Below are positions 1 through 64,000 of a stretch of DNA of 64,000 nucleotides, one piece after another. The translations under genes and the position numbers were made by a program. The DNA is taken from assembly GCF_013368755.1 (NCBI RefSeq), contig NC_049566.1, positions 186,001-250,000 on the forward strand, given 5' to 3'. Every line of letters starts with the position of its first letter. Position 1 is the first letter of the stretch. The notes below the pieces were generated by a model. It was not told the DNA's origin. It saw only the letters and a program-made list of their open reading frames with translations, and searched no databases. The DNA comes from Talaromyces rugulosus. Taxonomy: Eukaryota > Ascomycota > Eurotiomycetes > Eurotiales > Trichocomaceae.

Positions 1-533
1 TGCAGGTAGAGTTGAAAAGTCACTGTTTTATGAAATAGTAATGTCGAGTTGTAGACTTGCTTGAAATATATTTCTAAGAGCAGTAGTCCAACCTCTGTAG
101 AAGGCAAATCGGTTGTCTCAACGTCGATAGGATTGTCAGAGTTGGGAGAAGCGTCATGACTGTCTTCTTTACTGAACACATTGGCATGGCGCCTGTTGTT
201 CGATTTGTTGACGATAGAAGATTCGGACGGACCAACAATCTCATCACCACCATCCCGCAGCAAAGCATTTGCCCTTTGCTTTGCCCTCGCCCTAGCCTGA
301 CTCGTCTTCTGTGCAATGCGTCTGCGGTCAGGGGCTGAAGGGTAATGGCAGGCGGCTCCATGCTGACGACACCGCACGCACGAGGGTAGCTCGCGATTAC
401 ACTTCAGCTTCTGGGACCGACATCGCAGGCATGACACAGTTACCTTTCCAGCTCCGGGGGGCACCTGTGACGGCAGTGTCGCAGCATGGCCTGTAGGCGG
501 AAGATCGTTTTCCATGTCTGCCGGTTGGTTCAT
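1..533 (-). CDS. Zn(II)2Cys6 transcription factor, N-terminal 177 residues (runs off the left edge)
   Basis: An uninterrupted minus-strand frame runs from an ATG at 533 to the window edge. The complete binuclear zinc cluster has C35, C38, C45, C52, C55 and C62, spacing C-x2-C-x6-C-x6-C-x2-C-x6-C, followed by a basic Arg/Gln/Ala-rich linker. The last visible residues (LLLEIYFKQVYNSTLLFHK) match the start of the fungal-specific regulatory domain, where an acidic/aromatic 'YF..V...P.LH' motif is usual. A second in-frame ATG six codons downstream is an alternative start. The gene is divergent from the HR-PKS with about 1.6 kb between them, so it is a good candidate for the pathway-specific activator of the cluster; that role is inferred from position only. 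The C-terminal part lies outside the window. Confidence 0.88.
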   Translation of the reverse strand, partial: MNQPADMENDLPPTGHAATLPSQVPPGAGKVTVSCLRCRSQKLKCNRELPSCVRCRQHGAACHYPSAPDRRRIAQKTSQARARAKQRANALLRDGGDEIVGPSESSIVNKSNNRRHANVFSKEDSHDASPNSDNPIDVETTDLPSTEVGLLLLEIYFKQVYNSTLLFHKTVTFQLYL

Positions 534-2150
534 TGAGATAAAGGCATACCAGTATCCGATGAGCTGGGCAGAAAAGGACCGCGCGCTGAGCAGTCCGTAA
601 CCCGGCGAGCAGCCGTATCATCAGGACAAGCGTCTGTAATATAGGCAGTCCGAACCAGAAGAGGGCTATGCAATACTCTCCCGTCAACACTCCGCTTCTA
701 TACAAGGCTGCAGAGCAATGTGGCCGGGACATCATGGCCAGCTTCCAGAACAAAGAAGCCGTAGCACTAGAGTGGATTAGAGGCAATACCTCATGATGCG
801 TGTCAGCAACAAGCTGCCCACCTGAGAGTTGTAAATTGGGGGCGTGTGGCATCTAGTAGGGTAAAGAGTTGTCCGTGTATACCAACCAACGTGACCATTT
901 CTAATTCGCTGGCGGAGATGCCTTCGGCAAGCCTATCGACGCCAACGATCGATGTCAGTTGGCTGGCCTACAGAGTAAGTGTTAGATTTAGTGCGGTAAT
1001 TTTACCCGTAAATTATAGCTTGAAACGATTAGAACAAGTTGTTGGATTATAGATTAATACACCTCGCCGAGTTAAAATCGATTCGGTGCCTACATGGGGT
1101 CGGTTAGAAGTGATATATCATGTCGGACCAATTAGCCATTGCCACGTATTAGATGGGGTGTTGGGAATCTCCAATATAGGAGACATCGCCCTCTATGGAA
1201 AACTTCAAGAATTGACAATCATATCACATACATATCAGGTGCAGATAACCGTAATATCCAACACATGTCCACCTAGGGCGCATTCTAGGGCTTAACCGCT
1301 TGGCTAATCAAAAAGACCACGATGTGGAGTCGCAAGACTCCACACTGCACTCGCTTATGTAGCCGTAATCTGGAACATGAATCATGACAGTGACACAAGT
1401 TGGCATGAATTATATGTTGATTTCTTGTAGTGGACAAAGTTGCACTCAATGTACTAGGCACTCAATTTACTAGAAGGAATGTCCTCAATTTTGAAGATAG
1501 CAAGCCCCTGATTATGGAACGTGTTTCTATCAAATTTTCACCTAGTTGGGGTTGACTAGGCGGCGACTCAGTGTCTCCAATAAAAGAAGGCGGGGTTTCC
1601 AGTCCAGAGCCTCTGCTCTGGGCTAGGCTTGGCCATGGGACGCGCCTAAGGCAAGCGTACGTAGCTTGCGCCGATAACCCCTAGTACAGGCCGGGCGGTT
1701 GGGTCCATCTTCTCCGCGTTCACACGACCATCCCAACTCACTCCGCTATCTCTCCCGCGCACATGGGCTTGCCTGTGAGACAAATCTTGGAGGTGGACCC
1801 TAATCTAGTAGCAATGCTCGTATTCTATAGACCCGATCCCTTTGCGGTAAAAATGATCTCACCTCTGTCCGATCCCAGTCTGGTCCCTAGCAAGCAAACA
1901 GTGTTTTCCACAATGGATGAATCACGGAGACAGCTATTTAGGATTCACAATGTCGAGCCATTAAGCAGTTCTCTTGTTCCTGCTGTACTAGAACTTCCAA
2001 CGCCAGGCCATCTCTCTCTCTTTTGCCCATTTTTCAAACACAACTGGTAGATTTATCTCGACTAGTTAATATTTTGATTCTTGATCAAACTGGTTGTTCA
2101 TTACAATCTTATATCGTCAAGCCCATTCAACATATTAAAGGACCAACATC
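534..2150. promoter_or_regulatory. Divergent intergenic region between the Zn2Cys6 gene and the HR-PKS
   Basis: No convincing gene was found in these 1.6 kb; the open frames are short, lack family motifs and do not splice together. The last 100 bases before the PKS start are pyrimidine-rich with a weak TATA-like stretch (about 2110). A CCGA...TCGG inverted pair at 1067-1086 and a GC-rich CCGGGCGG stretch near 1691 could be zinc-cluster binding sites, but this is weak evidence. A 95-codon frame at 1763-2050 has no recognisable domain. Confidence 0.4.
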
Positions 2151-5100
2151 ATGACTGTCACCGACAAACTCAACGGAAACAGTCAGAATGGCACGACACA
2201 TGTCAGCAATGGCAACACAAATGGCCAACAGAACGGCCTTGCTAACTCTCAGCCAATAATGTCCCTTGACGCTGGCCTTGAGCCAATTGCTATTTGTGGA
2301 ATTGGCCTTCGCTTGCCTGGTGCAATTCGTACTGGGGATGACTTTTGGGATGTTCTATACCATGGCAAAGATCTTCGAGGCCCAATACCTGCGGATCGTT
2401 TTAATATCAGTGCTTTTGATGACTTGTTGGGGAAAAAGGGAGCCATCAACACAAGACACGGATACTTTCTTGACGAAGACCTAGGACTTATTGATGCTTC
2501 ATTCTTCAATATGAGCAAAGCAGAGCTGGAAAAGACTGATCCGCAACAGAGAAAACTTCTTGAAGTTGCACGTGAATGCCTTGAAAATGCTGGAGAAGTG
2601 AATTGGCGGGGAAAGAGTGTCGGTGTTTACGTCGGCACATTTGGTGACGACTGGTTACAAAGTACGACAAAAGAGAGCCAAGTCACAGGCAGTTACAATT
2701 TCAGTGGAGACCTTATGCTCGCGAATAGAGTTTCCTACGAATTCGATTTTCAGGGCCCAAGGTAAAGCCATACAACTTACCACTTATATGAGCGTGTAAG
2801 AGAGCTAATTCTATGTGATATTTTAGTTTGGTAGTCAAAACAGGCTGCAGTGCAAGTCTAGTTGCACTCCACGAAGCTTGCCGGGCCCTTCAGAGACAAG
2901 ACTGTACCGCAGCTCTTGTATGTGGCACGTCTCTTCTCATGGGGCCTCACATTTTCACAGTCATGACAAACGAGGGTGTTCTCTCCCCTGAGGGTTCATC
3001 CAAAACGTTTGACGCAAAGGCAGACGGATTTGCCCGAGCTGATGGCATCAATGCCGTTTTTCTCAAACGCCTTCCAGATGCGCTTCGAGATGGTAACCCA
3101 ATTCGCGCAATTGTTCGGAATTCTGGCAATAATAGTGACGGCAAGTCACAAGGACTGTTGTCGCCTAGATCGTCTACACAAGAAGCTTTAATACGGCATG
3201 TATACTCTCAAGCGAAATTGGATCCTAGTGAGACTGGTTTCATTGAATGCCATGGTACTGGCACAGCAACGGGCGATCCAATTGAAACCAGTGCGGTTGG
3301 AAATGTATTTGGAGAGAAAGGCATCTATATCGGATCGGTATGTTCTAACCTGATATATAAACCAAGAATGGCTACGAATGAATGTCTACTAACACTTGGT
3401 TCCATATTAGGTCAAACCCAATACAGGTCACTCTGAAGGTGCAAGTGGCCTCACTAGTCTGATCAAGGCAGTGCTTGCGTTGGAGCACAAGATAATTCCC
3501 CCAAATATTAAGTTCTCAGTTCCAAATCCCAAGAGTAAGTCAAATGAGCCATCTATTTTATGATCGAAGCCTTGTATCAGCTCGCTAACAAAATCTCTAG
3601 TTGCCTTTGAAAAGAATAAGCTCGTTGTGCCAGTAAAGCCAACACCTTGGCCAAGCAATCGCACAGAGAGAATATCAATCAACTCATTTGGAATTGGAGG
3701 AAGTAATGCGCATGTCATCGTTGATAGTATAGAACAATTCCTCACGGATAATCCTACACTTACTCACCGGTGGTCCCTGACGTTCGACAAACCTACTTGG
3801 ACATTACCACGACTGCTCCTCTTCTCGGCTAACAATGCAGAATCCACCAAGGGCTTTGCACGACAAAGCATCAAATATGCTACACAACGACCTGAGTCTC
3901 TAGTGGACCTAGCGTACAGTCTATCATCAAGACGCGAGAAACTGCCACACCGATCCTATGCCCTTGTTTCTGCCAACGGTGTCATTGCAGAGTCCGCTCC
4001 TGTTGTCAAAACGACGTCTCGCCAAAGACCCCAAATTTGGGTATTTAGTGGCCAAGGAGCACAGTGGGCACAAATGGGCAGAGAACTTCTTGCCAATCAC
4101 CCCATCTTTTCTCGAACCATTCATGATCTGGATTTCGCTTTGCAGTCTTTGAAACTACGTCCGAAATGGACTTTAAGAGGTACGTAACACCGTTTACCAT
4201 TCCTTTTTTCTTGTCTCACATCGATATAGATGAACTTTCAAAACCCAAAGACACAAGTCAAGTGTATCGGGCCGAGTTATCACAACCCCTGACTACGGCG
4301 GTGCAGCTGGGTTTGGTAAATGTTCTGAAGCAGCTAGGCGTTACAGCCGATGCAGTAATTGGTCATTCAAGTGGTGAAATTGCGGCTGCGTACGCGGCAG
4401 ATATATTGTCTCTGAGTGATGCGATAATCGTATCATACCTCCGCGGTTTTGTGACCAATTTTCAGACTAATAAGGGTGGTATGGCGGCGGTTGGACTCAG
4501 CGCAAACGCAGTTAAGGAATACCTGCTTGAAGGCACCGTTATTGCGGCAGAGAACAGCGATAAAGCGACCACTATCTCAGGAGACGAGACCGCCCTGGAT
4601 CAAGTTATAGAGAATATCAAAGCCAAGCACCCAGATACGCTTGCTCGAAGGCTTCGGGTCGATATGGCGTATCATTCACCCCGCATGGCAATAGTTGGCG
4701 ACAGTTATCTGGAGATGATGAGAAACACACTGGGTGCGTCGAGAACATGGTCACAACCAAGTACATCAAAGACCGCAATGTTCTCCACCGTCACTAGTCA
4801 ACGCATCGCTTTGACGATTGACCTAAAGTACTGGGTGACCAATTTAGTTTCCCCCGTAAGGTTTAGTCCTGGATTTTCGACAATGCTTACTGCTCTGGCT
4901 GGCCAACCAGTGATCATTGAAGTCGGACCTCACTCACAACTAGCCGGACCAATTCGCGAGATTTGTACAGCAGAAGGCGTACAAAGTAGCTATATACCTA
5001 CCATGATACGCGAGGCAGACTGTGTTGAGTCTCTCGCTTCTGCTGCTGGCCAACTTTTCCAACAAGGCGTGGAGTTTGACACAAGTGCCGACTCTACAAT

Positions 5101-8100
5101 ATTTCCACCAGGAAAAGTCTTGACCAATTTGCCTCTATACCAATGGGACCATTCGGCCAAGTACTGGTATGAGAACAGAGTCTCACATGATTGGCGTTTC
5201 CGCAAATATGGACACCATGCTCTGCTCGGTGAGATTATCCCAGAAAGCAGCACGATTGAACCGAGTTGGCGCTGTATCCTCGACCTGGAAGATGAACCGT
5301 GGTTGAGAGATCATATGATTGCAACCGACATTGTTTTTCCATTTGCAGGCTACGTCAGCATGGCGGGCGAGGCGATACGACAAATCTCCGGAACTGATAT
5401 TGCTGGCTATAAAGTCAAGCATGTTGTGGTGCATACCGCTTTGGTATTGAATGAAAGCAAACCAGCCGAGGTTATAACAACACTTCGAAAACGCAAACTA
5501 ACTGATGCGTCCGATTCGAAGTACTACGAATTTACGATTTCGTCTCACTCCGGTTCTACATGGACTAAGCATTGTGAAGGCAATGTGGTTGCATTGACAG
5601 AAAAAAAGTCGGTTGCGGATAACGTGAAAACGTTTCCGCGTAAAGTTATGGTGTCCAGATGGTACGACATCGTGTCCAGAGTTGGTTTGAGATATGGCCC
5701 AAATTTCCAGGGCATCAAGTTCCTCGAAGCATCTCCAGTAAGCATGCATGCCATCGCAGGAATTGCCGAGACGACCAACGGCCCATTCCTTTTTCATCCT
5801 ACCGCAATGGACTCAGCCTTTCAGCTAGTGATTGCTGCGGGAGCCAAAGCGTCATCCCGAAATTTTACACAATTGGTTGTACCGACCTTGATTGAAGAGA
5901 TCGAGATATATGCCTCGTCTGGTCTCATGACTGCTGAAGCTCAAGTTTCTCCAGACGGCAAAGAAACTGAATTGACATGCACCTCTGGCCAATCTGTGTG
6001 TCTTCGTATGAAAGGCGCAAGATTGACAGCCTTAGAGGGCGATCAAGAACCAGGTTTCGACAGGCACAAGGCAGCACGACTAGAGTTTTTCCCTAACCTT
6101 GACTTTGTGGACCATTCAACACTAGTTGACGCACCGTTTGTTCGAAGAGAGACTAGGGTGAATATAGAAGAGACAGTACTCCTGTCAATCTTGGACTCGG
6201 CTGAACGTGTCAAAGACCTGGAGCCTAGTCAGCCACATTATCAAATCTATCGAGAATGGCTGTTCAGGGAACAAAAGCGAGCCTCCAATAAGACATATCG
6301 ACTCTTCACAGATCGTGCGCATTTCTTCTCAACGCTCACCTGCGAACAACGTCAAGATGAGCTTAATAAGAGACTGGAGCTACTCTCAGATGACCCCGTC
6401 TTCAAACATCTTGCTCGCGGAATTCACAGAGTAAATCAAAATTGTGAGAATCTGTTCACGGGAAAATTGGACGCCTTGAATATGCTTCTGGAAGATAACG
6501 TCCTGGCGGAGATTTACAACTCTGTATCTTCCGATTTCTCGAGGTTTGTCAAGCTCTTGAGCATCAACAAGCCCACACTGCGCATCCTTGAAGTAGGAGC
6601 CGGAACAGGCGGTGCAACAGAGTTGATCCTTCGTGATCTCGTCGACATCTCCAACAACCCTCCACACAGCGTCTACACGTTTACCGACATTTCTGGCGGA
6701 TTTTTCGCGCAAGCTGCTGAAAGATTTAAGTATACTCCGAATATGGAGTTTAGATTATTCGACATTAGTCAGAGCCCATTCGAGCAAGGCTTCGAGGCTA
6801 ATAGCTACGACCTCATTCTAGCTAACAATGTCGTCCACGCGACAGAAAACCTCCAAGCTACCTTGCGCAATTTGAGGCCCCTTCTCCGAGAGGGTGGTCA
6901 ATTACTTCTTTCAGAAGTATGTGCTACCGGTGCCAATGCGCCTGGGTTCGTCTTTGGCCAGTTTTCGGGCTGGTGGATGGGCGAGGCTGACGATCGCAAA
7001 TGGGAGCCATATGTTCATGTATCCCGGTGGGATCGCGAGCTCAAAGCCGCTGGGTTCTCAGGAGCTGATACTGCAGTGTTTGACGAAGATGAGCCATATC
7101 AGTACTGTGCAGCTATAATTTCTCATGCGGTATCTAAAGTCACGACTGAACATTCCCCAGGCGTGGGCGGTCTTGAGGCTATTGCAGTTGTTTGTGATAG
7201 TCCAGATCATGGTCCAAGTGCAGATTTGATTGCTGATATACGATCACGAGGGCATGATGTTGAAGTAGTTAAATTCGGAACCGCGCCCCCCCCTGCAAAC
7301 CGGCCTGTTCTAGTGACTTTGGATCTAGAAGGCTACTTCTTCCAAGACATTACAGCACCTCGTCTCCTCGCCTGGCAAGGTCTTTGGCATCACCACCAAG
7401 GGCAGAAGTTGCTTTGGGTAATGCCAAAAGTACAACTCGACTGTGACGATCCGAGACCAGCTCAAACTCTTGGTGCCATGCGTGTCGCTCGGGCCGAGTT
7501 ATCACTGCCCTTCCACACTCTGGAGATTGACTCATCAGAGCCGAACTTTACCGATCTAGTCCTCAAAGTGTTTGACAAAGTTGTCGGTCGTGATGACGTT
7601 GAAGCACTCTCTCCAGACAGAGAGTTTGTGGTGCAAAATGGTATCGTCAAGGTCGGCCGCGCCCAACCATTCTCGCTGAAAAAAGAGATTGGTTTTGTTG
7701 CCACCAGTGAATGTGATACCACGCGGCTTGAAATCAGCAAACCTGGTTTATTGGAGACTCTACACTGGGTCAGCACCAAAACTACTTCTTTAGCAGCAGA
7801 CGAAGTTGAGATTGAAGCAAGAGCGGTTGGATTGAATTTCAGAGTATGTTGATCCTCAAGAATCATTGTTACTTGTACCATAAAGTCTAACGGTGATTTG
7901 TTAGGATATTATGGTATCTATGGGTATCTTAACCTTTGGAGATGGGACGCCACAGCTTGGTATCGAGATGTCAGGCATTATCACCAGTGTTGGATCAGCG
8001 GTCCAAAATGTTAAACCGGGAGATCGTGTCGTTGCGTTGGCCTCTCAAGGTTGTTTTTCAACGAAATGCATCATGAAAGCGCCACTCGTCGTCCAAATTC

Positions 8101-10119
8101 CAGACAACCTCGGTTTCGAAGAAGCTGCTACAATGCCCGCTGTTTTCTCTACCGTCATCCAAGCTCTTACTCGAGTGGCGCACTTGGAGAAAGGCAAAAG
8201 TGTACTCATCCATTCGGCGTGTGGAGGTATTGGCCATGCGGCCATCCAGCTTTGCAAAAACGCCGATGTCGAGGTATGTTTATAAAGACAATTGCCGATT
8301 TAGATTATCATTGCTGATTAACAACCATCATGGCAGATTTATGTTACAGTGGGTAGCAATACCAAGGCCGAGTATGCCGAAAACACCCTTGGTATCTCTA
8401 AAGATCACATCTTCAATTCACGTGATGACTCTTTCGTGGCTGATATAATGAGAGCAACAAATGGTAAAGGGGTGGACATTGTGCTCAATTCTCTTTCAGG
8501 ACCTCTTCTCCACGCTTCTTGGGACTGTGTGGCTGAATTTGGTCAGCTCGTGGAACTGGGTAAGCGAGACCTTGTCGAGTTCGGTTCCCTTGCGTTGGAG
8601 CCTTTCCTGCTCAACCGATCTTATTGTTGTGTGGATCTGGCGCATATGCTTGAGCGTCGCCCTGAAAAAGTCGGTCAATTGCTTCAAGACTCTATCGACC
8701 TATTCCGCGAGGGAAAGATTCAGTCTATCGCAAGCCGCACCGACTTTACCGCAAACCAAATCACTGAAGCTTTCCGTCACCTTCAGAAGGGGAACCATAT
8801 TGGTAAAGCTGTTGTCACGCTACCTCAGGACTCTTCTGACTTAGTTTCTTCGCCTAAACGGGCAGAAGTAAGCTTTGATTCATCAGCCACTTACTTGCTT
8901 ACTGGCGGGCTGGGCGGAGTAGGTAGGGCAGTAGCGGCATGGATGGCGGAACGTGGCGCGCGCAATTTGATATTCTTGTCTCGCTCAGCTGGTAGAGGTG
9001 GTGATGACTTGTCGTTCTTTGCCGAACTAGAGGCATTGGGCTGTACTGCCATCCCGGTACAAGGCCAGGTGCAGTTGTTGGAAGACGTTGAACGAGCCAT
9101 AGCCGCAGCTCCGAGTCCCATTCATGGCATCTTGCACCTTGCCATGGTTCTCGAGGTAAGTGACTGTGATTGGAGTATATCCAGTTTCAACTGCTAACAA
9201 TTTTCATGTATAGGATGGAGCCGCCGTTGATTTGACTTTTGAGCAGTGGACTGCAGCCGTGGCACCAAAAGTAGATGGTGCTTGGAACCTTCATAATTCT
9301 TTTATCCAACGACAGCAAAACTTGGATTTTTTCCTCCTGTCGAGTTCAATTGTTACTAGTGCTCACCATCCAGGTCAAAGTAATTATGCCGCCGCCAACA
9401 CGTCACTAGAAGCATTTGCTCAATATCGTCGGCGTCAAGGTCTCCCGGCAGCTGTGCTGAGCTTGTGTCCTATCGACGATATCGGATTCGTGGCAGAGAA
9501 TCCTGTCATCCGTCGCAAGCTTAAATCACAAGGCTTGAACTTCCTACCCGAAAAAGAGGTGCTTGACTATTTTGAGTTTGCTGTGTTACACCAGCAAGAC
9601 GAAGTGCAGAGCAGCTCACCTAAAGACCAACTGTCTTCATGGGCGAACGACAGTCACACAATCGTCGGTTTGCATAGTGAAATGCCTCTGGATGATCCTA
9701 ACTGTCATACAATATGGCGGCGGAACCGCGAAATGGGTTTCTATCACAATGTAAGCACAACATCGAACAATAACATTTCCAAATCCTCTAGCGGCCTCAA
9801 AGCCTTTATTGAGCAGGCGACATCGAGCGGTGATCCAGCAAAGTTCTTGGATAATGACGCAGCCGTTGATTATTTGGCGACTGAGATTGGGTTGCGCATC
9901 CTTCAATTGATGATGCGCGATGCAGATGAAGTGGACATTTCAGTGAGTGTCCATGCTGTTGGCATGGACTCATTGATGGCAATTGAGCTTCGGCGCTGGT
10001 GGAAGCAAAACTTTGCTGTCGATGTGACTGTGTTGGAGATTATGGGAGCAGGAACTCTTCGAGGACTTGGGCATGTTGCGAGCCAGGGACTAAAAAAAAA
10101 GATTTTCAAAGAAGGCTAA
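2151..10119 (+). CDS. Highly reducing polyketide synthase (KS-AT-DH-cMT-ER-KR-ACP), 2510 aa
   Basis: Eight exons: 2151-2761, 2827-3337, 3411-3534, 3601-4179, 4230-7843, 7905-8273, 8337-9155 and 9214-10119 (7533 nt, in frame). KS: active-site C211 in TGCSAS, H346 in ECHGTGT, H381 in [18 protein letters not shown] near 563 and GHSSG with S655. DH: H970 in WLRDHMI and D1136 in [11 protein letters not shown]-methyltransferase: [10 protein letters not shown] near 1396. ER: GLNFRD at 1810-1814 and the NADPH loop [11 protein letters not shown] from 1916. [12 protein letters not shown] from 2125 and Y2267 in SNYAAAN. ACP: S2462 in [10 protein letters not shown]. All catalytic residues are present, so a fully reduced, C-methylated chain can be made in principle. 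There is no thioesterase, reductase or condensation domain, so release must need a separate enzyme. The product cannot be named from sequence. The gene converges on the MFS gene. Confidence 0.96.
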
Positions 10120-10431
10120 ACCATCGTAAATCATAAAAAGAAATGGATGGTATTTAATTCGTTTTTATTCTATACCGAATATCACCTAGAATTCTTTTGC
10201 GTATTATAGTTCTATTTGTAGAATTAAACGATAATTTAAAGACTGTTCAGATGACGAACAAGAATCAAATTTTAGATGGCTTATTTTTGCTCTACCTATA
10301 TTAAAGCAGTGTCCCCGATTCAATAAAGCAAGATAACACAAGACTAAAGTTGGCACAGCCATTTACCCAAGCCAAAAGATAAGGATTGAGAAGTAACGAA
10401 CTCGGGGATGAGATACTAAACCCGACCGTCC
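10120..10431. other. Convergent 3' intergenic region, HR-PKS / MFS
   Basis: AT-rich 312-bp spacer between two convergent genes. It must hold both 3' untranslated ends. Nothing else was recognised. Confidence 0.5.
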
Positions 10432-12189
10432 TTATTGGGTAGTGCCAGTTTCAGCGTCAGTCTGATCTTCGGCCTTTTGACTGTCCTTGACGCTTTTCCA
10501 CTCCATGAAGATAAGTCCCAGCGCACTCAGACACGTAGTAATGAGCGCCACCCTAAATGTTCCTACAATGGCCTCATTGTATACATGTTTGAGCTGTTCC
10601 AATACTGCGGGATCCGTGATTCCCAACTTTGATGGTGCAGCCGTCGCTCCGGCATCAACAATTGTCTGAGGATCGACACCAAGATTGTGTATACCTCTAA
10701 GACCCTCAATAAGCTTGGTGGCAAAGACATTTTGAGCAACGCTAATGAAAAGGCTGCCGCCAAACATCTGAGCAAAAATAATGATTGATGTCCCAATGGG
10801 CACGTCGGTGAGAGGAAGAACGGCCTGTGCCTGGATAATCGTTTGTTGCATGCCGATTCCAATACCGACGCCGAAAACAATCTGATAGCCGACCCATTTG
10901 CCAGTCGTGATGTCAACCGAGTAAAGGGTTAGAAGCCCAGCACCGATAGAGCCAATGACAGTCAGCCCATACATGAATGGAGCAGGGTAGCCCTGCTTTG
11001 TCACCACTCCTCCTGCAATCGTCGCTCCTAAAGTGAACGAGATGAGTAGCGGCAACGTATTCACGCCAGCTGTAGTAGCAGAAGTACCCCGAACGACCTG
11101 GAACCAGATGGGGATATAGTAAATATTGACAAAGAATGCCGCGCCAACGCACATAGAAAAGTATGCCGAACTCGCAATACTGCGCTGTTTTATGATACGT
11201 CCTGGTATGGTAGCATCTTCGCCCACAAAATACTGGACGACGGCAAAGGCAATCAAGAGGACACCAAAAAGGGTTAGTAGAGCAATGATGCGACCGTTGC
11301 TCCATGGATATGTGGTTCCTCCCCAGAACAAGGCGAGAAGAATACAGATGACGCTAGGCAAGAATAGAAGCGTGCCAATAGGGTCAAAACTCTTGATCTT
11401 CCGAAGCAAACCGGGATTTTCCTGCGTAAGATCGGCTTCCTTTTCCGGCAACCTAAGGAACAGCAAAATCGAAGCAGCAGTTATACCGCCAAAGGGCAGG
11501 TTGATATAAAAGCACCATCTCCATGAAACATGATCGGTAAAGGCACCTCCGAGTAACGGCCCAACAATGCTGGCAATGCCATATACCGCGCCAAAAAGGC
11601 CCGTGTAAATGGGACGCTTGTCGAGTGGTGTTGTGAATGCCAGGATAATCAACGAGCCAGAGAAGATTCCCGCTCCGCCAATACCTGCAATAGCACGGGC
11701 GACAATCAGGGCAACCGAGTTAGGTGCCACGGCGCATATGAGAGATCCGAGTTCGAAAAAGAATAGACAAAGTAGGAAGACCCATTTCACGCTGAAAGTT
11801 TTGTAGAGGCGGCCCAAGAAGAGGGTGAAGCCGCAAAATGTAAGCAAGTATGCAGAGCCGTACCAGCCAACATCTGACAAGGCTTGGAATTGGTCTGTAA
11901 TTTTGGGAATCGCTGTAGCGATGATGGTGTTGTCCAGTGAGACGCAGAGAACAGCAAGTTGGAGACCACCCACTATAGCCAAAAGCCTGAGTCCTGACGG
12001 GTATGTGGTGTTGTCGGCGGCTTCGCTGGTGGCCAGATCGACGGGCAATGATGCGTCGAGTGCATCCTTTTCGTTGTTCAATTCCTCTGCCGTCGTCAAA
12101 TTGTTTGCGTGGTTGAATCTGTCATGAACTAGGTCATTGTCACCACTCAAGGTGGCAGCTTTGCTGTCCGTGCTGTCGGGGGTGCTCAT
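10432..12189 (-). CDS. MFS multidrug/toxin efflux transporter, DHA2 (14-TM) type, 585 aa
   Basis: Single exon. The ATG at 12189 (MSTPDSTDS) is chosen; the open frame extends upstream only through a TTG. A hydrophilic acidic N-terminus of about 70 residues precedes many hydrophobic helices. Family motifs include [13 protein letters not shown] in TM1, [20 protein letters not shown] in the first cytoplasmic loop, the antiporter motif C region [16 protein letters not shown], and FYINLPFGG. These are standard for the 14-helix drug:H+ antiporters that sit in fungal secondary-metabolite clusters and export the product at the plasma membrane. It lies tail-to-tail with the PKS, which fits export of, or self-protection from, the polyketide; the substrate is inferred. 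No breaks were seen. Confidence 0.93.
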
Positions 12190-12878
12190 GGTTGCAAAAA
12201 AGTGTGATACAAGCAAGATACGCAGTCAAACTGAGAGAATGGTTGAGAAATCTAAATAGATCTCACCTGCTTGAGAAAGTCGGCGCCTTTACCCTAACCC
12301 TTCAGTGAGGTGAGGCCGTCAACGCTTTAAAAGGGGACTAACATGCGCAACTCTTGGTGACAGTATCAATGCATACATAGTTCATCGGTAAGGGGCCCTG
12401 CGGACGAGTTAGTGCGTGCTGCCCAGCGGACGATTTGGTGCGGACAACTACGTAGTACGAATTCTAAATAAGTGCGGGTGGGGACGATCTCCGAGTGGAT
12501 CCGACGGCCGGCCCCACCTGTCATATGCAAGTCGCTCGACGCGGCGACGCTATTTGGACGTCAACCCCTGCGTGGCTGAACACACTTGTAATAATGGAGG
12601 GGCTTGTAAATTGGTTATGCTCCGGTATGTATAACATTGAAGATTATAGTGGCAGCCTCGCTAGACTAACCACTTTAGTTGAATTCTGTAAATTTTAAGG
12701 CTATCTTGGACAATGCATCGGTCAGTTCCGGCCATGAAACGCAGGCGACGGAGCTGAACGAGCCTATAGATGGCAATTTTAAAATGAGTGTAATAGTGGA
12801 GATGGCGGACAAAACCTGCTACAGGACAGCGAAGGAAACAGCTTCAATCACACAAGTACAGTTTTCCATACGACTTCT
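12190..12878. promoter_or_regulatory. Upstream region of the MFS gene
   Basis: 689 bp between the MFS start and the 3' end of the 2OG oxygenase gene. No gene was seen. A GC-rich patch at 12479-12550 carries several CGG/CCG triplets flanked by GTGGGG and CCCCAC, which could be bound by a zinc-cluster factor; that is speculative. Confidence 0.3.
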
Positions 12879-14040
12879 CTATACAGATACCTCAGCCTTG
12901 TTCCACTTGACGTTATCTTTATAGTACCCCTTGATGACATTATCACCCCAAACCTTGCAAGAATCGGCAGGCCGAGCCGCCTCCTCCGCAGATTGCGCAG
13001 GAATTTTGGAGCTGACCAAAGGCGCCATAGGGACCCCCCAGTTGGGTCTCCCAGTAAATAACACCGATACTCTGTCGAGATTTGCCTGGTCTCCATGCGC
13101 TGTTACAACGCGATGAAGTCCTGACTTGAGGGCTCCGTTGGTAAAGATCGGCATGGTGTCCCCGAGATTCACAATCATGTGTCCAGCCTCTGGGCGAACC
13201 CAGAGCCATGAATCTTCAGTGGGCGTATCCGAGTTAAGATAGACAGCATCGTCTCTGGGAATTTGTAAACCGCTTACCCAAGTAAAGAGCATGGAAATGC
13301 TGACAACATCACGGTGTGCAAAGACACGAGGACGTTCGCGCATACCATTGCCATCGCCTGTAGGGGGGTATCTCAACACTCGCAAGAACGAATGGGTTGG
13401 TGCTTCAAGTTGGTGGGTGTCGGTAAAAGTACCGGGTTTGAGTTCAAGTTGTTGCTCGAGAGCAGCGAGAATAACAAGCTCAACCTTATGTGCTTCTGTT
13501 TGAATATTCTTGAAGAGGTCTTCGTGAGGCTTGAGCCAGCTGGGAAGCTCCCATCCAGGTGTCGGTTTTGCAAAAAGCTCATCACGAGGAATCTAGACTA
13601 GGTGTAAGCAGCTATTTCGAAAATAACCAAGCGGCAACAGCCAAAATTGGAATAACTACGTTGATTGATTCAACAAATTTGGCAACTCCCTGGCCATCAC
13701 GAGCGGATGATGTGTAGCCACGGTCCAGAACACCTCGCTCTTCGCGTTGAAGAAAGAGTTTCTTGTCTTCTTCAGGCAACGTCGCCATGATGTGCTGACC
13801 GAGGTTGCGCAGCTTACAGGCACTTTCCCAAAGGTTTCGACCAAGCGGGTGATCCATCAGGTTCAGAAGAAAGAATCCCGTGCGAGCACAAATATCAACA
13901 ACGGTCTTTGTCTCGGCTTCATCTTTTCCCATAAGCTTCGAGATGGAGACCCTTGGCAATTCGTAGGTCGGAAGATGATCCGGTAAAGGGATGGGTTCAA
14001 AATTGGCTGGGTTGAATTGCTCAAGTGTGACTGTAGCCAT
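12879..14040 (-). CDS. 2-oxoglutarate/Fe(II)-dependent oxygenase (isopenicillin N synthase-like), 364 aa
   Basis: Two exons, 14040-13660 and 13592-12879, separated by a 67-bp intron (GTAGTT...TCTAG). The start MATVTLEQ has ATAATGG context; an upstream in-frame ATG at 14121 is less likely. The N-terminal DIOX_N-like part has the usual hydrophobic ARTGFFLLNL segment. The jelly-roll core keeps the iron ligands H220 and D222 (AHRDVVSI) and H287 (GLHRVV), and the 2OG-binding R301-x-S303 (DRVSVLF). Length matches the family, so it should be active. In fungal clusters such enzymes hydroxylate, desaturate, epoxidise or cyclise the scaffold; the substrate here is presumed to be the HR-PKS product. Notably, no P450 gene was seen nearby. 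It is co-oriented with the MFS gene. Confidence 0.92.
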
Positions 14041-15305
14041 TATGACTATTGAATTAATAAATCTTAAGCAGCTTACACAATGAGAGATGCTGATATTTTT
14101 GTCTGTGCTTCCCTTGCTCATCTGGGAGGGAGTAAGCAGGGATATAAATCGTTCGCGACCGATTACACAGTAGTGTTAATATTTTGAATCGGCGCGTAGT
14201 AAGCCCGAACCCCTCATTTTATCTCGTTCATTGACTTGGAATCATATGCGAAATATTGAATGGCCATCGAGCGGAGAGCTTGATGGTGAACTGTCGCTTT
14301 CAATTCGGGGGGGGCTTGTAAGGATACAGAGTAGGATGCATCACATTGACACGTCATTCTCTACCGAAAACGGTCGAGTTCTGCGCTTAGATGAAAGGCG
14401 AGCTGAAAAGCGAGCTGAAAGTCATTAACGTATTTCACCACCCATCCGACACACACCTCCGAGCTGATCAGCGGAATTCGCATACAAATTAGCAAAAATA
14501 CCAATATCATAACTTAGTAACCATAATGTAATTATAATTTATAGCTTAAATCTTTAATATTATATAAGATCTTTTTATATTAACCCTTAATTGTATTAGA
14601 ATTTATGAAAAGAATTTATAATATTTTTATTCATTTCTTTATAATTCATAAATTAATTTAGATCATATTAACTGATACACAAAATTATATAATAATATAT
14701 CGAATAAATATTATAGCAAACTTACAATTCGTTTTAATACTACATTTTCATTTTTCTTAATTTGTATGCGAATTACCCTGATCGGCTCGGTGGTGTGATC
14801 GGGTGGGTGGTTACAACGCCAAGAAACAAGTGGAGCACTATCTACACTACATTCGCATGAGAGTTGTGAGCCTCACGGTCGATTCGTAATTAAGGGACGG
14901 ATTTGGAAAGTAACTACGAATTATGTATTTAGGGACCGGACTCGGGCCAGACTTGGACCAGACTTGGACCGGACCAGACTCTTGCGAGATTTCGGGCGAA
15001 AATCAACTGCAAGTCCGCAGCCTTACATATAACAACTTGCAGTCCAACGTTTACACGATATTCGGTACAAAACTTGGTATGGTGGTCTAATGCAGCTCGT
15101 TTCCTTAGCGATGCGACGCTGACAGTACAGGGGGTTCGATTAGATGTGATCGAGCTTAAGGTTATCAGGGTCGCCGAAAGAAAAGTTCAATATAATGAAA
15201 TGAGGCACAATCAGAACGGCGAGGACACCAAGTCTTCAAGTTCTTTGCCTCAATTGGGAAGTGTTGATCTCCAAGTATCTCACTCTCAGAGACGTACTCT
15301 TCATC
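14041..15305. other. Intergenic region with an AT-rich inverted-repeat element
   Basis: Divergent region between the 2OG oxygenase and the SDR. Apart from the inverted-repeat element listed separately it contains short direct repeats: two GCGAGCTGAAA copies near 14399-14421 and a GACTTGGACC pair around 14950-14971. No gene was found. Confidence 0.45.
14434..14815. mobile_element. MITE-like AT-rich element with ~60-bp terminal inverted repeats
   Basis: The left end (about 14435-14497) and the reverse complement of the right end (about 14752-14815) align over about 60 bases with few mismatches. Shared blocks include ACCACCCA or ACCACCCC-like ends, GAGC(T/C)GATCAG and AATTCGCATACAAATTA. Between them lies roughly 260 bp of very AT-rich sequence without an open frame. 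Short length, no transposase and long terminal inverted repeats fit a non-autonomous DNA transposon or its RIP-degraded remnant. Target-site duplications are not clear, so exact ends are approximate. Confidence 0.7.
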
Positions 15306-16126
15306 ATGAGCACACTTATCACACTCATCACAGGTAATAGAGAAGAACCAATCCTGCATCTATCTGACGACAGACTTTACTGTGACGATTCTGACGAGAA
15401 TCAGGTGGCAATCAAGGGATTGGATTCGAAACTGCCAAAAATCTCGTTTTCTATAGCTCATCCTACCATGTTATTCTCGGTAGCCGCGACTTGCATCGCG
15501 GCGAAGCTGCCATGAAGATGTTGTCTGCGCTTCCAGACATCAAGGGGACTGTGTCGGTCGTTCAGCTTGATGTGACGGATGATGCCAGTGTTGATGCTGC
15601 TGCAGCTTCCATCAAGGATTCGTACGGCCGCCTTGATGTTCTGGTCAACAGTTCTGGCATATTTGAACCTGGCAAGCCACGAATTGTTGCTCGCAAAATT
15701 TTTGAAACGAATGTCGTTGGGTACATAAATGTCACCGAAGCTTTCTTACCGCTTTTGCATGAAGCACCCTCTCCGAGATTGGTATTCTTATCGAGCAGCC
15801 TAGGATCGCTTACACACGCCTCCAATCCTGAAAGTAGGTACTATACACCATTGGGGACCGAATATCGTGCGGCCACTGCGGCGCGCAACATGATTATGAA
15901 CCAGTATTGGGTGCGTCTTCAAAAGGAAGGCAATGGACAGTTTAAAGTTCATGGAGCCGATCCTGGCTTGGTGGTTACTAATTTGGCTGAAACTCCGGAA
16001 CGGTTGAGGGCTCGAGGAGCAGCTGAGCCAGATGTCGGAGGAGAGCGTGTTGCTTCCATCATTAAAGGGGAGCGTGATGCCGACGTTGGTCTTGTTTGCG
16101 GGGTGTACGGGGTATCACCTTGGTAG
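15306..16126 (+). CDS. Short-chain dehydrogenase/reductase-like protein with altered catalytic site, 249 aa
   Basis: Two exons: a 28-nt first exon, 15306-15333, then 15405-16126. Only this join completes the Rossmann loop TGGNQGIG (G10, G14, G16). Downstream are LDVTDD, LVNSSG (91-94, normally NNAG), the FLSSS strand and the position of the catalytic tyrosine, Y163. The residue four after Y163, which is Lys in active SDRs (YxxxK), is T167. Both NNAG and YxxxK are thus degraded although the frame is open to the end. The protein may bind NAD(P)H without normal catalysis or be an early pseudogene. It lies in the PKS cluster next to the 2OG oxygenase. An SDR fold is certain; activity is doubtful. 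Confidence 0.82.
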
Positions 16127-16435
16127 TTGTTCGTGTTAGTGTGTATAAATCGTTCAAGTCAGTATTAAATATTACTTATTAAGGACAACACTTCCTTGGG
16201 GTAGCCTCCTGAATTTGATGAAACAGGGCATGTAATACCAATATCAGAAATATTCCATAAGTTTGTAATAAACCATTTCTCATAAATACATCATACAACA
16301 AAATATAAATCAAATTTGACTCTGATAAAAGCCCACCTGCTCAGAACGAGAAAGATCACTGCACTACCTCGCTCTTTAGAACAAGCAGTGCTGTATCCTA
16401 GGTAAGCTGAAGTAACCAACACTCATCGTCGATTA
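16127..16435. other. Convergent spacer between the SDR and Myb genes
   Basis: 309 bp, AT-rich, no open frame of note; it presumably holds the two 3' ends. Confidence 0.4.
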
Positions 16436-17303
16436 TTACTCCTTTTTATCCCACTTTGAGAGTTGGTCATATCTGCAACGAATTTAGCTAGAGTTGCATT
16501 GATCCATGTAATAGTGATGGAAGCCTTGACAAATATCAAGGCGCTGGGAGGGGCCGCGTACTTACCGATTCTTGGTAGCGATTGGTGTTCTATCAGGAAA
16601 ATATCGCTCGACAATTTCTGTCCACTTCCTTCCATGGGCTTTTACAGCATTTTTCAACATGAAGTCCTGATACGCATCGCTGTTTAGGTACTGCAGTGAC
16701 CCTGAAAGCGTTGTGCAATGTGTTTTCCTACCTCGTATAAAGACCATCTGCCGCGATTGATAGCCGGCTTCTCAATTTCATGCCACCGTCTAGCACATTC
16801 TAATATCGCAAGTGAATTAGCAAGCATAATTGAGCAATCATGAAAGATTACATGGAAACGGCAAGCCTGGTGCGATTAAACAACTTACGGTCGGGTTGTC
16901 TTGTTTGGACATGCTGTGCTACGCTCGCCCACCTGCAATTAGTGGCCTATGTTAGAATGTACGGCACAAAGTGTAACACCGTATACAAAAAACTTACTTT
17001 GTATCTAAAGTACGTACTGCCTCATGGAGTAGCTCAATTTCTCTCGCATCCCAAGATCCCTTTTTTATGTTGGGCGCCAAACAGTATGCCCATCTTTTGC
17101 GGCAGTCTTTGTTTGATCTGCCCACTAGCTTTGTGGCGATTTCGTGCCAGTTTATCGGCTGCGTTGTAGAAGCTGAGAAGGTGAGACTAAGCCGTTCCAG
17201 AATACACGAGCAACGCTACCGATATATACCTACAGGATTGCGCAGCCACAACCTCTCGAAGAACCTCATCTTCCTGTTTGGTCCAGATTTTAACGGCTTT
17301 CAT
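16436..17303 (-). CDS. Three-repeat Myb/SANT DNA-binding protein, 164 aa, six exons
   Basis: Minus-strand exons 17303-17234, 17172-16998, 16932-16889, 16799-16732, 16666-16566 and 16472-16436 join in frame (495 nt). Repeat 1 starts at KIWTKQEDEVL and continues through INWHEIATKL and RSNKDCRKRW. Repeat 2 is GSWDAREIELLHEAV through KWASVAQHV and DQCARRWHE. Repeat 3 is GRWSLYEDFML through RKWTEIVERY and TPIATKNRYDQL. The regularly spaced tryptophans and the recognition-helix ends (RKRW, ARRW, KNRY) are diagnostic of c-Myb-type R1R2R3 domains. The acceptor at 16667 was preferred over one at 16691 because it restores the W-x18-W spacing. The protein is almost only DNA-binding domain. It may regulate the cluster or be unrelated; position alone cannot decide. 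Confidence 0.82.
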
Positions 17304-18304
17304 TTTTGCAGACAGGATGTAACAATTAGATAGCCCTGTGAATCTCAAGCAGTCGCTCCCAAATCTCGAGTGCGAAGATGTCGTTGCAGGTTCGATTGGC
17401 TCTTTCAGCGTCAATAGATGTGAATAGGCAACGGTTTTTCCAATGAGAGAACAAGCACATGACTTGTTTCAAGTGTATAACTAACACAAACACGTACAAT
17501 TGCTTACGTCCGGCCGGTTAGTCCTAATAGGGCCAATACTACCATCTTACGAATCCGTTGCTTCACCGCAAATACGATACATATACGGCTACAGGGGTCT
17601 TGTTACATACCCGCCAACCGCAGATTTCGGAGGTAGATATCAGCACCGAGCAAGGCCGAATAGGCACCACCGACTCCGACCAAGTTCTGGTTTGTTAATT
17701 ATACACGTAAAATGGAAATAAGCCGCAAGATAAAGGATAAAGGGCCAGCACTTTTATTATAGATGTGGACTTCGGGCCAAAGACTTACAAGGATACACAC
17801 CCTACCGAAGGCACCTAACTATAGTTATCCAACCTCACTACTCGTAAATTACCGGTATCTGGCCTAACACGCCGTTCTAGAAATGTGACTTATGCCTTGG
17901 CCCTCGCTTTTCTTAGTAGGCAATACTGTACAAGCGGTTTTAAGAGGAAATGGCACTGAATTTCTCGCCAGCACAATTAAACCTGGTGACATGACCACAG
18001 TAACAGTGGACAGTGGCCACAAGGTGCAGGCCAATCTGAATAATCTAGGCCCTGGCGAGGCACCAATTTCGCCTGTATGTAGTGGAACACCACAGCCATT
18101 AGATAAGGATAATCATATCATTACCCTGGCCAAGCCCTGCTGGAGTTATCCTCCTGGCCGTTAACTGCGCTCCTTCCGCGAGTCGCAGAACTATACACTA
18201 CCCGCCAGCATAGAAGGGCTTCCCTCCACTCATCAGGCATGAAACTCCAAGGAATCAATACTAGGAAGTAATCTCCCGATCTGTCCTGTGTTGGGACTGG
18301 TAAG
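17304..18304. other. Intergenic region with one weak open frame
   Basis: No gene could be supported. A plus-strand frame at 17892-18164 (90 codons, beginning MPWPSLFLVGN) has plausible composition and a possible splice acceptor just upstream, but no start region, family motif or partner exon was found. It may be a relic. Confidence 0.3.
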
Positions 18305-18811
18305 TCATTCCCGGGTGTAGGAAAATAGTTCTCTGTCCTCCACGTTTTTCCACTTGACTTCGATAAGGGATTCTTTGTCCTCATTACTTTCAATGCTGTT
18401 GATAATTTCACATTTTTCGACGACAAGTTCATATTCATCTTCCCGGTCTTCTAGGCGATATTTGGTTTTCCTTCGCCCTAGTCTTTGCTTAACGTACTCA
18501 TCTCGACTAAGTTCCGGTCTGTCTCCTTCGAATTTGATGCGTAACTTGTTGCTAGCCCTCTCAAATGAGAACTTGAGCTGTATGTCTGCCATAAGGACCA
18601 CGCCTATCTAGTAAGCTTCATTTCATACCCAACATACTCAGTGAATGTACGTACTGTTATAGCTGTTGCGTAGTCGAATCTGGCCTTTCTCGTTTTGTCG
18701 ATGGGTTACGAATAACTGAGCATCAGTTCTAGTGGCTGTTGGGGGAAGGGGGTGAAAACCCCACTTTAACACTACGTGCTTCTCAGGCGCCAATGTCAGC
18801 CTGTTAGGCAT
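18305..18811 (-). CDS. Small hypothetical protein, 151 aa, two exons
   Basis: An ATG-started frame (MPNRLTLAPEKHVV) at 18811-18655 joins the longer frame 18603-18305 through a 51-bp intron (GTACGT...GATAG). The join keeps phase and the total is 456 nt. The N-terminal half is basic and proline-containing. The C-terminal half is highly charged (many Glu, Lys, Arg) and probably helical. No signal peptide, membrane segment or known domain was recognised. The alternative is a single-exon protein starting at the ATG at 18592. I do not recognise the family and offer no function. Confidence 0.45.
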
Positions 18812-19044
18812 TAACGCATATTAAGAAATACCGGGTTTACTCCGCACCGCTAACGCCTGGAAATATTTCCTACTCACTCAAGTAGACGCGGAAATAGTAG
18901 AACTACTAGTAGGGGGGAAACTCAAAAACCAACCATGGAGAAGGGCATCTCAGCGAAAGATCCTGGGCTTGGGCTCATAAAGCATACTAATCGAATGTTG
19001 TCCAAGTGGTAACACGAAGATGTTGCCTGTCACATCATGCTTGC

Positions 19045-19500
19045 GAACCTGGCCCGCTCCCTGCGAAATACCCGCGAGAGAACACTGTATTCGATCTACA
19101 TATAATGGATATTTCAGATAACGACTATATTCCGTGGCCGTTTCCGCTGCATTGGATGAGTCCGAACCGACTGTTCTAACTCACCGGATTGTGCGGCTGG
19201 AGCAAGAAAATTCGACTCCTTCGCGCTGGGCAGCTTGATTCTGCCAGGCAGATTGAACAGCTGGAAGAAGCCAGTTCACGCTTAAGCCTTGAGAATGAGA
19301 AGCTACGGAGACTAATCGAGAGTCAAGTTAGCCCTTTTGGAAGCTCAACGGCCAGAGATTCCTTCAACTGGCCTCAGCTTTTCGAGTTTCCCCATCACTC
19401 ACGGTCCCTGATGACCGAAAATGCTTTTATCGACGCGGTGCCGGAAAATCCCACCCCCCAAGGGGGGGTTGTACTTCCACCACCGGAAACTGTGGGGTAA
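19045..19500 (+). pseudogene. Relic of a fungal bZIP transcription factor
   Basis: Fragments in more than one frame resemble the fungal bZIP class with a basic region beginning 'NLAR(I)R.NQR.SRA'. A LANLARSLRNTRER piece is encoded at 19047-19088. A zipper-like stretch then follows: AGQLDSARQIEQLEEASSRL, then LSLENEKLRRLIES (19225-19326), matching the typical A-x2-x-EN-x2-LR-x-LL end of that zipper. The frame closes at 19500. The basic and zipper parts are in different frames with stops between them, and no splice sites reconcile them. It is probably a dead regulator; the assignment rests on pattern similarity only. Confidence 0.42.
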
Positions 19501-19661
19501 GTTGGGAGGGTAAAACTTCTCTGTATAGAGGACGACAAGACCATCCCTTCACCCGCAAATAAAAGGCAAGATAAATATAGCAGTCCGTCCTTGTAAGATC
19601 CGCAATGACTCCTACTACCCATTAACAATCTATTTCATATATCTATCAACGTCCCTTTAAC

Positions 19662-21494
19662 ATGGAAGCAAACATGAATGGCGCAAATTCTAGTGGGCTT
19701 AGCAATTGCCCTAAGACCCCGGCTCCTTTTCCCACAAATTGGATACCTGTGCTTGAAAAGCTAGCATTCAGCCCTCACAAGATCGACTTCGTTTGCATTG
19801 GAGCCGGTTTCTCGGGTTTGACCCTTGCATACAGGTGGAAACATGAAGGAGCCAATGAATTCATCAACCGGAGAATATCTGAAAAGAACCACGACGTGGG
19901 CGGCACTTGGCTTGAAAATCGCTACCCAGGGAATGCGTGTGATGTGAGTTCAACCCTAACGATATCAAAGGACTAACCCGTCGCAAAATGTTGTGTCTAT
20001 AGGTCCCCGCTCATATCTACACATTTACCTTCGAACCAAATCCAGACTGGACATCGTTCTACGCATCTGGACGTGAAATTTGGCAATACATGAAGCGGAC
20101 GACGGAAAAATATCAGCTCGATGAGCGTGTGCGGCTCAATTCCAGAGTGACCTCCGCCATCTGGGATGACGCTGCTGCTAGATGGAAAATACGAGTAGAC
20201 CAGGGCGGCAAAATCATCGAAACTGAAGCCCATATTCTTATCAATGGTTCCGGCATTCTGAATAAATGGCACTGGCCCGACATCAAGGGGTTGAGCTCGT
20301 TCAGAGGCAAACTTGTGCTCAGTGCCGACTGGGACGAAAGCTTGGACTGGGAGGACAAAAGAGTCGCACTGATTGGTGGCGGCTCCTCTGCTATCCAGAT
20401 CTTGCCGTAAATGCAGCCTGAGGCATCCAAAATCGCCACTTACATTCGTTCTCCAACATGGATCACGTTTAATTTTGCCGCGCAGCTTACTTCGGACGGG
20501 GAGAACTTTGAGTATCCCGAGAATGATAAACGATTGTGGAGGGAAAATCTGGGGGAGCATTCGAAACTCCGCCGCCATTTTGAGCATGAATTCAACAAGT
20601 TCTTTCCGTCATATTTGGCGGAAGGTGCCCAACAAGCCGAGATGAACAAGCTTTTCAGACAAACCATGGAGCAGCGCCTTAACCATAACGCTGACCTCTG
20701 TGCAAAGCTCATTCCGGATTTCGGGATTGGATGCCGACGGATCTGCCCAGGTGATGGGTACCTCGAAGCATTGCAAGAGAAGAATGTACGGATTGAATTT
20801 TGCTCGGTGGAGGAGATCACCCCAACAGGAATCCGAAGCTGTCAAGGCCATGAAGAATTCGACATCGTAGTCTGTGCCACCGGGTTTGATGTCAGCTTTG
20901 TCCCGCCATGGGAGATGATTGGGAAAAATGGGGTCTCCCTGAGGGAGCAATGGAAAGATGCACCCTATGCGTATTTCGGTATCTGTACCCCTAACATGCC
21001 GAATTATTTCATTTACAACGGTCCTAATTGCCCAATTGCGCATGGAAGTTTGATTCTGGTCATCGAGTGGTTCACCGATTAAATACTCAAACGGTGCCAG
21101 AAAATTGCTACGTCAGATATCGGGTCAGTGTCTGAGATCCCTGGGTTGGATTTTGTTAGAAGAAGAACGAGAAGGTCTAATTGATCGCCTTTGTAGGTTT
21201 GTTGTTGTCGACGCCCAAGCAACAGATAACTATAATGTCTATTCCATAGAGTTCCTCAAGAGAACTGTATGGACGGGTCGTTGCCGGTCCTGGTTCAAGA
21301 ATTATCAGATCGATGGAAGAATAACTGCCATGTACTCCGGCAGCGGTCTCCACTACAAGGAAATCATCGAGAGCTTCCGAGCAGAGGATTTTGAGATCGA
21401 GTATAACAGCCCCAACAGATTTCGTTTCATGGGCAACGGATTAACCCTTCGAGAAGAAAGTGGTGGGGATTTAAGTTTCTACCTCAATAAATAG
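19662..21494 (+). pseudogene. Baeyer-Villiger-type flavin monooxygenase, disrupted by two nonsense codons
   Basis: Exon 1 is 19662-19943; exon 2 starts at 20003 after a normal GTGAGT...TATAG intron. FAD loop: CIGAGFSGL (G47, G49, G52), then VGGTWLENRYPGNACDVP, typical of class B monooxygenases. NADPH loop: LIGGGSSAIQ. The reading frame is broken by TAA at 20408-20410 (codon 230), right after the NADPH loop, and by TAA at 21080-21082. Homologous sequence continues in frame after each stop, up to TVWTGRCRSWFKN and FMGNGLTLRE at the C-terminus; a further short intron near 21140-21190 is needed. The Baeyer-Villiger fingerprint FxGxxxHxxxW reads FRGKLVLSADW, with Leu at the His position. It probably once oxidised the cluster product. 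Confidence 0.85.
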
Positions 21495-22729
21495 GCCCAA
21501 GAGACAGTCGAATGCATGATATTTTGCTCATCAAATGTGGCTGCATTGATGAGTTGGCTCAAACTGGTTTGTATACGGTGGGTTCTCGTGGATATATTAT
21601 GGGAAATGCTAGACTTACGCGGTACTTGTTTTCAGAAACAAAAATAATCAAACACCTCTAATTGAGGACCTTCCAATTTGGAGGGTTCAATCTCAAAGTT
21701 GGCGTAATCTTGACTCTGCTTACTGCAGCCCAAGTCTATATTTCCGAAGATACTTTCGTGGGGGTAAGATTTCCGGCTGATTTTCCATGCCTCGTTTGCT
21801 ACATTCTCATTGGATAATTTCCTCTGCTGCAGCAGCGTCAAACATGATGTATGTTCAAGTGGTGGGCTTCACCCAAAGTGCCTATTGGAATACTATGGAC
21901 ACGTACATCGCCAACTCTTTGATCCAGTTGTAACTGTCGGACAAAGGGCTATTTGGCATGAGTATCTTCAACGTGCAAAATATCTACCCAACATTGTGAG
22001 TACCGTGACTTATGATAAGGCAGTCAAGTTTTCAGAGATTCATAGAGATTCTTTTTTCTTGTAAGACGTTGGGGAGTGTTCCTTCTAGTCCCTCGTTTGG
22101 CATACCGATATACCCTCTACTCTCAACAAATCTCGGAGTCTTCGAAGTCTCTGTTTTCAGTTGTAAAGTCCCGCAATACTTATTGGAAGAATGCCACACG
22201 TTTTACCCGTGTATTTATCTCTTGTTGAAACCGTGGCTATTCTTCCTCGATTCGCGCTAGGTGAATGAGAGCCAGCCGTAGAAGTCCATTTCGCCCCATG
22301 GAAACAACCACTTCTAGTTACGACTGAATTAAAGATGAAATGCGGTTATTAAAAAAAAGTTGAGAAAAAGGAACCCGGGAATTGTGGGTTACGCAGCGTG
22401 TAATACTGATGGTAACATTGAATCATTTAGGAGGATTCGTTGAATGGAATCCGTCTAGGAAAAGATAAATGCTGTTGCCCATGCTTTCCGATCTTTCTAT
22501 TGACCACGAGCGTTACAAATGATAAAGCAATTTCATCTTGTCGGCAAAATATGAGAAAGAAGAAACTTTCAGTCACCTATTGACTGGCATTCTGCGATAT
22601 TTTCATACATTTCATAGATACACCAGGCTGGCGCTAATCCTCCTACTTTAAATTTGAGGTCTAGATCACTATGCACACACAATATCTGTCTTCCTATAAT
22701 GAGAAGAACCGAGACATGACGACGGCCTT
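21495..22729. other. Gene-poor stretch
   Basis: About 1.2 kb with only short open frames in conflicting phases. A piece near 21851-21931 (YVQVVGFTQSAYWNTMDTYI) has protein-like composition, but no gene model or family could be made. Confidence 0.3.
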
Positions 22730-22731
22730 GT

Positions 22732-23757
22732 GTGTGTCACTATTACCATAAACCATATACTTTCCCGTATGTCAACCTCACACTCCCTTATGAAATGTGG
22801 TGCATGGGAGCTCAAATTTGTGATAGACCAGAGTCTGACCATATTTTTGTCCCAAATGTGGTGCCAATTTTTGCAGAAGCGACGTCTTATTACGGCATAC
22901 GAGATCGTGCACTGGGTCCAGGTGCACACCTAGAGCGGTTAAATCTAACGCCAAAGCGCCTCGCAGGGAAAACGTTAGAAAACTTCCACAAGCTGCTAAA
23001 GTACCTCCTACTGCTACTGGGGCAGGATATAACAAAGGTAGTCGAGCTGGTCAAAGAGTAAGATTGAACAGTTCGTGAATTAGATTGGTATTTTCTGCTA
23101 ATACACCGACGGTAGGCTGGTCAAGGGACTTTACGGGCAGAATTTACCCTTTCCAATGGCGACGAGCCGGTTCTCGGTCATCTGGCCCAAGGCTTGTCTT
23201 TAGACGATACTCTGTCTTCTGATTACCCTTATGTGACTGACCCCGTTGCCGAACGAGGGAGCAGAATGCAGGTTCAAATTTTACCCTTCAGTTGCATCCG
23301 TAGCGAACCTCGAGCACCAACACCAACTATGGGTATGAGTCATGGGACTATTGACCGCATTTTGCCTGAGAGTTCCACCAGAAAGACGGACCCCGCTAAT
23401 CTGCTTTCAAGTAAAGCTAACAGTTGTATAAATCTCGATCATGAAAAATCAACATTTGAGAACATTCAGCTCAGCCCCGCGTCCGGAGTAGATAGAATCT
23501 CGCCAATGGAGTTATTCGATCCTCCTTCTCTAATTACTGCTCATTATGCGCATGCTCACGATGCTCCCAGCATGTCTAAGACTTCATATGATAGAAAATT
23601 TTCCAGGGCAGATATTAGCAGCCTGAAAACGAAGTTGAATGGAAGTTGTGCCGCCGACTTACTGTTATCTTCGGATTTCCCCAGTCACGCTCGAATACAA
23701 CCCCTTGTGAATACTTTGTTAAGTGATTTAACACTTATATATATATATCTTCCCTGA
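22732..23757 (+). CDS. Uncharacterised open frames, possibly one two-exon gene
   Basis: A 109-codon frame (22732-23061) is followed by a possible intron with a TGCTAAT branch-like site ending TAG at 23115, then a long frame (23116-23757) that is Ser/Pro/Thr-rich and looks disordered. The first frame contains aromatic and Cys residues but no known motif, and it lacks an ATG at its start (GTG at 22732). Alternative phases give a basic, low-complexity reading across 22940-23065. I do not recognise any family, and it could be two relics. Treat as a candidate only. Confidence 0.22.
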
Positions 23758-23780
23758 AGCAATTTTCAGTGTTGCTCAAA

Positions 23781-24106
23781 ATGACTGTAAGTAAACTTGT
23801 TACTACATTACTTACCCCATCTAGATCTCTACCTAACCCCATCTTCATCCTCATATCCGCTGTGGTCCTTGTCATACTGGCCATAGGAAGCATCTTCCTG
23901 CCAGATTTGAATTCTCATGCAGAGAATATGAAGCATTTTGTAGGTTTATTGACGAGGTAATAAATTCAACTGATGTCATTATTTGATGCATTTGTCCACT
24001 GCCTGTTAACTATTTGCTAATGACATGACGAGCTAGTACCACCTCAATAGGATCTTTAGTCCTAGTAGTAAAATGGAGGTTGCACCGTGGTTTTGCGATG
24101 CCATAA
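23781..24106 (+). CDS. Small putative membrane protein, 81 aa, two exons
   Basis: An ATG at 23781 starts a frame that closes at 23960, but splicing GTAATA...GCTAG (23957-24036, with a TTGCTAATGAC branch-like site) joins it in phase to 24037-24106. The product would have one clear membrane segment (IFILISAVVLVILAIGSIFL) and a second weaker one (IGSLVLVV) followed by a basic tail (KWRLHRGFAMP). Small two-helix proteins with this layout are hard to assign, and no family was recognised. It follows directly after the uncharacterised frames upstream. Confidence 0.3.
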
Positions 24107-24630
24107 TATTCTGTGCTGGATTTAGCGCTTGTTTAAATGATCCAGCATGCATTTTATGCCTTCAGAAGCAGCTACACTCATTGGCTCTCCTTGGTTAGTC
24201 CCACGAACAGATCGGAGATTCAACCTTTGAATTTGCGTTCAGCTAATTCACGTTCAGGCTCAGACCGCCAAGTTTCATCGGTGATGAAAAGATGCTTTCC
24301 CGGAACTTTCAGCATTCTTTCCAGGTCCCCATTAGGTCGGGGATCATGCACGGCGCGAATTATTCGAAACAGAATGGACAGCAAAACCGGGTAGTCGACA
24401 GTTCCAACTGCCAGATAAACTGTTGCCTGTCTTGAGCTTTAGTATAAATACTACACGTGCTATTTTGCAGATCAGCAAGTTTGCATTATAGGAAGAGAAA
24501 TTTGCTGTACGATGTTTGAGGAATTTCCATAGTTCTATTCATGAGTCATTAGACGATAAGAGCTATAGAGCAGCCGATGAAGCATTCCGAATCGTACTTG
24601 AAAGTATAAATAGATACAGATATGTATATA

Positions 24631-25410
24631 TTATCTACCACTTATTCTATTCTCAAGTGCCCTCTTGGTAACATGAATGGCAGGTGCGAGAATGTCAAAT
24701 AGATGGGGGACACCAGGATAAAGATGAAATTCCACACCCACATCGGCTGCTGCCAATACAGTAGCGTATTGGATGCTTTCATTTCGAAAGATGTCCAGAT
24801 CACCAACCTCAACCTCAATGTACGCAGATTGAAGACCATCAACGGTTTCCGACCGTGCAGGTGCTGCATATTGAGAAACAGGATCATGGTTGTTGCCGTT
24901 TCCGAGCAGAGTGGTCCAACTGGTGATATTGTCAGCCACTTTCCAGGGCGCAAGAGGCTCAAGAGCCAGATTAGGTGTGGTATTTCGATCGTCGAGCATC
25001 GGGTAGATCAGTATCTGTTTTGCCAATCGGTGAAATAGCCCTCGGTCCCTTGCGAGTAATGAGGCGCAGGCAGCAAGACAACCCCCAGCACTGTCGCCCA
25101 TTATTGCGATACGCTCAATGTCGACGGAGAATTGGACCTGATGTTCATAGACCCAGGTAAGGGCCGCGTAGCAATCCTCGCGAGACATGATGGCTGTAGT
25201 ACTCTTTTTCGAGAAGCGGTGCACAGAAATGTAGAACCCATCGTACGATTTGACGCGATATTTCGTATGCTCAACATCTTCTGAACGGGGATCTTATCCA
25301 ATAATGGTTGGAAGAAGCTAGGTATTAGCTCACGCCGTTCTGCAATTTGCCGCAATGGAGGGAATCGCAGGGGCAGTATTCTGGAACTCAGGATCATATG
25401 CAAGAGGCAT
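24631..25410 (-). pseudogene. HSL-type alpha/beta hydrolase pseudogene lacking the HGGG loop
   Basis: It begins at an ATG at 25410 with MPLAYDPEFQNTAPAIPS, the usual start of fungal lipase/esterase-like hydrolases. The homologous reading then moves to a second frame (ERRELIPSFFQPLLD) and to a third (EHTKYRVKSYDGFYISVHRF), so two frameshifts are needed. Directly after that, sequence continues at SREDCYAALTWVYEH. The stretch of about 60-70 residues that normally sits between, holding the HGGG oxyanion hole and the YRLAPE motif, is absent from the DNA and not in an intron. Downstream, the nucleophile motif GDSAGG, the acid region (EVGDLDIFRNES) and the His (GVPHLFD) remain. Such hydrolases can release HR-PKS chains, so its loss matters for the cluster. 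Confidence 0.82.
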
Positions 25411-25971
25411 CCTGAGTTGGCAATATAAAATAAGGCGAGCAACTCTTCTTAATGAATTGTCAAACTGCATCATCGGAAAAGTCACCTAGGCTCCCGAGTT
25501 TATAGGTCCCTACTCTACCGGCCGGCGGCTGCTGTCTCGGAACTTTTTTGGGGTCGGCACTGTACTTAGAGTAGGGGCAGCATCGGCGCTACAGCAGTCC
25601 TAGGAGGGAGGTCAGTAAACCAGCCTGTCGGTACAGAGACGACTCACACAGTATATTCCGGGGAATTAAAAGGGATTGACATTGCGCTGGGGATAGCACT
25701 TACCAGGCCAGGTTGCCGTCACCAAAACCCCACATAAGGACAGGACTTGAGATGAAACGGACCCGGCCCCGACCCACTAGTAAAGCCCACCCTCATTAAA
25801 GTCAGGGCTCGATCTATGTGGGGAAAACTCGTTGCTGACACGTAGCAGTGACTTTGCACTGGCATCTACCCGGTCATTCCAGCTTCCCTCTTTGAACACC
25901 CAACTCGGTGTCTCTCACTCGTTGTTCCCTCAATAGCATAAATCTTGCGCGCTCGGGAATCTTCCTCACAT
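25411..25971. promoter_or_regulatory. Divergent intergenic region
   Basis: 561 bp between the hydrolase pseudogene and the 2EXR gene. The part next to the 2EXR start is pyrimidine-rich, as in fungal promoters. No other structure was seen. Confidence 0.35.
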
Positions 25972-26811
25972 ATGGCAACTACGTTCCCTCTCTTCCAGCG
26001 CTTGCCTACAGAGCTGCGTCTTCAGGTATGGAGTGAAACTCTGCCTAAAAGAATCCAGAATCCATTATACTTTTATACAAAAAGGTGCTGGGAGCCTCGA
26101 CATCTAACAGAAGCTGATAGCGACTACGATCCCGATGCGGAGCATAACATAAACTTGGAATTCTGTCACGAGCACCTAGACCCTCTCGAGGTTGAAGTGC
26201 CGCTGTTTTTTGTGAATCATGAAGCCCACAGTTTGGCCTTGGAGTGGATTAGAAGACAGGGTCTAAAACTTTGCTTCAATCAAGAAAAGCAGTCACTAGT
26301 CTTTCTCCGGCCATTCCATCCGGAATCTGATACACTCTATGTCTCAGAGGAGAAATGGACTGAGTTTCATTGTGATCCAGTTGATCGACTGTTCGGAGTA
26401 GATCTCGAGGATATAAGTGTTGGTTCTCCCGCTCCGGCCTTCACCCGCCTTGCTGTGCCAGACGAACTGCTTTTAAAAGACCCGGATGCATTTTCGGAGT
26501 TATTCGAAAACTATTACGGGTTTGACGAAATTTTCATTATTCTTCGCGGTCAGTCCAACGGTTATTGGTACGACATAAAGGATATTCAGCCTCAAGAGTG
26601 GTGGGAGTTGGACACGGTAGACGCTCAGAGACCGAGCTTTCGCTGGAACCTTGGCACTAAGAGTTTTCAGTGGACGGGTTATGACGGGGATATCCGTGAT
26701 TGTCCTTTGTACGATGTATTGCAGCATGCCAGCTCGGAGCTGACCTCAAAGCTGCTTTATGTCGGAAAGGAGCGCTTTGAGATTCGTCCTGTCTTTGTCA
26801 TTAGAAAGTGA
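25972..26811 (+). CDS. 2EXR domain protein, 279 aa
   Basis: Single exon. The ATG at 25972 is used (MATTFPLFQRLPTELRLQVW); the longer frame would start at a TTG. The first 20 residues match the 2EXR motif (F..F..LP.ELRL.IW), an F-box-like helix pair common in large fungal families of unknown function. A strand such as EVEVPLFFVNHEAHSLALEW follows, the usual 'LL.VN.ESR..AL' element of this family. The C-terminal 150 residues are acidic with no known domain. No break was seen. Function is unknown; F-box-like similarity suggests a protein-protein interaction role, which is not proven. It lies at the right boundary of the polyketide cluster. Confidence 0.8.
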   Translation: MATTFPLFQRLPTELRLQVWSETLPKRIQNPLYFYTKRCWEPRHLTEADSDYDPDAEHNINLEFCHEHLDPLEVEVPLFFVNHEAHSLALEWIRRQGLKLCFNQEKQSLVFLRPFHPESDTLYVSEEKWTEFHCDPVDRLFGVDLEDISVGSPAPAFTRLAVPDELLLKDPDAFSELFENYYGFDEIFIILRGQSNGYWYDIKDIQPQEWWELDTVDAQRPSFRWNLGTKSFQWTGYDGDIRDCPLYDVLQHASSELTSKLLYVGKERFEIRPVFVIRK

Positions 26812-27286
26812 GCGAGAATAATAAAGAATAAACAAACACTGGTTTTGGTAGATTTAATTGAAATCACATTACGGAGTACACAATACTATGTACCCCACGG
26901 TAGCGAGTTTCCCTGGTCGGTGTCTTGTCTGGTTGGATCCATGTTATATGACTCTGAACTTGTTTGTAATTAATCTAGTTCAGTATATGTACATGTAGTA
27001 TAATAGCCATATGAGTAGTTCTAGAGACCCAGCTTTTTAATGGTGATCTTTCTATGTAAAGAATTAGGCAGTGTTAGGAAAGTAAATGACAGTTCTGGTG
27101 GCTATCTCTAGTTCTATAAATGTTTGTATAGACATATGTAACAAGAAATTAAAAATAAAGAAAAATGAAGACAAGAATTGCCTTTGGCATGATTTTAAAG
27201 AACTCGAAAGTCCCAATCATGCTCGAGTGACTCCAGGGCTATTTCGCCCACGCATATCACGCATATGCGGATGAGTTTGGGATTCT
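26812..27286. other. Convergent spacer
   Basis: 475 bp of AT-rich DNA between the 2EXR gene and the His-rich secreted protein gene, which converge. No gene was seen. Confidence 0.4.
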
Positions 27287-27826
27287 TTACTCAGTGGCCT
27301 CTTCCTCTTCCAGGAGGTCCTCGACGTCCTCATCGACGTCCTCATCGACGCCGCCACGACGACGGTGGTGGCCGTGACCTCCGTGGCCTCCGTGGCCTCC
27401 ATGGCTACCATGGCTTCCGTGGGGGCTGCCGCCGCCCCCGTGGCCGTGGTGGTGGCGGGCCGCCTCTTCCTCGGCCTTTTTGACCTCTTTGTGGATCTTA
27501 GTCTTCAGCGCTCTGTTCGCCTCAGTGGCCTTGGTCTTGCTATCTTCGTAGCTTGTATAATGGTCCCCGTGTTTAGTCGAGACGACGTAAACGTTTCCAG
27601 ATCTACCGCCCTGGCTAGCCGTGTGCGTGCCGCCCGACCAAGCATGGATGTGTTGGAGCACCAGGTGGTCGTATTCGTTGGGAATGTTGCCAGCGGCCAG
27701 CTTTTCCAAACCGCCCTCCCCTTTCAGACCACCTTTTGTGTTCCAAGTCGAAATTTGGAGTTTGCCAGCCAAAACCTCGCTGGTACAAAGGAGGGCAGCA
27801 AATGCGAGAAGCTTGAAGTTGTACAT
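27287..27826 (-). CDS. Secreted His/Gly-rich protein with acidic tail, 179 aa
   Basis: Single exon. The ATG at 27826 (MYNFKLLAFAALLCTSEVLA) gives a typical signal peptide with likely cleavage after VLA. The middle, about residues 20-115, is a moderately charged globular segment with no Cys and no recognised family. It is followed by a run rich in HHGHGGGG, SHG and GHGG units between about residues 133 and 160, then RRRGG and a tail made almost only of Asp, Glu and Val. His-Gly repeats can bind metals such as Cu, Zn or Ni; with export this suggests metal chelation or a cell-wall or effector role, which is inference. The extended frame upstream of 27826 has no better start. Confidence 0.72.
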   Translation of the reverse strand: MYNFKLLAFAALLCTSEVLAGKLQISTWNTKGGLKGEGGLEKLAAGNIPNEYDHLVLQHIHAWSGGTHTASQGGRSGNVYVVSTKHGDHYTSYEDSKTKATEANRALKTKIHKEVKKAEEEAARHHHGHGGGGSPHGSHGSHGGHGGHGGHGHHRRRGGVDEDVDEDVEDLLEEEEATE

Positions 27827-29667
27827 GTTGATGAGACGTCTATCGTAGTGAATGATTGTAAGTTGAATAAAAATGAAGGAAAAGGATGATTGTTCTTGTT
27901 CTTGTAAAAGAGACTGATTGTTGTTATCGAAGAATCTGCTTGGTGGTGCTCTTCCATCCTTCTTATACCTTTGGTTCTGCAAAGACCCCAAGGCTTAGAG
28001 TAGCCTATCTAGGAAAGGATATAACCAAAATGTTTGCGTTTTAATGGAAATTCTATTTCAATTTCCAGCTTATTCTATCATCAATTGATACTATGCAGTA
28101 AAATCCAACCTTGATCACTCTCCTTGTGGGTCAGTTGAGGCGATCAATGGCCCCCAATGGCCCTAACGCAGGATCGTATAATTTGCTTTGACGTTGGTGT
28201 GGCGCCATTCTTTGAATTATGACAATTTGCAATAAATATAACAACATAAAACGGACCCATTCGACATGGTTTAATATTGGCACATCAATGGCACATGGAC
28301 ATGGTTGCGAGTGATATCCATCCCTTGCTGCTACAAGGTCCTGGTATGATGTCGATTCCAGGCCTCAACGGTTTCAGGGCTCTGAAAGCCAACAGAACAC
28401 AGTAAAATAGTAATTTTAAAGAAGACAGCAAGTTGACGTAGGTGCTATAAGCACGCAAGAAAGTATGTAGATTTTAGCCCTCTAGATTATGTCTAAAAGT
28501 AGTTAAAATTTCCTATGGCGCAACAGCCGCAGGCCCACAGCGGCTCTAGCGAGAGCTTCGAGGGGCCCAAGCCGCATGATACTTAATTTTTTAACTAATC
28601 CGAGCATTTTTCATTCAGGAACGGGAAACTAGTAAATATTGGAGAGCTTTTCTCCGCCAATAACAACGTGAAAATGGTCCCACTCAGAGCCTCGACCTGA
28701 CCAACCCAACATGTCATCAAATAATAGTTCCGCACGTTCCTGGTCTAACGAAAATATACGGAGTAACAGACTAACAGTAACATGAAAATGGTCCCACTCA
28801 AAACCTTAAGCTTTAAGATCGCCCTTCCCAACATGTCATCAAGTTTCAACACTCCACACCGAGATCGTAAATAACTTAATAAATTCCGCGGTCCCCATTT
28901 ATTGTCCAACCCAACATGTCATCAACACTTCACGGAGATGGTAATTTGACAAATTCTGCCATAACTCCACGTTCGTGGCATCAATTGATGACCACAATGT
29001 AACAATATATAGGGCATGCATCAGATGTTTTGTTTTGATTGAGAAGAGCACGCTGAAAGGTTGAATTATCCTATTTATAGTAACTCCAATAAGTTTCTAG
29101 TTAGTAGGGGTAGGCGGCGCGTGGTGCAGCTGTCATTGGACTGCGCAGCATGCCACTCTCCGGCTCAATAAAAATAGGATAACTATATTATATTATTAAA
29201 CTAGAAAAAGAGATGTTATGGTGGGTTTGTTTGTTTTTTTCCCTAAAAAAAAGTTCCGATAAAAAACTTTCAAGCCTATTTAAAAGACGTCTCGTCTACA
29301 CTTTGTACGTGTAATAATCTAGACTGAACGGCAGTACATTGCAAGCTATCACGATATGTTAACTGCCATTCGCTTCTTCCCTTTTGTTTAGCACTAGGGC
29401 AAGAAGAAAACGGAACAAAATAATAGCTAGTAAGCAACATGCATAGCATAAGTCATAGACTGATCCTCTGGCTTCGAAAATGATGTCTTTCCCCCCTTGT
29501 AGAACTGCCACGTATAGAACATGAGATTGTAAGCGATATGAATAATGAAACTGCACCACTGCTATGAGATAGTAGTATAGAGAAGAAATTACTCCTACCC
29601 TGGGCTGGATACTGGGTTAGACGTTGTTATTTACCACAATAAGCTCTTACACTCACCCGTGGTTTAG
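27827..29667. other. Long intergenic region
   Basis: 1.8 kb with no supported gene. It contains the direct repeats listed at 28668-28925 and AT-rich stretches around 29160-29280. Confidence 0.5.
28668..28925. repeat. Imperfect direct repeats of about 115 bp
   Basis: The motif GAAAATGGTCCCACTCA occurs at about 28671-28687 and 28784-28800. The motif CCCAACATGTCATCAA occurs at 28705-28720, 28827-28842 and 28910-28925. The order is the same in the first two units, with unit length near 115 bp, and the third copy is partial. It lies in non-coding DNA. Copies differ by substitutions and small indels. No open frame or terminal structure was recognised. Confidence 0.65.
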
Positions 29668-32586
29668 TCACGCATCCCCCATTTCGGTGTCTCCATCTTC
29701 AACATTTTCCTCTTCGCTCTTCTCTTTGTTCAGAAATGTATCCGTCAATTTCGCTTCGGAGAACAATATGTTTCGCTCGCATAGCTTGTCATGATCATTT
29801 TTTGACGGGCTGAGGGCATCAAAGAATCCGTGGGTGGCGATGTCATCGCAATTCATATTCTTCAAACAGCCAAAAACCTGCTCACTGTGCCCGAAGGAAT
29901 GGATAACCCAGACAGGAGGGTGATTTATCTCACTCCTGTGAAGCCGGACAAGTCGGTTCCATGGGGCTTTTTCAACGCCGAGATCAAAGATTAAGGCCAA
30001 GATTGGGTGTTTTGTCTCGTTGAAGATGAAATACGGTCCGCGCTGACTTTTATCGCCACCCTTGTCATTAGGCTTGGCTTTATGGGCTGTATCGGTACTT
30101 TCCTGGAACGATTCACCGAACACCTTCTTTGGTGTCGTGGCTGTGTTTTTATTCTTAACCTGAATAAGAATGGCTCCACAGTCTGAATCCTTGAAATCGT
30201 CCGTCTCAATGCCGAAGTAGACAGGGATCATGATATCGTATGTTGGCTGGTTATAAGCAAACTGCATCCCGGCGTTGCGCCGTAACAATTCATGCCATAT
30301 TTTGGGTAAATCGTGTTCCCGTTCAATCATTCCACGAGCGACGGTGAAATGATTAAAGTTCATCTTAGCGGTAAGCAATGCATCTGGTATCCACTTTTTT
30401 ATCATCTGATGATGCTCCTTGGCGTATAACGCGATTAAGAATTGGCGGACGGTGAATGATTGCGGTATTGTTTCAAGTCGAACTTTAGATCGAACTTGGA
30501 CCCAAATAGAGTCGCGAGCGAGGATTAACATCAAACGCGCATAGAGTTCCCCTTTAAGACCTTTCTCGATTAAACCTTCATTGAGGAGTTCACTGGTAAG
30601 GGTGTCGATACTGTTAGACCAGGATGAGCTGCTTTGACATAAGTGAGACATTGCTGCATTCGCGAGGACTGGCTCAGATGGGGTGTCCGTGTACATAATC
30701 CCTGACTCCGTGTTCATATTAATGGCAACTCTCATGTAGGAATCGACAGCAACTCTTGCGAGTTCGATCCCCCTTGGGTTTTGTAGGCAAACGTCCAAAG
30801 AGACACGAACGGACAGCACCGAAAACACGTGATAGGCGTTCTTAGAGCTGTAACAAGTTTGGCCCCCAGTGAGCTTGGTTTGGGCTAAATCATGCACATC
30901 GGACAATTTATATCCGTGCCATAGTGGTCGGCCAAACATTGCCATGTGTTCCATTTCTGTGAATTTGGAAAAACTCTTCTTAAGTTCCTCGTCCATAGTG
31001 CCATTTGCCATTCTATTTTCGTTTTCAATGTCAAGTTGAAAAGCTAGAAACGGAGGGAAGCGCGATAGCAACTTAGGTGGGTAGCCGAGACGAGCGGATG
31101 GGTCATTTACGTAACTGCCAGTTCGGTTCTCGTTGTCTGGAGGTAAAAGCTGCCGCACGTGAGATTCTGTGGATAAGAAAAAGAACCATATGTGCTGACG
31201 CTTAAGCAAGCCGATGACTCGATTGAGGGCGTGGTAGAGTCCAGGCTTTACGATGCTAGGGTTACTTGGATCCTTCAGAAGTGATCCAGCCTCATCAAAT
31301 ACGACCACCAGAGGCGGATTGTTTGATTTGCACTTAAATTTAGCAAGCGCAGTCGTAAGATTATTGGCGGCTGTCTCCAGAGCATCAACAAGGGTTTCGG
31401 TCTCCAGGTTTCTGCGGACTTGAGAGTCTTGCGTGTCACGGAATGCCCGTCTCCACTGCTGATTCTGAATCAACTTAGAGGCATGAACTTTTGCTTCTTT
31501 GGCTACCGCACCACAGAATTTGACGCGGTCGGTTCTTCGTTTCTCCCAGACCCCATTCCCCTGATCTGGTGGGTAAGGTGCCATTAGCGCATGCCTTTCA
31601 GCCGCAAGCCCCTCTGAGGTCATTTCCTTTTGTTCCATGACCCAATCTTGAACTAAGTATATGTATTAGCGCTCCTCGTCATAACAAGTAGTATCTCGGT
31701 GTACCCACGCTTTTCGAAACTGGCCTGGAGCAGTCCGAAGGCAAGAGAGTGGTACCAAATCATGTCCTCTATTTCGCGAGGAAGAGTCTTGGCTGTTGGT
31801 GATTTGTTGATCGTATTTTTGTCCTCTACTGTCATAGTTGAGCGCATGAACTGTAGAATTTCGGGATCAGCGGGGGGATATCCTGTGGTGTCCGGTTCAC
31901 GAAGGACGAAATTGATCATGAGATTGGTTTCGCCAAATTTATCTGCTAATCTCGATTTACCCATGCCACTACTCTGGACGAATACCACTGACTTTCCGTA
32001 ATACTGTTCTGGGTTGGTTTCTTGCATTGTTCGGTCATGGTTCTTGAGCATATTGTCTAAAACGTGGATCGAGCTGCCAATGTATGGGGTAGTCCAGCGT
32101 TCATACAGTGCTGTCAGCACTTCGCCCCTGTGCGAACTGCGATTTGGCGTGCCGTCAGTGCTGAGTATTTGGTTTTCTGGGGTCCTCGGTTCGAAGAATC
32201 CGCAGACTGCACTCCAGATCTCGAAGTCATCCTTCTCGTTGACGACCGCATTTATGAGACCTCGGACACGGCTGATGTCGTAGTTTGAATTAAGGATCAA
32301 CCCAAGGAGGTGATGAAGATCATCGTCGAGGTTTCTTCTCCCAGAGGAAGAACGAAGCAGGCTAGGGGTGTCGTTGAGCAGTAGTGTACCGATAAGATTT
32401 TTGTTGAGTGAGTTTTGGACTGTATAATGGTTAGAGGAACGTACTACAATGAAGTGGGATTGCCCTACCAGTTAGGTCACCGTCATTGTACGCGTCTTCT
32501 TGGGCTTTGAATTTAGCGCGGAAGCCGTCAAGTCCAGTCCCAATAGGATATTGTACGATGATATCCTGGAGCGATCGACGGTTCAT
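29668..32586 (-). CDS. Crinkler-like P-loop NTPase with probable PD-(D/E)XK nuclease C-terminus, 937 aa
   Basis: Exons 32586-32469, 32419-31709 and 31652-29668 join in frame (2814 nt). Near residue 180 is a Walker A loop in VVFVQSSGMGKSRLADKFGE, and near 390 a Walker B strand in PPLVVVFDEAGSLL. The C-terminal third holds ETDDFKDSDCGAILIQVKNK, fitting the conserved D...(I/L)xQxK core of restriction-endonuclease-like folds. This NTPase plus nuclease layout is known for fungal CR (Crinkler-related) effector proteins, thought to derive from transposon-encoded enzymes. The Asp/Glu-rich end (about 20 residues) is low complexity. There is no signal peptide, so it is likely intracellular. Function is unproven: it could be an effector, a conflict protein or a domesticated transposon gene. 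Confidence 0.78.
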
Positions 32587-33416
32587 GGTGTCAAGTCTAC
32601 CCTCTAGGGTTTTGATGTTTTAGAAGATAAGACCATTCCAGACTGGTTGGGTCTGATGTTGTGATTGGTGCCTAGAAGTTTCTTTGGTGGTTGCAGGTTG
32701 CAGAAAGAAGGTTGCTCATGGCAGTGCTATCACTGCGACTCGGTCATGTGATCATATATGTACTAACTACATTAGGACTAGTTACAGCACCACCTCTCGT
32801 AGCTTAATTGAATCCAATTATACCATCGCCTGTTTTTCAGGTATCTACATTATGTACCTAAATTAATGCCATTATATATTATCTGTGGGTGCACTTTTTG
32901 CATATGTGTATATAAGTAGCTTAATAACCAGCTGGTAAAGTCATATTATTCGATTGTGTTCTCTTTGAAGCTATTCGACACTGACGCGGTAAAAGATCTC
33001 TCGCGTATTGTTGAAAATGCTTACCTTGCTAAGCTGATATTGACCAATCAGAATGCTCAACCCTGTACTATATGTGTTTCTCTCCGCCCGATCTATGTTT
33101 GTTAAGTTTGCATTGTCTGGTCATGTGATTCCACCCTTATGTCTTTATTCTCTAGCACCGCCAGCTTGACAGAATCCATACTCCTTACCACCTCATTTTC
33201 TTGCTCCAAGTAGACCTCTACCCCAGCCGGCCTGTCGATCCTGTCCCTCATATTAGGGGCGACCCTTAGTGGTGTGCTTTTCTGCTAGACCTGCCCGCGG
33301 CCTAGCGGGTACTACAAATAAACAAAAGCGGAGAGCCGGCAACATTGAACTGGTTTCCAACAATTTGAATAATCGACTACAAAACAAAATTCCATCATCA
33401 GTGACAAGGACAACTA
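32587..33416. promoter_or_regulatory. Divergent intergenic region
   Basis: 830 bp between the Crinkler-like gene and the O-methyltransferase gene, which diverge. Nothing but short AT-rich stretches was seen. Confidence 0.35.
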
Positions 33417-34334
33417 ATGCAGTTCGAAAAGAGTACTCTTGAAAAGTACCCTTCTCTTGGGAAACTTCTCGATGTTCCCCCAGAGAACGTTGTTGAGTCT
33501 CACGATGGGCGCGAAATTACTTTGCTTAGATATATTTACAACCACCCTAACCTAGACAGCGAGCTGCGCGGGTCTCCCAAAGCCATCTTAGCAGCTATGG
33601 ACGAATTTGCGGCAAAAGAAGATTTCCTGATCAGTATAGGACCAGATAAGGCTGCTACAATGGTCGGATTGATACAAAAACATCGGCCTAAAGTACTGGT
33701 GGAGCTCGGGGCTTATGTCGGGTACTTTACCGTCGCATCATTTTCTTTTGCTATTGGGGATGTTAGCTGATTGTCCTACTTTTGAGACTAGATACTCCGC
33801 AATCCTCTTTGGTAGCGCTATCCGTGATATCAATACCGAGGATGCGGAAGAACGCAGTATTCGGGTCTACAGCATCGAGCTCGATCCCTTAATCGCTTCT
33901 ATTGCAATGAATTTCGTCAGCCTAGCAGGTTTGAGCGACATTGTCGAAGTCGTCGTTGGTCCCTCAGATCATACCCTCCGTCGCCTCCATAGCCAGAAGC
34001 GTCTCGTAAGTGGTGGCATAGATATGCTCTTTGTGGATCATGTGGAGGACCTATACAAGCGTGATGTTGAACTGTGTGAAAATTTGGGACTTCTCGACAA
34101 GGAAGGCTGTCTTGTGGTTGCCGACAACGTGGTCCGCCCCGGGGCTCCAATGTACCGAGAATATGTGCGGAGCAATTCCAGATTCGGCCACAGCTGGGGT
34201 GTTTCTGGGTTGATTATTCCGGGAGACATAGAGGTAAGTTATAACGCATGTGCCTTCGAAGAATCTCAACATTGCTGACCAAAAACTTTAAGGATGAATT
34301 GGAGATTAGCCAAGTTGGCCACTTAGATAAGTAG
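33417..34334 (+). CDS. Catechol-type O-methyltransferase, 262 aa
   Basis: Exons 33417-33721, 33792-34233 and 34293-34334 (789 nt). The first junction restores the SAM motif I region VLVELGAYVGYSAILFG; later come YSIELDP (motif II Glu), DIVEVVVGPSD, the metal-binding DMLFVDHVEDLY strand (Asp), and VVADNVVRPGAP, where Asp-Asn complete the Mg2+ site. This matches the small, Mg-dependent COMT fold. It has no transmembrane or targeting segment. Such enzymes methylate catechols or phenolic metabolites in the cytosol. It sits about 8 kb beyond the polyketide cluster remnants and is not clearly part of it, because a highly reduced chain offers no catechol. No breaks were seen. Confidence 0.9.
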
Positions 34335-35268
34335 AGCTCCGTTCATTGAGCAAGCGGATGAGAGGATGATAATCAGAGGATCATTAAGTATGTAGCCAGC
34401 CATATTGGGCAAACCCCTAAACTGGTCGCTAATGTTAGCGGGCGAGTCATTATCGTGGTTACTAGTCGTTCTTCAACTTGGGTGTGCAATCATCTCCGTG
34501 AGCAATACAGGAAGGTACTACGATATTAGTTAATAGAGTACCCAAAAAAAGAGGGACGACCGTACCAAATCGTATGTTTAAATGAAATGTGTTAAAATGA
34601 AAGGCTCTATACAACAAAGAATCTATATACAGACTCGCTTATTGTCTATCTGCAAGGTCAGATCACTGCTTTGGAGTCTAATTTTACTGTCAAGCGGGAG
34701 GTGCAGTATATTCTACGAGCAATAACAAAGTATCTAGTTCTTGTATTATTTACAATTTGACAAAACCACATTAGTAATATAACCCGTGAGCATCTCTACC
34801 TAGGGTACTAATATGTAGGTTCTAGAGATCTAGTTTATTATATTATGTATTTATTAGATAATCTTTTATAAGCTACGATAGGAGGACCTAGATTGAAAAA
34901 AATTGCTTTAAAGTATCAATGATATTTTAGATTCAGAAAATATGTCAGACATTTAAAGACCTAGTGTAAACGTTAAAGATATATAAAGAAGCCATTTTTT
35001 TAAACATTACATGTAATACAAGAATTAAATATTCCAGATGTCTACTTACCATCCTATCTGTATAGTCAAAAGTTATTATTCAATCACAATCAGGGTTTCT
35101 TAAGCTCAGAATAAGACGCAAGAACCAGAAATAGGATTTATCACGAATGCCAAAACTGGAAGCCAAGATTAGATCTATCGGTCTCAAAAGCCTTTCCGTA
35201 GCAGTAAAGACATTGACGAATCACGTGCTAAAAGGGGCATTTTGCATTGGTGATGGGTCCAGCAAATT
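34335..35268. other. AT-rich intergenic region
   Basis: 934 bp between the O-methyltransferase and the secreted protein gene, strongly AT-rich at 34700-35060. It could be old repeat DNA, but no element ends were recognised. Confidence 0.4.
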
Positions 35269-36002
35269 TCAACTTCCATCAATGCGAATGAAAGTCTTGT
35301 ACTCTCCCTCCTTCAAAGCCTTGCCAGTCTTCTGGTCCTCGCTTCCAGGCCCCAGCAGACGGAGCTGCCACATCGGAATTCCACCAGTACCAGGTACATT
35401 CTCCTGAAGCTGGATACCCCAACTAGTAACGTTGTTGGCACCAAGGAAAATACCATCCTGCTTCTTGCCATCAATGTAATGATAATACGCATCAACTGGT
35501 TCACTCTCATCCTCAGCTTGACCCCACTTTAGCTGAGCACTCGCAGGGTTGCTGGTGATATTGATGGGCAAATAATCGTTTTGGTTGTCGTAGAAAACCA
35601 TTGCTTCAAATCCAATTCCCGATGTGCAGATGAGGTAGGACTTTGCGCCAAGTTTTTGACTGACGATACTGACCTATAAGCTTTTTATTAGCGTTTTCCG
35701 GCTTTTAATCAAGAGTACTGAGTTGTAGTGGGCCTTACAAAACCGCTTTTAACATCGGGTTGATCATCCAGAGTAATGGGTACAGCCATATCACCGAACC
35801 CCTCAATAGTGCATGCATTATCGATAGCGGTCGTGTTTACACATTGATCCACGACGATATTCCAGGGACCCGCAAATCCAGATGCGGGACCGGTCTGCTG
35901 GAGGTTTGGGAGGCTGGCGCATCCGTTTGGAACGAGGACAGGCTTGACATTGGCGGCCTGGACAGTCGCTAGCAGCGAGAGACCAGCGAGAAGAAACGCC
36001 AT
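35269..36002 (-). CDS. Secreted protein of unknown function, 222 aa
   Basis: Exons 36002-35739 and 35673-35269, joined in phase 0 across a 65-bp intron (GTAAGG...TTATAG). MAFLLAGLSLLATVQA is a clear signal peptide. The mature protein has Cys residues in PNGCASL, DQCVNTT, NACTIEG and YLICTSG, four in all, enough for two disulfides. It has possible N-glycosylation sites at NTT, NIT and NVT. The C-terminal half (from MVFYDNQNDYLPI) is rich in aromatic and Gly residues and looks like an extracellular beta fold. I do not recognise the family. Position gives no hint, as its neighbours are unrelated. Confidence 0.75.
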
Positions 36003-37149
36003 TATGAAGGAAAGCTCAAGCAAGCAAGAAAACAATCAACAAGCAAAGTGCTATGCAATGGTGCTGAGCTAAATGGGAAGTTTCAAAGCGCCCCATCTGC
36101 ATATTTATACCTGCAAAAGCGCCGCAGGCACCAGCCTCAGGGGGGAGAATGCCGGAGACTCAATCTAGATTACGGTCGTAAATAATTCTTCGCCCCTAGA
36201 GTAGCCGCAAACTAATCCAAAGTTAGTTACAACTAGCCATGCCTAAAATAGTACGATCCCGAGGTCTACAACCAAGATTACTTCGAAACAACTGCATTTA
36301 ATACCAATAAGTCACACCAGGCGAGACCAGTCTAATTTCAAATGTTGACCAGATAGCAATATATTTGATGGAATATTATTAACTACTGGCTCATGTTTTA
36401 CTACGGCCACTGTTGGCAAATTACGGACTTTGTTTTGGATGTAATCCTGCGATCCTACCTAACTTGCGGCTGTTTCTTGGCTCATTAATAATTGTCAACA
36501 CCAAAGAACCAATAATAATAGAAGATACTGGTGCACCGCCTCCCGAATTTATTTTACAGTCGTGTTATTCTAGAGGTGAACCGGTGGATATTTATTCTTA
36601 CAATCTCCAGATGTTCTCTTTAGATTAGTGCCTAAATTTTTTTAAAAAAAATAAAAAATAAAAATAAAATATTCCTTTTTTATAAGACCTAAGGATTATT
36701 TGCAAATATTAAAAATTTGAAAAAGTCTGTTTTTGCCTTCGCGTTATGGGCCTTCGCTCCACGAGCCTTTGCCATTTACGCGCCACCATACAATGCTCGT
36801 AAATATTAATAAATATGTTATTCCCTAATCCATGCAAGCGTGCGCCAAGATCTTGTAGTCTGGCAGCTGTACAGAGTACATGAGAACTAGCAAAGGTCCC
36901 GAGTCAGCCTTGGATAAGTCACATTAGCGGGGGTCAACCATCGCCATCACCCCCGATATAGCTAATGGAATTCTCAGACTTCGCTCACAAGTTAAACCGT
37001 GTCCGGAGAAGCGACATCGCCATTGAGTGACCGCTATTTGTCGCTCAACGTTCTCAGGATCTTTCCGACCAAAGACCGTCATCGCCTTGGTAGGCCGTCC
37101 GTGGCCTCCATCGACCAACCTCCAACATAAATGCATCGACCACCGCCAA
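36003..37149. other. Intergenic region with an A/T-rich tract
   Basis: 1.15 kb. A nearly pure A/T tract lies at 36637-36680. No gene was supported. The open frame at 36413-36628 has no recognisable features. Confidence 0.4.
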
Positions 37150-38230
37150 ATGTCGCTGTTTAACGACCTGGACGACTATAAACTGCACACTGAATTTTGC
37201 ACCAACCCAAATATACTCCTACACCGATCGTACCGTGCTGACCGGGCCCGTGGCAGGCAGAGGATCGCTATTCAGGAAGAATGGGCCCCGCAAAAGCCAC
37301 CGTTGGGCGTGGGACAATTTGGCGTCGTTCGTCTTGAGCAACGGCAGAAAGTCTATGGCGACACATCATCAGAGCATCAGGAGCTAGCTGTCAAGCAGCT
37401 ACGCAAGATCGACTTGGACAGGATGAGAGTTGACTTTAGGAAAGAATTGCAGGCCTTGACCAAGTTCTCTCGATTAAAGGTGAGGGGGGGGGAAATAAGC
37501 AAAGGGTTGGGAAGTGTTTACATAACCCACTGGCTAATATTTGCTGCCCATATAGTTTGCACAGTCTCAGGCATTCGTTAAATTCTTTGGATGGTTCGAG
37601 GACGACGACCACGTGTACTTGGCCATGGAATATTTTCGAAACGGTACCCTTGATCACTTCATCGCCAAGGGACTATTAGAGCAGGATGCACAAATTATCG
37701 GACAGCAACTGCTAGAAGGACTGAAAATCATGCATCAAGAGCAATTCACACACAGAGATCTTAAGCCTCAAGTTGGCAGCCTCCACAAATTTTTCAATCT
37801 ACGTCCTAACACCGATTAGAATATATTTGTCGTTCAGCAGTCACCGTACTGGTGGGTCAAAATCGGCGACTTGGGAATCTCAAAGCGCGCCGCGAAGGAT
37901 GATACTGTGTTAAGGACAAGCACAGGAACACCACTTTACCTCGCCCCTGAGGTCTTTCACTATCTCCCGTTCCAGGACGAAGAGACCGACACCTATACAA
38001 ATGCCGTTGATATTTGGTCGTTCGCCTGCGTTTTATACGAGATGCTAGCCTTACAAGTGCCGTTTACGGACTGGCCAAGAGACCTAGTCGCTTTCTGCCA
38101 TGGTGCCCCGTTTCCAGATGGCCCACTGATGGACCGTGTGTCGACTATCGCTATTGATTTTGTTAAGAGTGTGCTTGTCCCGACCCCAGAAAAGCGCCCT
38201 ACAGCTCAAGAAGCCTTTGGAGCGGAATGA
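37150..38230 (+). CDS. Serine/threonine protein kinase, 315 aa as it stands
   Basis: Exons 37150-37479, 37565-37771 and 37820-38230 (948 nt). Start MSLFNDLDDY is the first in-frame ATG. The glycine loop is LGVGQFGVVRLE, the VAIK lysine is in ELAVKQLRK, the catalytic loop is HRDLKPQN (completed across intron 2), the metal motif is GDLG (DLG instead of DFG), then GTPLYLAPE, DIWSFACVLYEML and RPTAQEAF near the end. All essential residues are there, so the kinase domain can be active. The stop TGA at 38228-38230 follows the domain directly. The same frame stays protein-like downstream and leads to a zinc-finger region listed next, so the kinase is probably truncated. Target is unknown. Confidence 0.8.
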
Positions 38231-39321
38231 TTTCAGAGTGAAACCTCAAATAGTACTTAGAAATACACAAGTCACACCACGCACGATGATTCTGTCGAAT
38301 CTCACCACCAAGCATTGACTGACGAAAGCTCGATAGGGTCCGGTACCCTTACTATGCAACAGCACAAGAAAGAATCTTCCATCACAAGCATAAAAGACAG
38401 TCCAAATATCTTTAGTCTTCGAGTCTCTGAACTGATACCAGTACAATCCAGCACCCCTAAGCTAGAAGGGGGCAATATGTCCAATGGGGATTCCGATATG
38501 AGTGATAGCAAATCAATTCTTACTGTGAACAGCAAGAAGGTTGATGAATCAGATCAGCCTTCCACGAGAGTTGATAGCAGTGAGGGATGCCGTATCCACA
38601 TGGGTGCACTATATGCCAGAGGCCAGTGGTTCGGGACTACTACTACTACTGTAGAATGTGCAATGTTACCCTCTGTAAAGGTTGTGGGCAAATGGGCTAC
38701 CATTGTAGTTCACACAATCATTGGATGGCTAAAACACGCGTGGAAAACAGCCTAGTCGTTCAATCTAACACACAAACAATCCACACAGGCTGGTTTTTGG
38801 GACGTGTTGATGGGAAAGTAGAAGAGGCGCCTACTTTTAGCCATCTAAGTCAGCGTCGTAAGTGGAGAAAATCTTACAAACGGCTAAGTGCAAGAGAGGC
38901 ACCATACGATTATTGCTTTCAATGTGGCATCACATTCCCCATCAATGATCCACCAAATAGACATGTATGGGAACTACATGGCACCGTGGACGTTTCTATA
39001 ACGTTTATACCTACTAAGATAGTACCAACTAAATCGAAGTTGATATGGATGAAAGAAGCCACTGCGGAGGAACAGGAAATACACGACAAAAACATGGTTG
39101 AAATGGAAGCTAAATATGACATGATTTTCAATCAAAAGGTTAAAGAGAAACAAAAGAAGTTGGAAGGAACAGAAGAAGAACTATACGCAAGGCATCGTGA
39201 ACTAAAGGAGCTCCAAGAAAAGCAGCGCAGTGACTTACAGCAGAAAATTTCTAGGCTGGAGGGATCACGAGGTACAGAGCGAGCCACAAAAACAAAGAAG
39301 ACTCTCTTTGGGCTCTGGTGA
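38231..39321 (+). pseudogene. Detached C-terminal region of the kinase: Ser-rich linker, ZZ zinc finger, C2H2-like finger, coiled coil
   Basis: In the kinase frame, beyond its TGA, a second stop (TAG) lies at 38261-38263. A Ser/Asp-rich linker then runs to about 38586, where the homologous reading changes frame. From 38587 (ATG) to 39321 a 244-residue frame encodes a ZZ-type finger (C7, C10, C22, C25, C30, C33 and a His pair near 43-45 of this frame), then a C-x2-C-x12-H-x4-H finger (YCFQCGITF...HVWELHG), and a Lys/Glu-rich coiled coil. Separate translation from 38587 is possible. More likely kinase and finger regions once formed one protein and were split by two nonsense codons and one frameshift. 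Confidence 0.55.
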
Positions 39322-39632
39322 AACATCTCATGGACGGATAGATAATTTTGGGGATGGAATTTATCAGACAGAACACTAAATGATATTTCCTCGTGATTTT
39401 TTATCATCTTATTATCTCTCTCCAGATTATGCATCGACTTATGTTCGGGTGACAGATTGACTTGGTCTCAAGGCATCAAGTATGAAAAATCCACAAATTC
39501 ACCAGTATCAAACATTCCTTAAAACGTCATCGTTATTTGTCGACCTCGGAGCGACTATCAAATTCTACGGTCAAGTAGCGTTGTCAGAATCTGTGATAGT
39601 GAGTAATAATATCAGTTAATACGTTCTCGCTC

Positions 39633-41186
39633 ATTTTCTCACCTTCTCAATGAAGCGTACACCGACGAGCAATCCATTTTCACCCAAAAGCTCAGCCTCT
39701 GATCCGAAAGCATTCTTAGTCTTGTCTAGGTACAACCTCGGTATATTTGCAGCCCATGTTTCGAGGCAGAATGTCTCCTGCCAATTTCACCAAATTTCGT
39801 TTTAATGCAAAGGCACGCTTTCTTGTATCCTTTCCATGAAAAGATGCTATAGCGATTTCAGGATGAGGTTGTGGTGTATTATCCGCGTCGTCTAGTAAGA
39901 GAGAGTTAGCCATGCCAACTTCAAGCAAACATTGCCCAAGTGAGTAAATATCATGTTGCATTGAATAGGTCTCTTCTGGATGTATTCCCTGTCTTGTTGG
40001 ATAGCGGTATAGATTTGACTCCTATAAGTCATCCTCGCGAAGAAGTGTACGTCCCCCTTCTAATCGAAAACTCTTGAAGCCCGTGAGAAACGCGTTCGCC
40101 TCTTGCTCCCCGTTTCGTAAAATGATTATATTTTCCGGACGAATATCTTTATGCACAAATCCCGCTGAATGCACAAACATGACGGTTTTTGCAAGCTCCC
40201 TGGCTAATAAAAACCTGTCATCAAGTGGTTTCTTTTCCATTTCAATGAGAATCATTCTTCGCAAACTCTGCGGCTCCGTAAGATGGCTTGGAATCGAGAA
40301 AACAAACCGTGTTGCCCTCCGGTCTTCACCATGATCACAACTCGCAGGTACCTTAAGAACTCCATGGCATTGTAGAATGCCAAATCTAGCAGGATCGACG
40401 TTCTTAAGTATTTTTGCCAACTTGCAAACAGTGGTTAACGAAGTCGTTTCATTTGGAGGGTCCACAGCATAGTTATTCCCTGTCGCATCACACCATAACC
40501 CTATGGAAGAGTGCTGCATATGCTGTGACTTTTCTCTTGACAGGAACGAGTCGATAAATACGGTAGCTTTTAATTCTTCGGAATGAGCTGTGATAGTTGA
40601 GTGAATCGCCTTTCTCAGCTTCGTCAGCGTCAAGAGAGATGGATCATGTCCCACACCAACGGGCTTCAGCTCTTTGTCAATAGCCTGGTTCGACTGTCGA
40701 ATTATCAAAAACCAAGGAACATCAAAAATTTCGCTCCAATCTTTCAACTCTTTCAAAACGTTGGCCAGTCTATCCTTTACCAATATTGCGTATTTTGCTC
40801 GTTTGATCTCGCCCTCTTCGCTATAAGGCCTTTTGGCGATAATTGATCATCTGCGTCGCCAATGAGACTGTCTACCACTGATGTGGCTGCCATTAGCTTG
40901 CCTTGCAACACCTGTATAACGGTATTCTGGTGGATCTGATAGTTTTCGTCTAAACTGGGCCGTATTTTCCCTAGAAGGTAAAGCTGTGGCTGAATATGTA
41001 GCCAATAAGTCTCAATCTTTAGTATCGTTTCTTGTACTTCCACGTCACCGTGCTTGTATGACTTGCAGATTCCGATCAGGGTAGCACCATATCTGGCAGA
41101 AAATTAGTGTCGAGAAAAGGGTCTTGGGGGCATGCGTACTTGATACAAATATCAGCAACACTGATAACAGAAACGGCAATATCCAT
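39633..41186 (-). pseudogene. HeLo-like/kinase-like protein gene, broken
   Basis: The reading starts at ATG 41186 (MDIAVSVISVADICIK), crosses a 45-bp intron, and encodes an all-helical N-terminal domain like the HeLo/prion-inhibition domains of fungal cell-death proteins. A protein-kinase-like part follows, with FVHSAGFVHKDIRPENIII (HKD for HRD, RPEN for KPEN) and YSLGQCLLEVG. It is broken three times: a frameshift near 40845-40865, a TAG at 40022-40024 where related proteins carry Trp, and a frameshift near 39725. The remaining C-terminal part (NAFGSEAELLG, LLVGVRFIEKV) is readable to a TGA at 39633. Such proteins act in heterokaryon incompatibility and regulated cell death; this copy looks dead. 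Confidence 0.75.
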
Positions 41187-41591
41187 GGTACATGAGATGG
41201 GCAAGGGAATATGCGAAAAGAAGGAAAGAAGAGCTCACATTGCCAAAAAAAAAAAACCTCAGGGCTGACTCGGACATGACATGTACCAGTCAGAATTCTC
41301 GCCATGATACCCCGCTATGAAGGGTATACCGTGTTACATACTGCGAATTGATCCTTTGTTTTGCTCCACATAACTTTTAATCCATGGTTTTTAATATTTA
41401 GACCATCCCGGAAGTTTGGCCCAGGGAAGGGAAAATCAGAGCGTATCCTAGTGTCTCGCACGAAAATTAAGTACTGACTCGATAGTGTACATATTCCTCT
41501 TGTCTCCAAGATAAGTATATCTACAAGAAAGAATGTATTATTTCTGAATAGAATACCAATTCAACGCAACGTAAATTAATGAGTAGATTAC
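41187..41591. other. Intergenic spacer
   Basis: 405 bp between the HeLo-kinase pseudogene and the 3' end of the Zn2Cys6 gene. No gene was seen. A run of 12 A's lies at about 41248-41259. Confidence 0.4.
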
Positions 41592-43886
41592 TCAACAGAA
41601 TTGTCCAGAAGTTGCGTCGCCCTCGCCATGGTCTTGAGGCGAGATACCATTATCAAGAGTGACTTGGTCAGAATACATCTGTGCATCAAGCTGCATCAAA
41701 CTCTGGGCTAGTCGGTCATCACTCCAGGTGATGAAGTCCCACATTGCTTCATCCCCAAAATTATCCTCAATACCAACAAAATTAGGTGGGAACCTCATGA
41801 GGCTCAAGTCAAAGGTTGATTGAGTGGGAGTGAATCCAGAGGGCTCAGCGCTATTTTGCATTGGGATGGATGATCCTTGAGTTCCAGCAGGGATTTCAGC
41901 CCTAGGTGTATTTTTTCCTGTTGCATTGTGAATACAGCCATCATAAATCGAACACACAAAGTTCAAAGTTCTTGAACCAGTAGGGCTCCATGCTTGCATT
42001 CGGACCAGCGCCGCAATTGCAATTTCGATGCTACTATGACTCTCTGTGGTAGAATAGGGGTTGGTTTGATCGTCGATGCACAAGGTCAGGAGAGGAACCA
42101 TCACTGCTTGGAAAATCATCCAGACACCAGGCCAGCCAAGAATTTGACTGGAGCCGACACTAAAAGACGCGCCCATGTCGCGAATGCCTTGGATGGCTAG
42201 TTTCATACATGTATCAATTGCGCTGCATTCCTCGGTTCGCAATGCCGCATAAGGTATACGTCGCATTGCGTAGCTCAATAAAGCCGGTCTATAGAGATGC
42301 ATTCGCTGCACAGTGTATCGCCAGCGCAAAACGGTGCGGGTCATCTCCAGTGGTTCAGGACATGATTCAAAATCTTTAAGCAAAGGCGGAAGATTTTCAA
42401 ACCATTCTACCAGTTTCCTGTCTAGGGCTTTAATCTCGCTGTATGCAAGGAGTGGAACAATTGCCATGGCCTCGTGGATTTGGGTAGTGATGCGGCAGTA
42501 CCGTACGTTCTCTATAAGCGTAAGAATGGCAAAGAACTGATCCTAACTCGACAGTTAGCGCTATTTGTAAAAGGAGAAAGTGAATTGGAATACATTTCCA
42601 ACACTACAATGAGGTAACTTTGCCGTGATTCCTGCTGACCAGCGACCCAAGCTTGGACGACCCAGCGTTTCAGTACCCCATGTGTCCAGGCAAATGAGAG
42701 ACCACCACACTTGTCGGCGGATATTATTTAAATGCAGATCACTATTTGACTCTTTATTGTCATGATTGGCGAACTCCTTGTGTAGACCCAATGATGTGGC
42801 CATGCGTAACGCTGCCCCCATCAATGAGTAAGCCAGATTAGGCTGGCTGATATAGTGTAGATATTGGCCACCCATTAAGCCCAGGGTCTGGACTGTTTCA
42901 ACGTGCGGTGAACCAAGAGCCGTTAGGTCAAGGTGGCTTTTAGATTTCAGGAAATAAACATAATGAGCTTTGTTGTCTGCCGGAGTGACAGCAATGCTGC
43001 CAAGCGCCAGCACAATGTTGAGCAGCGATATCCAGCGCGAGTCGGATCTTTGGCGTTTCAGAAAGGTCTCGTGGAACATTGTCTCATCAACTATTGGGAT
43101 ATGAGGGTGAAAGTAAAGGAAAAATGCGTCGATGAGGTACTTTTCGTCAGATTGAATATAATGTGTTTGCTCCGTTAACACACCCGGATGGTCATTTCGG
43201 GCTTTTATTAGCACCTCACGTACCGGAGAAGAGTACTGCATTGGGTCACAGAGTTCGGAACAGTCAATCTTTTTGCATAATCGAGGCTGGAGCCATGTGA
43301 TAACTTTGAGGATAGCCGCAATCGACGAGGCCCCGAGGTAGGACGAAGGCGGTTTGGATGACAAGGCCAAAGCATTGACGTCGTCAGAGAAGTTGGTGGT
43401 CATATCCTGATTGTTGTCATTGATGTCCCTCTGATCGTTGGACCCTTGCTCGGGCATCATCTGGAGCGTCTCCAGGTCTCCACTTGCCACAGAGCGGGGA
43501 GGAGTCTGGGGATCCGGGGGTGGTGATATCGCCCTGGATGTAATGGTATTATCACCCGAGAGGCTTTGTCTAGCCAAGTCAAACAGTTCCAGGGGCGAAC
43601 GGTCAGCCAGAGCACTGAAATCAGATGCACTGCGGTTGGGAAACAGTTTGTGAACAATGCGCTCATATGCGCTAGCAGTCTGCCTGTCCTGGACATGCGG
43701 ATCCTGATACCGGCATAAATCGATTCTCTGGTACCATTGGCAGGATTCACATGGGCGCTGGCCATCACATCGAATCTTACGACGGCGACACTCGTCGCAT
43801 GCGCGAACAGAGCCATGCTTTCGGCGAGTTGACGCGGAGCCTGTCAGCGACGCGTCCGCTTTGACTGCGCTGAATGTGTGGAACAT
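41592..43886 (-). CDS. Zn(II)2Cys6 transcription factor, 747 aa
   Basis: Exons 43886-42594 and 42542-41592 (2244 nt) with a 51-bp intron (GTATTC...GTTAG). The zinc cluster is C30, C33, C40, C46, C49 and C58 (C-x2-C-x6-C-x5-C-x2-C-x8-C), with basic RRRKIRC. From about residue 225 the fungal-specific regulatory domain begins (DAFFLYFHPHIPIVDETMFH), including SLGLHKEF and RRQVWWSLICLDT, the usual centre of this domain. The C-terminus is acidic and Ser/Gln-rich and likely the activation region. It is a nuclear DNA-binding regulator. The next genes upstream encode a lactonase-like protein and a rhamnogalacturonan acetylesterase, so control of plant-polysaccharide use is plausible but only inferred. 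Confidence 0.93.
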
Positions 43887-44910
43887 CTTTGTGTGTTAGC
43901 GCAGCCAGACACTTATTCCGAAACTCCTATCAGTTTGGTGTTCTTGGTCAAGTTCTTGGCTGGGTGTCAATCCCATGGGCCCGCATGCCAGCTGCGATTG
44001 GTGTACATAAAATTCAAGTAGGAGGCAGCAGTTGATTCTGGCTACATGTATATAGATGTGGTTTCTGGAACCCGTGTCAGCCCACATCCTATTATTAGCG
44101 ACTTCCCGCGTCGGTCACTGAGGGCCAAGAAAGCACTTGACGGCTCCCCCCGGATATAAGACGTACCGAGGTAAACGCTATGCACGCCTTATTATACCCT
44201 AGAAGCTATGGGCTTACTTGTTATCCCTTCAGCGGCGACAAATGTGAAGCTGGACGATGGCGCGAATGTGGCGCTAGCATTGACGAGATATTTTTGAAGT
44301 GTGATCAAAACTGATGCTTCTCGTATTATTGTACACTTGAGATGCTCCAAAGTGGGTCCTTTACATAATATATCTGATTAGTCGGGGGGACGGGTAGCTC
44401 GGGCGGGTGGCAGAAACCAACTGCGCACCCCATCAAAATTCGAAAAGTGGGTCATAGTTTTTACGCCTAGAGGAAGAATTAAGCGGCATTCTAGATTTGT
44501 GTAAATAGGAAAGTAGGGTTTAGACATAAGAGATCAATCCTTTTGCACCTTTACAAGGATCGACCCCTTGGAGCACTCAATTTGTATTAAGCTTGGTTTC
44601 ATCAAGTAAAACAGATTACTACTACTATGAAATATCCGAAACGTGGCATCAGTGTAATCAAAGAAGAAACACATGAAACATTTCAAGACCGATTTCTCTG
44701 TGGCAAGAGGTGATATATGGGGAAAGGCCAACCGCATTCGCCATTTCACTAAAATAGTAATAGTAACCTGGCAAAGACATGGACACTTTCTGGCCCATGA
44801 GAAACAACAAGTAAATCGGCGAGACCTGATATTGAGAAACTCTGGCATATTTACCCAAAGGAGATTTAAGCTATTCTTGTGTCTTTAAACACAAAGGGTC
44901 TACCTGACAA
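43887..44910. promoter_or_regulatory. Upstream region of the Zn2Cys6 gene
   Basis: 1.02 kb of intergenic DNA. No gene or clear repeat was recognised; open frames are short and lack motifs. Confidence 0.35.
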
Positions 44911-46223
44911 TCAAAGCTCTACTTTCACGGCTATGACATTGTCAGCCATGACCCCCGTGACGAAAAGCCACGCGCTTCTAGTTTCGCCCTCGGGCTCAAT
45001 AGGTACGGCCACAGCTGATGTTATGGCAGAGATTTTGGATCCATCATCTTCAAACAACAGCCTGATTTCCCAGTTTCCTTCGCTGCTTTTCGGTATGTAC
45101 CAGATGGCACCCGGGTGCACGACGCTTTTTTCCTTGTGCGTTCTTTGAAAAGCCAAGCCTTTTGTTAACCCAGGAAGGATATAGCCACTTATGTCTTTTT
45201 CTGTGGTACCATATGGGTCAAGCAGGTAGGAAGGATTGTCAAGGTTTGACGGCATATGGATCGATTCAATAAGGTTCAATTTGTGCTGCTCGCCAGGAGG
45301 CGCGGCCAAGCGATGAAATACACCTGAACACGCACTTGTGATGAGAAATTCTTCATCGGTTGAGGAAATTCTAGGTCCATGCCCAAGCCCATTATTATTG
45401 TGTAATCCGGTAAATGCTATGGAAGCCAAAACCCCTTCGTCAGAGGTATTGGTATCCAGAGTTGAAAGTTGTACGTATGTTGTATCAGACCATCCTGCAG
45501 CTGGAATCGCGTCCTCCATGTCCCGGAGAATACCCTGTCTATAAAAGTGATCATTGGTTATGTAGAAGGCCGTGGGGCTAACGGCATGAATATCATTCGG
45601 TGTTGTGATCAGCTTGTGCAAGACGGAGCGGACATGTCTTACTGATTGAGAACCGAGGTGATGATGAAATATTTCTATTTGTGAACGGGCTTTTGGAGCA
45701 GACTCTCCCGGTCGATATTCGGGGTTTGGGAGATGATTCACTGCAAAGATGAATACAGCATCTTCTGCACTAGGATCTGCGATCACATCGATGCCGTGGG
45801 TCACAAAAGGCTCATGAAAATAATCGAACTCAAGACGTCTCGATATCATGCTCTGCCTCCTTTAGTCTGATGACAAAAATGACAATTTACACAACATTAT
45901 CTCACTTTGGGGTCGATCACATGAATGGACCCTTGCCCAATAGCCTCCGGGTGGTCGAATATGGCCAAGGGAGGAAACCATTCATATCGGGTAGAATTGT
46001 TGTCCTCACATGCCGCAAAAAGAACATGAGCTTGGCTATAATAATGAATATCTTCGCAATATGTTGTGTCGGAAATTACAACAAAATTCTCCGGTGCGAT
46101 CAGGGTGCTGGACGGTGTCCTCAGCACCCCAATAACCTTGGCCTGGTGAAAAAACGGTGGCAAGGCGATGGCAAAGACCAGGCCGATTACAGCTGTTTTT
46201 GATGCGGTGGAAAATAAACCCAT
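44911..46223 (-). CDS. Paraoxonase/SMP-30-like beta-propeller hydrolase, 419 aa
   Basis: Exons 46223-45906 and 45852-44911 (1260 nt). The acceptor GGCAG at 45853 keeps the frame; a nearer AAAG acceptor would cause a stop. The N-terminus (TAVIGLVFAIALPPFF) is a membrane anchor or uncleaved signal, as in PON enzymes. Propeller motifs are FVTHGIDVIAD, TTPNDIHAVSPTAFYITNDH (the PON 'ND..A..P..FY.TNDH' calcium site), GLHNNNGLGHG and NLDNPSYL. Such enzymes hydrolyse lactones or aryl esters, with Ca2+ bound by Asn/Asp residues in the central tunnel. It lies next to a CE12 esterase, which could mean a role in sugar-lactone metabolism; that is inferred. Confidence 0.88.
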
Positions 46224-46484
46224 TTTTTTGTAGGATATAATGTTAATAGTAATGCCAACGTCTACGCAAAAAACCTAGACAGCGGGGAGGCGGGGAACGA
46301 TTCGCAGCCGAGGAGTTTCATGTCCTCGATACCCTCGGGTAAGGATCAGCGAGATTGAATTTCATTCGCAAGCCTTAAACGCTTGAAATCAAAATGAAAG
46401 ACCAAAATGTAGAACCAAGTTATCAAATAACCCCTACGTACAATAGCCAGACCCTCTTGACTAGTTGGCGAACACCAGCAATGC

Positions 46485-47295
46485 TCAGAAACAGTCGCCA
46501 GCAATATCAGTAGAATTTATATAGCTACTCAGACTCAACCCACCGCACACAATACCCTTAAGAAATGCCTGCTCAACAACGTCTGCACCAGTCGGGCTGG
46601 TATGAGTATGGTCAATCGGATAGTAGGAATTCACGGTGGCATTTCCAAGTTGCTCGAAAATATTGGCAGTGTATGCCCCATGGTCGACATACTCAACACC
46701 GGCTGCCTCGGCTGCTATTTGTGCATACTCGACGAATCGCGAGGGCGAGTACTCAAACGTTCCTGTTTCCCACGGGTTATTTGGCGTCTGGCTAGAGATG
46801 ATGACATTGGCTCCTTTCGCTATGAAACTGGCACTAGCGTTCTCCAAGTATGCAGGGAACGTAAGTACTGTTTCCTCCACTCCATCATACGTCGTCTCGC
46901 ATGTCTCGGATCCGGTTCCCGAGCAATCGGTTCGACCATTGTCTGTGGGAGTGAGCGATCCGCCATCGTTGTGTCCGAACTCAATGACGACGTAGTCGCC
47001 TTCCTGGACGAGGGCTGCAATGCCGTCGAAACGACCTTCGCGGGTATATGACCGCGCACTCCTCCCGGCGATAGCTTGGTTCGAGACGGTTAGAGATACG
47101 TCCTGTCCGAGATATTCGCCCCATCCTAAAAAATGCCTGTGAGAAACAAGTAGGTATTCTTTCGGTGTCATACGTACCTTGTGTCTCGGTACCACCGCCG
47201 CCTGGTGCCATGGTAGAATCGCCAGCCAAATAGATCGTTGCCGAAGCGACAATGGTCACCTCCATGGCGAAAAATAGTAGCAATTGACACTTCAT
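46485..47295 (-). CDS. Rhamnogalacturonan acetylesterase (CE12, SGNH hydrolase), 252 aa
   Basis: Exons 47295-47178 and 47125-46485 (759 nt). A hydrophobic N-terminus ([19 protein letters not shown]) is the signal peptide. Block I is GDSTMA with nucleophile S27; the oxyanion Gly and Asn come in [13 protein letters not shown] and EFGHNDGG; the catalytic Asp and His are in [10 protein letters not shown]. The DxxH pair and the GHND block are as in characterised CE12 esterases, which remove acetyl groups from rhamnogalacturonan I so that lyases and hydrolases can act. It is secreted. Length is normal and there is no break. It shares the neighbourhood with a lactonase-like gene, a GH3 enzyme and a zinc-cluster regulator. 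Confidence 0.93.
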
Positions 47296-47901
47296 GGTAT
47301 GTTTACTACTTTTATACGTTTGGTCTTAATCTTTAAACTCAATGAAACCGTGTTTCATTTGATACGGAGAACCTCCAAGATATACTTATCGCTACTCTAA
47401 GTATTTCTCGTGAAAACAATAGACCGACTAGTTTACAAAGCGCTACAATGACACATGATTCATTTATTTAATCCACGAACGCAATGATCGATTACTATCT
47501 TTTTTCCCCTCCGAGGATAATATATGATTTAGAGCGACATTCCGACAACAACAAATCCGGGTTGGTGGAATTATTCTCCCGCAGTCAACGGCCATGTTAC
47601 ACTATATGTATAATACAAGCTGAAAATCATCTGGTGACCAGAGGAATTAACCGACAAGTGAGTGTGAATAAAAACACTATCTGATGATGGACTGGCTCGA
47701 TCCGCGGAAGGTGTTGGCAGTCGTCGTTGAATACACAAAGGATAAATGAACATTTATTGCTATTTTTGCTCGATAAAATGGCGAATGACTTCGTACGTAG
47801 CACTCGCAAAAAAATTTAGGTTTCCATTCCATTGGATGGGGGTCAATCTACATATGCAGTCTCTTGTGTAGTAAATCCACGAATCCGGCACAGGGGTCTC
47901 A
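47296..47901. other. Intergenic region
   Basis: 606 bp with only short shadow frames and AT-rich DNA. It should contain the promoter of the acetylesterase gene. Confidence 0.35.
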
Positions 47902-48219
47902 TTACGAAACAGCCAAGACAGCAACTGCCCAGCCCGGCATATTAACTGTGAAACTTCCGCTTTCAGATAGATTACCTGTTTGTGTAGTAATGAAAATATT
48001 ATGCGGGTAGTTACTAACAAACTCGCCGCCAGATAGAATTTCCAAGTCGGAAGTTCCATCAATATTGATAGTGATGTTTTCGGTTTCGGTGATTGGCGCA
48101 GTACTGTATCGTATTAGGATTATTGTACATGTAATATAGGCTCCTGCTTCAGTTGGGGGAAAATCTTCTTCCCACATCTTCTTCTGCAAGGCCTGATCCG
48201 TCGACTGACTGGCTTGCAT
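47902..48219 (-). pseudogene. C-terminal fragment of an unassigned, probably glycoside-hydrolase gene
   Basis: A 105-codon frame contains short alternating strands (ENITINIDGTSDLEILSGGE, SGSFTVNMPGWAVAVLAVS), the pattern of a C-terminal beta-sandwich of glycosidases. No catalytic part was found upstream in any frame, so if the reading is right this is only the tail of a deleted gene. The family cannot be named. It lies between the CE12 and GH3 genes, which makes a lost carbohydrate-active gene plausible. Confidence 0.35.
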
Positions 48220-48975
48220 CTACGCTCTGATCGCTGATCATTTCTATGTCGCTGTCGATTTTATATCGTGCTTGCAGCCAGCATTAACCAAACCCACACA
48301 TGCTTACAGAGCTCCTAGCTCGTTCACAAACCCTGCCTCCGTCTCCTGCTAGCGATTTCTGGGCGGCATTTTCGATTCTCGTAGTCAATGTATGTTGGCG
48401 CCTGAGGATAAACCATAATTTCAGTTTTTTTGGGCAGTTGTCAATAATATACAACAGATTACACATGGCTTTCGAAACAAAGTGCACAATAGACAGAATG
48501 CTACCTTCGAAACAAAGGCCGAACTATTTCAAGTAGCTATTTTCGAAATAAAACACTTTAGTGTAAGTCCTGGCTGTTTCTTAATTGGTGTAATTTCTAA
48601 TCGAATGTAAATAAGTCTATCCTTAATAGATAGAAGAGATTTACGCAACTAAGTAGTTCTTGTATGTCAGTGAACTGACTAATAATGAGATTGGTAAAAA
48701 ATTGTTTAAGAGGCTAAGAAAGGATTTTTTTTTCACTGTTTAATAAGCCTAAAACCATGAGATTCTTTCTATTCTTGATAGGATTACTAATCTGGAAGAT
48801 ACTATCATAATAATGACAACTGAGAGCAAGACAATGAGAACTAAGAATGCTGAGAATGAAAAGAGCCATGATTGAAGAATGTAGAAGCTTTAGTGAAGAC
48901 TAAAGTACTATGATGTAAGGTTATAATATTAAAAGCTTATTTATTAAATTAATAAATGGTTTTCTTTTTTTCTAG
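48220..48975. other. AT-rich intergenic region, repeat-like
   Basis: About 750 bp, A-rich from 48540 on, with many GA- and AGA-type short runs (48760-48900). It looks like degraded repeat DNA and leads into the broken frame that follows. No element ends were seen. Confidence 0.4.
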
Positions 48976-49599
48976 GAGCAGTTGGTTAAGGTCCGAGCCT
49001 TGGAGCTTGAGTGGCTTAATGAGGACTGCGACCACGCAGCACGTTTATGAGGACCTTTTGTGCGGCCTCACAGTCCCTCTGACAAGAAATCAACAGAGGC
49101 AAGAAGCGTTGGCTTAACTTTAGACCCTAGTGCCAGTGTTGCAGAATTGGCCCAGAAGATAGTTGATATAAAAGGCAAGTTCTGTTTATTGATACCGCGA
49201 GGCGATAATGCCTATCATCTTCCCACTTTCATAACTAACACTGATACCATGATCAAAATGACAATCGATCAGGCATTCCCACAAGGTAATGTCAGTATCC
49301 GTTTCTCGGTTCAAACTAATCAACACACTGACTTTGTGCAGGCCTTGGTTACCGCCCTCCCTGGTGCATTGCTCGCCACTCGTGGCAATTCCTGGCGGTA
49401 CCAGCTATCTGCCAAGCTACGACAACAACTCCTAGATGTGGTAAGAACTCACCATCGGGCATATCGTCAAGGGGAAGTTGATAAAAAAAACCATTCCGTT
49501 GTATCTCCTTTTGTCCGGAGCAGGAGCAAAAAAAATGATAATTTTGTTATAGATTTTTTTTTAGCAATGAGGTCATATTTAAATTGTGGCTTGTATTGA
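48976..49599 (+). pseudogene. Uncharacterised broken frame, possibly repeat-derived
   Basis: From a splice-like TCTAG at 48975 an open frame runs (EQLVKVRALELEWLNEDCDH), is interrupted by TGA at 49048-49050, and continues in the same phase to 49599. The second part has regular protein-like composition (SVAELAQKIVDIKGKFCLL, then SWRYQLSAKLRQQLLDVV) and ends in a Lys/Ser-rich tail. There is no ATG start and no known domain. AT-rich sequence upstream and the internal stop suggest a relic, either of a transposable element or of a host gene. Confidence 0.35.
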
Positions 49600-50341
49600 A
49601 ATGCCCGCAAAAGTTTTCCTGCGGAGGGTCAATGGGCAGGCGGGGTATATCCCCAGTCACGAGATCCTCAGTGTTGACTAGGCAGCGGATTGATCGGACT
49701 ATTTTATGAATTGGGATAAGCTTGCATCCAGGGGTACGTAGTGTTGCGTGTGCCATGGCGGGAAAATAATAATGGATCCATACTAGCCGGCCGCTAGATA
49801 CAAGAAAGAGTCATTCCCCGATGTTGAGGTCATTCGTTTGTCTGTGGCACATGATTCTATATTCTTGCGTTGTCATTGCACCTGGGTGGGTCGGGAAGGA
49901 TACACGTACGTGTAATGGGCGTAGAGTCGTGTAAATCCCGGGAAATCGATCATATCTTAAAGTGAAATGTTACCCAGAACAGATCAACAACAATGACTCC
50001 GTGTCCGATTTAGCCTCGGCTCTTGCGTAGGTTTCTTTTCTAGGCAGTCTACTCGCGGATCGTTTTGACCTTGCCCCATGTTCGCCTGATAGTTCGAGCT
50101 ATAGGCCCCATTATTTTATACATGACCAATCGCCTTAAACGAACAACCCGAACTATTGCGCAGGGGCCTGCGCCGGACTTTATCTATTCTTGTTTTTATT
50201 CTAAATGCTCCTTCATTCAATAATGCCCCCCACGCGCGACACCGACTGTACTGTCAAGAAAAATTAGAGATTGATGGGCGCCGGTTCAGCATCGATCGTC
50301 TGCTGGGTGGTTCGTCTATTGCGAGGAAGTGGAGAAATAAC
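49600..50341. promoter_or_regulatory. Upstream region of the GH3 gene
   Basis: 742 bp. No gene was supported; the longer frame that reaches back to 50156 begins without an ATG context and is taken as 5' untranslated sequence. Confidence 0.35.
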
Positions 50342-53018
50342 ATGCAGCTTCTACTGACATATATTCCTCTGGCGATTGGCCAACTGGCCATCGCCAGCGC
50401 TGCACAATCTTCCTCAATCTCGTCACCTGTCACAGCTACAGCGACACAGTCGGTGCTGTCAGAAGCTACCTCTGCCCTGGCTGCAGCCAAAAGTAACTCT
50501 CCTACATCTTCCAATGGCATAACAAGTGTCTTTCAGTATCTATTCGGCTCAATCGACACCCTGGGAGCCGTGATAGCAAAGGCCACCGCACAAGCCGAGG
50601 AACAATTTCTGAAGCTGGTTGATCCAGAGCTGTTTTATTCTTACGGCGGATCGCCCCCGGTTTATCCGACACGTAAGCTGCTATATCCTTTAGCGAGTTA
50701 ATTTGAGAAATAAGACAAAAACAAAACTGACTTTTTTGTGATTAGCCGATGGTGCCGGGTTGGGAGAATGGGAAAGTGCGTACAAGCAGGCTCGCGCGGT
50801 CGTAGCAAATATGACCACCGACGAAAAAGCCGGCATTCTGTATGGTGCGTTGGACGCAAAGGGGTGCTCGGGCTTCACGGGGTCAGTGTCAAGACTGGGA
50901 TTTCCGGGGATTTGCTTGAATGACGCCGAGAGCGGCGTGCGCAGCGGCGAGCTTGTTAACGGCTACCCTGCCCAGCTACACATCGGGGCATCCTGGAACA
51001 GGAGTTTGGCCCTTGAGCGGGCACAACATGTAGGACGGGAGTTCAAGTCCAAGGGGATCAACGTCTTGCTTGGCCCTGTCATAGGCCCCGTGGGAAGAGT
51101 GGCCAAGGGCGGTCGCAACTGGGAAGGTTTCTCGAATGACCCGTATCTCGCAGGCGAACTGACTGGTCCCACGGTTGCAGGAATCCAGGAGTCGGTGATT
51201 GCTTGTGCCAAGCATATCATTGCCTACGAGCAGGAAACGAACCGGATGCCTTTCTTAGCAGGCTTCATTGGTCTGTTTAACCAGTCGGTCTCATCGAATT
51301 TGGACGATAGGACCATGCACGAGCTCTACCTGTGGCCGTGGTACGATGCTGTCAAAGCAGGCGTCGGATCTGTCATGTGTAGTTACAACAGAATCAACAA
51401 CAGCTACGCTTGCCAAAATAGCAAAGTCTTGAATGGGTATCTGAAGACCGAACTAGGATTTCAGGGATTTGTGGTGAGCGACTGGTACGGTCAACATACT
51501 GGCACCGCAAGTGCAAATTCAGGACTCGACATGGCGATGCCCAGCTCTCGTTATTGGGGCCTCTTCCAGCTCAGTACAGCTGTCTCAAATGGATCAGTCA
51601 ATGCCACTCGTCTTGATGACATGGCCACACGCATTCTCTCCTCGTGGTACCGATTTGCGCAATTTGACAATCCTGGTATGAGTAACTACGCCTCGGTCGA
51701 CGCCCGTGATCCGGCATCCGAATCGATCCTGTTTCAGGGTGCTGTCGAAGGCCATGTCCTGGTCAAAAACACAAACAACGCATTGCCGTTGAACAAACTA
51801 AAGTCATTGTCGGTATTTGGCTATGATGCTGACGGTGGCATGAACACGTCCGCGAGTGACTCGACACTCTACGGATTCGGCCTTGCGAATGCCCCCGAGT
51901 ACACAAACGGCAAGTCATTCTCTGGCATTGACATGCTGTTTTACATGGGCGCATTGGTTGCGGATGGCAACTATGGCCCTGATGTGGCCCTCAATGGGAC
52001 GGCGAAGACTGGAGGCGGCTCTGGCGCTATTACCCCTGCTAATTCAACCTCCCCTTATGATGCACTTTTGCAGCAGGCTGCTCAGGATAATACTATCCTC
52101 TACCACGACTTTTCCTCGTTTAATCCGCAGGTCAACGAAACCGACGCGTGTCTAGTATTTATCAACGCCTTATCTTCGGAGTCCTGGGACCGAAGTACCC
52201 TTGCCGATAATTACAGTGACACACTGATATTGAACGTCGCATCCAAGTGTAACAACACTATAGTTGTCATCCATAATGCTGGTATACGTCTCGTTGACCG
52301 ATGGATCGAACATGAAAACGTGACGGCGGTGATCTTCGCTCATCTCCCAGGACAAGAAAGCGGAAACTCCTTAACGGAGGTTTTGTATGGACGTCAATCA
52401 CCATCAGGAAGACTGCCATACACTGTGGCCAAGAGTGAGGAAGACTATGGTACTCTTTTAAACCCAACACTCCCCAACTCGGACCACTTCTTCTACTCAC
52501 AGTCCAACTTCACCGAGGGCTTGAACATCGACTACAAATATTTTATCCAAGCCGACGTTACGCCGCGCTTCGCGTTTGGATACGGGCTGACGTACTCGAA
52601 TTTCACATATTCAGACTTGAATGTGGCGAAGAATAGCACCGCAGACACTTCGTCTTTGCCACCGGATGCTCTCGCACCGGACCGTGTCTCTCCCGAGGGT
52701 GGACTAGCCTCTTTGTACGATGTGATTGTTACTGTCGAAGCTACGGTAACCAACACCGGTGGCGTGGCTGCGGCCGAAGTCGCTCAGCTGTACGTTGGTA
52801 TCCCTAACAGTGGTCTGCCAAAGGCTCTGAGAGGCTTTGACAAGCAATTGATTCAGCCTGGAGAGAGTACCACCGCCTCCTTTCAACTCCGACGTCGCGA
52901 TCTGAGTACCTGGGATACGGTCCAACAGCAGTGGGTGCTCACACGGGGAAACTACACCGTTATGGTTGGTAAAAGCGTGCTCGACATTCAACTTAATGGA
53001 ACTTTGGTGCTTGAGTAA
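50342..53018 (+). CDS. GH3 beta-glucosidase, secreted, 867 aa
   Basis: Exons 50342-50672 and 50746-53018 (2604 nt). Start MQLLLTYIPLAIGQLAIASA gives a signal peptide. A Ser/Thr/Ala-rich segment of about 75 residues follows. The catalytic TIM barrel starts near GAGLGEWESAY; it has FPGICLNDAESGVR, GRNWEGFSNDPYL and the nucleophile D356 in GFVVSDWYGQ. The second alpha/beta domain contains LPGQESGNSLTEVLYG with the likely acid/base Glu, and the C-terminal FnIII-like domain includes NTGGVAAAEVAQLYVG. The layout matches fungal cellobiases of GH3, which release glucose from cello-oligosaccharides outside the cell. Many N-x-S/T sites are present. The extended N-terminal Ser/Thr-rich segment is unusual and may be O-glycosylated. 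Confidence 0.94.
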
Positions 53019-54168
53019 CAATGTGAGTTGGTTTGTCGATACTTAATTTTGTACATATGTTCCACCGCGCTTGACGTCAATCATAGACTTGAAGGCTATA
53101 TGTTATAGGTGCTTGCTACACCTCTGATTCAAGATGAAGTTCTCTATTATTTCTATATATTAAATAAATTAACCGTGCAAGAAACCTCTAGTTTGTTGGT
53201 GCAGCTGTCGACATTCTTTGTTTGTTTGGATCGCATCCACAAGAACGTCGTATTCCTCATCGAGCCTCACGCGGGAGTTAATGTACTAGCCTGACGTCTC
53301 AATAGTTACTTCCCTTCCTTATCTTTTTTGCCTTATAGTTTCCTCATCGCCCATCACAGTCCAGACAAGCTCAGAAACATCATGCAGAAGTGCCTCGGCT
53401 GTGATTACAAAGTCCCCGTCGCCTTATCCAAGTTCCTCCAAAGTAGGGAGGCAAATGGAATCATTAGATTGCCCCCCAGTAATGACATCCTCTGTGCGGC
53501 CTTTTCATCTTTTGGTTGTAATCCTCTGAGGGGGTGGCGGTTGATCAATTGTTTTCTATAATGACTGTATCCCTTTTGGCGATGCTTGGATTCGGCTGGG
53601 TAATGCCGCCAGTGCAGGGATCCCCATTGGTCCATCAAACAATACTTCTCTCAAGTTTGTCCTTCTCTCTGTCAGAGCCATTGTAGCACTTGGCTCTGGT
53701 TAATAAGATTCTTCGACGGGCGCCCATTCGAAAAGTAGCTTTACTTGAGTGAATTCGAAGCACGAGACTGCTACCTCGTGAGGTGTGCTGGGTATTTTCA
53801 GGATAAGGAGTTGCAACGACAGTCAATAGCCAGCGCGCCTTGGTACTTGTTCGTCGTACTCGCCCATTAGTGATAGAGGTGTATACTTATTTCTCAGGAC
53901 AATGAAGATAGAAAGGGAAGGCGAGCGAGAACCATTTCTTCCTCACGCACACCACTTTCGTTGCCACGGCACACGGTGTCTATAGTATTTGTTTCAATCT
54001 TGCCATCGGTCTCTTGAGTTCGCAGTACCGATAATCGAGATGAGAGACGTTCTTGCTGGGGCGACAATCCTTGGGCCATTGACGTGAGTAAAGAAATTGC
54101 TTGATTTCTGTATTTGTTCGGCCACCCCTTTACCTGGTTCTTTTGTGTTGGCAACACCACATAATAGG
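53019..54168. other. Convergent intergenic region
   Basis: 1.15 kb between GH3 and the second MFS gene. A minus-strand reading near 53340-53490 (such as GDGDFVITAEALLHDVSELV) looks protein-like but contains a stop and has no start or family. No gene was supported. Confidence 0.35.
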
Positions 54169-55833
54169 TTACAAATTGTGACTTGAATCTTCGAGGGCTC
54201 TTTGTGCCACCCTTTCATCCAGCGTCAAGTCACTCTTGGCTCGGTCAATCTTGACAAACAGTACCATTATTACCAACGCAAAGCCAGAGAGGCCCAACTG
54301 GAACCAAAATACTGCCTTGTAGCTTGAAGAAAGTCCGTTGTGTAGCGTATTGGTTTGAATAATATCGGCAAACCCTAGCATGATTGTAATACCCAAGTGC
54401 AAAGTACTGTTAATAAGCGCACCGGCAGCGCCTTGCTCTTTGGTCGAAATGTTTGTTGTGATAAAGATGTTCGTCACGTTGAAGCTGATGTCAATCCCTA
54501 TTGTAGCCCCGATCATTGCTGGGAAGACAAACGCCCAGTAGTTGCCCCCTATAGGGATAACTGCAAACAAAAGGCCGGAGATCATGAACCCCAAGCATGA
54601 CATCACCATCAACAGTGTTCCAGAAATCTTGTGAAGAACTAAGCCACCAACGACCGAGATAATAATGCCGCCAGCGGCCATGGGGGTGGTCCAGGCCACT
54701 ACCTGCAAGGGATTCGCACCCATAATGTTTTCCATGCTATCGTTTTTCGTCAGTCAGCTGTCAAACACCATAGAGCGTGGTGGGTGTGGTTTGGGACAAC
54801 TCACTAAAGAGCTGCATATAGCAGGAAAACCCCCAAACAGCCGTATAGAAAGATGAGAGACAAAAGCAAGGGCTTCATAGACTTGATAGCGAATAATTTC
54901 GAGGGCAAAAGCGGGGCATCTGCAATCCACCCTTCTATATAAACGGCCACTCCTAGTAGAATAATCCCTAGTACAAGACAAACAGGTATGTACGGGGTCT
55001 TCCATTGGTGTGGTGCTTGCGCGCTATACGCAATGGCGAAGGAGCATAATACCAAACCAGGCACCAAAAAAATAGCCCCCAACCAGTCCATTCGTCGTCC
55101 AAGTTTGCGTGTCTTTGCGTAGTCGCTCGGAATCGAAACCAGAGAAGAAATAAAGGTGATCGCAGAAAGAATAGCTCCGATATAGAAATACCATTGCCAA
55201 CCTAGAAACTGGCCGCAGAGTCCTGAGAAGAAAATTCCGGCATAGAATCCCAATGCCGCACACGCGCCATAGACACTAAATACTATATTCTTTCGCGGGC
55301 CAGGTCGATATATACTCCCAAGCAACATGACACCCGAAGGCAAATAAGCCCCGAGAGCGAGGCCTTGAAGTGCTCGGAAGATGACCAGCATCAGCCAGGA
55401 CTGAGAGAAGCCGAGCACCAGTGAGGTAACAGTTAACCACGCAAATCCAGTCACGTATAAAGTGTAGGCTCCGAACATATCGGCAAGACGTCCGAATATC
55501 AAGAGGGTTGAGGTGACAGCCAGAGACAAAGCAGTGGATGGCCAAATGGACGAGGTTTCGGGAAGCTGTAGATCAACAATCAATGTCGGTAGTAAAACAT
55601 TGAAGCCGGAAATGTAATATTCCTTATTATTTGAATACTAGTCAGCATTCGTTTTCTATGGACAACAGCATTCGACTTACCGATAGAATCTGAGACATGA
55701 CTACCGAGAAGCAAAACCCCAGTTCAGAATACCATGTCGCAAAGCATTTTGGTCTTTCTCGACCTAGCTGCTCAAGTCGATGGCTCTCTGAAGCTTCTAC
55801 CCCAGGGTCTTCTTGTTCTTGTCTTTCACACAT
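54169..55833 (-). CDS. MFS transporter (Atr1/DHA2-like), 512 aa
   Basis: Exons 55833-55681, 55622-54805 and 54736-54169 (1539 nt). An N-terminal hydrophilic tail is followed by helices. The start of the transport core is reconstructed across intron 1 (SQILSEYYISGFNVLLPTL). The loop motif is FGRLADMFGAYTLYV, then FRALQGLALGAYLPSG, GACAALGFYAGIFFSG and LGWQWYFYIGA; the second half holds IGGNYWAFVFPAMIGATIG. This pattern fits the Atr1-like drug and boron exporters of fungi. The gene is divergent from a Zn2Cys6 gene, a common arrangement for inducible transporters. Substrate is unknown. Confidence 0.9.
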
Positions 55834-56605
55834 GGCCGTTGTTCAACAGCTAGCCAGAGTTTGTTAAAAATGTTGGAAATGGCAGAAACAGAATCGCAGG
55901 TACAGGGTACTCATTTTAAAGTCTCCATGGCCACGCAAAAGTCATTAGTAACAATCTAGGAGCTTCGACGAATACAGGCAATGAACAGTAAAGCCTCCAG
56001 GTCCCAGAGGCGTCATGCCCCATCTACGCTGGCCCTAGCCAATCACTACTTTTTTTTCCCGTGGGTCAGCACGGGATTACAATATATTATTGGACACAGC
56101 CGAAATGTAGTTTCTCCCGCGAACTTCCCTTTTCGGCCTCAAGTGGTAAAATTTCGGGTTGATGGCGAAGGACAGTACTGTGTAGCTACGTTACTAGCGC
56201 TTTGGTGTTTTTAGTAATCTGATCTGGCATATAAATGGCAATTTTCCTTTGTCAGACGTCTGAGACGCTCACCCTGCCAATTTTCCAGTACAAACTTGCG
56301 CAGGCTCTATTATTACTATCAACTAACTATACCACACTGGCGAATGACAGCGTGGCAATCACATGACGCGCAAAAGGCCCCGGAATCCCCCGCCGGCGTC
56401 ATGATTTTCCCGGCCGCAAACAACCAACTCTTCCAACATTTGCGCGAGGCAACAAACACGCTTCAACTGGATGGCGTCTCTTTGAATGCTTCCGTATATT
56501 GCGATATAGCCGACATGGAACCAATGCCGTCGCCTACAGGGGATTGACTACAGAAGCATCCCACCCAACAACATAGACACCATCCTTTCTCGTAAAGGGA
56601 CATAC
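55834..56605. promoter_or_regulatory. Divergent promoter, MFS / Zn2Cys6
   Basis: 772 bp between two divergent starts. A cluster of CCGG/CCGGC words occurs at 56379-56414, including CCCCGGAATCCCCCGCCGG, which contains CGG/CCG triplets in inverted orientation. This fits zinc-cluster binding and possible co-control of both genes, but was only read by eye. Confidence 0.4.
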
Positions 56606-58358
56606 ATGTACGGAATGAATGATCCATGTTATACATGTCGGCGCCGTCGCATCCACTGCGATCAAAGCGGAACCCCTTGCGCGAAATGTGAAAAGTCCGG
56701 GTTCGAGTGTTTCCAGCAACGCCCTCTGCGATGGGTAAAAGGCGTGACCCTTCGTAGCAAGTTCCACGACTCGGTCCTGAGGCCGTCGGCGCAGTCGAAG
56801 CACATGCCTGCTAAGCTCCTAGCGGAGGCAGGAGATGTGCAGGTCGCGACAGAGGAGTTGGCATCTATCAATCAATATGTCCCCGGGCTGCACCAGGAAT
56901 CGTCAACTACAGACGTACGGACTGTTGATGATACCGCAAATAGCCTCGTTATCGCGTCACCCCGGAGTTTGTCAGACCAGGCCATTACACATCTAGACAA
57001 AACTTCAAGATACTACTTGGATTACTGTAAGTTCTATTTCAAAATATATTGTTTACGGCATTCAAGAAGCACCAAGCTGAAATAATCGGGTTTAGATAAT
57101 GATCGGATATGCAAACTTTTCATCGTCCAGGACAGTGACAGCAATCCGATGAGAAATTTGATACCTCTCGCGTTACAAGATTCTGTGCTTATGAATGCAG
57201 TACTAACTTTAGCTGCTCGTCACCATGCGAACACGGGTTATTCGTTCCATCAACAGGATACCAGCATCATACTGCCTGTACCCGTCAATGCAAACCGAGA
57301 TGCACTTTCTTACAAGTATAAGGCTATCCAAGGACTTACATCCTCAGTTGAGCACGCAACTTCAATAAAACACGACACAACTCTGGCTAGCATATTCCTA
57401 TTAATATTTCTGGATCTTCTTGAATCCGGGAGTGATCGATGGAACGTCCATCTAGAAGGAGCAAAGAGCTTGATTACTTGTAACAAATCGCTGTTCGAGT
57501 TGCCTAGCAGCGTAGCTTATGGCCCAGGACAAACCGTGCAAGAAATAAGAGATTTTATCAGTAGTCAAATTTACCTGTAAGTGTTGACCTGTGCATCTCA
57601 CCCCGACAAAGTAAATTTCTTTAACATTGCTGGTGAATAGCATCGGGATTCTTGGCGGGACCTTTGTGCGTCCTAAATTATTGACACAATTTTCTGGCTT
57701 GCAACAACCGGAGCTACAGCCCAAAGATGTCGTCGAACGATCGTTTCTCGGCTGCCCAGTTTACTTGTTGGATGCGATACAAAATCTTTCGACACAACGA
57801 GACGCTATCGCTGATTCCAAAAACATAAATGACTGCGACGTCCGTCGACAAATACAAAACATTACCGGCGTTGTGGAGTCTATCGAAAGTTTTGACTGTT
57901 ACGAATGGGCCACGGCGCTACCACGCCGACAAGTGCCGTCACAGCAAGAAATAACAAATCTTTGCTCACTAGCGTCTTCATACAAGCTTGGGGCTTTGAT
58001 ATATGGTCGTCGTGTCCTGGATGCTCGTACCGGCAAAGAGTCTTCGCAGACTGAGCTAGTTTGCGAATTAATTATGGCTATTGGCTCGTTGCAAAATGAT
58101 GATACGCTGTTCAAGTGCATTCTGTGGCCAATTTTCGTTGCCGGACTTGAGTGCCAGTGGAAAACCCAGAGACAATTTTTAGCGCAGTGTTTGGAGAGGT
58201 TTTGGCGTCTTACCCTGTGCTTCAACGTAATCAACGGGGCTGAAATTCTCAATACATACTGGCAAGAGAAAGATCAACAAAGCCAATCGTCGACACCATC
58301 ATCATCCCAGTGGATATTTAACATGGGCCGTTTGGGACAAGACTGGCTTTTGATATAG
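56606..58358 (+). CDS. Zn(II)2Cys6 transcription factor, 539 aa
   Basis: Exons 56606-57026, 57096-57576 and 57641-58358 (1620 nt). The zinc cluster starts at once: C8, C11, C18, C25, C28 and C35 (C-x2-C-x6-C-x6-C-x2-C-x6-C) with RRRRIHC. The regulatory part has RYYLDYYNDRICKLF (joined across intron 1), LIPLALQDSVLMNAVLTLAA and LDLLESGSDRWNVHLEGAK, which is typical of the shorter C6 regulators with the fungal-specific TF domain II, as in many transporter- and catabolism-linked factors. It lies divergent from the MFS gene and tail-to-tail with another Zn2Cys6 gene 110 bp away, so it is a good candidate regulator of this four-gene group. Confidence 0.93.
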
Positions 58359-58468
58359 AATAGATTGTATAATAGGTGATCGATGAGCTTGTGGTCTATT
58401 TCTGCATGTGGGGGATTATAACAGGGAACCACAAGAAGAAGGGAGGAATTCTATAAATTGAGATGTAT

Positions 58469-60345
58469 TTATACTACATCCAACCACATTCCACTTATTG
58501 GATCATTCTCTTTCCATATTACCTCCCAGTTACTGTTATTGTGCTTTTTGCGGCACATAAACCCAATCATTCCCCATGGTTCATCGGGGGGTATCACTTG
58601 GATATTCGACACTCTCTGTGATGCACCAAGTGTCGGTGTCTTTAATTCCTTTCGCTTTGGTATCATTTCTAGTGTGAAGGTGTCACCAAGACAGCTCTGA
58701 TACGGGTCTTGGGCTTCTTCAATGCGCATCACCTCCTGTGCAACTTGAGCCGCCACCCTGGCATCCCACATCCCTTCTCTGTGAGATGTCAATTCGAGAA
58801 TTCTAATCGCATGAAGTCTAATTCTCGCGACGCGGCATCTTGTTGCTGTGTAATAAAGAACCGGGATCCATCCAATGTCAACAATCGATTTCTGCATTTT
58901 CGCCGTTGCTTCGGGCAGAATTGGTTCTTGTAACCCCGCTGAAATTGTGATTGTGTTAATTGCGTATGTCAGTATGGATAGAAACCGCTCCACTTGATAA
59001 TCGAATAGCATTTCCTGATGAGCAGAAAGACACGTCTCAGCCATGACATATGCCATGTCATGGTACATTCGCAAGATGTTATAGGCGACCTTGTTCCAAT
59101 TATTGGATGCTGCCTTGTCCTGTAGGAATGAACTAATAAATGCTTGGAGCCACAAGTCGAGATCCGAGCGAAGAGAAATTTGGTTATCTTTCAACCCTCT
59201 CTCGGCCCTTTCTCGGAAACATGCTTTTTGGAAAAGGTATTCGAGTTCAAAAGCCCGAGATATAAGTATATCCATGTATTTTCTCGCTTCGAGCATGGAC
59301 AAAAATCGACCTGGGATTCTATATGCAGAGAGACTGTTGTTGATATAACTTGAAAAGTCATAACAGTACCCAAGCATGTTGACCTGTAATTTAAGCCTGA
59401 GGAACATTTGAAAAATCAGCCCTTCCGGTTCATGGTGATCAAAGAGTGGCTGGGCCTCTGCCGCCAAAGACCTCTCTAACTGCTCAATGAGTCTAAGGCC
59501 ATTGGCCAAATGTGTTATTGCAGTGGCATGATGTTGCTGAACTATTTCCAGACATACGAACACAATGCACGCAATCAATATTACTTTCAAGGAAGTATTG
59601 CTCTTGAGGCCGAAGTCTGTTCTCAGGCAATGAATAGCCTTGCCATAGGCTTCCAATGTGAATTTCTCGTCAGTGGAAAGAGAAGAAGTGGTCTCCAACT
59701 GTTCATATTTGTGGGCCGAAGTTAGTGCGAGGACGGCATGCAGGATAGCAGGCTCGCTGTAACACGCCCGAGGGAGCAAGGAGCTCCAAAATTTGAAAGA
59801 AAACAGCCCCGGGATTTTGTTGACTGTGTATTGCTGGAACCAGAAGAAAACTCCACGCTCATGTGCAGCTGCAGGGAATTCAACAAGCGACATAGGCACC
59901 GGTCCAATTTCCCATTGGCCGGTTGTAGAAAGGCTTGCATTATCCATTTTCATGTCGGCGCCAGTACAACCCAAGGGAAAATCACAAAATTGCGACTCCG
60001 ATTGCCCAAATTTGGAATTGGCATACTTTTCATTTCTAGGCCTGGTCTTGTTACGAGAAATTGCTAATTTGACGCCCGTTTGAGTAGCATTGCGAGACGG
60101 AAGATGGCCATCTCCTCCCCAGACCCCGTAGCCGTCGCATACACGACTGCTAGAGCTGCATCGATAGCAGGAAGGCTTTCCTTCATCACATTTCACTTTG
60201 CGGATTCTAAGGAAAAGATTAGTCATACTGTGGATTTATCTCCAGTGTAAGTCAATCTGCTTTACTTGCAAGTGCGGCATCCGGATTTCACTTTGGGGCC
60301 GCTTCTGCCCGATGATCCCGTCGGGTTTTTTTGAGACCGAGGCAT
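58469..60345 (-). CDS. Zn(II)2Cys6 transcription factor, 605 aa
   Basis: Exons 60345-60266 and 60206-58469 (1818 nt). The intron splits the zinc cluster after the second Cys, a placement often seen in this family. Cysteines are C23, C26, C33, C40, C43 and C50 (x2, x6, x6, x2, x6), with KIRKVKCDEGKPSC. The body has FFWFQQYTVNKIPGLFSFKF and AILHAVLALTSAH, typical for the fungal TF domain II, and its C-terminus ends in a Trp-rich stretch (DEPWGMIGF...SNWEVIW). The start (MPRSQKNPTG) is the first ATG in the exon 1 frame. It is divergent from an SDR gene with 375 bp between starts, which suggests it controls that gene; this is inferred. Confidence 0.93.
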
Positions 60346-60533
60346 AACCGCTGTGTTTACCGTAGACCGTAGGTCGAAGAGAGGAAGACAAAACAATCAG
60401 ATGCAGAGTCAAGATATCAACAAAGCTGAAGTTGCAGCAGGATGCCGGGCCGCAATCGAGGTCAATGGAACTTGATGCCCACTGGCTGTGTCGGACTCTA
60501 TGGCTTGCGATTCGCCAGCCACGCAGGCTTAGT

Positions 60534-60548
60534 CCCGGTAAGTCCGGG
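60534..60548. promoter_or_regulatory. Perfect inverted repeat CCCGG-N5-CCGGG, candidate zinc-cluster site
   Basis: CCCGGTAAGTCCGGG lies about midway between the divergent starts at 60345 and 60721. Inverted CGG/CCG half-sites with fixed spacing are the classical target of dimeric Zn2Cys6 proteins, and one is encoded by the adjacent gene. Binding is inferred, not shown. Confidence 0.45.
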
Positions 60549-60720
60549 TCGAGAATCAAGCCCTAAACCCTAGATCCTCTTTTGATGCTGGCTCTGGGAT
60601 GGGTATAAGAACCCCCTCTGTCGCCTGCTTTATGTCTTCTCATTATAATAATCCCAGCTTGAATCCTCAAAAGCACCTGTCTTTTGTCTTTCCTCAAACC
60701 CCTACTTGATCATCATCATC

Positions 60721-61788
60721 ATGGCTCCAACTACTCGTACGGATTTTGGCCAAAGTACAGATGCCAGCGACGTTGCAGCAGCATTCCCTGCCTCTGTCAA
60801 AGGCCGTACTTTCCTCATCACAGGAGTGAACAAGTTAGGCGTTGGGTATGCTACCGCCGTAGCACTGGCCACTCAGTCCCCACGCCGTCTCATTCTTGCC
60901 GGACGCTCCCATGACAAGCTTCAAGAGTGCGCAGATGCCCTTGGTAATACATACCTGGCAGTTGATTTTCGTCCGCTCGTACTGGACCTCGGTTCTCAGA
61001 AGTCCGTTCGAGCGGCGGCGGCCGAGCTTCTGTCCTGGGAGGACACTCCGGCAATAGATGTGGTGATAAACAATGCTGGGGTCATGAATATTCCTAATCG
61101 AACCCTCAGCGAAGATGGTATTGAACTACATCTGGCCACCAACCACATTGGTCATTTCCTCTTTACGAACTTGATCATGTCGAAGATCATTGCATCTGCA
61201 GCAAACTCAAGCCCAGGCGCAGCGCGTGTCATAAATGTCAGCAGTATGGCCACCGTGGCCTCACCATTACGCGCCAGCGACTTGAACTGGGAAAAGCCAA
61301 CTTTAGAACTACCAGAGGGTGAAAAGCCGAATCTCGATTTGATGAAAGCAGCAGCTGTCGTTGTTGACGAGACTATGTCATACATCCCAATGGGCGCATA
61401 CGGGCAGAGTAAAACTGCCAATATCCTTTACTCGGTTGCTTTGAACGAGAGACTTCATAGGAAGTACGGTGTGACTAGCATTGCTTTACATCCCGGAGAG
61501 ATAAAAACAGAGCTTCATAGGACTACCGATCAAGAGTGGCTCAAAAAGACTGAGGAGTGGAGAGAAAAAATGAATGTTAGTTGGAAGACCTTGGAACAAG
61601 GGGCCAGTACAGCGTTGGTGGCTGCTTTGGACCCTGAATTGGGGAAGGTCAACGGCGACGGACAAGGGCAGTTCCTTAGCGATTGCCAACCCTCTGAAAT
61701 TGCACCACCTTATGCCCTTGAAAAAGGCAAGGCGGACGAATTATGGGCGATAAGCGAGGACCTGGTGAAAGATAGTTTCTCCTGGTAG
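60721..61788 (+). CDS. Short-chain dehydrogenase/reductase (retinol-dehydrogenase-like), 355 aa
   Basis: Single exon. The ATG at 60721 (MAPTTRTDFGQ) is used; upstream the frame opens only through a TTG. The cofactor loop is TGVNKLGVG (TG-x4-G-x-G, one residue longer than usual, as in some RDH-like SDRs). Then come LAGRSHDK, NNAGVM, INVSSMAT with the Ser, and the active-site YGQSK with Tyr and Lys intact, followed by HPGEIKTEL. Length of about 355 residues fits the fungal group of classical SDRs with a long substrate-binding insert (about residues 185-220). It is predicted cytosolic and NADP-dependent, reducing a carbonyl or oxidising an alcohol of unknown nature. Divergent from the Zn2Cys6 gene. 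Confidence 0.92.
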   Translation: MAPTTRTDFGQSTDASDVAAAFPASVKGRTFLITGVNKLGVGYATAVALATQSPRRLILAGRSHDKLQECADALGNTYLAVDFRPLVLDLGSQKSVRAAAAELLSWEDTPAIDVVINNAGVMNIPNRTLSEDGIELHLATNHIGHFLFTNLIMSKIIASAANSSPGAARVINVSSMATVASPLRASDLNWEKPTLELPEGEKPNLDLMKAAAVVVDETMSYIPMGAYGQSKTANILYSVALNERLHRKYGVTSIALHPGEIKTELHRTTDQEWLKKTEEWREKMNVSWKTLEQGASTALVAALDPELGKVNGDGQGQFLSDCQPSEIAPPYALEKGKADELWAISEDLVKDSFSW

Positions 61789-62630
61789 AGAGTTATTTCG
61801 TTGATACAAAGTGGACCTCAACCTTATGATGTTATCATTCCCCCCCGGTTCATTTGCCTTTCAATTAACGAAATGAATGATAATCCAACCACTAGTACCA
61901 GCTGATGTGAAACTCCAAGAACACTAGCCTATTTGTAGTTATTAGATTGGTGAAATTTGACTTTGCTGAATACTTTCATCTATAGTGTGTAAACCTTTGA
62001 TCAAACATCCACTACTATTTAAATCATATACATGTAGTAATGGCCTGTCAGGTTTTTGTTGTTCTGTCTACATTGCCCTCACAATTAAGCAGCATGACCG
62101 AGCGTATATTAACCAATAAACAAGTCGGCGGCCACTTGCAGGTTTTTTTTTTTTTTTTGGGCACTGAAATACATTAGTATACCTCTATTTCCTCGTGATT
62201 TCTTTTCTTTCCAACGAACGTCAGCTCAGTCAGCATTACCTTGGGATTAGTCTTGAATTTATGGAAGCATATCAATACCATGCTAAAACTAAGAGGGTCC
62301 AGTTGGCATCGGTACAGCTCGAGAAGGTCTTGACAATATGGCGATAATACTGAAGGCATATCTTTGCCAGGTTTCATTTTAATAGATCAAAATGTGTGGG
62401 TTCAAAGTATTGCAGTTCGGACTGAATACCCTGACAGGATTTGAAGTCACTGAGAGGATTATTAGTTCTTCCATGATAGCATGCTATCTAAGGGTGAACA
62501 ATAGACTGATTTATGTACAGGAGGTCCAGCAAGGCCGAGACCAACTTAGATCATTGGATGTTGAAATTAAAAAAAGAGAGAAACATTAAATATAAGAGCG
62601 TCTAAGTTAGGGAAGGGTGGGGGAGACTTG
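61789..62630. other. Convergent intergenic region
   Basis: 842 bp between the SDR and the glutaminase gene. A run of about 16 T's lies at 62143-62158. The small frame at 62392-62589 has no recognisable features. No gene was supported. Confidence 0.4.
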
Positions 62631-64000
62631 CTAGTATGAAGATCCCCAGTACCCTTGATCCAGAGCCAACAACGCAAAATTTGTCCCCACAGTGGGACGT
62701 GCCTTATTTCCGATCCAAACACCAACTTCGTCACCCTCGACGTAGTATTTCGTTCCGAACGGAATGGTGTTGAGTCCGTTAGTCAAGAAAGTGTGGGTTG
62801 TGTTGATAATAACTGTTTGGACATCTGCGGACGATGTAGCAGCAACAAGAAGGTCTAGCTGTTCGTTAACAAAATCATTCCTTGGAGATAATTGCCCTAC
62901 AAATGAACTCGTGGATAAGAGAGAAATAAAAGATAAATACGTACTCCAGTCGGAAAGACCCCAATTAATGTCCGTTCCGTAGGCGGAATAATTTGCGGGA
63001 CCAGCAAATGGTAGGCCACCAGTCTGAATTTGTTGGCTGTACCACTCGGATTGAAGAGACCAAGCAGAGGAGTTGAATGTCTCTAGCTCGAGCAGGACGT
63101 CGGAATACGAGGGGAAGAGAACATTCCAAGTATCAGCAGCTCCGTAATAATAAGTAAAATGAGTGCTCTCCTCTAATGTGTCACCGTCGAGACCCAGTGC
63201 ATCTTCATAAAGAGTTGTGGCAATCGATTTGGCTGTATCTGAGTATGTAGAGTTACCCAGTATGATACTGGCTGCTTGGAGACCAATGGCAGATTGAATG
63301 GCAAGGCCGGTTTGGTTGGCTTGCGCCGGAATAGCATCCACACTTATGAGCTGGCTGGCTGGGTACAGCGAGTTCTCGTTTAGATAATCGGCCCAGCCAA
63401 CGAGAAGAGAAGTGTACTTGGCTGCGAAAGAAGTGTCATTTGTATACTTCTGGTATGCTTGCAGAAGGATCAATAGAGAAGAGCATTCAAAAAGAGGCAT
63501 CTGCTCCGCGATGCCATCGGCATGACCAGTGGCATTCGGATAATCTGTGAAATTATAGTTAGGAGAACACATATAAGACGAAAAGGATCAAAGGTCTCAG
63601 CTTACGTGTACCGAGGTCGTGAATGACCCATGGGTGAGGCCAGTCTCCGGTTGCGGAGTAGGCTAACACAGGCTCTAGGTAGAGTTTCAAATACTCCGGG
63701 TTCAAACTAACAAAAACTGGCCAGGTTTGATACATTACGTCCACTGTTTGAATATTTCCATCGCTGGAGATTTCCTTGAGGAACATTTGTGGTGAGGCCG
63801 TGGGATCGTCCAGCGGCACCTACTTCGGATTAGCTACACCCATGGAGCATATTCGTTTTTGAGGGAGAAATTACTGTGATTTCAAAGCTAGCAAATGTTT
63901 GCCGAACACTAGCTTCAATTATGTCCGCGTACTGGCTTCCCCAGTCGCTAGATACGTTTTCAGACCTAGACCGAATGGCGTGGTCGAAGGGACCCGATGC
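62631..64000 (-). CDS. GtaA-type glutaminase, 3' part of the gene (5' end beyond the right edge)
   Basis: Exons (minus) 64000-63875, 63819-63606, 63544-62945 and 62896-62631 keep one frame to TAG at 62631. Family marks are SSDWGSQYADIIEASVRQTF, QTVDVMYQTWPVF, YLEPVLAYS, PHPWVIHDLGTHYPNATGH, DGIAEQMPLFECSSLLIL, and the end ARPTVGTNFALLALDQ, as in fungal secreted glutaminase A proteins (DUF4965/DUF1793 regions). These hydrolyse L-glutamine to glutamate and ammonia. Many N-x-S/T sites fit a secreted glycoprotein. The last intron (62897-62944) is 48 bp, a multiple of three, and reading through it also stays open, so it may be retained in some transcripts. About 400 C-terminal residues are visible. 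Confidence 0.85.

What the first reader, a model, noticed from the sequence alone, without database searches (positions are those of the whole stretch)
2151..25410. HR-PKS cluster with an intact core but decayed tailoring genes
The 2510-aa synthase, the exporter and the 2OG oxygenase keep every catalytic residue, whereas the monooxygenase, the hydrolase and a bZIP gene are broken and one SDR has lost its catalytic Lys. The strain may make a shunt or truncated product compared with relatives that carry the full cluster.
Basis: partly seen in the sequence, partly recalled or inferred. Interest (0 to 1): 0.75.

Follow-up and report, generated by a model that had tools for sequence, protein, structure and literature searches.

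The report
Intact polyketide cassette with odd reductase
A mould carries an intact small-molecule gene set resembling those of distantly related fungi, and an enzyme that looked broken instead belongs to a family sharing the same changed active site, while the truly broken genes beside it may be unrelated neighbours.

Summary
The window is Talaromyces rugulosus W13939 (synthase = TRUGW13939_10406, 100% identical). HR-PKS, MFS exporter and 2OG oxygenase are intact. The FAD monooxygenase has two in-frame stops; the hydrolase has frame breaks and lacks its 5' catalytic segment. A bZIP gene is not confirmed.

The SDR is not decayed. The query and 15 of its 120 best relatives lack the YxxxK Lys, and all 16 share an Arg at Tyr+7 that 0 of 105 Lys-bearing rows have. 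They group on one side of a branch (91/83; weaker, 52/26, with the motif columns removed). PKS and SDR both lie closest to Xylaria and Pleurostoma proteins, and a single Talaromyces SDR clade is rejected (p-AU 0.00045). No named row of the 120 best monooxygenase hits is xylariaceous.

Best reading: an intact PKS-MFS-2OG-SDR cassette of xylarialean type, probably acquired horizontally, beside pseudogenes not shown to belong to it; its SDR has a rearranged active site. The shunt-product idea is not supported. Synteny in Xylaria could not be checked.

The parts
2151..10119 (+). Highly reducing PKS, KS-AT-DH-MT-ER-KR-ACP, 2510 aa; exons 2151-2761, 2827-3337, 3411-3534, 3601-4179, 4230-7843, 7905-8273, 8337-9155, 9214-10119
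10432..12216 (-). MFS exporter, single open frame (at most 594 aa), MFS_1 and TRI12 matches
12879..14121 (-). 2OG-Fe(II) oxygenase, exons 14121-13660 and 13592-12879, 391 aa, metal and 2OG ligands present
15306..16126 (+). Lys-less SDR, exons 15306-15333 and 15405-16126, 249 aa; Tyr163 at 15863-15865, Thr167 at 15875-15877, Arg170 at 15884-15886
19662..21494 (+). FAD monooxygenase pseudogene with in-frame stops at 20408-20410 and 21080-21082; probably a neighbour, not part of the cassette
24631..25410 (-). Alpha/beta hydrolase (Abhydrolase_3) pseudogene: frame changes in the 5' part and first quarter of the domain missing; membership unknown
16562..17215 (-). Myb-like DNA-binding pieces in more than one frame (introns not excluded); membership unknown
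22839..23078 (+). Weak C2H2 zinc-finger piece (below Pfam's cut-off); membership unknown

Best explanation
The functional unit is a compact, intact four-gene cassette at 2151-16126. The HR-PKS builds a methylated, reduced chain, the SDR and the 2OG oxygenase modify it and the MFS pump exports it (order and roles inferred from families). T. rugulosus most likely received PKS and SDR from, or by the same horizontal route as, Xylariales and other Sordariomycetes (inferred from two trees). The SDR works without the YxxxK Lys: its group keeps Asn, Ser and Tyr, has Thr, Asn or once Gly at Tyr+4, and an invariant Arg at Tyr+7. I infer that this Arg, on nearly the same helix face, takes over the cofactor-ribose contact and Tyr activation that Lys gives elsewhere. 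The broken monooxygenase and probably the other pieces at 16.5-25.4 kb are neighbouring wreckage rather than lost steps of this pathway.
For: Shown: intact PKS, MFS and 2OG frames and catalytic residues. PKS conserved-column departures ordinary: 9 of 429, other 37 rows 1-28. SDR: 16 of 121 rows Lys-less, one change on the tree; Arg at Tyr+7 in 16 of 16 versus 0 of 105, and these are the only basic residues lost or gained group-wide under the script's thresholds; Asn, Ser and Tyr kept 16 of 16; query departures ordinary, 4 of 70 within the group, the 12 others 0-8. PKS tree (38 of 120 listed rows): T. rugulosus sister to three Xylaria, support 1.0; four Penicillium and Aspergillus rows elsewhere. 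SDR nearest Xylariaceae and a metagenome protein; Talaromyces held together rejected, p-AU 0.00045. Monooxygenase: best named foreign hits Fusarium, about 63%; no named Xylariaceae in the 120 listed. In F. falciforme (locus tags 018078 and 018080), P. expansum and C. karsti, a related PKS and a Lys-bearing SDR are listed on contigs of equal length.
Against: Synteny in Xylaria, Astrocystis and Pleurostoma was not checked, and the listed contig lengths of their PKS and SDR differ. MFS and 2OG membership rests on adjacency and intactness alone; their ancestry was not searched. With the motif columns removed the Lys-less group still needs one change but support falls to 52/26, because one Lys-bearing row (P0172) sits beside it. 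Half the group (8 of 16) has Asn at Tyr+4, which reads like the YxxxN of complex SDRs. The query alone has NSSG where nearly all others have NNAG, which could be a start of decay. T. rugulosus has SDR paralogues, best 55%, so old paralogy with losses is possible instead of transfer. Expression unknown.
Confidence: 0.55

Rival explanations
1. One reading: one larger cluster up to 25.4 kb whose monooxygenase, hydrolase and regulator were inactivated in this strain, so that a shunt product is made.
For: The broken genes lie next to the cassette and are of kinds used as tailoring enzymes; the monooxygenase broke recently (4 departures at 103 conserved columns, 5 of 46 relatives have more). They could have joined the cluster after its arrival in Talaromyces.
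Against: No named Xylariaceae among the 120 best monooxygenase hits although Xylariaceae proteins are in the same database; SDR 'decay' refuted; Myb and C2H2 pieces of unknown relation lie between.
Confidence: 0.25
2. The Lys-less SDR is no longer an oxidoreductase but does a non-redox step (cyclisation, dehydration, epimerisation or binding), with Arg170 serving that new role.
For: Loss of the usual Lys, plus group-specific sites 99, 105, 109, 116 and 170 while the cofactor motif is kept.
Against: Asn, Ser, Tyr and the glycine motif are all kept; a bacterial SDR without Tyr and Lys, SimC7, still reduces a ketone (PMC5039031, abstract and passages).
Confidence: 0.3
3. Vertical descent: the cassette is ancient and was lost in other sequenced Eurotiales, so no transfer took place.
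For: The PKS family is spread over many classes with patchy presence.
Against: T. rugulosus nests next to Xylaria in both trees, and the other Talaromyces SDRs fall in a separate group; no other named Talaromyces among the 120 best PKS hits.
Confidence: 0.25
4. The breaks are sequencing or assembly errors.
For: Frame changes in the hydrolase are of a kind that long-read assemblies can contain (general knowledge); no reads were available.
Against: The monooxygenase breaks are stop codons, not length changes, and the hydrolase also lacks a whole segment; the 2510-aa synthase frame nearby is clean.
Confidence: 0.08

Closest known systems
Highly reducing fungal PKSs (rows named LovF-, FUM1-, mokB- and gloL-like; LovB solved, 7cpx)
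   Same: Domain order and catalytic residues
   Different: Own subgroup with Xylaria (61-64%); no characterised member seen in the 120 listed rows, names there being by homology
Classical SDRs (YxxxK), e.g. carbonyl reductases 7ypd and human CBR1, the best fold matches
   Same: Fold (model of relative P0124, pLDDT 91), glycine motif, Asn, Ser, Tyr
   Different: Lys absent, Arg at Tyr+7
Divergent SDRs (YxxMxxxK; motif from PMC3144213 section 14)
   Same: A basic residue at Tyr+7, the same spacing
   Different: Arg instead of Lys; no Met at Tyr+3 (A 9, S 4, G 3); overall a classical-type sequence
Complex SDRs (YxxxN; PMC3144213 section 14), as in the KR domain of this very PKS
   Same: 8 of 16 rows have Asn at Tyr+4
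   Different: The helix Asn before the active site is kept (16 of 16) and no basic residue was gained there, whereas the KR has its Lys there (Lys position recalled; residue seen)
SimC7 ketoreductase (PMC5039031; abstract and passages)
   Same: SDR of polyketide biosynthesis without the Ser-Tyr-Lys triad
   Different: SimC7 lacks Tyr too (Ser-Ile-His); here Tyr and Ser are kept
VEP1 / progesterone 5-beta-reductase family (PMC3144213; section 14 read)
   Same: Rearranged SDR active site with a conserved basic residue at a new position, in a laterally spread family
   Different: Extended-type relative; Lys moved to another loop and Tyr not conserved

Membership tests
Highly reducing iterative type I PKS | KS, AT, DH, ER, KR and ACP with catalytic residues | tested here: met
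Highly reducing iterative type I PKS | Makes a reduced polyketide | not testable with these tools
   No expression or metabolite data
Classical SDR | Rossmann fold with TGxxxGxG motif | tested here: met
   Pfam adh_short, model of relative P0124, Gly 13 of 13 rows with letters
Classical SDR | Asn-Ser-Tyr of the catalytic tetrad | tested here: met
   16 of 16 each
Classical SDR | Lys of YxxxK | tested here: not met
   T 7, N 8, G 1 of 16
Divergent SDR (YxxMxxxK) | Met at Tyr+3 and Lys at Tyr+7 | tested here: not met
   A/S/G at Tyr+3, Arg at Tyr+7
Complex SDR (YxxxN) | Asn at Tyr+4 with Lys on the preceding helix | tested here: not met
   Asn in 8 of 16; helix Asn kept and no basic residue gained there; the Lys half of this definition is recalled
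Horizontally acquired cluster | Gene trees in conflict with species relations, for more than one gene | tested here: met
   PKS and SDR; 38 and 43 rows chosen by me
Horizontally acquired cluster | Same gene order in the presumed donor group | not testable with these tools
   No fungal genome collection held; protein search gives no context
   Monooxygenase and hydrolase
   Monooxygenase: no named Xylariaceae in the 120 listed hits; hydrolase not tested

The most novel reading that the evidence does not exclude
A further SDR active-site layout, Y-x(3)-[TN]-A-A-R, in which the catalytic positive charge has moved one helix turn from Tyr+4 to Tyr+7, fixed in a patchily spread fungal family that travels with one group of HR-PKSs and has crossed from Sordariomycetes into Eurotiales.
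Probability: 0.4. Interest if true: 0.65.

Novelty: new variant of a known kind. Interest (0 to 1): 0.42.

Why it matters
It corrects a plausible but wrong sign of decay: a 'lost' catalytic Lys that a whole family lacks, together with an Arg that only this family has. Motif checks would discard such SDRs as dead. If the Arg does the work of Lys, this is a clean natural case of catalytic-residue migration that can be tested with one purified protein. It also points to an apparently unstudied HR-PKS group shared by Talaromyces and Xylaria whose product is unknown.

Tried and rejected
Duplication or RIP as the cause of decay: the DNA search found no second copy of 14200-25600 in the genome (that search skips common words), and the RIP composite index is negative in every named gene or gene piece tested; it is positive only in the stretch 17470-18960 and in 2 of 64 one-kb windows. 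Rejected.

bZIP gene: no Pfam support. Of the four Myb-region frames tested, 17187-17468 and 16684-16875 gave no match and 16562-16771 a match under the cut-off.

NCBIfam matches shown were all under their curated cut-offs. Structure prediction (P0124 of X. arbuscula first, 38 rows) confirms the SDR fold only; no coordinates could be measured, so the place of Arg170 is inferred.

Papers: nine searches for the strain, the locus tag, xylarialean HR-PKS transfer, Lys-less SDRs, PhqE and decayed clusters. Nothing in the listings shown named this cluster or a Y-x(3)-[TN]-A-A-R family. Opened: PMC8403587 (passages; it only names T. rugulosus in another context), PMC5039031 (abstract and passages), PMC3144213 (passages and section 14). 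The library is open-access only, so this is weak evidence of absence.

Rows dropped or chosen: the monooxygenase comparison used 46 of the 60 rows P0242-P0301 (14 under 480 aa left out). The within-group SDR count used 13 of 16 rows (short ones out). The PKS tree used 38 of the 120 listed and the second SDR tree 43 of 121, both chosen by me; the Talaromyces grouping was tested after the first tree had been seen. Contig-length matches were read by eye.

Full report
What is there. The window is C6:186001-250000 of a 35.76-Mb, six-contig genome. Its synthase is letter-identical to TRUGW13939_10406 of Talaromyces rugulosus, listed on a contig of 4978393 bases, the length of C6. From the left: HR-PKS (2151-10119), MFS exporter (10432-12216, -), 2OG oxygenase (14121-12879, -), a small inverted repeat (14452-14797), SDR (15306-16126), then Myb-like pieces, a zipper-like ORF, a FAD monooxygenase, a weak C2H2 piece and a hydrolase.

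Intact part. KS Cys and two His, AT Ser, DH His and Asp, the MT and ER glycine motifs, KR Lys, Ser and Tyr and ACP Ser are present. At 429 strongly conserved columns it departs 9 times; the other 37 rows range from 1 to 28. The 2OG protein has two exons and its metal and 2OG ligands. The exporter frame is open.

Broken part. The monooxygenase keeps its exons but has two in-frame stops. At 103 conserved columns it departs 4 times; 5 of 46 relatives depart more often and 2 equally, so the breaks look recent. Intact copies exist in many fungi. The hydrolase changes frame in its 5' part and lacks the first quarter of its domain. A bZIP gene is not supported.

The SDR. Among the 120 best relatives 105 have Lys and 15 have Asn (8), Thr (6) or Gly (1); with the query these make 16. 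The 15 include eight named organisms: Astrocystis, Xylaria bambusicola, X. arbuscula, Rhexocercosporidium, Mycena, Pleurostoma, Cytospora and Thozetella; the other seven are unnamed. They need a single change on the tree, with support 91/83 on all columns and still one change but weak support (52/26) when query residues 159-175 are removed, because one Lys-bearing row, P0172, sits beside them. All 16 have Arg at Tyr+7 and none of the 105 does; under the script's thresholds no other basic residue is lost or gained by the group. Sites 99, 105, 109 and 116, near the catalytic Asn112, are also group-specific. Asn, Ser and Tyr are kept in 16 of 16. The query is ordinary at conserved columns: 4 of 70 within the group, the 12 other rows compared having 0-8, and 3 of 69 over all rows; two of those three are its NSSG in place of NNAG, which is the one result that could hint at decay. 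On an ideal helix Tyr+4 and Tyr+7 lie at 40 and -20 degrees from Tyr, 6 and 10.5 angstrom along, so the Arg could reach the site that Lys serves elsewhere. This is inference; no coordinates were measured.

How it compares. PMC3144213 (section 14 read) lists three SDR motifs: YxxxK, YxxMxxxK (divergent) and YxxxN (complex). The present group fits none: the spacing of its Arg equals that of the divergent Lys, but there is no Met at Tyr+3; half of it has Asn at Tyr+4 but no new basic residue on the preceding helix. SimC7 (PMC5039031, abstract and passages) shows that a polyketide SDR can work without the canonical triad, though it lacks Tyr as well.

Ancestry. The best-scoring PKS relatives are X. 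arbuscula (64%), X. bambusicola (61%) and Pleurostoma (57%); X. multiplex has 61% over 85% of the length; no other named Talaromyces is among the 120 listed. In a tree of 38 of those rows T. rugulosus is sister to the three Xylaria with support 1.0; the four Penicillium and Aspergillus rows fall elsewhere. The SDR pairs with a metagenome protein and groups with Xylariaceae and others, while T. atroroseus, stipitatus, marneffei and proteolyticus carry Lys and lie in another group; holding the five Talaromyces rows together is rejected (p-AU 0.00045). T. rugulosus has other SDR paralogues, best 55%, so old paralogy with losses is not excluded. No named row of the 120 best monooxygenase hits is from Xylariaceae; the best foreign named one is Fusarium solani at 63%. 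X. arbuscula, X. bambusicola and Pleurostoma occur both among the Lys-less SDRs and among the closest PKSs, but the listed contig lengths differ between the two proteins, so linkage there is unproven. In F. falciforme (locus tags 018078 and 018080), P. expansum, C. karsti and two Hypoxylon records, a related PKS and a Lys-bearing SDR are listed on contigs of equal length, which suggests an old partnership of this kind of SDR with this kind of PKS; for the two Hypoxylon contigs, several megabases long, this says little.

Reading. The simplest account is an intact PKS-MFS-2OG-SDR cassette of xylarialean type in a partly broken neighbourhood that is not shown to belong to it. Shown: the intact core, the two broken genes, the Lys-less group and its Arg, the gene-tree positions. 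Inferred: the transfer and its direction, the membership of MFS and 2OG, the moved-charge mechanism, and that the broken genes are bystanders.

Noticed in passing
19662-21082: The public model TRUGW13939_10410 (P0241, 431 aa) leaves out the stretch around the first stop, as if it were an intron, with the second glycine-rich motif in it, and ends at the second stop: an annotation that hides a pseudogene.
   Followed up: partly
15306-16126: No T. rugulosus protein matching this SDR is among the 120 best hits (best 74%, unnamed source), so the gene seems to be missing from, or very differently modelled in, the public annotation.
   Followed up: no
14452-14797: Single-copy inverted repeat with 48-nt arms (88% complementary), G+C 26% over 14440-14810, MITE-like, between 2OG and SDR genes; no other copy found in the genome.
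   Followed up: partly
29668-32471 (-): Two long adjacent frames (272 and 665 aa) with a P-loop-like GxGKS stretch by eye but no Pfam match.
   Followed up: no
17470-18960: The only labelled stretch with a positive RIP index (TA/AT 1.21, composite 0.25); no gene recognised in it.
   Followed up: no
42561-43895 (-), 50742-53018 (+), 56510-58358 (+), 62631-63587 (-): Ordinary neighbours by Pfam: Zn2Cys6 regulators, a GH3 glycosidase and a glutaminase A domain.
   Followed up: no
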